This document shows positions 1 to 32,119 of a DNA stretch of 32,119 bases, in pieces. Numbering within the stretch: position 1 is the stretch's first letter; every line of letters begins with the position of its first letter. A program made the position numbers and the translations under genes. Below the pieces are notes generated by a model, which made no database searches, was not told the origin of the DNA, and was given only the letters and a program-made list of their open reading frames with translations. This DNA is from a virus: positions 1 to 32,119 of IMG/VR virus record IMGVR_UViG_3300022903_000003. The stretch is one strand, 5' to 3'.

Positions 1-356
1 TTCAGCAGTACAGCAACGGCGTCAAGGTTGGCGGTGCTGACTGCGATCTAGACCGCTCTGAGGCTGCCGACTTCGGTCAGTGGCCCAAGGCTGGCACCAC
101 GCCTACGAAGCCTTCTACGGCCGTTACCGCGCCTTCTGGAAGCCCTGTGCTGAAGAAGGGGTCAACCGGCTCACGGGTCAAAGCTCTTCAGACTGCCTTG
201 AACAAGGCACTGAAGTTGAAGCTTTCCGTCGATGGGGATTTTGGTTCCAAGACGGAGAGCGCAGTTAAGGTACTACAGGCTTTCGGGATGCTGGCCAGAG
301 ATGGCGTTTACGGTCCCAAGTCTGCTAGTGCACTCAGCAAACTACTTCTTGGTTAG
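1..356 (+). CDS. Endolysin, C-terminal part (GH25-like muramidase end plus peptidoglycan-binding domain)
   Basis: The reading frame is open from the left edge (first full codon at 3) and ends in TAG at 354-356, so only the C-terminal 117 or so residues are present. The first residues, QQYSNGVKVGGADCDLDR, resemble the last strand of GH25 lysozymes (QY..G.V.G....D.N/D). A Pro/Thr/Ser-rich linker follows, then a PG_binding_1-type repeat domain (LKKGSTGSRVKALQTALN, then VDGDFGSKTESAVKVLQ and DGVYGPKSASAL). Such proteins cleave host peptidoglycan at the end of infection. The catalytic part lies outside the window, so the GH25 assignment is an inference from the tail end. The holin-like gene follows after 10 bases, as expected for a lysis cassette. 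Confidence 0.8.
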   Translation, partial: QQYSNGVKVGGADCDLDRSEAADFGQWPKAGTTPTKPSTAVTAPSGSPVLKKGSTGSRVKALQTALNKALKLKLSVDGDFGSKTESAVKVLQAFGMLARDGVYGPKSASALSKLLLG

Positions 357-366
357 GAGGTTACTA

Positions 367-543
367 ATGGCTAACAAGGCTCTCGTTGCGCTTCTGGTAT
401 CGGTCGTCATGGCTGGTCTTCAGGCCGCTTCGCTTAGCGTTACCGACGCTGGCGCGCTTCAGGTGATTACCATTGTGCTTGCTGCACTGGCTCCTGTTGC
501 GGTGTACTTCGTCCCGAATAACGACAGTTCAAAGCGTCTCTGA
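367..543 (+). CDS. Small holin-like membrane protein
   Basis: This encodes 58 residues, starting at the ATG that follows an AGGAGG site at 356-361, which overlaps the stop of the lysin. It has two hydrophobic segments, at roughly residues 4-22 and 31-49 (VITIVLAALAPVAVYFV), with a short polar turn between them and a charged tail NNDSSKRL. Size, topology and its place directly behind the endolysin fit a class II type phage holin that permeabilises the membrane and releases the lysin. The family itself is not recognised, so the call depends on topology and context. Confidence 0.65.
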   Translation: MANKALVALLVSVVMAGLQAASLSVTDAGALQVITIVLAALAPVAVYFVPNNDSSKRL

Positions 544-569
544 CCAAGGGGTGTGATCCGAATCTAGGC

Positions 570-599
570 GTACGGGGAGGTGGTTTGTCCCTCCCCTAC
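570..599 (+). terminator. Hairpin after the lysis genes
   Basis: GTA-C-GGGGAGG pairs with CCTCCCC-TAC: seven plus three base pairs around a one-base bulge, with a nine-base loop. A short pyrimidine-rich stretch follows. It lies between the holin-like gene and the tail fibre gene and could lower transcription or act as an attenuator. There is no strong T run, so termination is uncertain. Confidence 0.5.
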
Positions 600-631
600 G
601 TCTTGATTCATTTACAAGAGGGAGTACCTAA

Positions 632-2995
632 ATGACAGTCAACGTAATCGGAACGTGGCTAAAGGGAGACGGCTCACCAGAGAATGGAAAAGTCTCGTTT
701 CGTCCTTCGCTGGCTCGGTTTATCAGCATCTCTACCGGCGCGGTAAGGCCAGCAGAAACCGTGACAGCTATTCTCGATGGTAGCGGCCACGTGTCGGTAA
801 ACTTGCGCCCAACGGATGACAGTGACGTTCAAGATGCGCCTTTCTTCTACATTGTGACGGTTAGCGTCACTTCTCAGACTTATCAATTTGAGCTGTCCGT
901 TCCGACTGCAACAGTTGGGTCGTTGGACATTGCTTCTCAGACGCCGAGTGATCCCCGAGATAGTCTGCTCGACAGGATAAAGACCATTAATGGTGTGGGA
1001 CCCGACGAACTTGGCAACGTAGATGTGTCAGCCGTTGGAATTGATCTCAGCCAAAAGGGTGCTGCTAACGGTGTCGCTTCTCTAGACAGTTCCAGTAAGC
1101 TTGTGCAGTCGGTTGACGCGTCCAAGGTTTCTAGTGGGACGCTGGGCACTTCCCGTATCCCTGACCTGTCTGCCATTTATCTCCCTAGCACTTCCAAGGG
1201 TGCTGTTAATGGTGTTGCCAGCCTGAACGGTGCAGGCAAACTCATGCAGCGTGTTGACGCGTCCAACATTGACAACCTCCCTTCTAGCTTCGCCACGCCT
1301 TCTGTATGGAATGCGTGGGGACACAGCTACATGCAGTACGTCATCGGTACACAGTGGCCACAGGGACGTCTTGACGATGCTGCTAAGCGAATGATGAAGG
1401 TGAATGCCGGAGACTGGCGCAATTTCGCGATTCCTGGTGCACACCTTATTCAGGATGGCGTCATTAACGCTGGTTGGGCTCGGGTAATGCAGGAGACCAG
1501 CAAGAACAACATTGGTGGCACTGTCCACGGAAAGCCTTATTACCCTGATGGTGGCGCGCATCTGTTTGTATATGGCATCAATGACCTTGGGTCTATTACC
1601 GCGACACAGGCACAGATTCTCAGTGCCTACCAGAATGCTCTTCGTGCTGTGATTGCTAAGGTTCGGTGTTCTGTCGTCTTCCTGAACAACTACGGAGGTT
1701 CAGGGGCAGCCACGTACGGCGCTGGCTTCACGAGCACAGCGAATACTTCTGAGTTCTCGTCTGGAACCACCCTGCGAGACGCTACAACGACCACAGCGGC
1801 TACTGTGACCATCACCCTGCCCTCTGACTACACAGGACAGACGGTTGTGGTTCAGTTCATCGCTGACGCGGGGGCGGCTGGTGGGACCGTGACCTTCTCC
1901 GGCACGGCAGGCGTCACAGGGACGCTCTCTACGTCTTCAATCGTGCCGTCTGGTGCTGCGGTCAAGGTTCCGGTTGTTCGTCGCATCACGGGGCTCTCAG
2001 CGGCCAACGCGGGGCAGACCATCATCATGACGGTCACGGCGCTCGATGCTGGTGGCAAGGTTCGCTTCGACTACTGGGGGCTTGAGGCTGATCTCCCTAA
2101 CCCGGTGATCATCACCAACATTGCTCGCATCACGAATTACGGCGCGTACACCAATTCCTTTGGTGACTCCGATATCAACACAGCGAACATTGGCATTCAG
2201 TCTGTCGTCAATGAATTCGATGGCATGGTACAGATTGCTGATTTGGATGGCGCGCTCAATAAGGACAGCCGGTATTTCGCGTCTGATGGCTTGCATCCGA
2301 ATGAATGGGGAGCGCTTCGCGCAGCACACGCAATCTACGCGGCAGTCGGCACGCTGGTGCCTACTACGACGTACACACAGGCGTCTATGCAGACCGTTGT
2401 TCCTACTGCTGGTTACGCGCGAAAGCCCCGAAGGTTCAACACGTTCTATGGCCCGGAGTTTCTGAACTTCGGCACGGCTGCTGCTCTTGGTGCTTCGGGT
2501 GACATTATGTTCATGCCGTACATCGTGACTGAGGGACAAGAGATCTACACACAGGTTGCTTTGTTCCAGCAAGCGGCAGGAACTACTTCCACCGTGGTTG
2601 CATTCGGTTTGTACGATGATCCTAAATGGGAGGGATACCCGCAGACGCTGTGGAGTACTGGCGCGAGCGTGGGGAACTTCACCTTGACGCTGGCTGGCGC
2701 TGCTACTAAGGCGCAGTCCGGTTACTACTGGGCTCCTGATCCCGGTCTATGGTGGATTGCAGTGAAGGTCATTACTGTTGGAACCGGCCAGACATTCGAC
2801 ATTGTGAATGGTCCTGACCTGACAGGGATTATGCCTCGCTCAGGTACAACTGATGGAAGCGGTACGTTCACTTCTCGTCAGGGAATGGCTTGGCAACTCA
2901 CAGGCCAAGGTACCGGCGCACTTCCTAGCGTCGCACCGACAGGCGCAACTCTTCTCGGTACAGCACCAAGAATTGGGTTGCTTAAGAGCACATAA
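632..2995 (+). CDS. Tail fibre / receptor-binding protein with SGNH esterase domain
   Basis: This encodes 787 residues, with ATG after a GAGGGAG site. The N-terminus (about 1-110) resembles phage tail-fibre or baseplate attachment domains. Residues about 145-215 hold two copies of a fibre repeat (KGAANGVASLDSSSKL and KGAVNGVASLNGAGKL, each followed by VDAS). A GDSL/SGNH-type hydrolase follows: block I is WGHSYMQ near residue 230 (GHS instead of GDS), block III is YGINDLG near 315 and block V is DGLHPN near 553, giving a Ser/Asp-His type active site. Between blocks III and V there is an inserted Thr/Gly-rich beta domain (about 370-475). The C-terminus (about 595-787) looks like a jelly-roll, carbohydrate-binding-like end. 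The likely role is host surface recognition with deacetylation or de-esterification of cell-wall glycans. It sits downstream of the lysis genes and ends at a strong terminator. Confidence 0.82.
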   Translation: MTVNVIGTWLKGDGSPENGKVSFRPSLARFISISTGAVRPAETVTAILDGSGHVSVNLRPTDDSDVQDAPFFYIVTVSVTSQTYQFELSVPTATVGSLDIASQTPSDPRDSLLDRIKTINGVGPDELGNVDVSAVGIDLSQKGAANGVASLDSSSKLVQSVDASKVSSGTLGTSRIPDLSAIYLPSTSKGAVNGVASLNGAGKLMQRVDASNIDNLPSSFATPSVWNAWGHSYMQYVIGTQWPQGRLDDAAKRMMKVNAGDWRNFAIPGAHLIQDGVINAGWARVMQETSKNNIGGTVHGKPYYPDGGAHLFVYGINDLGSITATQAQILSAYQNALRAVIAKVRCSVVFLNNYGGSGAATYGAGFTSTANTSEFSSGTTLRDATTTTAATVTITLPSDYTGQTVVVQFIADAGAAGGTVTFSGTAGVTGTLSTSSIVPSGAAVKVPVVRRITGLSAANAGQTIIMTVTALDAGGKVRFDYWGLEADLPNPVIITNIARITNYGAYTNSFGDSDINTANIGIQSVVNEFDGMVQIADLDGALNKDSRYFASDGLHPNEWGALRAAHAIYAAVGTLVPTTTYTQASMQTVVPTAGYARKPRRFNTFYGPEFLNFGTAAALGASGDIMFMPYIVTEGQEIYTQVALFQQAAGTTSTVVAFGLYDDPKWEGYPQTLWSTGASVGNFTLTLAGAATKAQSGYYWAPDPGLWWIAVKVITVGTGQTFDIVNGPDLTGIMPRSGTTDGSGTFTSRQGMAWQLTGQGTGALPSVAPTGATLLGTAPRIGLLKST

Positions 2996-2996
2996 G

Positions 2997-3034
2997 AAAA
3001 TAGCCCCTACCTGAAATGAGGTAGGGGCTATTTT
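2997..3034. terminator. Strong bidirectional terminator between convergent genes
   Basis: A perfect 16-bp stem (AAAATAGCCCCTACCT against its complement at 3019-3034) encloses a six-base loop GAAATG. The stem ends in A's on one side and T's on the other, so it reads as an intrinsic terminator in both directions. It separates the plus-strand tail fibre from the minus-strand block that ends at 3040. Confidence 0.95.
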
Positions 3035-3039
3035 CTGTT

Positions 3040-3162
3040 TCACTTCTTTCTGGTCACTCTTCCGGATCCTCCGCAGTTACCGCAGCGAATCCACTTCTCT
3101 TTCTTCTCGCTGTAGACCTCTCCGCTTCCGAAGCAGAATCCACAGTCTTCCTCTACCTCCAA
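3040..3162 (-). CDS. Small DnaJ-type zinc-finger protein
   Basis: This encodes 40 residues if the TTG at 3162 is used, which has GGAGG seven bases upstream. An ATG-started longer form (to 3240) would run 62 bases into the preceding gene. Two CxxCxGxG motifs (CGFCFGSGE and CGNCGGSGR) separated by about 13 residues are the signature of the DnaJ central zinc domain. Here the pair stands alone, without J or substrate-binding domains. The role is unknown; such mini zinc proteins may bind protein or nucleic acid. It is the last gene of the minus-strand block before the convergent terminator. Confidence 0.65.
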   Translation of the reverse strand: MEVEEDCGFCFGSGEVYSEKKEKWIRCGNCGGSGRVTRKK

Positions 3163-3178
3163 CGTCCCACCTCCAAAC

Positions 3179-3472
3179 TCAGTCCTGGTAACCGTCCGAC
3201 TCGTAGCCAAGGCCGTGACGGTTCCGGCGGGGATCCTCAATCATGATCGGAGGAGTCGGGTAGATCTGAGGCCAGACCTGCTGATCGTACTCCGGGACGA
3301 TGGCCAGTGCGGCATTGTTGCGGTATCCGATCTGGTTGGGCCTGACGTTCAGATCATCTTCCTCCCAACCCACACTGAGCCCCACGTCTTGAGCGAGCTT
3401 GATTCGCCGCGTGTTGGCCGGTCCGTAGAAGTCAACAATCTCCATCAGGTCCGTGTCATCCATGCCGGTCAT
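3179..3472 (-). CDS. Hypothetical protein
   Basis: This encodes 97 residues and starts at an ATG that overlaps the previous stop in an ATGA tetranucleotide, suggesting translational coupling. The sequence is acidic at the start (MDDTDLMEI) and Pro/Tyr-rich at the end (YPTPPIMIEDP), with no cysteines and no membrane segment. No family is recognised. It belongs to a chain of four genes joined by four-base overlaps downstream of the phosphodiesterase gene. Confidence 0.75.
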   Translation of the reverse strand: MTGMDDTDLMEIVDFYGPANTRRIKLAQDVGLSVGWEEDDLNVRPNQIGYRNNAALAIVPEYDQQVWPQIYPTPPIMIEDPRRNRHGLGYESDGYQD

Positions 3473-3693
3473 GAGGCGCTCTCCTGAGTGTAGATGTTCA
3501 TGTAGTCCCTGACCTGCTCTTCATTGGCTGCCAGGAAGTTGACCTTTTCCTGCGAAGACATCGCTTCCCAGCGCGCCTTGTTGAGCCAGAAAGACTCTAT
3601 CCCGTATTCCTCTCCGAAGACTTCCAGAATCACGTTGAAGTACACGCGAGGTTCGCAGATGTCCTCAGACGTCGGACGTGGGTTGCTGCTCAC
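3469..3693 (-). CDS. Hypothetical protein
   Basis: This encodes 74 residues with a start in an ATGA overlap with the upstream gene. It is soluble, acidic and mostly helical, with the segment FWLNKARWEAMSSQEKVNFL and a C-terminal QVRDYMNIY. No domain is recognised. It is co-transcribed in the 3040-4786 chain. Confidence 0.75.
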   Translation of the reverse strand: MSSNPRPTSEDICEPRVYFNVILEVFGEEYGIESFWLNKARWEAMSSQEKVNFLAANEEQVRDYMNIYTQESAS

Positions 3694-3971
3694 TGGTTCA
3701 TCTCATTCTTCAGATTGTGCAAGAAGTAATGGATCTCTTGTACGGCGGTTTCAATTCGCTGAAGCCGGATTTCAATGTCCGAAGTCGTGTTTATTTCCTT
3801 CAGTTCGAATCGATCTTCAGCGTCCGAAAGCTTCCATGCTTCCCTGCGCGCCTCCTCTGAGCTGTTCAAACGCAGGTTATCAGCCAGCCACGCGCGTCGG
3901 TAACCGTAACTGTCTGGTCCGACATGCCAGATTTCGCCATCTGAATCAATGTACTCAGTGAAGTCACTCAC
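3690..3971 (-). CDS. Hypothetical coiled-coil protein
   Basis: This encodes 93 residues, with start and stop both in four-base overlaps with neighbours. The N-terminal half (DGEIWHVGPDSYGYRRAWL) looks like a small beta-rich domain. The C-terminal half is charged and helical (SDIEIRLQRIETAVQEIHYF), with a heptad-like spacing of hydrophobic residues compatible with a coiled coil. The function is unknown. Confidence 0.75.
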   Translation of the reverse strand: MSDFTEYIDSDGEIWHVGPDSYGYRRAWLADNLRLNSSEEARREAWKLSDAEDRFELKEINTTSDIEIRLQRIETAVQEIHYFLHNLKNEMNQ

Positions 3972-4786
3972 TTCTTACACCCTCCCTTGACCCAAGCGGC
4001 GTAGGCGATGGGCTTGTCTGTGGTGATTCCGTCTACCTTGTCAGTGTAGCCAAGACGATGCCAGTTGGCAACATCATTCACGGTCCAAGCGTAGACCTTG
4101 ATCCCCGCAGCGTGCCACGCGATTGTACGTGGCTGAGTCACGCTCTTCTGTGTCTTGTCCAGGTAGGCACCAGGCGGAATCTCGGAGGGCAGACGGTCCC
4201 CTGCGTTGTCCAGCCACGCGGTAGCGTAGCCCCGAGCGTGCGCGCCTGCAATCGCGTCCTTCTCAAACGAGATGAACACGATCTTGTTGTGGGGCATCTT
4301 GGCGCTCGTGATCTTCTGCTCCAAGATGGTCCACTCAGCGTCAGTGGGAACGGTCTTCAGCTCAGAGAACGACGTGGCACCGTACTTCACCATGTCGGTC
4401 AGGTGCTGGTAATACGTAGGCGGGTAGTTGCCTTTCGGCGTGCGGAGCGCGTGAACCTGAGCGTAGGTCAGGTCAGCAATCGGCCCTGTTCCGTTGGTTG
4501 TAGCGTCCACCGTAGGATCGTGCATGATCATTGGGTCTTCGTCCTTCGTGAAACGGATGTCCGTCTCAATGATCCTGGCACCCTTGCTCATCGAGTAGTT
4601 CCAAGCGGGTCGGGTGTTACCTTCGTGGCTGGCCTCATTCCCACCTCTGTGCGCCACAGGAGCAGCCGCACAAGGCTTGGTGGCAGCGACGGCAGGGGTA
4701 GGGGCTGCTGACGTCTCCACGGCGCTCTCACATCCTGCCAGAGCCATTACAGCCAGCGTGAGGCTGGCCAGCTTCGTCTTGTTCAC
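3968..4786 (-). CDS. Glycerophosphodiester phosphodiesterase, secreted lipoprotein
   Basis: This encodes 272 residues. It begins with a lipoprotein signal peptide (MNKTKLASLTLAVMALAGC) whose lipobox LAGC puts the lipidated Cys at 19, followed by an Ala/Pro/Thr linker. The GDPD core then shows AHRGGNEASHEGNT (His46, Arg47 and a second His/Glu group), ETDIRFTKDEDPMIMHD (Glu74, Asp76, His89), SELKT (Glu142, Lys144) and YAWTVND near the end. These are the metal- and phosphate-binding residues of the family, which hydrolyses glycerophosphodiesters to glycerol-3-phosphate and an alcohol. The product would be anchored outside the infected cell, where it could act on lipids, teichoic acid-like polymers or phage receptors. 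It follows promoter-like boxes at 4814-4842. An enzymatic lipoprotein in a phage is unusual. Confidence 0.9.
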   Translation of the reverse strand: MNKTKLASLTLAVMALAGCESAVETSAAPTPAVAATKPCAAAPVAHRGGNEASHEGNTRPAWNYSMSKGARIIETDIRFTKDEDPMIMHDPTVDATTNGTGPIADLTYAQVHALRTPKGNYPPTYYQHLTDMVKYGATSFSELKTVPTDAEWTILEQKITSAKMPHNKIVFISFEKDAIAGAHARGYATAWLDNAGDRLPSEIPPGAYLDKTQKSVTQPRTIAWHAAGIKVYAWTVNDVANWHRLGYTDKVDGITTDKPIAYAAWVKGGCKK

Positions 4787-4813
4787 AGTCTTTCTCCTTT
4801 TTCGTGTGTCTTC

Positions 4814-4842
4814 ATCATGGCAGATGCCCCGGAGGGTGTCAA
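4814..4842 (-). promoter_or_regulatory. Minus-strand promoter (TTGACA, 17-base spacer, CATGAT)
   Basis: Read on the minus strand, TTGACA (4842-4837) is followed after 17 bases by CATGAT (4819-4814), a four-of-six match to the -10 consensus. It points at the phosphodiesterase gene starting at 4786. The -35 box lies in the loop of the hairpin at 4825-4855. Confidence 0.65.
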
Positions 4843-4855
4843 CACCTCCGGGGCA
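4825..4855 (-). terminator. Hairpin terminator containing the next promoter's -35 box
   Basis: An 11-bp perfect GC-rich stem (TGCCCCGGAGG with its complement) encloses a nine-base loop that carries TTGACA. It lies 13 bases past the stop of the 4868-4999 gene. There is no T run, as is often the case for actinobacterial terminators. Confidence 0.7.
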
Positions 4856-4867
4856 CCACGTTCTAGG

Positions 4868-4999
4868 TCACATGTAGCTGTTTTTGATGTTCGTCAGGTT
4901 GAAGTCGGGAACCGGCTGCCATCCCCATGAACTGAGCTTGAGCCAGCCAAGCTCAGGATGAAGATGGTACATCGCGCCGAAGTGCACGAAGATTTCCAT
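4868..4999 (-). CDS. Small hypothetical protein
   Basis: This encodes 43 residues beginning MEIFVHFGAMYHLHPELGWL and ending NLTNIKNSYM. The ATG lies two bases after the stop of the preceding membrane gene, and the end of that gene (GGTGGTGATC) supplies a weak ribosome binding site, so coupling is likely. It is rich in aromatic residues, with no recognised domain. It is the last gene before the hairpin at 4825-4855. Confidence 0.55.
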   Translation of the reverse strand: MEIFVHFGAMYHLHPELGWLKLSSWGWQPVPDFNLTNIKNSYM

Positions 5000-5001
5000 G
5001 A

Positions 5002-5127
5002 TCACCACCACATCGAGATGAAGTGAACCGCCACGAAGATCACGGCTGCCCAGAAAATCAGGTTCGCCACCAGAGCCACCAGCCAGATCTTGCCGAAGTG
5101 CCGAAAGATTGTGTCGAAAAAGTCCAT
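5002..5127 (-). CDS. Small membrane protein, one transmembrane segment
   Basis: This encodes 41 residues, with ATG preceded by GAGGGCA. A basic, amphipathic start (MDFFDTIFRHFGK) is followed by a long hydrophobic helix (IWLVALVANLIFWAAVIFVA) and a short aromatic tail. It would insert as a single-pass inner membrane protein. Role unknown; it could be an anti-host or superinfection factor. Confidence 0.65.
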   Translation of the reverse strand: MDFFDTIFRHFGKIWLVALVANLIFWAAVIFVAVHFISMWW

Positions 5128-5205
5128 TGCCCTCATACCCGCTTTCTACCGTTGAACCTTGCGTCTCTGATCTTTATACCACACTCTGAGCAGATGCACC
5201 AGGGG

Positions 5206-5343
5206 TCATGACGTCGTGACCTTGTTCGGGCTAGGACAACCAGGGTTGATGCACTCCATGAACGTGAATGTAGTGGTCTTCCCCTTCTTGTCCGTCTTGG
5301 TGACCGTGCGAACCACGATGTAGTTGTGGGTATGGCCACCCAT
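5206..5343 (-). CDS. Small putative zinc-binding protein, paralogue of its neighbour
   Basis: This encodes 45 residues. The ATG follows the upstream gene's TAA directly (TAAATG). It shares with that neighbour the length, an MG-start with His-rich beginning (MGGHTHNYIVV), a Thr-rich middle (TKTDKKGKTTTFTF), a Cys pair (CINPGC) and the C-terminal KVTTS. Only one Cys pair is in frame. A second Cys pair (WCICSECG) is encoded in another frame just downstream (about 5140-5200), suggesting a frameshifted zinc ribbon. Function unknown. Confidence 0.6.
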   Translation of the reverse strand: MGGHTHNYIVVRTVTKTDKKGKTTTFTFMECINPGCPSPNKVTTS

Positions 5344-5481
5344 TTAGCTAGTCACCTTCTGTGTAGCGCCACACTTGCAGGACTGGTACAAGACGAAGTA
5401 CACGCCATGGTCACCCACTTTGGTCTCTGTCTTGTACGTCACCCATACGTGATCATGCTTCCTGTGCTTACCTTTTCCCAT
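5344..5481 (-). CDS. Small Cys/His protein, paralogue of its neighbour
   Basis: This encodes 45 residues, with ATG after GGAGGAACGT. It is basic and His-rich at the start (MGKGKHRKHDHVWVTYKT), with one CKCG pair and the end ATQKVTS. The matched length and matching start and end with the 5206-5343 gene indicate a tandem duplication. A single Cys pair plus N-terminal histidines could bind one metal ion. Function unknown. Confidence 0.6.
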   Translation of the reverse strand: MGKGKHRKHDHVWVTYKTETKVGDHGVYFVLYQSCKCGATQKVTS

Positions 5482-5490
5482 ACGTTCCTC

Positions 5491-5694
5491 CTACAGAACG
5501 AGACGAAGACTATTGTCAGATACTACCCGAAACCCATGGGCACCAGCCTGCCGGATGGCTACCTGATGCGTCTCAGGCCAGTATTCATCAACCTGGTAGA
5601 GAGCCCCCTCATACACGACAAAATCGTACTCAGTGAAAAACATCGCGCACCATCTTCTTTCGCGGGGGAGGTGAAGGAGTGTGACCAGTGCCAC
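5491..5694 (-). CDS. Hypothetical protein
   Basis: This encodes up to 67 residues from a GTG at 5694 with AGGAGGA just upstream. An alternative is the ATG at 5643, giving 50 residues beginning MFFTEYDFVVYEGALYQVDE, which looks like the conserved part but has a poor ribosome binding site. The core resembles a small SH3-like beta barrel (VVYEGALYQVDEYWPETHQV). If the GTG is used, its ribosome binding site and start codon lie inside a 9-bp hairpin. Function unknown. Confidence 0.55.
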   Translation of the reverse strand: MALVTLLHLPRERRWCAMFFTEYDFVVYEGALYQVDEYWPETHQVAIRQAGAHGFRVVSDNSLRLVL

Positions 5695-5700
5695 ACTCCT
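5675..5700 (-). promoter_or_regulatory. Hairpin covering ribosome binding site and GTG start
   Basis: A 9-bp perfect inverted repeat (AGGAGTGTG and CACACTCCT, loop of eight) contains both the AGGAG site and the GTG at 5694-5692. Folding would block translation of the downstream gene. It could also simply be a terminator of the 5716-6057 gene if translation starts at 5643. Confidence 0.4.
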
Positions 5701-5715
5701 CCTACCATTCTACTC

Positions 5716-6057
5716 TTACTTGTCGTCGTCCTTCTTGACACTCTTCCACAGGCCAGGGTTCTTGCCGCTCCCTGGCTGGTTCTTCCTCTTGTGGCTCTGG
5801 CCTTCAGGGCGAGGCTTCCGAGACTGACCAGGGATACCGCCACCGTGTGATGACTCCTGGTTGCGCTGCTCGTGTTTCCTCAGTCGGTCCGTTGCCGTCT
5901 TCTCGTCGTTCGCCGTACCGATCTTCTTGCCCTTGGTGTCGTACAGGACGAACTTGCCGCTTTTCTTGTCCCGCTTGACCTTTCCCGCCTGCTTGGCGTT
6001 GAAGGTAACCTTCTTTTCCTCACCAGGCTTCAGCGGGTCTCTCTTGAACCATCCCAT
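5716..6057 (-). CDS. Highly basic hypothetical protein
   Basis: This encodes 113 residues, with ATG after a GGAGAG site that overlaps the preceding stop. Residues 1-65 look folded (KVTFNAKQAGKVKRDKKSGK, then FVLYDTKGKKIGTANDEKTA). Residues 66-113 are a disordered, Lys/Arg/Gly/Pro/Ser-rich tail ending in VKKDDDK. A nucleic-acid-binding role is plausible from charge alone, but no family is recognised. Confidence 0.75.
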   Translation of the reverse strand: MGWFKRDPLKPGEEKKVTFNAKQAGKVKRDKKSGKFVLYDTKGKKIGTANDEKTATDRLRKHEQRNQESSHGGGIPGQSRKPRPEGQSHKRKNQPGSGKNPGLWKSVKKDDDK

Positions 6058-6061
6058 ACAG

Positions 6062-6403
6062 TTACTCTCCGATCAGAAGGTGGATCAGGTCGTCCTTCTT
6101 CATGCTGCTGTATCCCTTGTGCCCGCGCTCCTTCGCCTCCGCGCGAAGCTCCTTCACCGTGTAGTCACTCCAATACGTCTCAGTCTTCGTGATGTCCACA
6201 GGCGGGAGGGTGGTCTCCGCGATCACGCGGCCGGTGAGAGCGTTCTCCAGCGCCTCCACATTCCGGGTAAGGCACGCGATGCCCTTACCAAGCTTCTGGT
6301 TCACGCGACGCTGCTGGCGCGCGGTGAGCTGCTCAGGGTTGGGGCGGTTGGCCGCGCGATTCTGGGCGACGTAGTTGGCAATGCGCTGCTCAGTGGTAAG
6401 CAT
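6062..6403 (-). CDS. Protein with C-terminal SAP/Rho-N-like domain
   Basis: This encodes 113 residues, with ATG after GAGGAGA. The N-terminal half is helical and basic (LTARQQRRVNQKLGKGIA). The C-terminal 35 residues (YTVKELRAEAKERGHKGY, then SSMKKDDLIHLL) match the helix-extended-helix pattern of SAP or Rho N-terminal domains, which bind DNA or RNA. It is probably a nucleic-acid-binding accessory protein. A hairpin at 6456-6473 precedes it. Confidence 0.72.
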   Translation of the reverse strand: MLTTEQRIANYVAQNRAANRPNPEQLTARQQRRVNQKLGKGIACLTRNVEALENALTGRVIAETTLPPVDITKTETYWSDYTVKELRAEAKERGHKGYSSMKKDDLIHLLIGE

Positions 6404-6455
6404 GTCGGGTCTCCTCTGACCTCAGTTTGCGAGACACTCTGTCCCTTAGGCAGTG

Positions 6456-6473
6456 AGGGGGACGAATCCCCCT
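6456..6473 (-). terminator. Short hairpin with TTCG tetraloop
   Basis: On the minus strand AGGGGGA-TTCG-TCCCCCT forms a 7-bp stem with a stable UUCG-type tetraloop in RNA. It lies 22 bases past the stop of the kinase-like gene at 6495. It has no T run and could be a terminator or an RNA-stabilising 3' end. No TTGACA box is present in this one. Confidence 0.55.
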
Positions 6474-6494
6474 GACCACCTGAGATACAGACTA

Positions 6495-7016
6495 TCAGTG
6501 TGCTTCTCCCGCGTCAACCACCAGCGGGTAACCATCTACGTTGAAGATGTTGGAGCCTGCCCAAGCGTCATCGATCAACTGCTTGATCTCTTGAAGCGCC
6601 TTCTCGCCCTCTTCAGTCCACGCGCACCGTGAAGGTTTGACGTAGGGCATCGCGATGACGAAGACGGAGCCGTAAGGGAACTGCGGGCAGTCGATCTCAT
6701 ACAGCGTGACCTTGCTGGCCCAACGCTTATCAGAGAACTGCTGAAGGTTCCGGTACTCCGCGTGCTGGCTGGCGAAGATGAAGTCATATGCCGTGTTTTC
6801 TCCCCAGTACTCCCCCTCATCTTCGCACTCTGCGAAGTCCGGTGTCTGTGTGGGAACCTTGTACACTACACCATCCTTGGCATACACCACGCGCCAAGTA
6901 CCCTCACCAACGTAGGTGAATCCATCAGGCGCTTGCTCAGCCCACGTGTCGTAGGCGTGTCCGTCTGCCCACCAGTGCGCAATGGCGGTAGCGTCTTCCA
7001 GGTTTCCAACGGCCAT
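6495..7016 (-). CDS. Minimal kinase-like protein (paralogue of 18417-18998)
   Basis: This encodes 173 residues, with ATG after AGGAGGGCAACGAA. The order of motifs follows a protein-kinase/APH fold N-lobe and catalytic core: a glycine-rich turn YVGEGTWRVVY (about 35-45), VVYKV with Lys53, a hinge-like VIAMPYV near 120-126, then LIDDAWAGSNIFNV (Asp149/150, Asn156), resembling the catalytic loop HxDxxxxN. The last residues VVDAGEAH place a DFG-like Asp168-Ala-Gly at the C-terminus. No activation segment or C-lobe follows, so it is far shorter than a normal kinase (about 250 residues or more). It may bind nucleotide or be a pseudokinase. It is the first gene after promoter boxes at 7059-7086. Confidence 0.6.
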   Translation of the reverse strand: MAVGNLEDATAIAHWWADGHAYDTWAEQAPDGFTYVGEGTWRVVYAKDGVVYKVPTQTPDFAECEDEGEYWGENTAYDFIFASQHAEYRNLQQFSDKRWASKVTLYEIDCPQFPYGSVFVIAMPYVKPSRCAWTEEGEKALQEIKQLIDDAWAGSNIFNVDGYPLVVDAGEAH

Positions 7017-7058
7017 TTCGTTGCCCTCCTGAGGCGCTTGCTTGACCTTGTGAGTAGA

Positions 7059-7086
7059 ACTCTACCCGACTCAGCCAGGGTGTCAA
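7059..7086 (-). promoter_or_regulatory. Minus-strand promoter (TTGACA, 16-base spacer, TAGAGT)
   Basis: TTGACA at 7086-7081 is followed after 16 bases by TAGAGT at 7064-7059 on the minus strand. It is directed at the kinase-like gene starting at 7016. The -35 overlaps the loop of the hairpin at 7076-7091. Confidence 0.65.
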
Positions 7087-7091
7087 CCCTG
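7076..7091 (-). terminator. Hairpin overlapping a -35 box
   Basis: CAGGGT and ACCCTG (6 bp) enclose the loop TGAC, five bases past the stop of the HNH gene. It is shorter than its counterparts at 4.8, 18.4 and 19.1 kb but has the same arrangement, with TTGACA spanning the loop and the top of the stem. Confidence 0.5.
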
Positions 7092-7095
7092 TTCC

Positions 7096-7485
7096 TCAAG
7101 ATCTTTTGATGAAGCCGCCTGCACTGCTCCTACCTGTGTGAACGTCGTGACAGTGCTTGCACAGGCCGCGCATAGCGCCGGGGTCGTTCGGGTCTCTCCC
7201 CATCTCGACAAGCTGTCTGCGCGTGAAAGGGTAGTGGTCAGCGATAAAGGATCGCATGGAACATTCCTGTAGTCCATGGCATCCTTTTTGTGTGCACACA
7301 CAGAATTTGTCACGTTCTAGCACCAATTCGCGTGCCTTTTGATGGTCCTTTCCATATCCTCTTTCGGCGGCTGTACCTCGTTTCTTATCACGATCTCTTT
7401 GCTGCATACGTTTATGTGTCGGGCAATAGCCGTTGAATTCTAGTCGTTTCCGGCAGCCGCTAAAGCGACATTCGTACAGTTTCAT
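7096..7485 (-). CDS. HNH endonuclease
   Basis: This encodes 129 residues from the ATG at 7485, which has AGGAG eight bases upstream (a longer form could start at 7506). The N-terminus carries a Cys/His knuckle (ECRFSGCRKRL, then YCPTH). The HNH core is FIADHYPFTRRQLVEMGRDP followed by AMRGLCKHCHDVHTGR, with the metal-binding His/Asp and the CxxCH knuckle typical of phage HNH nucleases. These cut DNA and act either in packaging or as homing nucleases. This copy is far from the terminase genes and is flanked by hairpins on both sides, and its coding sequence looks more AT-rich than its neighbours, so a mobile origin is likely. Confidence 0.85.
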   Translation of the reverse strand: MKLYECRFSGCRKRLEFNGYCPTHKRMQQRDRDKKRGTAAERGYGKDHQKARELVLERDKFCVCTQKGCHGLQECSMRSFIADHYPFTRRQLVEMGRDPNDPGAMRGLCKHCHDVHTGRSSAGGFIKRS

Positions 7486-7520
7486 GTATTGTGCTCCTGA
7501 TCTCATGATAGAATAGAGAA

Positions 7521-7558
7521 AAGCGCCACACGGGAATGCCCTCCCTCGTGTGGCGCTT
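7521..7558. terminator. Strong hairpin terminator upstream of the HNH gene
   Basis: A 12-bp perfect stem (AAGCGCCACACG with its complement) encloses 14 bases. On the minus strand it runs into CTTTTCTCTATTCT, a good intrinsic terminator tail. The plus-strand side is also T-rich. Confidence 0.8.
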
Positions 7559-7579
7559 GTTTCATCTCTTCACAGATAC

Positions 7580-7627
7580 GAATGCCCCTGGTGACGGTCC
7601 CCCACAGTCCGCACACCAGGGGCATTC
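7580..7627. terminator. Large hairpin after the 7634-8035 gene
   Basis: A 14-bp perfect stem (GAATGCCCCTGGTG and its complement) encloses a 20-base loop. It lies seven bases past the stop at 7634 and 21 bases from the second hairpin. The sequence GAATGCCC occurs in both hairpins. Confidence 0.75.
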
Positions 7628-7633
7628 TCCATT

Positions 7634-8035
7634 TTAGTCCATGATCCCTGAAGGATAGTCCAGGATTCGGCACGCTTTCAGGTAAGCGAGAAAGAGCCTT
7701 TCAAGCTCATACTCGATATCGACCTTGTCCCGCCAGAACTTCACGTAGACAACCTTGCTGAAGAAACGTGGTCCCGCTGGCCCGTTGTCGTCAACCTGAT
7801 CCCTGATGATTCCCACCAGGTCATTCAGGGTGTTGTCTATCTCCCGCGTTACCGCATCAATGTCCAAACGAATGGGCAACGAGGGATGCACCGAACTGGA
7901 CTTTCCGCCTCCTCCACCGCCTTTTCCGCCCACATTGCCTAGTTCCAGCGCCAATTCAAGGCGCACATCAGGTAGCTTATCCAGCACCTTGGAGTACGCA
8001 CTGTGACCCCATGACGGCTGCTCACCCAAAGGCAT
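7634..8035 (-). CDS. Hypothetical protein with glycine-rich linker
   Basis: This encodes 133 residues, with ATG after GGGAGGGCTATCC. A short N-terminal segment (about 1-35) is joined by a poly-Gly/Ser linker (GGKGGGGGGKSSS, about 36-48) to a helical C-terminal domain (about 55-133; IRLDIDAVTREIDNTLNDLV, later YVKFWRDKVDIEYELERLF). The linker makes it a two-part protein. Its start overlaps the WhiB gene by 14 bases. No family is recognised. Confidence 0.75.
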   Translation of the reverse strand: MPLGEQPSWGHSAYSKVLDKLPDVRLELALELGNVGGKGGGGGGKSSSVHPSLPIRLDIDAVTREIDNTLNDLVGIIRDQVDDNGPAGPRFFSKVVYVKFWRDKVDIEYELERLFLAYLKACRILDYPSGIMD

Positions 8036-8573
8036 GGATAGCCCTCCCTATGTTTCTCGCCTGGTCCGCATCAGGACCAAGACGCTCGTCTGCCTTCTGT
8101 CTTGCCTTCCTCACAAAGTTGGCGCTCATTTTCACGCGCTCACCAATGGTAGCACTATCCAGTCCTCCGGCTACCATGGCTTCAATCGCTGCGATCCTGT
8201 CGAGCGCCGTAGAACCTCTCGCCGCATCAGGAATGCCACGGGTCATGTCTCGCACCTTGCGCCAGTCTACGACGCTGTGAACGTCGCTCAGGGACGCGTG
8301 AGACTCTCCACTAGCTTGTCGGTCAACCTCTTCAAGGGTCATAGCTGTGACGTCGAATCCTTCGGACCAGACACGACCAGCCGCCACACCAGTAAAGCTG
8401 GACTCTTCGGGTTTCACCCATTCGTTGCAGAGATCCACCACGGAGCAGCCTAGACAATGGTCCAAGGCCACCAGCGCGATGTTACCGCGAGACTGATCAA
8501 AAATTCGCGGATCAATCTCGCGGCACTCCGCTTCATCGAACAGGCGTTCAGAAAACGCCACGTCAGATTGCAC
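8022..8573 (-). CDS. WhiB-family iron-sulfur regulator fused to a helix-turn-helix
   Basis: This encodes 183 residues from a GTG at 8573, which overlaps the preceding gene by 11 bases; a GTG at 8561 is also possible. Cys17, Cys40, Cys43 and Cys49 give the C-x22-C-x2-C-x5-C cluster ligand pattern of WhiB proteins. ECREIDPRIF matches the usual CR..DP..F start, and GVAAGRVWSEG replaces the G-V-W-G-G turn. After about residue 125 a second helical domain (AIEAMVAGGLDSATIGERV, then KMSANFVRKARQK) looks like a helix-turn-helix. WhiB proteins bind a 4Fe-4S cluster and the host sigma factor to redirect transcription. Most are 80-130 residues long, so the C-terminal DNA-binding-like extension is notable. 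Confidence 0.85.
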   Translation of the reverse strand: MQSDVAFSERLFDEAECREIDPRIFDQSRGNIALVALDHCLGCSVVDLCNEWVKPEESSFTGVAAGRVWSEGFDVTAMTLEEVDRQASGESHASLSDVHSVVDWRKVRDMTRGIPDAARGSTALDRIAAIEAMVAGGLDSATIGERVKMSANFVRKARQKADERLGPDADQARNIGRAIHAFG

Positions 8574-8718
8574 CCAACAGGAGCGCGGTCATGAAAAACA
8601 TGTGGACTCCAGCAATCATGAACACCGTGAAGCGGAGTCCCGGAGTCTTTGCGTTGGCTGCTCCCATGATTGTTACGCATGAGATAACAGCCAACCAGAC
8701 GATAAGTGCAATGTGCAT
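8563..8718 (-). CDS. Small membrane protein, two hydrophobic segments
   Basis: This encodes 51 residues, with ATG after GAGGAGGGCTTAC. Hydrophobic stretches at about 3-21 (IALIVWLAVISCVTIMGAA) and 31-51 (TVFMIAGVHMFFMTALLLGA) are separated by AKTPGLRF, predicting a hairpin in the membrane. It overlaps the WhiB start. Function unknown. Confidence 0.65.
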   Translation of the reverse strand: MHIALIVWLAVISCVTIMGAANAKTPGLRFTVFMIAGVHMFFMTALLLGAI

Positions 8719-8729
8719 GTAAGCCCTCC

Positions 8730-8873
8730 TCAGGCAATCGTGCCGGTCAGGACCAGGATGCCAAGGATGAACCCGGCAACACCGATCAGAAACGCGGAGC
8801 CAGACTCCATCCTGTGCCCCATCTGCATGTCAAGCAGACCGTTGACAACGAGGAAAATAGCTACTGCGGTCAT
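8730..8873 (-). CDS. Small membrane protein, two hydrophobic segments
   Basis: This encodes 47 residues, with ATG after AGGAGGGCACGTC. Segments VAIFLVVNGLL and AFLIGVAGFILGILVLTGTI flank a polar stretch MQMGHRMESG. It is directly upstream of another small membrane gene, and the two may form a pair. Function unknown. Confidence 0.65.
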   Translation of the reverse strand: MTAVAIFLVVNGLLDMQMGHRMESGSAFLIGVAGFILGILVLTGTIA

Positions 8874-8884
8874 GACGTGCCCTC

Positions 8885-10096
8885 CTAGCTGTGGATGGTA
8901 ATTCCCTGCCAGCCGACTCCCTCACCGGGGGTCAACCACATACTCACCATACCAGCCGGTGAGTCTTCTCCGCAACCCCTCACGAACCACTGACTTCCGC
9001 CATCTAGCGCGGGAAGCTGAAGCCACGTTCGGTTGCCTCCGGTCTGAGCCATCCGGTAGTGGTGGAGGTGAGCCGAAACCATGATATCGGCCTGGCCCAT
9101 TGGTTGACGACCATGACTCTGACCCTGCCACCACTTGAGTGCGGCATCAGCACCTGTCTTCCAGAGATGACCGTGCGTGAAGCCAAGCACCAGCGGCGAC
9201 TTTGGGGAACCCACATCAACGACAATGTTGCCCTCTCCTTCATCAGGAAACACGAACTGAACATTCCCATATTTACCCGACGCTTCCAGCACTTCGGCTG
9301 CTGCTGACGCACCTTCAATTGCCCACGAATCGGTAATGGGCATTTCCTGCATTCGGTACGTCTCGTCATGGTTACCAGGCACAACTGGAACAAGCACCTG
9401 CTCTGCCCATGGCGCCAGAAGGGCAACCTGATGAACAATCAACCGCCTGTACGCGCGTACCTGCTCAGTGATGGGAATGTCTAGACTCGCGACATTCTTT
9501 CCGCCTTGGCTGACGAGTCCTTCGATGCAGTCTCCGAGCCAAGGAAGGATGAGTCGGTCAACTCCGCCCTGATCAACGACCAACTCATAGATTCGTTGGG
9601 TGAGAGCGGCGAATCGTTCGACGGTTCCGACAGTTCCGCCACCTTCGGATTTACCAAGCTGGAGATCACCGACAGGCACCATGAGCATTCGTGAAGTTCG
9701 CTTAGCCGCGCGTGTCCGTGTACGGTGCCGACGAACATTGGAATATCCACGAAGGATAGCTTCCGCTTCGTCGCTATCGTACGCAATGATTCTACCTCTT
9801 CGGGCAAGGGTCGCTTTGTAGGCCACTCGCCACTCTCCACTAGCTGTCTGCCACGTGGATTTGTTGTAAGTAGAAACCGCCCAAATGTCAGGATCCACGC
9901 CAAGCGACTCAAGAATTTCGATATCGTCTGGTGGAGGTGCGTCCATTGGACTGTTGATTGTCTTCGGAACTGTTCTGATTTCACCGGTATCTTCTCCTAG
10001 GTCAACGCCTGCCGACCAAATAGGAATCTTCGCGTCCTTTCTAGGGCGGTCGGGTAGCCTATTTGAATTCGGATACGGCGAAGCAATGTCAGCCAT
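8885..10096 (-). CDS. Metallophosphoesterase (calcineurin-like)
   Basis: This encodes 403 residues, with the ATG at 10096 chosen because GAGGAGGCTTA precedes it; a start at 10126 would lack a site. The metallophosphoesterase ligand series is visible in order: PVGDLQLG (about 140-147), LGDCIEG, VVPGNHDE, FTHGHLW and VSAHLHHYRM. These supply the Asp, His and Asn ligands of a two-metal centre. The N-terminal 100 residues resemble the helical domain seen in actinophage versions (DIEILESLGVDPDIWAV). Substrates of phage members are generally unknown; DNA ends, cyclic nucleotides or phosphoproteins are possible. It overlaps the MazZ-like gene by 8 bases. Confidence 0.88.
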   Translation of the reverse strand: MADIASPYPNSNRLPDRPRKDAKIPIWSAGVDLGEDTGEIRTVPKTINSPMDAPPPDDIEILESLGVDPDIWAVSTYNKSTWQTASGEWRVAYKATLARRGRIIAYDSDEAEAILRGYSNVRRHRTRTRAAKRTSRMLMVPVGDLQLGKSEGGGTVGTVERFAALTQRIYELVVDQGGVDRLILPWLGDCIEGLVSQGGKNVASLDIPITEQVRAYRRLIVHQVALLAPWAEQVLVPVVPGNHDETYRMQEMPITDSWAIEGASAAAEVLEASGKYGNVQFVFPDEGEGNIVVDVGSPKSPLVLGFTHGHLWKTGADAALKWWQGQSHGRQPMGQADIMVSAHLHHYRMAQTGGNRTWLQLPALDGGSQWFVRGCGEDSPAGMVSMWLTPGEGVGWQGITIHS

Positions 10097-10430
10097 TAAG
10101 CCTCCTCTTGTAGCGCGTAGCTTCATACGCCATGACGTTGAACATCAAAGCGGCTGCATGGTCCTCGTCACGTTCACCAGTGAACCACTGCATGAAGTGT
10201 CGGATAGCAGCCTCTTGAAACCGCGCCTCTTCCTCTTCGCTATTGGCATTCTCCCAATTACGATCAGAGTATTTCTCCGCGCCTTTCGCCATAAGCTCAG
10301 CGAAACGCGTAAGCATCTGCTCCTTATATGGTACACCAGCCGGAATCAGAAGATCAAAACGGGGCTTCCCCTGTGAGGGTTCGCGGACGTTGCCGGACGT
10401 ATATTGGTGGCGGTTTCCCGTATCCTTCAT
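10089..10430 (-). CDS. MazZ-like dATP/dGTP pyrophosphohydrolase (DUF5664 family)
   Basis: This encodes 113 residues from the ATG at 10430. The frame stays open to an ATG at 10583, but that start would bury 230 bases of the upstream gene. The family start is visible as SGNVREPSQGKPRFDLL, followed by FAELMAKGAEKYSDRNWENA and the helical metal site EAAIRHFMQWFTGERDEDHA with Glu and Asp ligands, then MFNVMAYE. Members hydrolyse dNTPs to dNMPs, and the cyanophage S-2L relative works in diaminopurine metabolism. Here it may adjust dNTP pools for replication. No PurZ is visible in this window. Confidence 0.75.
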   Translation of the reverse strand: MKDTGNRHQYTSGNVREPSQGKPRFDLLIPAGVPYKEQMLTRFAELMAKGAEKYSDRNWENANSEEEEARFQEAAIRHFMQWFTGERDEDHAAALMFNVMAYEATRYKRRLNG

Positions 10431-10785
10431 CTCGTACCTTACGGGCGGCTGCATTGTCGCAACCGCATTTGTGGTCCACTGCCACATATCGTGTTCCTCC
10501 GGTTGCCATCCGGTGGGCTGATTCACTACTCGCCACACTCCGAGATCCGGCCTCCAATGGAACCACTCCGTACTCAGGTTCATAGAAGTCCCCTTTCAAG
10601 TGTCCTGTCTCTGATACCCAAACGGTAAATACGCTTCGCGTGCCATATTCGTACAACACGTCCGCATGCGCGCGGGGAATGGTATACCGGCTAATCACAA
10701 CCGTGAAGCCAGCCACCATTCCCCTCCAACAGAGCGCCAAACAACGCGGGCACTCGAACGGCTTAAAGTCCTTGTACGTGGTCAC
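10354..10785 (-). CDS. Putative zinc-binding hypothetical protein
   Basis: This encodes 143 residues if the GTG at 10785 is used (AGGG six bases upstream); the frame remains open to 10857. FECPRCLALCW near the start and VDHKCGCD near residue 115 provide Cys/His groups for one zinc site. Between them lies a beta-rich stretch (GFTVVISRYTIP, then SVFTVWVSETGHLKGDFYEP). It overlaps the downstream pyrophosphohydrolase by 77 bases and the upstream small gene by 23. The start is uncertain and the family unrecognised. Confidence 0.55.
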   Translation of the reverse strand: MTTYKDFKPFECPRCLALCWRGMVAGFTVVISRYTIPRAHADVLYEYGTRSVFTVWVSETGHLKGDFYEPEYGVVPLEAGSRSVASSESAHRMATGGTRYVAVDHKCGCDNAAARKVRDEGYGKPPPIYVRQRPRTLTGEAPF

Positions 10786-10930
10786 TGTACGCCCTGTAGT
10801 CCACGAATGCCTGGTCAGCATCCATCCGGGTGGTCTCTGTGGGGGACATGTAGTCACGGGTTAGTGCTGCCTGCCACAAGTCATACAGGTAGTTCAACCA
10901 TTCTTGCGCGCTGATGTCTCCTGAATACAT
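10763..10930 (-). CDS. Small hypothetical protein
   Basis: This encodes 55 residues and starts at an ATG that shares one base with the stop of the preceding gene (TAATG), a typical coupling signal. It is acidic and helical (EWLNYLYDLWQAALTRDYM, then RMDADQAFVDYRAYSDHV). No cysteines, membrane segment or recognised family. Confidence 0.6.
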   Translation of the reverse strand: MYSGDISAQEWLNYLYDLWQAALTRDYMSPTETTRMDADQAFVDYRAYSDHVQGL

Positions 10931-11100
10931 TACAGTGGCTCCAAGTCCTGGATACTCCGTCGCTTCTTGTTGGCGTAGTCAGTGAGTTTGTCTTCACAAG
11001 CCACTGAACACACCGTGTAGCCATGTCCATGAAGGCGGAAGTTCCCGCAAGGTTCCCCGCACTGATCACACAGATACGGCGTGGCCTCCTTTGACTTCAT
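10930..11100 (-). CDS. Small zinc-finger protein
   Basis: This encodes 56 residues from the ATG at 11100, which follows GGAGGAGA. Four cysteines form a treble-clef-like pattern (CDQCGEPC, then VCSVACEDKL), followed by a Lys/Arg-rich helix. It overlaps the upstream DUF7455-like gene by 35 bases. It is probably a metal-binding nucleic-acid or protein adaptor; function unknown. Confidence 0.68.
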   Translation of the reverse strand: MKSKEATPYLCDQCGEPCGNFRLHGHGYTVCSVACEDKLTDYANKKRRSIQDLEPL

Positions 11101-11281
11101 TCTCCTCCACCTCTGCAACGTGCCAGCCATCAGTGGCTAGCGTCATCTCGTGTCGGGTGAAGTGGTGACCACAGAGGATCAGTTCCAGCTTCCCCTTCCG
11201 TACCGTCACCTTACCATGTGCTCCGCACGAATCGCAAGAGCTATTAACGTTCGCTTCCTGGTGCAAGGTCTGTCCACTCAC
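11066..11281 (-). CDS. DUF7455-like zinc protein
   Basis: This encodes 71 residues from a GTG in a GTGA overlap with the polymerase stop (a GTG at 11290 is the alternative). CDSCGAHGKVTVRKGKLEL, followed by LCGHHFTRHE, matches the small actinobacterial and actinophage family with a CxxC and a CxHH metal site. The function of the family is not known. Its place directly behind the DNA polymerase is consistent with a replication accessory role, which is inference. Confidence 0.72.
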   Translation of the reverse strand: MSGQTLHQEANVNSSCDSCGAHGKVTVRKGKLELILCGHHFTRHEMTLATDGWHVAEVEENEVKGGHAVSV

Positions 11282-13080
11282 TTCGTCCACCTCTTTCCCA
11301 TAACCTGTGCCTTAGCTAGCATGGGCACTCCACGCCATTCCCCAGTCATCAGGGTCTTCATGATGTGCGCCACGTCTTCAGCGTCGCTCTTCGGCACATT
11401 GAGAATGATCTCGTCGTGCACCAGGAGCCACAAGAACTCAAGTAGTCCCGCATCTACCAATCTTAGCAGGTCGAACATAAACAAGTCACGCGCTGTGGAC
11501 TGAACATCGTAGTTGATCGCACCATACGAGCGCTGAGGATCAACCGCGACGCGCCGCCCTACGAACGTTTCTACGTACGGTTGCTGCCCTAGCCTACGTG
11601 CGTATGGCTTCAGCCCTGGGAAGAGCTTGTCGAGCGTCTGAAGCGTCGTACGGGCCACTTCCTCAGAGACTCCGGTCTGTCGGCTTACCGTAGGAGCGCC
11701 TGCCCCGTAGAATTTGCCGTACAGGCCACGCTTGCCGACCGTCCGCTGATCCTCCGTGAAGTCAGGACCGTACATAACTTCAGCGATGTAATTGGGCATG
11801 TCCGCACCTTCCATGAGAAGGCGAAGCATGTTCTGGTCCTGGCTGAGGACGGCTGCCACCCTGACCTCAATCTGGCTCTTGTCACAGCCAACCAGCGAGA
11901 AGCCTTCATCAGCCACCAGGCAACCTCGTGTTGTGCCGTGTGACGGAATCTGCTGGAGTGGTGGTTTGGAAATGGAATTGCGTCCGGTCTGTGCTCCCAT
12001 GGGATCAATTACCGGGTGGAGTCTGCCATCTGTTTCCTCAGCCGCGATGAACTTCTGAATGTAATCGGCATCAAACTTCACCAGCTCCTTTGCGGTGAAG
12101 AATTCGCGAATTGCTCTACTCGCGTCATCCTCTCTGCCTTGGATATTAGCCAGCATATTCGGTTTGCTGAGGCTGTACCCACCTTTATCTGTGAGTGACA
12201 CCTTGATTTCATTCAGCTTCAGCCATTCAACAACCAATTCCTTGTCATCCTTCTTGGCGATGCCCTCCGCAGGAAAGCCCAATTGATACGCGCGGTTGTT
12301 CATGACTTCTGCCTGCTTCAGAAAGTCCATAGACTCCTGACGCGAGTATTCAAAGTCAACGGCCAAGCCTTTATGGTGAACGGTAGACAGCACATAGGCT
12401 ACCCGACGTTCGTACTCGAACAATGCCATAGCTCGCTTGGTTGCGTCTGCTCCCAGTGCGCGAAGCATTCGGTAGGCCAGCATGGGGTCATACCCCGCAT
12501 ACAGTACGTACACAGGATCATCAATGGCGATCTTCCCATAGCCGCCCTTGCTTGCCGACAGCTTCAGCTCACGGAAGCGAGCGGTCAGCGCCTTGTCTGC
12601 CTCAAAGGTCCCATCAACGAGTTGGCGGATTCGCTCCTTCAGTGCGTGCGTGGGGACAATCTTTCCATCCCCTCCCTTTGGCTGTGTGAATCCCATGGGG
12701 TCAATCAGCCGAGAAAGGGTAAGCGTGTCGATTGTCTTGGGGTAAAGGTACTCAAGAGGGAAACCGTACGCTGCGTGCAGAACACCAATGTCGTGGTCTG
12801 CGTTGTGAATGATAAGCGCCTCCGCCATATCAATACACCGCTTGATCAATTCTTGGTGCATGTCGTAGCGAAGAACGTAGGCTTCCTTGTCGGTACCGAA
12901 TTGGGCTAGTCGGGTGAACCAGCCCTTTTCATAGACGTCCGTCCCGCTGGACTCCGTGTCGAATCCGATGAGAGGGTTACGCCTGATCATGTCGAACAGG
13001 GGAGTTGGGTCGTCGTCCCACGAATCGAACTCGTGGACAAGCACCAACTCCCCTGCGATTACGCCCTGGTACGTCTTCAC
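11278..13080 (-). CDS. polA: DNA polymerase I (family A) with 3'-5' exonuclease
   Basis: This encodes 600 residues. The proofreading exonuclease domain has its three motifs: FDTESSGTD (Asp41, Glu43), HNADHDIGV (Asn93, Asp97) and YAGYD (Tyr194, Asp198). The polymerase domain shows motif A GCDKSQIEVR (Asp400), motif B RTVGKRGLYGKFYG (Arg446, Lys450, Tyr454) and motif C LVHDEI (His555, Asp556). Tyr at 454 is the T7-type residue that tolerates dideoxynucleotides. Motif A has Lys where most family members have Tyr (DYSQIE). There is no 5'-3' exonuclease domain. It is the replicative polymerase of this phage. Its start overlaps the SSB-like gene by ATGA. Confidence 0.97.
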   Translation of the reverse strand: MKTYQGVIAGELVLVHEFDSWDDDPTPLFDMIRRNPLIGFDTESSGTDVYEKGWFTRLAQFGTDKEAYVLRYDMHQELIKRCIDMAEALIIHNADHDIGVLHAAYGFPLEYLYPKTIDTLTLSRLIDPMGFTQPKGGDGKIVPTHALKERIRQLVDGTFEADKALTARFRELKLSASKGGYGKIAIDDPVYVLYAGYDPMLAYRMLRALGADATKRAMALFEYERRVAYVLSTVHHKGLAVDFEYSRQESMDFLKQAEVMNNRAYQLGFPAEGIAKKDDKELVVEWLKLNEIKVSLTDKGGYSLSKPNMLANIQGREDDASRAIREFFTAKELVKFDADYIQKFIAAEETDGRLHPVIDPMGAQTGRNSISKPPLQQIPSHGTTRGCLVADEGFSLVGCDKSQIEVRVAAVLSQDQNMLRLLMEGADMPNYIAEVMYGPDFTEDQRTVGKRGLYGKFYGAGAPTVSRQTGVSEEVARTTLQTLDKLFPGLKPYARRLGQQPYVETFVGRRVAVDPQRSYGAINYDVQSTARDLFMFDLLRLVDAGLLEFLWLLVHDEIILNVPKSDAEDVAHIMKTLMTGEWRGVPMLAKAQVMGKRWTK

Positions 13081-13433
13081 TCTGGCTGGACTCCAGAAAT
13101 CATCACGGGCGTTCCGTTCTTGTAGAATGCCATGGAATCACACACTAGATATGTGTACGCTTTTCGTTTGCCGTGCAAGGTGGTGTACATTTTTGTTTGC
13201 AGCACCCCAGATACGGCCACTTCGTCGCCTTCATCCAGTCGAGAAATGTCCGACCATGCGTCAAGGTTCTTGTCGTAGTCCACCATGGGCTGATAAAGCT
13301 CACACTGAATTTCGTTGTCTATCCCAAGGGTGTCGGTGTACTCCATGATGAAAGAAACCATCGCTCTTCCGTCATATGTGAACCTAATCTCTGGGAAGTG
13401 TACAAACCGTCCTTTAGAAACGACCCTTTGCAT
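13077..13433 (-). CDS. SSB-like OB-fold protein
   Basis: This encodes 118 residues, with ATG after AGGAGGGCAA. The pattern GRFVHFPEIRFTYDGRAMVS, then FIMEYTD, QCELYQP, RLDEGDEVAVSGVLQTK and AYTYLVCDSMAFY follows the beta-barrel order of bacterial SSB (GrL..dPe.R.t.sG..v..f through the G-d-x-v-x-V-x-G-x-L strand). It has no acidic SSB tail. It probably binds single-stranded DNA at the replication fork. It is translationally coupled to the polymerase gene. Confidence 0.75.
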   Translation of the reverse strand: MQRVVSKGRFVHFPEIRFTYDGRAMVSFIMEYTDTLGIDNEIQCELYQPMVDYDKNLDAWSDISRLDEGDEVAVSGVLQTKMYTTLHGKRKAYTYLVCDSMAFYKNGTPVMISGVQPE

Positions 13434-13441
13434 TTGCCCTC

Positions 13442-13498
13442 CTACAGAACGTAAAGCAGAATAACGATAACGACCAGGACCAGAATGAGAATACCCAT
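13442..13498 (-). CDS. 18-residue hydrophobic microprotein
   Basis: The sequence MGILILVLVVIVILLYVL is encoded from an ATG six bases after AGGAGG and ends in TAG, which itself is part of the AGGAGG site of the SSB-like gene. All residues except Met, Gly and Tyr are aliphatic, predicting one membrane helix with almost no soluble part. The good ribosome binding site and fit between genes support translation. It could also serve as a leader that opens the next ribosome binding site. Confidence 0.5.
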   Translation of the reverse strand: MGILILVLVVIVILLYVL

Positions 13499-13509
13499 TT
13501 CATGCCTCC

Positions 13510-13674
13510 TTAGTAGCCCATGAGCATGAAGTAAACTACCTCTTCAAGCTCTTCGTGGGATAGCTGCTCAAGCACAGCATCCACACCCTCGAAGTCATCC
13601 TTCCACGCTGCGGTACGCAACGCCTGCATGTTATCGTACGCCTCATCCGTCCACTGGCGCAAGCTCTGTGACAC
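13510..13674 (-). CDS. Small acidic hypothetical protein
   Basis: This encodes 54 residues, with GTG preceded by GGGAGGTTTACA. It is helical and acidic (RQWTDEAYDNMQALRTAA, then LEQLSHEELEEVVYFML). It overlaps the primase-like gene end by 32 bases. No family is recognised. Confidence 0.65.
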   Translation of the reverse strand: MSQSLRQWTDEAYDNMQALRTAAWKDDFEGVDAVLEQLSHEELEEVVYFMLMGY

Positions 13675-14530
13675 TGTAAACCTCCCGGCATCTGTAACAC
13701 GGTCGCCCTTTGTAGGGCTTGTCGTTCATTCGCCCTTCACGGTAGCTGGTCAGGTAGCCGTTGCAGCCGCCACACCTTACCGGTACTTCGTAGGGATCCA
13801 GCACGGTCCCGAGAGGAACCACCTTGGCCGCTACTGTCGTACGTTGATACTCTACCATGGTCGGGAGGATATTTGCCCAGTTCGCGACCGGTATTTCTGC
13901 TGGTCCGTAAATCGGGTCTCCGTCCCTGAGCTTCGCAAGCTGGAACACCTTGGCTAGTCCGTCCGTGATGGAAGGAGCAGGCACCAGGTCATGCCCTGTG
14001 CTGGCACGGAACATCTCCTCAACGGTGTCACCAAGTTCGATCATCTCGGTAACGTCCTTGCCCCTGGTGGGGAGAAGGATTCGAACCTCACCAACCAGCG
14101 GATCAAGATCCTTCTTCACCGCGAGTAGGTTCTTCATGCCCGCAGCGTCGTTGTCAGCTACCAGGAACACGCGGTCTAGCCCTCTGAAGCGAACCGCATA
14201 GTCCGGACTCCACGAGAGTGCCCCGTTAGGGTAGCTGAGAGCCACGTAGCCGAGAGAAACCAGCGTCTCGGCGTCCTTCTCTCCCTCTACCAACCACACG
14301 CCTTTCAGGAAGCTCTGAGAGCTGTACAGAAGGTGGAGGTTGTACAGGGTAGGGCTGACTGGCCCCATGCCATTCACGTACGTCTCAGCGTTTCCTATGC
14401 GACGCTGCGCTGTGTACGTCTTGCTGCCACACTCACACCGCTTCTTTACCTTGCGGTAGATAGGCTTACCCGACTCATCGTGGTAGACGTACACAGCTTC
14501 GCGCCGGTAAGAGTGCTGGTGATCAGCCAA
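13643..14530 (-). CDS. Toprim-domain primase-like protein
   Basis: This encodes 295 residues from a TTG at 14530, overlapping the upstream membrane gene by 8 bases. A basic N-terminus with CEC (32-34) leads into a Toprim domain: VWLVEGEKDAETL (Glu82), SYPNGALSW and FLVADNDAAG (Asp126, Asp128). This order matches DnaG and phage primase-helicase N-terminal parts. A CxxC (253/256) and CxxC (278/281) zinc ribbon closes the protein. With the RepA-like ATPase at 21.7-22.9 kb it may make up a split primase-helicase. It lacks an obvious full DnaG RNA polymerase N-domain, so primase activity is inferred. Confidence 0.82.
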   Translation of the reverse strand: MADHQHSYRREAVYVYHDESGKPIYRKVKKRCECGSKTYTAQRRIGNAETYVNGMGPVSPTLYNLHLLYSSQSFLKGVWLVEGEKDAETLVSLGYVALSYPNGALSWSPDYAVRFRGLDRVFLVADNDAAGMKNLLAVKKDLDPLVGEVRILLPTRGKDVTEMIELGDTVEEMFRASTGHDLVPAPSITDGLAKVFQLAKLRDGDPIYGPAEIPVANWANILPTMVEYQRTTVAAKVVPLGTVLDPYEVPVRCGGCNGYLTSYREGRMNDKPYKGRPCYRCREVYSVTELAPVDG

Positions 14531-14630
14531 GGCGGGAAAGCTCCATCAGAAGCCAGCAGATCAGAATGACCGCTGAAGCAGCAACGATACTGGCAGCAAC
14601 GCCCTTTGCCCACGTCCTGAAAAACTCCAT
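14523..14630 (-). CDS. Small membrane protein, one transmembrane segment
   Basis: This encodes 35 residues beginning MEFFRTWAKG, then an uninterrupted hydrophobic helix (VAASIVAASAVILICWLLM) and ELSRLG. The stop region CTTGGCTGA contains the TTG start of the primase-like gene. The ribosome binding site is modest (GAGGA, ten bases). Function unknown. Confidence 0.55.
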   Translation of the reverse strand: MEFFRTWAKGVAASIVAASAVILICWLLMELSRLG

Positions 14631-14636
14631 TGCTTA

Positions 14637-14843
14637 TCAGTCCTCACCATTCGCGTATTTACGGGCGGCTTTCATGTCCTTTGTTTCGCGATGCACATAC
14701 TTGGAGGCACCACGATTCTTGTTGTAGGCTCCCCGCTTGGCCTTGGTCACGCGGCCGGTACGGAGATCCTGGAGAATGATCTTATCTCCTTCGTTCCACG
14801 CGTTGTAGAACTTACCCGTCTTCGTATTCCTAACTATCTTCAA
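14637..14843 (-). CDS. Small basic hypothetical protein
   Basis: This encodes 68 residues from a TTG at 14843 with AGGAG five bases upstream. A longer frame to 14891 would start inside a terminator hairpin and is less likely. The sequence KFYNAWNEGDKIILQDLRTG looks like an SH3-type beta barrel, followed by a Lys/Arg-rich tail (TKAKRGAYNKNRGASKY). Nucleic-acid binding is plausible from charge. No family is recognised. Confidence 0.65.
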   Translation of the reverse strand: MKIVRNTKTGKFYNAWNEGDKIILQDLRTGRVTKAKRGAYNKNRGASKYVHRETKDMKAARKYANGED

Positions 14844-14863
14844 CTTGTCTCCTAACGAGAAAC

Positions 14864-14898
14864 GGGGAAGGTGGCTGCCCCTGCTAACCACCTTCCCC
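14864..14898 (-). terminator. Hairpin terminator after the 14913-15302 gene
   Basis: An 11-bp perfect stem (GGGGAAGGTGG with its complement) encloses a 13-base loop. It lies 14 bases past the stop at 14913, and on the minus strand it is followed by GTTTCTCGTT. No TTGACA box is in the loop. Confidence 0.75.
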
Positions 14899-14912
14899 GA
14901 TGTTACCTCAGG

Positions 14913-15302
14913 TCACTTCGCCTTGGCAACAGCCACCTTGAAGAGCTTGTACGGACGTCCCTTGTACGGTCCCTTGGTCAGCTCACGCTCGCCGAAGTAC
15001 TTGACTGCAACCGTGTCACCGATGTTCGCCTGAGAGTTGTCCATCTCACGACGGAGCACCGACGAGAAACCGATCACACGAACCGCGTCACCATCGGCCA
15101 GCCGGACAGTCCAGACAGGAACCTCGTCACCCGGCTTGAACTCATCCGGCTGAGTCTCCTTGGCGGTAAGGGTACCCTGGATACCCTCTCCCTCATCCTC
15201 CGGCACCCACGCAGGGGCACCAGCGTCGGTCATCGTACCGAGAAGGTCAACAACCTCAGTGCCTGCCGTGTCATCGCTCAGGCTGTCGAGAAGATCACCC
15301 AT
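14913..15302 (-). CDS. Hypothetical acidic protein, possible OB-fold
   Basis: This encodes 129 residues, with ATG after AGGAGGCTACTAC. An acidic N-terminal 45 residues (LLDSLSDDTAGTEVVDLL, then VPEDEGEG) precedes a beta-rich domain: GTLTAKETQPDEFKPGDEVP, VWTVRLADGDAVRVIGF, IGDTVAVKYFGE and YKLFKVAVAK. The strand pattern resembles OB-fold proteins of actinophage replication regions, so a DNA-binding role is possible. This is a pattern judgement, not a family match. Confidence 0.7.
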   Translation of the reverse strand: MGDLLDSLSDDTAGTEVVDLLGTMTDAGAPAWVPEDEGEGIQGTLTAKETQPDEFKPGDEVPVWTVRLADGDAVRVIGFSSVLRREMDNSQANIGDTVAVKYFGERELTKGPYKGRPYKLFKVAVAKAK

Positions 15303-15358
15303 GTAGTAGCCTCCTAGGCTGTAGTGGGATGGTGTGTTATCGAGTGTAGCACAGGATC

Positions 15359-15625
15359 TCAGTAGCGGGGAAGAACCGTTTCGGGAGCACCACCACGATC
15401 CTTACCCTCGTTCAGGATGTCGTCCAGCACACTCCAGATAGGGAACGTCTGAACAATCGCCTCCTGCTCTGCCGAGGTCAGGTCACCGGCATCCTGAATC
15501 TTACGAAGGTCCGTAATACTCTGAGCACCGAGAACCTTCATGAGCGTAAACGCTTCCCGCCCGGTAAGCTCAAGCGTCACATCCGGGTACACCGGAGGAA
15601 TCTTGTTCACCTTTGCTGTTGCCAT
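15359..15625 (-). CDS. Hypothetical protein with YPDV motif
   Basis: This encodes 88 residues, with the ATG at 15625 preceded by AGGAGGGCATGAA. PPVYPDVTLELTGREAFTLM, followed by LGAQSITDLRKIQDAG, shares its opening pattern (YPDV.L.L.G....F) with the 17920-18123 gene. The two appear to be diverged paralogues of a widespread small protein family of unknown function. Confidence 0.7.
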   Translation of the reverse strand: MATAKVNKIPPVYPDVTLELTGREAFTLMKVLGAQSITDLRKIQDAGDLTSAEQEAIVQTFPIWSVLDDILNEGKDRGGAPETVLPRY

Positions 15626-15626
15626 T

Positions 15627-15836
15627 TCATGCCCTCCTAGCCGCTTCAACAGAAGCCTGGTGCCGTTGTACCGCGTCCATCATAGAGGCAACGTACGCCT
15701 CACGCACTCCGTCTGGAAGCTGGTACATGATCTCTTCGTGCAGCTCTTGAAACTGTATGACGTCCCATTCATCATCAGCGATAGCAGTAGCGATATCACC
15801 AGCCGTAATAAGATGAGTGATGTGAAGGTGTGCCAT
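15627..15836 (-). CDS. Small hypothetical protein
   Basis: This encodes 69 residues, with the start in a TGATG overlap with the upstream gene. It is helical and acidic, with His at the start (MAHLHITHLI) and the segment VIQFQELHEEIMYQL. No family is recognised. It is part of the run of small genes between the OB-like gene and the RecB/Cas4-type nuclease. Confidence 0.65.
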   Translation of the reverse strand: MAHLHITHLITAGDIATAIADDEWDVIQFQELHEEIMYQLPDGVREAYVASMMDAVQRHQASVEAARRA

Positions 15837-16036
15837 CAGATAACTCCCATAAACTTCAGCTTCGGTGTGATGTCCTCAGCATCCCAGTCATCAGCGACAA
15901 TGTTGTACTGCTGAAAGTACGGCTTGTCTTTCATAGCCGCCATACCTGCAAACAAAATATCAGTCAGGTCCGAATCGTCCAAGTTGTACGTACCGTCCCC
16001 GGACGCACGGACCAGAAACACACGCTGAAAAGCCAT
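15836..16036 (-). CDS. Small hypothetical protein
   Basis: This encodes 66 residues from the ATG at 16036 (AGAGG six bases upstream). VFLVRASGDGTYNLDDSDLT and ADDWDAEDITPKLKFMGVI suggest a small mixed alpha/beta fold. The end overlaps the next gene by one base. No family is recognised. Confidence 0.65.
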   Translation of the reverse strand: MAFQRVFLVRASGDGTYNLDDSDLTDILFAGMAAMKDKPYFQQYNIVADDWDAEDITPKLKFMGVI

Positions 16037-16038
16037 TT

Positions 16039-16857
16039 TCACCCTCTCTTGAAAACCTGTGACGTTTTGAGCTTGTTGAACTCGTAAACATTCTTCAAGC
16101 TCTTGAAGATCCTGAAGGCTGCTTCAAGGTCAACATCAGTGTCCCACACTTCGTATTTGTTTGGCAAGATGCGAACGATAGTTGCTCGTTCCTGGCTGAC
16201 CTCAGGCATTTCACCCGACTTGACCAGCGCTCCTTCCTTGTACAGGGTGCCTTCCCCACGAGTGTACGCGGCAAGCTGCAACGCCCATTCAGGCCACGGG
16301 CCGGTACCGCTGGTCTTCCAGTCACCAATCACAGGCACACCGAAGGTAGACCATGATGTGTACACGAAGTCCGCCGTTCCCGCGTAGCCAACCGTCTCGT
16401 TGTAGAACGTGATCTCAGTTGAAATGAATTCCGGGTTATGGTCAGAAAGGAACATCTGATACCCGTTGTACAAAGGTCGCTGTTCTGGAGTCAACAGATA
16501 TGCGACGTCCTTACCCCCAATATCCATTTCCGCGATATCGTGAAGCTTGGTACCACGAATACCGGCCGCTTCAACCACTTCAGTATGTGTCTGCTTGAAG
16601 TAGTCAATGCTCTCCGCCTTGGTCCACTTCTTCCCGGTGGCCGGGTTAAGAACCTTGCCAGTACGCATCTCGTACAACAGCTCATACTCGTCAACCGCAC
16701 GCGTAGCCGCCTTCTTGGCCGCCCATGGAACCAGGTTAGGCTTCGCCTTGGCTCCTAGGATCGTCGTGACGGACGGAAGACGACGACCGGACACCGGACT
16801 AAGGTAGACGCGTCTACCGGTCTTAGCGTCCGTCGTAGCGCCTGTGGGCTCAGCCAA
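16039..16857 (-). CDS. RecB/Cas4-type exonuclease (PD-(D/E)XK)
   Basis: This encodes 272 residues from a TTG at 16857 with AGGAG seven bases upstream; the frame is open to 16935. The nuclease signature appears in order: RGTKLHDIAE (His in motif I), EITFYNETVGYAGTADFVY (GTAD in motif II), VIGDWKTS (Asp and Lys of motif III) and WALQLAAYTRGEG (Gln/Tyr motif IV). Such proteins degrade double-stranded DNA ends and serve phage recombination or host DNA breakdown. The four-cysteine iron-sulfur site of true Cas4 is absent, and no recombinase partner is recognised nearby. It overlaps the upstream small gene by 8 bases at CTTGGCTGA. Confidence 0.85.
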   Translation of the reverse strand: MAEPTGATTDAKTGRRVYLSPVSGRRLPSVTTILGAKAKPNLVPWAAKKAATRAVDEYELLYEMRTGKVLNPATGKKWTKAESIDYFKQTHTEVVEAAGIRGTKLHDIAEMDIGGKDVAYLLTPEQRPLYNGYQMFLSDHNPEFISTEITFYNETVGYAGTADFVYTSWSTFGVPVIGDWKTSGTGPWPEWALQLAAYTRGEGTLYKEGALVKSGEMPEVSQERATIVRILPNKYEVWDTDVDLEAAFRIFKSLKNVYEFNKLKTSQVFKRG

Positions 16858-17008
16858 GACTGATCTCCTCCCTGTGTCCATCCGGCAGGGTACGGAGTAC
16901 AGAGATGATCTCTTCCGTGTCGTACCCCTCGTCAACCATCTCGGCTGCTTCCTTGATAACGTCCGCTAGAACGGGATCGCAAGCAGGCTCAATATTGTCG
17001 TTGTCCAT
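16850..17008 (-). CDS. Small acidic hypothetical protein
   Basis: This encodes 52 residues, with ATG after AGGAGACTAA. It is mostly acidic and helical (VLADVIKEAAEMVDEGYDTE, then LPDGHREEISLG). Its end holds the TTG start of the nuclease gene, so the two are probably coupled. No family is recognised. Confidence 0.65.
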   Translation of the reverse strand: MDNDNIEPACDPVLADVIKEAAEMVDEGYDTEEIISVLRTLPDGHREEISLG

Positions 17009-17539
17009 TTAGTCTCCTAGTCTTGTAGGCCAGTCGGGTACAGCGAGCGCTTCTATCTGCTCTTTCCGCAATGGTAGCAGAGGCGTGTAATAGTACGCGT
17101 GGCCCATTTGGACCAAGCCATGTGCGTCAGCCTGGTCGCTATCGAGTTTGCCTAGTTCTGGAAAGTATGATGACACGGTTTTGATCATGTCCTGTTTGGT
17201 AGCTTTCCCGTTCCCGGTCACGAACTTCTTGAGATTTGTGCTGGTGACTACAGCATATGGTATGCCCAATTCCCACAGGAGATGAGTTATCAGTGTGAAT
17301 AGGCCAGCCAATTGAGTCTTTGCATTTCCTACCGCGCCATAGGCCGGACGCTCGATTACCGCGACGCGCACAGGGCCGGTATCAACGAGGTTGAATATCT
17401 CGCGCTCAATCTTGGCTAGACGCTCGTGGCCACTGATGAGACTAGCGGGAGTCTTAAGGCTGTACGCCCAATCAACTCCCGCTAGCCCTGTGGACGTCAG
17501 GCTCTGGTCAATGCCTAGAACCGCGTCCACAATGGTCAC
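17009..17539 (-). CDS. RuvC-like Holliday junction resolvase
   Basis: This encodes 176 residues from a GTG in a GTGA overlap with the upstream gene. RNase H-fold motifs are visible: LGIDQSLTSTGLAG (first Asp), VAVIERPAYG (Glu), TGNGKATKQDMI and the C-terminal DSDQADAHGLVQMGHAYYY (two Asp). It would cut branched DNA before packaging. It lies next to the RecB/Cas4-type nuclease. Confidence 0.88.
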   Translation of the reverse strand: MTIVDAVLGIDQSLTSTGLAGVDWAYSLKTPASLISGHERLAKIEREIFNLVDTGPVRVAVIERPAYGAVGNAKTQLAGLFTLITHLLWELGIPYAVVTSTNLKKFVTGNGKATKQDMIKTVSSYFPELGKLDSDQADAHGLVQMGHAYYYTPLLPLRKEQIEALAVPDWPTRLGD

Positions 17540-17829
17540 TCGCTCTCAGCCCTGCCTTCAGCGAGACCCTCCGCGTAGCCCTCCGAGTAACCATCATCAC
17601 GACGGTCCTCCGCGTACTGCTCACCATCGGCGTAACCGTCGTCGTAGCCGTAGTCGCGACCGTCCTGCTCACCATCGTTGTACTGCGACTGGCCGTAGTC
17701 ATCCACCAGCTCAATGAGCGCGGTAACCTCTTCATGGCTCAGAGTCACCGTGTCTCCGTCACCAGCGGTAGCGGCCAACAGGCCACGCTCAGCGGTACGC
17801 CAGTCGTTGCTCAAAAAGTCCAGAGCCAT
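17536..17829 (-). CDS. Acidic protein with tandem Tyr/Gly/Asp repeats
   Basis: This encodes 97 residues, with ATG after AGGAGGGCATACT. Residues 1-45 look like a normal helical domain (SHEEVTALIELVDDYGQ). Residues about 46-97 consist of a degenerate repeat of about 5-8 residues built on DGYxDG/EGYAEG (DYGYDDGYADGEQYAEDRR, then DDGYSEGYAEGLAEGRAESE). The tail is strongly acidic and low in complexity and might mimic DNA or bind a metal or a basic protein; this is inference. Confidence 0.72.
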   Translation of the reverse strand: MALDFLSNDWRTAERGLLAATAGDGDTVTLSHEEVTALIELVDDYGQSQYNDGEQDGRDYGYDDGYADGEQYAEDRRDDGYSEGYAEGLAEGRAESE

Positions 17830-17919
17830 AGTATGCCCTCCTAGGCACTAGTGGTTGACCCGTGTGGCCAACTTCCCCACCAGCGTACCACATGATGTAG
17901 GACGCTGATGAGAAGGCAG

Positions 17920-18123
17920 TCACGCGACGTTGACCCACTTCATCGTCGTAGACAGAACGTTGTCGTAGTCACCCGACGTCGCCTCTTCAGTGTACCGTTC
18001 GATCTGCTTGGCTGAAACTCCCCCACGACGGAGAGCGGCCATGGTGCGACCGATGATCATAAAGGCGTTGCCGTCTTCTCCGGAGAGCTGGACTTCCACG
18101 TCAGGGTACTTCGGCTGATCCAT
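17920..18123 (-). CDS. Hypothetical protein of a widespread KYPDV family
   Basis: This encodes 67 residues, with the ATG at 18123 preceded by GAGGAGCAGAAAC. KYPDVEVQLSGEDGNAFMII, then IERYTEEATSGDYDNVLSTT and MKWVNVA match a small family seen in many bacteria and phages, with no known function. It is related to 15359-15625. A noncoding gap of about 90 bases separates it from the 17536-17829 gene downstream. Confidence 0.78.
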   Translation of the reverse strand: MDQPKYPDVEVQLSGEDGNAFMIIGRTMAALRRGGVSAKQIERYTEEATSGDYDNVLSTTMKWVNVA

Positions 18124-18134
18124 GTTTCTGCTCC

Positions 18135-18332
18135 TCAGGCCATGTCGATTTTGCGGAGAGCGGTACGGGCGTATTCGATCTGGTCTCCCAGCATGAGCGC
18201 GACAACCACAGTGCTTTCGTGCTTGTCCGCGTAGATGACGCGCCCGAGCACTCCTGCGTGCTGTCCGTCCATGACCTCCACCCAATCACCAGAGTTGATG
18301 CGGGTGTGGTCGACCGGATTGCGAAGCTCCAT
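18135..18332 (-). CDS. Small KOW-like protein
   Basis: This encodes 65 residues. INSGDWVEVMDGQHAGVLGR, then VIYADKHESTVVVALML fits a KOW-type beta barrel (G..V.V..G...G..G.V) as in NusG or ribosomal L24. KOW domains bind RNA, ribosomes or RNA polymerase. As the first gene behind the promoter boxes at 18369-18397, it could affect phage transcription elongation. Ribosome binding site AGGAAAG. Confidence 0.68.
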   Translation of the reverse strand: MELRNPVDHTRINSGDWVEVMDGQHAGVLGRVIYADKHESTVVVALMLGDQIEYARTALRKIDMA

Positions 18333-18368
18333 TATCTTTCCTGTTCTCTCAGTTGATGCTGTGTTCTT

Positions 18369-18397
18369 ACCTTAGCTGGGAGGGGGCTGCCTGTCAA
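18369..18397 (-). promoter_or_regulatory. Minus-strand promoter (TTGACA, 17-base spacer, TAAGGT)
   Basis: TTGACA at 18397-18392 and TAAGGT at 18374-18369 are 17 bases apart on the minus strand, aimed at the KOW-like gene (start 18332). The -35 box lies in the loop of the 18378-18406 hairpin, touching the stem. Confidence 0.7.
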
Positions 18398-18406
18398 CCC
18401 CCTCCC
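18378..18406 (-). terminator. Hairpin terminator containing the next promoter's -35 box
   Basis: GGGAGGGGG and CCCCCTCCC (9 bp) enclose an 11-base loop with TTGACA. It lies about ten bases past the stop of the 18417-18998 gene. Confidence 0.72.
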
Positions 18407-18416
18407 GTAGAAGGGA

Positions 18417-18998
18417 TCAGGCGTACTCAAGCGGCTTGACGGAGTGCCTGCCCCTTGCGTGCTTCTTGCAGCACACGCCACAGAACCGGCCAGAAGACCT
18501 GAGGCCATCGTAACCAACCACGTCACGGCCAATCGGGCGACCGTTCACGACCACGTAGTTACCGCTGTGCAGATCAGGGACGATGTTGTGCATCCAATCC
18601 AGGAGTTCGGCTCCGTGCTCGTTCAGCTTGGTCCCGTCGTTCTCCAGGAACGGCATGGCGATGATGGGGAGACCATCGCACTCGTAGTAGGTGGTGGTAG
18701 GGATCCAGACCTCACGCGCCATACGGGCGAAGATCTCAGCTTCCTTCTTGTTCAGTGTGTCGTTGTCTTTGTTGTTGGCCACCTTGTACACGACTCCAGA
18801 CGGAGCGCGGAAGGCGACTCGGAAGACTCCGCCACCAAGGTACGTCCAGCCAGCGGGGATGAACGTCATGAACGAACGCCTGTCGAAGTATTCGTACCCG
18901 GCATCCTCGTACTTGAAGATGGCCTTTGCGAGTTGCGCAGCTTCCCGCGTGCTACCGATTCGGCTGCTGTGGCGGGAGGTCTTCGCGGTAACCAGCAT
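18417..18998 (-). CDS. Minimal kinase-like protein with Cys-rich tail (paralogue of 6495-7016)
   Basis: This encodes 193 residues. A kinase-like motif order is present: WTYLGGGVFRVAFRAPSG (glycine loop, 51-68), VVYKV (Lys72), KKEAEIFARM (Glu of a C-helix), LPIIAMPFLEN (hinge, about 110-120), VPDLHSGNYVV (Asp142, Asn147, a good match to the catalytic loop) and GRDVVGYDG (Asp159 at the DFG position). Only a short tail with CGVCCKKH follows, perhaps a metal site, so the C-lobe is missing. It shares the YxGxGxxRVx..GVVYKV and I-A-M-P segments with 6495-7016. It may phosphorylate a small molecule or protein, or only bind nucleotide. Confidence 0.65.
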   Translation of the reverse strand: MLVTAKTSRHSSRIGSTREAAQLAKAIFKYEDAGYEYFDRRSFMTFIPAGWTYLGGGVFRVAFRAPSGVVYKVANNKDNDTLNKKEAEIFARMAREVWIPTTTYYECDGLPIIAMPFLENDGTKLNEHGAELLDWMHNIVPDLHSGNYVVVNGRPIGRDVVGYDGLRSSGRFCGVCCKKHARGRHSVKPLEYA

Positions 18999-19046
18999 TG
19001 GTCTTACCTTTCCGGTTTGGAGGTCGTGCTTCTTGCTGATGACCTA

Positions 19047-19075
19047 ATACAACCATGCCCCGCAGAGCGTGTCAA
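19047..19075 (-). promoter_or_regulatory. Minus-strand promoter (TTGACA, 17-base spacer, TTGTAT)
   Basis: TTGACA at 19075-19070 is followed by TTGTAT at 19052-19047 on the minus strand, with TATTAG three bases further on as an alternative -10. It is directed at the kinase-like gene starting at 18998. Confidence 0.6.
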
Positions 19076-19088
19076 CTCCACGGGGCAT
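19055..19088 (-). terminator. Hairpin terminator containing the next promoter's -35 box
   Basis: On the minus strand ATGCCCCGTGGAG pairs with CTCTGCGGGGCAT over 13 positions, two of them G-U wobbles; in the plus-strand RNA the same positions would be mismatches. This indicates selection on the minus-strand transcript. The eight-base loop contains TTGACA. It lies 16 bases after the stop at 19105. Confidence 0.78.
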
Positions 19089-19104
19089 GTTTCTTCAAGA
19101 TCTT

Positions 19105-19326
19105 TTACAACCCTATCTCAGGCAGCCAGCCGTTCACCTTGGCTATGAGTTCTTCCAGCTCATCGTACTTGTTTTCCATCTCGCGCCAGAGCGCTTCAAG
19201 CTCAGGATGACCTTCAGGAAGCTCATCAGCGGACAGGCCATACTCAAGAGCGGCGTACACACCACCCTCCCAATCCACCTTGCCAGCGAATGCGATCAAC
19301 GACGGATACCGACTCTGATCACTCAT
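19105..19326 (-). CDS. Small acidic hypothetical protein
   Basis: This encodes 73 residues from the ATG at 19326, overlapping the upstream stop by 8 bases. It has a folded-looking start (YPSLIAFAGKVDWEGGVYAA) and an acidic helical C-terminus (ELEALWREMENKYDELEELI) with coiled-coil character. The phrase VYAALEYGL resembles LYAALGDSL of the upstream gene, suggesting related proteins. Function unknown. Confidence 0.65.
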   Translation of the reverse strand: MSDQSRYPSLIAFAGKVDWEGGVYAALEYGLSADELPEGHPELEALWREMENKYDELEELIAKVNGWLPEIGL

Positions 19327-19594
19327 GTGCATCACCCATACAACCACAGGCCGGGATCATGCACACCGGGGCAAGACGCGCGTAAGGGTCGCTCTCAGGC
19401 TCCTCAACGTCCGCTTCCAGCTCTTCCCGAAGGGAATCACCAAGAGCGGCGTACAGGCGCTCAGTGAAGCTTAGATCGCCCATCTGCATGTCAATGGCCA
19501 GGATCAGGTCAAGGATTTCATCGTCCCTGTTATCGAAGACGATAGCGCGTGCAAGCTCGTCAGCACTGAGCATTGCAGCCGTGTTCAGAATCAT
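19319..19594 (-). CDS. Acidic hypothetical protein
   Basis: This encodes 91 residues starting in an ATGA overlap. It is helical and acidic (LSADELARAIVFDNRDDEIL, then FTERLYAALGDSLREELEAD). The C-terminus has three cysteines (VCMIPACGCMGDAHE) that could bind a metal. No family is recognised. Confidence 0.65.
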   Translation of the reverse strand: MILNTAAMLSADELARAIVFDNRDDEILDLILAIDMQMGDLSFTERLYAALGDSLREELEADVEEPESDPYARLAPVCMIPACGCMGDAHE

Positions 19595-19830
19595 CGGTTC
19601 ATCTTCTCCTGTAGTGCTTTTCTGTTTGCCTCACCAGCGTCGATGACATCCTGCCAACTGGTGAAGTCGCCAACCGGATCGGGTGTCTCGACAGGAAGCA
19701 CAATATTCGCGTACTGAATGACCGCTTCCAGTGCTTCGTAATCCAGGTACATTCCAACCAGCTCCGGGTCAATGCAGTAAGCCAGATCAATCGTGACTCT
19801 GGCCCGCGCCAACGCCTCACGAATCGTCAT
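19591..19830 (-). CDS. Small hypothetical protein
   Basis: This encodes 79 residues from the ATG at 19830, which has GAGGT seven bases upstream; a longer frame to 19938 would cover the preceding gene. It is helical (TIREALARARVTIDLAYCID, then YEALEAVIQYANIVLPVETP). It overlaps its neighbour by 14 bases. No family is recognised. Confidence 0.65.
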   Translation of the reverse strand: MTIREALARARVTIDLAYCIDPELVGMYLDYEALEAVIQYANIVLPVETPDPVGDFTSWQDVIDAGEANRKALQEKMNR

Positions 19831-20044
19831 AAGTGGTACCTCTGATTTTGATGTAAGCCTTGTAGGCCGTTTCGTAGCGGGCATACAGCTTGTCATATGT
19901 CTCCCACGCCGCGATCGTGTCAGGGTGCTCCCTGCCAAGCTCTAGCGCCAAGGTGCGAAACTTCTCCACAGCGTCGTCACAGGCAAAGCCCAAGAGATCT
20001 ACGACGTTACCAAGATCTTCTTTGATCTCTTCGTACGCGCTCAT
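19817..20044 (-). CDS. Small helical hypothetical protein
   Basis: This encodes 75 residues, with the ATG in a TAATG overlap with the upstream gene. It appears all-helical (AYEEIKEDLGNVVDLLGFAC, then WETYDKLYARYETAYKAYIK). No family is recognised. Confidence 0.65.
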   Translation of the reverse strand: MSAYEEIKEDLGNVVDLLGFACDDAVEKFRTLALELGREHPDTIAAWETYDKLYARYETAYKAYIKIRGTTYDDS

Positions 20045-20247
20045 TACATAAGCTCCATTTTCTGTGAGACAGAAATATGCACGGAAACCAGTTCGCCCTT
20101 GTCGCACTCTGGCGCAACACAACTAAGCTGGACATATGGACCGTCATACGAATGTGTGACGTCCACCTTGAATGTGTCATTACCGCAGGACGGACAAACC
20201 ACCTGAATGGATTGTCCGTCCACGGTCCCCTCAGAAATCTTACTCAT
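20044..20247 (-). CDS. Small zinc-ribbon protein
   Basis: This encodes 67 residues from the ATG at 20247, which overlaps the upstream stop (ATGAGTAA). A longer start at 20271 lies within the poly-Asp codons of that gene. CPSCGNDTFKVDVTHSY and QLSCVAPECDKGELVSV provide a CxxC plus CxxxxC zinc ribbon with strands between. It could be an adaptor for nucleic acid or protein; function unknown. Confidence 0.65.
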   Translation of the reverse strand: MSKISEGTVDGQSIQVVCPSCGNDTFKVDVTHSYDGPYVQLSCVAPECDKGELVSVHISVSQKMELM

Positions 20248-20875
20248 CGTCGTCGTCGTCGTGGTGCCCATTGCAGTTGAACATGTGGTGAAACTCCTCG
20301 TCAGAGAAGTCCCGAGTCACAGATACCAGGTAGGTGGTAGCGAGGTACAGAGCGGCCTTCAGCTCCATCTCAGACATACCGTCGATGACGTCACCCGTCA
20401 TCTCGGCGTGAACCTCCATGTCGGTCGGCTCCTTCTCCGGAAGGGTACGACGGACGGCCGTAGCGATCGTCTCGACATTGAGGCGAGCGTTCTCCGCAAT
20501 GTTCTTGTCGTCGTAGTCCTCCATGGCCTCAGCCACCTGGTCCACAGGGATTCCCAGGAAGGACGCCAGTTCCATCTGGTCAGCCTCCTGAACAAGCTTC
20601 TTCGCCTGGTCGGACAGAGCCTTGTCCTGTTCACCCGACATCATCGAGATGAACGCCTCAAGCGCCACCTCATCCGTGCGAGTGACTGCGAACTCCAAAC
20701 CAGTCGGGTACTCCATGGTCAGCCCAGCATGGGTACCAGGAGCCGACACGTCGAACACGATCTTCGCCTTGGTGCCCTTCAGGTCGACAGGGACCGGCCA
20801 CTCAGCAACCGTGCCGAGACCAACGACCACGTCACCAGGAACCAGACTCTCTACCGTACGGAACTCACTGCTCAT
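20240..20875 (-). CDS. Hypothetical protein with C-terminal His/poly-Asp tail
   Basis: This encodes 211 residues from the ATG at 20875 (GAGGAGG nine bases upstream). The N-terminal about 65 residues form a beta-rich module (LVPGDVVVGLGTVAEWPVP, then KAKIVFDVSAPG) that resembles the start of the 20865-21272 protein. A helical region follows (about 70-195). The C-terminus HHMFNCNGHHDDDDDE is rich in potential metal ligands. No family is recognised. The Asp run is encoded by a (GAC)n-like trinucleotide repeat. Confidence 0.7.
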   Translation of the reverse strand: MSSEFRTVESLVPGDVVVGLGTVAEWPVPVDLKGTKAKIVFDVSAPGTHAGLTMEYPTGLEFAVTRTDEVALEAFISMMSGEQDKALSDQAKKLVQEADQMELASFLGIPVDQVAEAMEDYDDKNIAENARLNVETIATAVRRTLPEKEPTDMEVHAEMTGDVIDGMSEMELKAALYLATTYLVSVTRDFSDEEFHHMFNCNGHHDDDDDE

Positions 20876-21272
20876 TCTGGTACGCCTCCTCAAGCGCTTG
20901 GCAAACGAAGAGAATGTTCCCCTCGTTTTGAAACAGCCTACTCACGATTTCCCGGTCCGTCAAGCTCCTGTACCCGGTTTCGTTCGCTGCCTCCAAGAAC
21001 GCACGGAGATCAGCAATCGCCTGACGTCCTGTGTCTTCGTCCCGAAAGTGGTCAGGGCGCGTCACGTGGTACAACGCGTGTGTCCGTGTTGGAAAGATGC
21101 GCATTCCCTTGGACACGTCGTCTAGGAACGGTTCCACACCAACGTCAAGGTCAGTGAAAAACACGTGTGTTCCGGCTTTCGCGCGGTGAGTCTCGTACAC
21201 CCGACCATAGCCCGGAACGTAGTCGTTGACCTGGAACTCACAGGCAGGAAGGAGAAATTCCTGTTCACTCAT
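20865..21272 (-). CDS. Hypothetical protein
   Basis: This encodes 135 residues, with ATG after GGAGCTAGAGA. The N-terminal FQVNDYVPGYGRVYETHR module parallels LVPGDVVVGLGTV of the downstream gene, so the two may share a domain. The C-terminal half is helical (IADLRAFLEAANETGYRSLT, then ILFVCQALEEAY). It overlaps the next gene by 11 bases. Function unknown. Confidence 0.7.
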   Translation of the reverse strand: MSEQEFLLPACEFQVNDYVPGYGRVYETHRAKAGTHVFFTDLDVGVEPFLDDVSKGMRIFPTRTHALYHVTRPDHFRDEDTGRQAIADLRAFLEAANETGYRSLTDREIVSRLFQNEGNILFVCQALEEAYQNEQ

Positions 21273-21275
21273 TCT

Positions 21276-21632
21276 CTAGCTCCATTCATCTGAGTCTTCG
21301 ACCCATTCCTTACGCTTCAGTGCCTCTTCAGGCGAAAGCCACTCTACCGTAACCTTGGGCACAGGCACAACCCTGTGGAAGGTCACCGTATCACGCTCAT
21401 CCTCGAACGGACCGAAGTCCTGGTTCTCGGTTGCGCCTACCTCGTACGTCGCCCGCCAGTAAGCGTATCCGACCTCTATCACAAGCTCGGACACGTTGCC
21501 CCAGCGAGTGGTGTCCACCAGTTCATTTTCGTACACCACGGCGTCCCCAACCAGCTCATACGGGCGGCTGAACGCAAGCTCTCGCGCCACCTCCACCGGA
21601 ACCAGGATCGTGTCTCTGTCCTTTCCTATCAT
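21276..21632 (-). CDS. Hypothetical protein
   Basis: This encodes 118 residues, with ATG directly after AGGAGGGCAT. It has a beta-rich, acidic sequence (VPVEVARELAFSRPYELVGD, then WGNVSELVIEVGYAYWRATY). No family is recognised. It is the first gene behind the promoter boxes at 21660-21688. Confidence 0.7.
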   Translation of the reverse strand: MIGKDRDTILVPVEVARELAFSRPYELVGDAVVYENELVDTTRWGNVSELVIEVGYAYWRATYEVGATENQDFGPFEDERDTVTFHRVVPVPKVTVEWLSPEEALKRKEWVEDSDEWS

Positions 21633-21659
21633 ATGCCCTCCTAAGTTCGTATGCCAACC

Positions 21660-21688
21660 ACGCTACTCATCAAGGTCCCCCGTGTCAA
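21660..21688 (-). promoter_or_regulatory. Minus-strand promoter inside the end of the RepA-like gene
   Basis: TTGACA at 21688-21683 and TAGCGT at 21665-21660 are 17 bases apart on the minus strand. The -10 overlaps the stop codon of the 21663-22916 gene, leaving a leader of roughly 20 bases to the next start at 21632. Unlike the four others, no hairpin surrounds the -35 box. Confidence 0.6.
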
Positions 21689-22916
21689 CCCCTGCCCGCT
21701 TGCGCCTGAGCTTGAGAGCGTCAGAGACAACAGAGTTCGTGCCCGTGATCCCCATGTCTCGTACACCGCGTACGGTCACGTTCAGGGGGACACCAAGCTT
21801 ATCCATCTCAGCCGCCTTGCGCTCTACAGGCGTTTGCCAAGCACCATCAATAAGAATAGCCGATTCACCCGACGCTGTAAGGGTCAATCCGAACGTATCG
21901 AATGTCTCCATGTTCTTCTGCTTCGGGTTATGAATCATCACGGTAGAGCTGTCCTTAGCCCTCTCCACACGGATCATGATATCCGCAGCGCCATCAACAG
22001 CAGAGCTACCACGAGCATTCTCACCATTGCGCCCTTGGTGGTGGACGGATACCACAGTTGCGCCAGTCGCCTCACGGATTGCTGCCAGAGCTGCAACGAC
22101 CTCACCCATTTCGGTTGCTGAATTCTCGTCAACACCCACGGTCATACGTGCCTGAGTGTCGAAAATAACCATTTCAGGCTTCAATTCGGCCAATTCGAGA
22201 ACAATGGCCTTTTGCTGAACAGGGTCTAGCAGTTGTACAGCCACAGGGAGAAAGATGACATTTTCCATGGAAGTGCCGTAATACTCTTCCCACGCTCGTA
22301 CACGCTTCCGAATACCACCAGCACCCTCACCGAACACATACACGACAGTCCCCTGCCGCGTTTTATGACCATTCCAGTCCATTCCTTGTGAGATATGCCC
22401 TGCCCAATCAAGGGCAAGAAAGCTCTTACCATGGCCAGCCCTTCCAATCAGCCACACATCGGCATTGCACTCAAGAACGCCTTCAATGAGCGGAACAGGC
22501 TCAGGAAGGGCATTCAGGTCACCCGACTTCATGAAGCGAGCACGGAACTTCTCTCGCATGGCTGCCAGCGCGTCATCAGAGGCTTTCTCAGGCTCTACAA
22601 GGTCGCCCTTCATATCCTCTGGTAGTACGTCGTACAAATCGACCTCAGAGAGCTTCAGAGCCTTCAGGATCGTAGTACGGTCGCAACCCTTGGTGTGACA
22701 CTTCAGCCAGACACCAGAACCCCAATCGTGACCATCATACTCATGGTCTGGTCTCCAGGTGATGGAAAGGGCACGCTCGTTATCGCCACCATGGCACACA
22801 CCCCATGTATGATACTGCTCGTTGTATCGACTCTGTAGAATATCCTCTGGCGCAACACCAACCGTGTTGAGTAGCGCATTGAGGACTCGGTTCATCGAAG
22901 GATGCAAAGGGTCCAT
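21663..22916 (-). CDS. RepA-like RecA-fold ATPase (replicative helicase / primase-helicase partner)
   Basis: This encodes 417 residues, with ATG after AGGAGGCCAC. An N-terminal Cys/His set (Cys41-His42 and Cys73-His74...Cys78) suggests a CHC2-like zinc domain as in primases. The ATPase core has Walker A IGRAGHGKSFL (158-167), GEGAGGIRKRV, Walker B MVIFDTQ (249-255) and VVSVHHQGRNGE, then RGSSAVDGAADIMI, as in RepA/AAA_25 helicases. It would unwind DNA for the phage polymerase. The Toprim protein at 13643-14530 may supply the missing half of a primase-helicase. Confidence 0.88.
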   Translation of the reverse strand: MDPLHPSMNRVLNALLNTVGVAPEDILQSRYNEQYHTWGVCHGGDNERALSITWRPDHEYDGHDWGSGVWLKCHTKGCDRTTILKALKLSEVDLYDVLPEDMKGDLVEPEKASDDALAAMREKFRARFMKSGDLNALPEPVPLIEGVLECNADVWLIGRAGHGKSFLALDWAGHISQGMDWNGHKTRQGTVVYVFGEGAGGIRKRVRAWEEYYGTSMENVIFLPVAVQLLDPVQQKAIVLELAELKPEMVIFDTQARMTVGVDENSATEMGEVVAALAAIREATGATVVSVHHQGRNGENARGSSAVDGAADIMIRVERAKDSSTVMIHNPKQKNMETFDTFGLTLTASGESAILIDGAWQTPVERKAAEMDKLGVPLNVTVRGVRDMGITGTNSVVSDALKLRRKRAGVDTGDLDE

Positions 22917-22927
22917 GTGGCCTCCTG

Positions 22928-23182
22928 TTACTTTCTACTGTAGATAACGCGCTTGATCTCTGCTTCGCGTAGCTGATCGACAATGCACTCTATCGCATCT
23001 TCATCAGCAAGCGCCTTGCCATCAGCCACTGCTTCCGCACCAGTGAGATAGTCGCTTGTCCAGACGTACGATCTTCCCAGGGTCTTAGGGAACCAACAGC
23101 GTCGTCTAAGCTTCAACTTGGTCCTGAGGATGCCGAGCGACAAGCTCTGAGTGTAGTAGAGTCCTCCAAAACCACCCATCAC
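22928..23182 (-). CDS. Hypothetical protein, first gene of the minus-strand block
   Basis: This encodes 84 residues from a GTG at 23182 (AGGAGG seven bases upstream) or 83 from the ATG at 23179. The frame is open further, but only through the operator region. It has a basic middle (LRTKLKLRRRCWFPKTLGRS) followed by YVWTSDYLTGAEAVADGKAL and ECIVDQLREAEIKRVIYSRK. As the first gene downstream of the repeat array it is a candidate early or regulatory protein. No family is recognised. Confidence 0.65.
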   Translation of the reverse strand: MMGGFGGLYYTQSLSLGILRTKLKLRRRCWFPKTLGRSYVWTSDYLTGAEAVADGKALADEDAIECIVDQLREAEIKRVIYSRK

Positions 23183-23235
23183 GACGTGCCCTCCTTGCTT
23201 GGGATGGTGGAGGCTCCATCGTACCACACGGTCTC

Positions 23236-23409
23236 CGGAACGTGTTACGATGATCTTGGAACACACCTTGTTACGAATCTGTTCCGTCTGTAGTAGTGTA
23301 ACATCGTTTGTGCAGGTGAGAGTGTTACGGTCTTGTTCCGTTTGATACACTGGTGTCTTGTTACGTTGTTCCCCCTCTTATGGGGGGAACACGTACACAG
23401 AAGGCGGAA
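23236..23409. promoter_or_regulatory. Divergent control region with repeated operator-like sites
   Basis: TGTTACG occurs at 23243, 23269, 23323 and 23359. The copies at 23269 and 23323 are each followed after five bases by GTTCCGT, and the one at 23359 by GTTCC after two. The GGAAC complement appears at 23237, 23258, 23386 and 23406, and GTGTAACA at 23297. No such cluster was noticed elsewhere in the window. It lies between the minus-strand block and the plus-strand genes, so a regulator binding several sites is likely. Confidence 0.65.
23368..23390. repeat. Inverted repeat in the divergent region
   Basis: GTTCCCCC and GGGGGAAC form an 8-bp palindromic stem with a seven-base loop. Its arms contain the GTTCC/GGAAC element of the operator array. 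It could act as a hairpin or as a dyad protein-binding site. Confidence 0.6.
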
Positions 23410-23440
23410 CATGAAGAGATTGAAGAGCCTGAGACTGTAC

Positions 23441-23469
23441 TTGTCGGGTCTCATGGGCTGTGGTATGGT
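23441..23469 (+). promoter_or_regulatory. Plus-strand promoter (TTGTCG, 17-base spacer, TATGGT)
   Basis: TTGTCG at 23441-23446 and TATGGT at 23464-23469 are 17 bases apart, leaving a leader of about 20 bases to the ATG at 23498. It lies immediately to the right of the operator-like repeats. Confidence 0.55.
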
Positions 23470-23497
23470 GGGTACCTACCTAGTCAAAGGAGGGCAC

Positions 23498-23896
23498 ATG
23501 GAGGGACAGAAGGTGATCTTCACTGTACAGGTTCCAGCTACTGACATCCGTAAGGGTGACGTAGTGGAGTTCTGTGGAGATCAGTATGTGGTTGACTGCG
23601 TTGCCACCATGTTCAACGAAATCAATCTTACCGCAACCAGCATCACGGGAACGGAGATTGATCTTAATGTCTCCAAGACGGCTGTTCTCACCGTGATACG
23701 CTCTCGTGGTACCGTGGTTGAGATCCTTGACGGAGACTATGCACACGATGAAATGATCATCACGAAGACGCATGATCAGTTCAACAACTCTCAAATCGTG
23801 TTTAGCTTCAAGGATGCTAGTGGAGATTTGTCCTCTGAGTTCTGTGTTCTTCTGGTTTCCCTGAAGGAAGCCCTGGAATATGTGGAGAGCCTTTGA
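23498..23896 (+). CDS. Hypothetical protein, first gene of the rightward cluster
   Basis: This encodes 132 residues from the ATG with AGGAGGGCAC directly before it; the frame continues upstream only through the promoter. It is a beta-rich protein (VIFTVQVPATDIRKGDVVEF, then SKTAVLTVIRSRGTVVEILD) with two halves of similar strand pattern. No family is recognised. Position next to the operator array suggests an early or regulatory gene. Confidence 0.68.
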   Translation: MEGQKVIFTVQVPATDIRKGDVVEFCGDQYVVDCVATMFNEINLTATSITGTEIDLNVSKTAVLTVIRSRGTVVEILDGDYAHDEMIITKTHDQFNNSQIVFSFKDASGDLSSEFCVLLVSLKEALEYVESL

Positions 23897-24078
23897 TCTG
23901 TCCTCAGTGTAAGCAAGCTGCTGATAACAACCAGCCTCTGGACCACTGTAGCGTACCAGGCTGCACGTGTGCCCACCACCCCGTAGGAACGTGTCAGAGA
24001 AGGGAGTACGCTGATGGAGGTCCCTCTCAAGAGGAAGTACCGAGCAGCGACCAAGAGCCGGTACAAGAGCGCCAGTAA
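23893..24078 (+). CDS. Small putative zinc protein (TTG start)
   Basis: This encodes 61 residues from a TTG in a TTGA overlap with the preceding stop. The N-terminal half has a dense Cys/His set (MICPQCKQAADNNQPLDHC, then VPGCTCAHHPVGTC), giving room for a CxxC and CxC/HH site. The last 20 residues overlap the following gene by 65 bases and are low in complexity, so the C-terminus is doubtful. Confidence 0.45.
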   Translation: MICPQCKQAADNNQPLDHCSVPGCTCAHHPVGTCQRREYADGGPSQEEVPSSDQEPVQERQ

Positions 24079-24193
24079 CAACGGTCAGCCCAAGCGTAAG
24101 AAGAGGAAGACCGGTATCCGTAACCACGGTACTCCCCGTATGCTGGTGCTTCAGGCGTCGGGTAAGAAGACGATTAGGGTTGTGGGAGAATGA
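24014..24193 (+). CDS. Small, highly basic protein
   Basis: This encodes 59 residues, with ATG seven bases after GGGAG. It is rich in Lys/Arg (VPLKRKYRAATKSRYKSAS, then PKRKKRKTGIRNHG). The likely behaviour is binding to DNA or RNA. Its end overlaps the next start in an ATGA. No family is recognised. Confidence 0.6.
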   Translation: MEVPLKRKYRAATKSRYKSASNNGQPKRKKRKTGIRNHGTPRMLVLQASGKKTIRVVGE

Positions 24194-24306
24194 TCGAACA
24201 GTACGATCAGTGGCTGAACATCATGGCTGGTCTGGCCCTTATCGGCAGTATCGTGGCTATAGCTTTGATGGCAACTATCATGGTGTATCTCTGGCACAGG
24301 ATGTGA
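24190..24306 (+). CDS. Small membrane protein, one transmembrane segment
   Basis: This encodes 38 residues, with start in an ATGA overlap. A polar start (MIEQYDQWLN) is followed by a hydrophobic helix (IMAGLALIGSIVAIALMATI) and MVYLWHRM. Predicted single-pass. Function unknown. Confidence 0.55.
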   Translation: MIEQYDQWLNIMAGLALIGSIVAIALMATIMVYLWHRM

Positions 24307-24311
24307 TCTGT

Positions 24312-24602
24312 ATGGCGTACCCTGATATATGGGCTATTACGATAGAGTACTTCACACCACGCACACCGGCTAATGACACGGGTGGTATCTGGTTGCCAGT
24401 GCCCCACCATCAGAAGCCACACCGGGCGTACTTCACAGAGGCAGGGTACAAGAGTGCCCTTACTCAGATAGAGGGGAAGTACCGAGGTAGGTACAGCGGG
24501 TACTACCGTACTGCTGGTACGGGGCATGGTAGGTACCGTATCACTGGTGTGCACTACACAACAGACAGTGCTGTATCAGAGACCATCATCACTGTCAACT
24601 GA
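24312..24602 (+). CDS. Hypothetical protein
   Basis: This encodes 96 residues from the ATG at 24312; a GTG at 24303 is also possible. It is rich in Tyr/Gly/Arg (GKYRGRYSGYYRTAGTGHG) and beta-like at the end (HYTTDSAVSETIITVN). No family is recognised. Confidence 0.6.
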   Translation: MAYPDIWAITIEYFTPRTPANDTGGIWLPVPHHQKPHRAYFTEAGYKSALTQIEGKYRGRYSGYYRTAGTGHGRYRITGVHYTTDSAVSETIITVN

Positions 24603-24607
24603 GTACA

Positions 24608-24616
24608 TGATATACT
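24608..24616 (+). promoter_or_regulatory. Possible extended -10 promoter
   Basis: TGATATACT matches the extended -10 form TGnTATAAT at seven of eight fixed positions, but no -35 box is seen. It would transcribe a roughly 90-base leader, including the hairpin at 24658-24686, into the GIY-YIG gene. Confidence 0.35.
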
Positions 24617-24657
24617 AGGATGATGCTGGCATAGCTGTATCCTCATTGCTGCGGCCC

Positions 24658-24686
24658 CTTGCTATCAGACTTAAGGTGATAGCAAG
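24658..24686 (+). terminator. Hairpin before the GIY-YIG gene
   Basis: A 10-bp perfect stem (CTTGCTATCA with its complement) encloses a nine-base loop. It is followed by TGGGTCGCTTTATTG. It could terminate the small-gene cluster or act in the leader of the nuclease gene. Confidence 0.55.
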
Positions 24687-24712
24687 TGGGTCGCTTTATT
24701 GTAGGAGGGCAA

Positions 24713-25159
24713 ATGTTTGTCGTATATTCTTTTTATGATGCAAATGGTGATCTACTTTATGTGGGACAAAGTATTAATGTTGGTGCTCGCATTCAATACC
24801 ATTCCACACAACAGCCGTGGTTTAGTGAGGTAGCGGATATCCGCCTTGAATACTACCCTAATGATAAAGCTATGTGTAGGGCTGAGATCCAAGCTATCGC
24901 TAGGGGTAACCCTAAGTACAACTATGACCACACAGGTAAAGCGCAACGTAAGCACACGCTGGGTTGTGACGATGACTGTATGTTGATGCTAGACGGTATC
25001 CGTTGTGGTGCAGTGCGTACTGTATCTGATGCACTGAAGTTCTTTGCTGATAGCTTTAGCCGAAGTGATGCGGCTATGTTCAGGTTGAAGATAGATAAGA
25101 AGATAGTGGTTGATATTCATGGTTGTATATTCATACATGACTTGCATACTCATTCATAA
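24713..25159 (+). CDS. GIY-YIG-type endonuclease
   Basis: This encodes 148 residues, with ATG after AGGAGGGCAA. VVYSFYDANGDLLYVGQS (the GIY...YIG region), INVGARIQYH (Arg of the catalytic core), the PWFSEV segment and AEIQAIARGNPKYN (Glu, Pro, Asn) follow the family order. The C-terminal 60 residues (CDDDCMLMLDGIRCGAVRTV) might recognise DNA. The gene is clearly AT-richer than its neighbours, which suggests recent acquisition as a homing-type element. It borders the putative packaging region. Confidence 0.78.
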   Translation: MFVVYSFYDANGDLLYVGQSINVGARIQYHSTQQPWFSEVADIRLEYYPNDKAMCRAEIQAIARGNPKYNYDHTGKAQRKHTLGCDDDCMLMLDGIRCGAVRTVSDALKFFADSFSRSDAAMFRLKIDKKIVVDIHGCIFIHDLHTHS

Positions 25160-25510
25160 GCATGCATAGATATACAGACGATGACTACGATGAGTTACGA
25201 CCACAGAGTGTGTCGGATTGGTCACTCTAAATAAAGGGCTTGAATTGCACCCGTTACCACTCCGGAGCGTAATGGAGTCCCTTTACAGTGTACGTATGTG
25301 CAGGTCAGAGCCCCGCTGGGGGTAGGGGCGGTCAAATCGCTGGTAGCAGAGAGTTATAGGACCCCCCTGGCAACCCCCCATTTAATATGTCAGAAAAAGC
25401 AATTTTAAAATGGTCTATTACGCTGCGTGAATGGCATGAATAGATGATGAATACCATTCATGAATAGTCATGCATACGCTATTCATCGAACACATAAAGG
25501 AGGGCAATTA
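25160..25510. other. Noncoding region, possible genome-end/packaging site
   Basis: There is no convincing gene in about 350 bases. It contains an interrupted hairpin (AAAGGG...ACTCC with GGAGTCCCTTT, 25234-25285), a GCCCC...GGGGC hairpin near 25311-25330, a C-rich stretch with two C6 runs (about 25361-25379) and an AT-rich part with ATGAATAG repeats (25436-25486). The position just before the small terminase gene fits a cos or pac site, but no cut site can be proven. Confidence 0.4.
25436..25486. repeat. ATGAATA repeat cluster upstream of the small terminase
   Basis: ATGAATAG occurs at 25436 and 25460, ATGAATAC at 25447 and the reverse CTATTCAT at 25479. ATGAAT-acc-ATTCAT (25447-25461) is a small dyad, and GATGAATA...TATTCATC encloses the rest. 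The set lies 25 bases before the first gene of the packaging cluster and could bind terminase or a regulator. Confidence 0.6.
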
Positions 25511-25711
25511 GTGGTCCCGAAAGTTGCGAAAGAAATAGTTGTGAATCGCCAGGGCGGTTTTGCGGAATTGCTTATCGACGGCGAGCCGTTTCCATTTGCC
25601 ATTAGCGCAGATGTGAAGACCATAATCAATTCAGATGCCATGCCTTATGTGGAAATTACCATTTGGACTGACAGTTTGGTCGTCAAGAACACCCTTTCAA
25701 CGGAGGAATAA
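25511..25711 (+). CDS. Small hypothetical protein before the terminase genes
   Basis: This encodes 66 residues from the GTG at 25511, which has AGGAGG seven bases upstream; an ATG at 25460 lies within the repeat cluster. IVVNRQGGFAELLIDGEPFP, followed by FAISADVKTIINSDAMPYVE, is beta-rich. Similar small proteins often precede terminase genes in actinophages, with unknown function. The following gene starts two bases after its stop. Confidence 0.72.
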   Translation: MVPKVAKEIVVNRQGGFAELLIDGEPFPFAISADVKTIINSDAMPYVEITIWTDSLVVKNTLSTEE

Positions 25712-25712
25712 C

Positions 25713-26195
25713 GTGGGCGGAACCGGGTCGGGTAGAAAGAGAAAGCCCACTGAGACAATGGAGCTAGAAGGCTATCGAAAGGACCGGCTAAACACCAATC
25801 CGCCGAAACTCGATAAACTAGCTTCCGCCGAACCTCCCCCGAATATGAACGGCTATGCGCGTGAGGTATGGACTCTGTGGCTTCCTCAGCTCACGAAAGC
25901 TGGTGTTGTGACCACGGCTGACCTCCCCGCCTTCAGAATCCTCTGTGAGGCGTTCGGTGAGTACCGGATGGCAGTGGATAACCTGGAGAGCGAAGGCTAC
26001 ATCATCACGCAGTACAACAAAGACAGTACGCGGGAGGTTGTCAACCCTTGGCAACGGATTAAGAACGACGCTGAGGCCAAGATTGCCCGTTACATGGCGC
26101 GGTTTGGCCTTACGCCTGCCGATAGAGCAGGTTTGGAATTGCCGGACAATTCAAACAATGGAAATCCGAACGATCCTAGTCGTTTTCTGGAGTAA
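25713..26195 (+). CDS. terS: Terminase small subunit (P27 family)
   Basis: This encodes 160 residues from a GTG with GGAGGAATAAC before it. The start GGTGSGRKRKP is the basic tail common in P27-type small terminases. The core (GYAREVWTLWLPQLTKAGVV, TADLPAFRILCEAFGEYRMA, then VNPWQRIKNDAEAKIARYMA and RFGLTPADRAGLEL) matches Terminase_4. It recognises the packaging site and feeds DNA to the large subunit. The large subunit gene is nearly 1 kb downstream, separated by a protease and two tRNAs. Confidence 0.9.
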   Translation: MGGTGSGRKRKPTETMELEGYRKDRLNTNPPKLDKLASAEPPPNMNGYAREVWTLWLPQLTKAGVVTTADLPAFRILCEAFGEYRMAVDNLESEGYIITQYNKDSTREVVNPWQRIKNDAEAKIARYMARFGLTPADRAGLELPDNSNNGNPNDPSRFLE

Positions 26196-26218
26196 TTGAC
26201 CCTTTTGGAGGTAAATTC

Positions 26219-26920
26219 GTGGCAAATCGTACCCTTTTCCTTACGGAAAGTGCGCCCAGATCAGGCATGCGTCTTGGTCGGCACGTTAACCATGACCCAC
26301 GAAGTAGGGCATTCCCTCACCCGACCGACCTAACAGCCGCTTCTAAGTCCGTCGAATGGAAGCGCCACTCTCCGATATTCGATCAGGGTGATATCGGTTC
26401 TTGTACCGGAAATGCTGCTTCTGGCCTGGTTGCCACGGATTCTAAGTACCGAAACGGCCGTAACGACTGTTCTGAGCGTGACGCGCTGGTCATTTACGAG
26501 CGCGCTACGCAGATTGATAGCTTTGATGGCTCCTATCCTCCGGATGACACTGGTTCGGACGGTCTGAGCGTTATGAAGGTGCTGAAGGAGCAGGGATACG
26601 TCAAGAGCTACCAGCATGCGTTCACTTTCGCTGCTATGGCCACGGCTCTTCAGGAACGTCCTGTCATCGTGGGTATCCAGTGGCAGAATGACATGTACAG
26701 CCCTGACGAGAACGGCGTTGTGCGTTGGTCTGGTGGCGTTGTAGGCGGTCATGAGTTCGTTGTGCGTGGTCTGGACGCTGTGAAGCAGCTTGTTATCTGT
26801 GATAACTCGTGGGGAGACTCGTGGGGTGTGGCTGGCTCCTTCAAGGTCCCGTACGCCGACTTCACTAAGGCTCTTGCGGCTGATGGTGACGTGACAATCC
26901 CGCGATGGTGGAATGAGTAA
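26219..26920 (+). CDS. Papain-like (C1 family) cysteine protease
   Basis: This encodes 233 residues from a GTG with GGAGGTAAATTC before it. The papain-like order is visible: FDQGDIGSCTGNAAS (Gln and catalytic Cys), GGHEFVVRG (catalytic His) and CDNSWGDSWGVAGSFKVPYA (Asn, and the NSWG..WG..G signature). No signal peptide is visible, so it is predicted to act in the cytoplasm or as a virion part. It sits between the terminase subunits, where no protease is needed for packaging. It could process a structural protein, or a host or phage toxin. Confidence 0.87.
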   Translation: MANRTLFLTESAPRSGMRLGRHVNHDPRSRAFPHPTDLTAASKSVEWKRHSPIFDQGDIGSCTGNAASGLVATDSKYRNGRNDCSERDALVIYERATQIDSFDGSYPPDDTGSDGLSVMKVLKEQGYVKSYQHAFTFAAMATALQERPVIVGIQWQNDMYSPDENGVVRWSGGVVGGHEFVVRGLDAVKQLVICDNSWGDSWGVAGSFKVPYADFTKALAADGDVTIPRWWNE

Positions 26921-26929
26921 TACAAAAGC

Positions 26930-26990
26930 TTCGTGGGGGCTGTGCCTAAACGGCGGACAGTCTTAAACATCTTAGCCGAGTGCCCACGAA
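26930..26990 (+). other. tRNA-like hairpin next to the tRNA genes
   Basis: TTCGTGGG and CCCACGAA form an 8-bp outer stem over 61 bases, followed by ACA. Inside, CTGTGCC-TAAAC-GGC(GG)ACAG forms a second stem. No anticodon arm with a 7-base loop and no TTCGAAT T-loop are found, so it is not a standard tRNA. It may be a tRNA relic or a processing or terminator structure. Confidence 0.4.
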
Positions 26991-26993
26991 CAA

Positions 26994-27066
26994 ATGCGGG
27001 TAGCTTAATTGGAAAAGCTCTGGTCTCCAAAACCAGCATATCTAGGTTCGAATCCTAGCCCGCGTG
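26994..27066 (+). tRNA. tRNA-Trp (CCA anticodon)
   Basis: The acceptor ATGCGGG pairs with CCCGCGT (one T-G wobble). There is a 4-bp D stem GCTT/AAGC, an anticodon stem CTGGT/ACCAG with loop CTCCAAA, and a T arm CTAGG-TTCGAAT-CCTAG. The discriminator base is G, as expected for Trp. CCA is not encoded. Confidence 0.93.
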
Positions 27067-27070
27067 CTAA

Positions 27071-27142
27071 TGATCCGTAACTCAATGGCAGAGTAGCGCC
27101 CTGTTAAGGCGTCGGTTGTAGGTTCGAATCCTACCGGATCAG
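27071..27142 (+). tRNA. tRNA-Asn (GTT anticodon)
   Basis: The acceptor TGATCCG/CGGATCA is perfect. The D stem is ACTC/GAGT, the anticodon stem GCGCC/GGCGT with loop CTGTTAA, and the T arm GTAGG-TTCGAAT-CCTAC. The discriminator is G. CCA is not encoded. It lies four bases after the tRNA-Trp gene. Confidence 0.95.
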
Positions 27143-27189
27143 CTCATGATAAAATTGTGACATGCAGTTACTTATATTGAGGGGGCAGC

Positions 27190-28881
27190 ATGGCAGGAAA
27201 GACTAAGGAGGCTGGTCCCCTCTGCGGATTCACTTGGGATGACGCGGTGTGCCGTAAGCGTGGAGACCATATGTGTGAACCACGCGTGGCCAAGGTAGTC
27301 GGGTTTATCGAGAACATTTGTGTTCACACTAAGTCCGTATTTGCACGTAAGCCGTTTATCTTGGAGGAGTGGCAGCGTGACGAAATCGTTCGGCCGGTAT
27401 TCGGTACGGTTCGATACTCGGAGCAATGGGGCTGCTATATCCGGAGATATACGCTCGCGCACATCGAGTTGGGTCGTGGTAACGGCAAGTCTGAACTTGC
27501 AGCCGCTTTGGTTCTCTATCTGTTGGTGGCCGATGGGGAGGAGTCAGCCGAGGTTTACGGTGCTGCCAAGACCACTAAGCAGGCTGGTAAGGTCGGCGAA
27601 GTCGTAAAGCGCATGATGGAGCTTTCACCGCTCCTTTCCAAGCGTCTGAGCTACCACAAGCAGGCGCGTAGGCTTTCTGACCACAAGACCAACAGCTATT
27701 ACGAGGTTATTCCTGGTGACGCTGAGGGCGAGCTTGGCCACAACGCCTATGGCGTGGTCATTGACGAGTTCCTCACACAGGCTGATCCTGAATTGTTCGA
27801 CGCACTCCGTACGGCGCAAGGTAAGCGGCCACAGTCGCTCATCATCTGCTTCACTACGGCTGGCCAGACAGATGGGTTCGCGTATGAACAGCATAAAGAG
27901 ATGCAAAAGATCTCGGAGGATCCTAGTAGAGCACCACACATTTTCGTTTACTTGCGGAACGTACCGATGGATGCGGACCCTTGGGATGAGAGTTTGTGGA
28001 CGCTGGCTAATCCTGCGTTGGGGAAATTCCTGTCCTTGGACACGCTGCGAAATGAGGCGTTGGAAGCTAAAAATGACCCGGTAAAGGAAGTGGCGTTTCG
28101 TCAGTTCCGGCTGAATCAGTGGGTTGCCAACACGTCCATTTGGATGCAAATGACGACGTTCGACCCGTGTGCAGGCGTCGTGTGGGACTCGCCTGAGGCT
28201 CTGAGAGCGTCTCTGGCTGGCCGGGTAGCGTGGGGTGGCTTGGATATCGCCTCCAAGCTGGACCTGTGCGCCTGGTGTCTCCTGGTGCTGCCTACGAACG
28301 AGGAAGACCCCATTGACGTCATCTGGCGATTCTGGATACCCGAACGACCGATCAAGGAACTGGATCTAGCCACTACTGGCAAGTTCAGTCAGTGGATCGA
28401 AGACGGTTGGGTAACGGTGTCGGGTGACAACGTGTTGAACTTCGAGAAGGTATACGCCGATATTGAAGCTGATGCACAACTATTTGACATTCTAGGGTTT
28501 GACGTAGATGAATTCGCGTCATGGCCCGTGATTGAACGTGTGATGGCCTCTACTATGCTGACAGAAGAGGAGATTAGCGCGTACAAGAACACATATGAGC
28601 GTATGTCACCGGGTCTTGAGGGAGTTATGGGTCTGGCGCAAGATAAGCGCTGGGCGCACCACATGAACCCTGTAGCTCGCTGGTGTGTTGAAAATACCGA
28701 AGTGCGTTTTTCGCCAATGCATCCTGAGTTGATCCGAGTGGAGAAGCCAGAGCGCAACAAGACAGGCAAGCGCGTTGATGCTGTTCCCGCTTGGGCGATG
28801 GCAATGAATGCGTGGGACCTTCGTGGTAGTCGTGAAATCCCCACTTCGGCGTATGAAGACCATGATCTACTAATTATATAG
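27190..28881 (+). CDS. terL: Terminase large subunit
   Basis: This encodes 563 residues, with ATG after GAGGGGGCAGC. ATPase domain: Walker A IELGRGNGKSEL (residues 92-103), Walker B GVVIDEF (188-194) and a coupling motif near CFTTAGQ. Nuclease domain: GGLDIASKLDL (Asp, about 348), ADIEADAQLFDILG and later acidic residues, in the Terminase_1 arrangement. The N-terminus has three cysteines and a His that might bind zinc (GPLCGFTWDDAVCRKRGDHM). It drives DNA translocation into the prohead and cuts the concatemer. Confidence 0.95.
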   Translation: MAGKTKEAGPLCGFTWDDAVCRKRGDHMCEPRVAKVVGFIENICVHTKSVFARKPFILEEWQRDEIVRPVFGTVRYSEQWGCYIRRYTLAHIELGRGNGKSELAAALVLYLLVADGEESAEVYGAAKTTKQAGKVGEVVKRMMELSPLLSKRLSYHKQARRLSDHKTNSYYEVIPGDAEGELGHNAYGVVIDEFLTQADPELFDALRTAQGKRPQSLIICFTTAGQTDGFAYEQHKEMQKISEDPSRAPHIFVYLRNVPMDADPWDESLWTLANPALGKFLSLDTLRNEALEAKNDPVKEVAFRQFRLNQWVANTSIWMQMTTFDPCAGVVWDSPEALRASLAGRVAWGGLDIASKLDLCAWCLLVLPTNEEDPIDVIWRFWIPERPIKELDLATTGKFSQWIEDGWVTVSGDNVLNFEKVYADIEADAQLFDILGFDVDEFASWPVIERVMASTMLTEEEISAYKNTYERMSPGLEGVMGLAQDKRWAHHMNPVARWCVENTEVRFSPMHPELIRVEKPERNKTGKRVDAVPAWAMAMNAWDLRGSREIPTSAYEDHDLLII

Positions 28882-28891
28882 GAGTCGCGAC

Positions 28892-29107
28892 ATGTTCGGT
28901 TGGCGAAGGCTAATGAAACAGCGCGTAGTGGTCAACCTCAAGTCTGGTCGCGCGTTCCAAGGCATCATCATGCGACGTTCGGGGCCATTTATCTTCATGC
29001 TTCAGGTGGTTATGCACGAACCGGAGCTTTCGGATGGTGTTCCTGTTGATGGTGAGGTGGCCATTCCGGTCAGCGATATCGAATTCATTCAAAATGGAGG
29101 TGGGTAA
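28892..29107 (+). CDS. Small Sm/SH3-like protein before the portal
   Basis: This encodes 71 residues, with ATG after AGGAGTCGCGAC. RVVVNLKSGRAFQGIIMRRS, then GPFIFMLQ and GEVAIPVSDIEFIQ give a five-strand pattern like Sm or small SH3 barrels. Small proteins like this are often found between large terminase and portal in actinophages. Its TAATG end overlaps the portal start. Function unknown. Confidence 0.72.
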   Translation: MFGWRRLMKQRVVVNLKSGRAFQGIIMRRSGPFIFMLQVVMHEPELSDGVPVDGEVAIPVSDIEFIQNGGG

Positions 29108-30630
29108 TGGCGTTTGTCGTAAGCTCAGGCGTCATTTCACAGTCCACTAGTCCTCTTTACCTGCGCAGAACTGCACTAGACTTGCGACTGCCCACAATGG
29201 AAGACGTTCAGACGTACGGCTACATTTACCGAAAGCAGCCTAACGTTCGAATGGTTGTGTCGTTTCTGGCGCGAAATATTGCACAGTTGAAGCTGAAGGT
29301 ATACCAGAAGAATGGAAATGACCGTAAGGAGCAGACTGAACACCCTCTGACGCTGCTTATGGCTAATCCGTCCCCTACGGTTACCGCATACCGGACTATG
29401 TACGGCGTGGTGGCGGATTACGCTATCTATGACGCTGCGTACCTGCTCAAAATGAGGGATGCCGACACGGGGCAGATGTCTCTTGTCCGGCTTCCTCCGG
29501 AACTAGTCGATCCTGGTGGCGATAACTGGTACACACCGGAGTACTTCACGTTCTACGGGACCAAAAAGCCACAGGAATTTGATGCTAGTGACGTTGTGTA
29601 CTTTAGAGGCTACAGTCCTGAGGGTGATCTAGGGGGTTCTTCTCCTATTGAGGCACTCAGGCAGGAACTTGCCGAAGGGTACCAGGCTTCGCGCTACCGA
29701 GAGCAGTTGTGGAAGAATGGCGCGCGTATGTCCGGCTACATTGAGCGGCCAGCAGACGCGCCTAAGTGGGATGACATTAAAATCAATCGTTTCAAGAAGG
29801 CATGGCAGTCTCAGTACGCGGGAGATGGGCCGCAAGCAGGTGGTACGCCTATCCTGGAAGACGGAATGACGTATAGGCCCGCTGCAATGTCTGCCGAACA
29901 GGCACAATACATCGAAAGCCGTAGGCTGACCCGTGAAGAGGCAGCCATTGCCTACCATATTCCGCCTCCGATGGTGGGAATTCTGGACCATGCAACGTTT
30001 AGCAACATTGAAGAGCAGCACAAGATGCTGTATCAGGACACGCTTGGTCCGTGGCTTACGCAAATCGAGCAGGAAATCAATCTTCAGCTTCTTGCTGATA
30101 AGGACATAGAGGCTAGGCCGAATATCCTACGAAAGACCTACGTAGAGTTCAACATCGCGGAGAAGCTGGAAGGCTCCTTTGAGGAGCAGTCTTCTGCGCT
30201 CTCTACGCTGGTTGGTGGACCTGTCATGACCAGGAACGAGGGACGCGCGAAGCTGAACCTTCCTTCGGTTGAAGGTGGGGATGAGCTGGTTACCCCTCTG
30301 AACGTCACTACGGGCGGACAGGATAGCCCGCAGGACGGGGGAGACCCTACGCCTACCCCTGACGCTCCGAAGCCAGCAGAGGAAGCCTCAGCGCCTCCTA
30401 AGGGCTTCGTGGCCCGCATGAAGCAGGTAACGATGTCCAAGTACGGTGCTGGCGTTGATGACTGGTTCTCTGAAGAGCGCTGGTCTCGCGAGCTTGCTCC
30501 TCATATGGGAGGGCAAGAGGCTAACGCCTATGTCCGCGCTGTGAAGAATTGGCTGGACATGGCAGCAAGGCAGGATGACCCGAAAGACGCTATAAAGGCT
30601 GTCTTCAACGTATTGGAGAGTGACGAATGA
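29107..30630 (+). CDS. Portal protein (HK97-type)
   Basis: This encodes 507 residues and matches the Phage_portal family: VRMVVSFLARNIAQLKLKVY, HPLTLLMANPSPTVTAYRTM, VVYFRGYSPEGDLGGSSPIE, EDGMTYRPAAMSAEQAQYIE and ITREE-like LTREEAAIAYHIPPPMVGIL. The C-terminal part (about 390-507) is a Pro/Asp-rich linker and a helical tail. It forms the dodecameric DNA channel at one head vertex. It overlaps the protease gene by ATGA. Confidence 0.95.
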   Translation: MAFVVSSGVISQSTSPLYLRRTALDLRLPTMEDVQTYGYIYRKQPNVRMVVSFLARNIAQLKLKVYQKNGNDRKEQTEHPLTLLMANPSPTVTAYRTMYGVVADYAIYDAAYLLKMRDADTGQMSLVRLPPELVDPGGDNWYTPEYFTFYGTKKPQEFDASDVVYFRGYSPEGDLGGSSPIEALRQELAEGYQASRYREQLWKNGARMSGYIERPADAPKWDDIKINRFKKAWQSQYAGDGPQAGGTPILEDGMTYRPAAMSAEQAQYIESRRLTREEAAIAYHIPPPMVGILDHATFSNIEEQHKMLYQDTLGPWLTQIEQEINLQLLADKDIEARPNILRKTYVEFNIAEKLEGSFEEQSSALSTLVGGPVMTRNEGRAKLNLPSVEGGDELVTPLNVTTGGQDSPQDGGDPTPTPDAPKPAEEASAPPKGFVARMKQVTMSKYGAGVDDWFSEERWSRELAPHMGGQEANAYVRAVKNWLDMAARQDDPKDAIKAVFNVLESDE

Positions 30631-31379
30631 CTCAGCTTAAGCGCGATTTTGGCGCGCAGGTGAAGTCTGCCAACGACGAGACTGGAGAGGTTGAAGCACT
30701 CGTTGCGACCTACGACGTTGATAGCGTTGGCGACAAAATCATTCCGGGAGCGTTTGAGAAGACGCTGAAGGAGTGGAAGGAAAGCGGGGACAACATCCCG
30801 TGGATTTGGTCGCACAAGCACGACGACCTTGACGCCTATCTTGGTGAGATTACCGATATCAAGGAAACGAAGGATGGTCTGCTGGTTAAGGCCAAGCATG
30901 ACATGGACCATCCGGCTTCTAAGCGAGCTTTCGACCTGATGAAGTCGGGTAAGATCAAAAACTTCTCGTTTGCCTACGAGGTAAAGGACGGGGAGTTTGT
31001 TGATGAGACCGTGGATGAAGATAAGGGATTGAAGGCTCAGTATTTCGCGCTGAAGGAGCTGAAGATTTTTGAGGCTGGCCCTTGTTTGATTGGTGCCAAC
31101 CAAAATACGCGCCTTCTTGGCGCTAAGCGAGCCGACGTTATTGTGGAGGTTAAGGGCGAGGACTTTAGCAATGCTGGCGTCTTTGTTGAAATAAATGACC
31201 TTGCAATGATGCGTGATATACTTGAAGACGCGGGGTACAAGTGTATTCCGCCCACTGACGACAATTCCGATTCTGCCAAGGGTACTCCCGATGAGCGTTC
31301 CGGCGAAAAGGCGTCAACTGCACGGATTAAGTTGGACCTGGATCTATTCGAAACAGATGTAAGGGAGTACCTTTCATGA
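30627..31379 (+). CDS. Prohead protease (HK97 family, U35-type)
   Basis: This encodes 250 residues, with the start in an ATGA overlap. VEALVATYDVDSVGDKIIPG and AFEKTLKEW, then WIWSHKHDDLDAYLG (catalytic His63 or His65) and KIKNFSFAYEV (catalytic Ser114) give the herpes-type Ser protease fold of HK97 gp4. It removes scaffold segments from capsid protein during maturation. The C-terminal 70 residues are acidic and may target the protease to the prohead. Confidence 0.93.
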   Translation: MTQLKRDFGAQVKSANDETGEVEALVATYDVDSVGDKIIPGAFEKTLKEWKESGDNIPWIWSHKHDDLDAYLGEITDIKETKDGLLVKAKHDMDHPASKRAFDLMKSGKIKNFSFAYEVKDGEFVDETVDEDKGLKAQYFALKELKIFEAGPCLIGANQNTRLLGAKRADVIVEVKGEDFSNAGVFVEINDLAMMRDILEDAGYKCIPPTDDNSDSAKGTPDERSGEKASTARIKLDLDLFETDVREYLS

Positions 31380-32119
31380 CTATTGATGAGGCTAAGGCCG
31401 CGCTTGAGGCTCACCTCAAGTCCGCGCGCGCTATTGCCGTAAAGGCTGAGCAGGAGAATCGGGACTTTACCGAGACTGAGCAGCATGACCTGAACGAGTG
31501 CCTTCTGAAGGCGAAGGAAGCCAAGGATGTGCTCGACAATGACAAGAACCGTAGTTCGATGCTGGACACTATCAAGGCTCTTGGTGAGGGTGTTGAGCTG
31601 AACGACGGTAAGCGAGAGACTGAGACGGCGAGTGGCCTGATTATCCCTGGTAAGAACGGCTCCATTGGTGAGCAGTTCGTTAAGCACCAGGCGTTTCAGG
31701 ACCTTCAGAAGAGTCTTCCGCAGAGTCCGAACAGCATGGGCAAGATGCGCATTGAGAGCGCGTCTGTCGGTGTGAAGACCCTGGTTACTGGCGCTGATGA
31801 CACTTCGGCTGGCGTTTTCGTCATGTCCGAGCGGCGTCAGCGGTACGAAGAGCTGGGACGGCGCGAGTTCGTCATGCGGTCACTGGTCAGCGTTCAGACT
31901 ACTCAGTCGGACACGATTGACTATGTGATCACTGAGACCACGAACACGAATGCGGCTGCCCCGGTTGCTGAGGCGACTACGGACGCGCTTCCGACTCAGA
32001 ACCAGACCACTGGCCCCCTGGTGAACAACGCTGGTGGTGGCTACAAGCCGCAGGGCGCGCTTGCCTACAGCACCGCTTCGACTACGGTTAAGACCCTGGC
32101 TGAGTGGATGCCTGTCACC
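31376..32119 (+). CDS. Major capsid protein (HK97 fold), N-terminal part
   Basis: It starts at the ATG in an ATGA overlap with the protease stop and runs off the window after 248 codons. The first about 100 residues are helical and charged (MTIDEAKAALEAHLKSARAI, then AEQENRDFTETEQHDLNECL), like the delta/scaffold domain removed by the prohead protease. The capsid domain follows (GVKTLVTGADDTSAGVFVMS, then DYVITETTNTNAAAPVAEA and TTVKTLAEWMPVT, the E-loop and spine-helix area). The order protease then capsid is standard. Confidence 0.9.
   Translation, partial: MTIDEAKAALEAHLKSARAIAVKAEQENRDFTETEQHDLNECLLKAKEAKDVLDNDKNRSSMLDTIKALGEGVELNDGKRETETASGLIIPGKNGSIGEQFVKHQAFQDLQKSLPQSPNSMGKMRIESASVGVKTLVTGADDTSAGVFVMSERRQRYEELGRREFVMRSLVSVQTTQSDTIDYVITETTNTNAAAPVAEATTDALPTQNQTTGPLVNNAGGGYKPQGALAYSTASTTVKTLAEWMPVT

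Follow-up and report, generated by a model that had tools for sequence, protein, structure and literature searches.

The early region of this viral genome raises the question of whether the signals that stop one transcription unit and start the next can share a single short stretch of DNA. In the window (the whole 32,119-nt stretch of DNA that was analysed), a first-pass annotation had described, on the minus strand, four gene boundaries at which a TTGACA -35 box lies in the loop of a terminator hairpin, or in one case overlaps loop and stem top, with a -10-like box 16-17 nt further on.

Four TTGACA sites at the apex of inverted repeats

All four minus-strand TTGACA sites are present, at 4842-4837, 7086-7081, 18397-18392 and 19075-19070, as are the -10-like boxes beyond them (CATGAT, TAGAGT, TAAGGT and TTGTAT, after 17, 16, 17 and 17 nt). 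Each TTGACA stands at the apex of one inverted repeat, in the gap between co-directional early genes, and these four are the only TTGACA copies in minus-strand gaps. The flanking genes are in all cases minus-strand members of the early/replication cluster, and the gaps measure just 79-106 bp and are rich in hairpins. The elements and the genes that follow them are:

4823-4857, minus strand: element 1 hairpin, 13 bp, GGTGCCCCGGAGG-TGTTGACAC-CCTCCGGGGCATC, without U-tract; RNA fold of -30.7 kcal/mol with flanks, z -4.8
4837-4842, minus strand: element 1 -35-like TTGACA, at the hairpin apex
4814-4819, minus strand: element 1 -10-like CATGAT, spacer 17 nt, preceded by TG
3968-4786, minus strand: gene after element 1, GDPD-family protein, N-terminus lipoprotein-like
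7076-7091, minus strand: element 2 hairpin, weak, 5-6 bp, CAGGGT-TGAC-ACCCTG; z -0.44
7081-7086, minus strand: element 2 -35-like TTGACA, at the hairpin apex
7059-7064, minus strand: element 2 -10-like TAGAGT, spacer 16 nt
7092-7107, minus strand: AAAAGATCTTGAGGAA upstream of element 2, common to element 4
6495-7016, minus strand: gene after element 2, phrog_28435 protein, paralogous to the gene at 18417-18998
18378-18406, minus strand: element 3 hairpin, 12 bp, GGGAGGGGGTTG-ACAGG-CAGCCCCCTCCC, without U-tract; -28.7 kcal/mol, z -4.1
18392-18397, minus strand: element 3 -35-like TTGACA, spanning stem tip and loop in the RNA fold
18369-18374, minus strand: element 3 -10-like TAAGGT, spacer 17 nt
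18135-18332, minus strand: gene after element 3, KOW-motif protein, 65 aa
19051-19092, minus strand: element 4 hairpin, 15-17 bp, around CATGCCCCGTGGAG...CTCTGCGGGGCATG, weak T-rich tail; -28.6 kcal/mol, z -6.0
19070-19075, minus strand: element 4 -35-like TTGACA, at the hairpin apex
19047-19052, minus strand: element 4 -10-like TTGTAT, weak, spacer 17 nt
19091-19106, minus strand: AAAAGATCTTGAAGAA upstream of element 4, common to element 2
18417-18998, minus strand: gene after element 4, phrog_28435 protein, followed by element 3

The -35 and -10 boxes stand at the 16-18 nt spacing of sigma-70/SigA-type promoters, with -10 boxes that match at 3-4 of six positions. At that spacing, the best -10 match reaches at least 4 of six at three of the four sites, against a background of 5.8%. 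The four sites are promoter-like by consensus, and we infer that they act as promoters.

Few hairpins on the minus strand are as strong as those at 4857-4823, 18406-18378 and 19092-19051. Elements 1, 3 and 4 have the GC-rich stem of a canonical intrinsic terminator; element 2 has it weakly, and its hairpin at 7086 is no better folded than shuffles. The description of TTGACA as lying wholly in the loop is accurate if terminal pairs are ignored, but in the RNA folds one to three of the six bases are paired at the tip of the stem: T1 with A6 at 4842 and 7086, TTG with CAG at 18397, and T1 with a G at 19075. An ordinary U-tract directly after the stem is absent at all four, elements 1-3 having none and element 4 a poor T-rich tail. 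In a terminator scan only 19075 passes, by way of GTTGTATT, which overlaps its own -10 box. With U-tracts lacking and the 7086 hairpin very weak, the assignment of all four hairpins as terminators is not supported. Transcription may end at them, a suggestion we make with less confidence than that of promoter activity, because hairpins without U-tracts may only pause the polymerase, terminate in part, or need Rho or NusG. The requirement of mycobacterial RNA polymerase for a U-tract is disputed. Further U-less hairpins, these without TTGACA, are found in the gaps at 5673-5702 and 6444-6485.

One could read the sites as ordinary promoters beside hairpins that are the 3' ends of upstream mRNAs, serving nuclease protection or processing and not termination. 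Stable U-less hairpins do occur at gene 3' ends, including the two at 5673-5702 and 6444-6485 that have no TTGACA, but such a role does not by itself explain the apex position of the -35 in all four, and the best-matching elements in other phages carry U-tracts; we consider this reading unlikely.

We regard it as probable that the sites are compact junctions, each combining within about 45 bp a hairpin that ends or slows the upstream unit and the sigma-70/SigA-like promoter of the next gene. Such a junction would be possible because a promoter fixes only its -35 and -10 hexamers, leaving the 16-18 nt spacer free, and the constraints on a hairpin terminator concern only the pairing between its arms and the bases that come next. 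Placing the -35 in the loop and running the 3' arm through the spacer would satisfy both with a minimum of length.

Non-random placement and a duplicated cassette

TTGACA is no commoner in the window than expected (13 observed, 19 expected); it is the placement that is non-random. The early region has 7 TTGACA copies on its minus strand, and 4 of them fall within the 7.6% that is intergenic (P ~1e-3). A hairpin-apex score as high as theirs occurs at 7.9% of gap positions, and all four TTGACA copies are at an apex, with P ~4e-5 under random placement, or ~2e-4 counting the three strong hairpins alone. Amongst the 18 hexamers with at least four gap copies, only TTGACA and GTTGAC, which overlap, have every copy at an apex; the others have at most one apex copy each.

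The sequence AAAAGATCTTGARRAA is common to 7086 and 19075 and lies just upstream of each (0.04 expected), and the genes that follow these two sites are paralogues. Sites 7086 and 19075 thus go back to one duplicated cassette of promoter plus gene, and the four sites are not independent. The copies retain TTGACA and have different stems. The first-pass annotation took the differing stems to mean that the arrangement is not one copied repeat: the stems do differ, but the upstream sequence and the paralogous genes shared by 7086 and 19075 contradict an independent origin of all four arrangements. On the compact-junction explanation, at least these two junctions were duplicated together with the downstream gene, the stems then diverging while TTGACA and the spacing were kept.

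Could the overlap be a coincidence, compact gaps having to carry both hairpins and promoters that overlap by accident? The gaps are only 79-106 bp long and hairpin-rich, 7.9% of their positions score as an apex, and elements 2 and 4 do not count as separate cases. Yet the placement of four out of four at an apex keeps a P of ~5e-4 (from the 7.9%) when the duplicated pair is counted once, in place of ~4e-5, and the excess of the same geometry is repeated in unrelated phages. We give coincidence hardly any credence.

The same geometry in other phages

The DNA search of named phages gave no relatives covering the four boundaries, and neither did scans of viral contigs that used the polymerase, the helicase or the gene that follows element 4. 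A viral-contig scan with the terminase turned up a 95% relative, in which the early region is not covered, and the exonuclease relatives (best 47%) do not have such elements. By their polymerase, terminase and portal matches, the affinities are with siphovirus families of the actinophage type and not with T4-like ones.

The geometry itself, with the -35 in the loop, recurs in viral contigs together with a full U-tract and TATAAT. Among the matches listed, a T-tract is present in 44 of 76 viral contexts versus 1 of 30 broken-stem controls, and a 17-nt spacer in 59 of 76 versus 13 of 30. For control stems in the inverted orientation (CCCC...GGGG, 43 stretches) the T-tract is found in just 6 of 28, which restricts the viral excess to G-rich 5' arms. 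The geometry is enriched among the promoters of two named phages (11/73 in JDYN and 6/30 in S-CAM3, versus about 4% of non-promoter TTGACN). The pattern is frequent in bacterial genomes, with a T-tract in 13 of 99 sites among the matches listed. Several of the bacterial sites belong to Streptomyces and resemble rRNA promoters. Strong hairpins with TTGACA are absent from phiC31, TG1 and GardenState.

At one boundary of Twort-like staphylococcal phages (n=7), the aligned stems change in a compensatory manner and the TTGAC loop is invariant. The check proposed in the first-pass annotation, an alignment with compensatory stems and a fixed TTGACA, is thus positive at this one homologous boundary of seven phages, where the phage 812 record MH844528 annotates an overlapping terminator and promoter.

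These compensatory pairs, which fit RNA pairing, also bear on whether the sites are DNA operators, at which a phage regulator would bind a palindrome centred on the -35 and block or help RNA polymerase, the RNA hairpin being incidental. The inverted repeats overlap the -35 exactly, the nearly palindromic GTTGAC is common to all four, and the upstream 16-mer of elements 2 and 4 could be a binding site. However, the stems are alike in GTTGACA alone, unlike the sites of one regulator, and the mycobacteriophage stoperator motif is unmatched at 0-1 mismatches. Altogether, operators seem to us quite unlikely.

The proposed packing, about 45 bp with the 3' arm as the spacer, is supported by the window statistics, by the other phages with U-tracts and TATAAT, and by the Twort-like covariation. 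With -10 boxes at 3-4 of six, U-tracts absent or poor, a weak 7086 hairpin and a viral excess for G-rich 5' arms only as counterpoints, the compact junction is still the explanation we favor as probable, well short of certain.

The packing amounts to a design rule, in which the free spacer of the promoter takes the 3' arm (and the U-tract) and the free loop of the hairpin takes the -35. Since the rule is seen in unrelated phages and backed by compensatory stem changes, it can be of use in annotating the transcription units of phages and in spotting promoters inside terminators. Whether U-less hairpins terminate in actinobacteria is disputed, and the U-less version offers a case on which to test this; the geometry would also allow tests of polymerase recycling at natural sites.

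Comparison with known systems

The stoperator of cluster A mycobacteriophages is a 13-bp asymmetric repressor site, GGTGGMTGTCAAG. We rejected a stoperator reading of the window: the motif has no matches at 0-1 mismatches, and elements 1 and 3 match it only at 3 mismatches.

The PeSL (promoter-early stem-loop) elements of T4-like phages reportedly combine a sigma-70-like promoter with a stem-loop terminator, and are said to lie between small early genes and to be tied to cassette shuffling. The window elements also combine a sigma-70-like promoter (by consensus only) and a stem-loop in one short stretch. In RB49, however, the hairpin sits inside the spacer (TTGACAGGGGATCGGTGATCCCCTATAAT; 13 cases) and there is no excess of the -35 at the hairpin apex, whereas the window hairpins are centred on the -35; a T4-like genome also differs from the actinophage-type window, and in GC. 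As for gene shuffling by recombination between copies, the window has one duplicated cassette. PeSL elements of T4-like phages (Arbiol et al. 2010; Comeau et al. 2014) are cited in PMC4503421.

Kayvirus or Twort-like phages such as phage 812 (MH844528) are alike in having the -35 in a hairpin loop at a gene boundary and the -10 soon after; the terminator-promoter overlap is annotated five times in 50 kb of that record. Their elements differ in having U-tracts, a near-consensus TATAAT and low GC, and they occur in other registers too, the -35 then falling within the 3' arm or past the T-run.

The early-region terminators of phiC31 are reportedly without poly-U tails (Ingham et al. 1995, via PMC5335608, PMC8355165). 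phiC31 resembles the window as an actinophage with U-less hairpins between early genes. Several of its hairpins abut a repeated motif, e.g. ...GGGTTGCCGACTTCCTTAC, which may be the next promoter. The motif differs in that it is not TTGACA and either stands after the hairpin or runs into its 3' arm; the strong hairpins of phiC31 contain no TTGACN.

Recycling of RNA polymerase after intrinsic termination is described in vitro for the E. coli polymerase at a canonical terminator (PMC6978380), and a promoter at the termination point would suit a polymerase that stays on the DNA and diffuses to a nearby promoter. That a U-less, high-GC hairpin would hold or release the polymerase over the next promoter and the same polymerase restart there, the loop -35 acting as a coupling device, we think very improbable. 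The arrangement in the window is a high-GC variant, without the usual run of U, of packed stop and start signals already known in phages, and similar packed signals are widespread among them.

TTGACA hairpins between the early genes

On the minus strand, TTGACA lies four times at the apex of an inverted repeat, each time in a gap separating co-directional genes.

4842-4837, minus strand: element 1, ahead of a GDPD-family gene
7086-7081, minus strand: element 2, ahead of gene 6495-7016
18397-18392, minus strand: element 3, ahead of gene 18135-18332
19075-19070, minus strand: element 4, ahead of gene 18417-18998

As the first-pass annotation described, a -10-like box follows each TTGACA after 16-17 nt. 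The annotation also placed TTGACA wholly inside a terminator loop at three sites, and across loop and stem top at 7081-7086. In RNA folds of the elements, the apical position holds, but 1-3 TTGACA bases pair at the stem tip. Three of the hairpins are strong (z of -4.1, -4.8 and -6.0 against shuffles), but the one at 7086 folds no better than shuffles (z -0.44), and three of the four sites lack a U-tract while the fourth has a poor one, which makes "terminator" a hypothesis for these hairpins.

The arrangement is real and non-random. By count against expectation, TTGACA is not over-represented in the window. Four of its seven minus-strand copies in the early region are intergenic, compared with an intergenic share of 7.6% (P about 1e-3); the genes were called with a simple codon-usage method, and the gap lengths are therefore approximate. 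All four gap copies sit at a hairpin apex, as against 7.9% of gap positions (P about 4e-5), and amongst the 18 hexamers with at least four gap copies, every copy is apical for just two, TTGACA and GTTGAC, which overlap each other.

The same annotation held that the arrangement is not one copied repeat. The stems do differ (15-17 bp at 19075 versus 5-6 bp at 7086), but immediately upstream both elements carry the 16-mer AAAAGATCTTGARRAA (0.04 such matches expected), and the genes downstream, 6495-7016 and 18417-18998, both on the minus strand, are paralogues assigned to phrog_28435, with 29% identity (E 2e-10). Elements 2 and 4 are best read as one duplicated cassette, in which the stems diverged and TTGACA and its spacing were kept. 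Distant relatives of phrog_28435 in Streptomyces phages are called serine/threonine kinase in some annotations.

Genome, host and other features

In the 32,119-base virus record, replication functions (polymerase, helicase, primase-like, exonucleases, RuvC-like resolvase) are encoded on the minus strand, from about 23.2 kb to 3.2 kb, and packaging and structure genes are on the plus strand. The top protein matches are mostly actinophage-type, so the host is probably an actinobacterium: the polymerase is 32-35% identical to Microbacterium, Streptomyces and Mycobacterium phage polymerases, and the terminase 47% identical to Mycobacterium phage terminases; a WhiB match is weak.

18135-18332, minus strand: gene immediately following element 3; 65-aa product with a KOW motif (Pfam E 8e-7)
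6062-6403, minus strand: 113-aa protein with a C-terminal Rho_N/SAP-like stretch
23180-23410, minus strand: divergent control region in which GGAACA...GTAACA motifs recur and TGTTCCCCC/GGGGGAACA form an inverted repeat
2995-3036, both strands: perfect 18-bp hairpin where plus- and minus-strand genes meet
14863-14899, minus strand: strong hairpin, T-rich tail, without TTGACA
7521-7558, minus strand: strong hairpin, T-rich tail, without TTGACA

The KOW-motif protein could have a role in transcription elongation. The repeats at 23180-23410 resemble operators or iterons that would serve the main early promoter or origin, and the 2995-3036 hairpin is probably a two-way terminator. The last two show that terminator-like hairpins of a more ordinary type are present in this phage as well.

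Covariation and recurrence of the loop geometry

Because named-phage DNA searches and viral-contig scans found no relative covering the window's early region, covariation was tested at a homologous boundary in seven Twort-like phages. The first-pass annotation had proposed to check whether stems compensate while TTGACA stays fixed. At this boundary all seven loops read TTGACA or TTGACT, around stems of varying sequence (arms AAACTCCCT/AGGGAGTTT, ACCCTATCTA/TAGATAGGGT, AAACTACCTA/TAGGTAGTTT); 90% of 70 alignment cells pair, and in four pairs both partners changed. The alignment scores 0.476 for covariation versus 0.204 in shuffles (0/500 reach it), a comparison inflated by the relatedness of the sequences, which at seven are few; slid controls, at most 0.167, point in the same direction. 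The most distant rows (PG84, PSU4, RSM-J51) are assigned as orthologues by BLAST match only. The loop geometry is thus under selection in one or more phage groups besides that of the window.

Viral contigs scanned for GGGG-NN-TTGACA-NN-CCCC plus a -10 contain at least 120 stretches with an intact stem, versus 45 with the broken stem used as control. Among the matches listed, 76 test sites and 30 controls were left once related contexts had been removed before counting: a T-tract follows the stem in 44/76 versus 1/30, the spacer is 17 nt in 59/76 versus 13/30, and at least 5/6 of TATAAT is matched in 62/76 versus 10/30. A typical site, GGGGTCTTGACAGACCCCTTTTTTTATTGTATAAT, is a complete terminator whose loop holds the -35 and whose U-tract falls within the spacer. 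Stems of inverted orientation, CCCC...GGGG, occur in 43 viral stretches; only stems with a G-rich 5' arm show the viral excess. Bacterial genomes often carry the pattern too, but seldom with a T-tract (13/99 among the matches listed).

Two such elements used as queries match named phages including the T4-like cyanophages S-B68, S-PM2, S-CAM3 and S-H38, and staphylococcal Twort-like phages. Promoter-like TTGACN is apical in 11/73 cases in JDYN and 6/30 in S-CAM3, versus about 4% for non-promoter TTGACN (P about 0.002 each); both phages were picked for matching such an element, so these rates should not be taken as typical of phages in general.

Separately, four Streptomyces-type contigs (L275, L306, L313, L320) carry GGGGTGTTGACA(C)(A/G)CCCC around the -35, then GTA(A/G)AGTTCTTCGGGTT. 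Their sequences resemble rRNA promoters; short inverted repeats around the -35 occur outside phages too.

Probable function and known composite elements

Judged from sequence, promoter function of the window junctions is likely. They probably halt or slow transcription running on from the gene before, and probably start new transcripts, the genes served being the lipoprotein-like one of the GDPD family, the phrog_28435 pair and that of the KOW-motif protein. Termination is uncertain, since the mycobacterial evidence on U-less hairpins is conflicting: one such hairpin terminates in vivo, but in vitro work cited in the same paper finds a U-tract required (PMC5335608). Coupling through polymerase recycling (PMC6978380) is possible.

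At the tested Twort-like boundary, the phage 812 record annotates terminator and promoter as overlapping, one of five such overlaps in 50 kb, in which the -35 occupies the loop or the 3' arm or comes right behind the T-run. In three annotated terminators the 3' arm is the -35 (CTTGACTC) or TTGACA starts immediately where the T-run ends:

15060-15109: phage 812 terminator
18090-18137: phage 812 terminator
24083-24133: phage 812 terminator

T4-like RB49 uses another register, with the hairpin inside the spacer, whereas the window has its -35 at the apex; in our reading, the RB49 elements are the PeSL elements known from T4-like phages. PeSL elements are cited in PMC4503421. Hairpins of phiC31 adjoin a recurring motif that is a putative promoter, and both PMC5335608 and PMC8355165 cite terminators of this phage that have no U-tract. 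A paper describing the loop register as such was not found in partial literature coverage. Given the phage 812, RB49 and phiC31 precedents, the composite kind is already known; the window adds a variant of it, in which a genome of actinophage type combines the loop register with stems that are GC-rich and U-less, and on present evidence this is not a new mechanism. The loop register suits a 17-nt spacer, filled by the 3' arm and U-tract, and the variety of registers suggests that phages pack the two signals into one another at any place where the sequence requirements of a terminator and a promoter are compatible.
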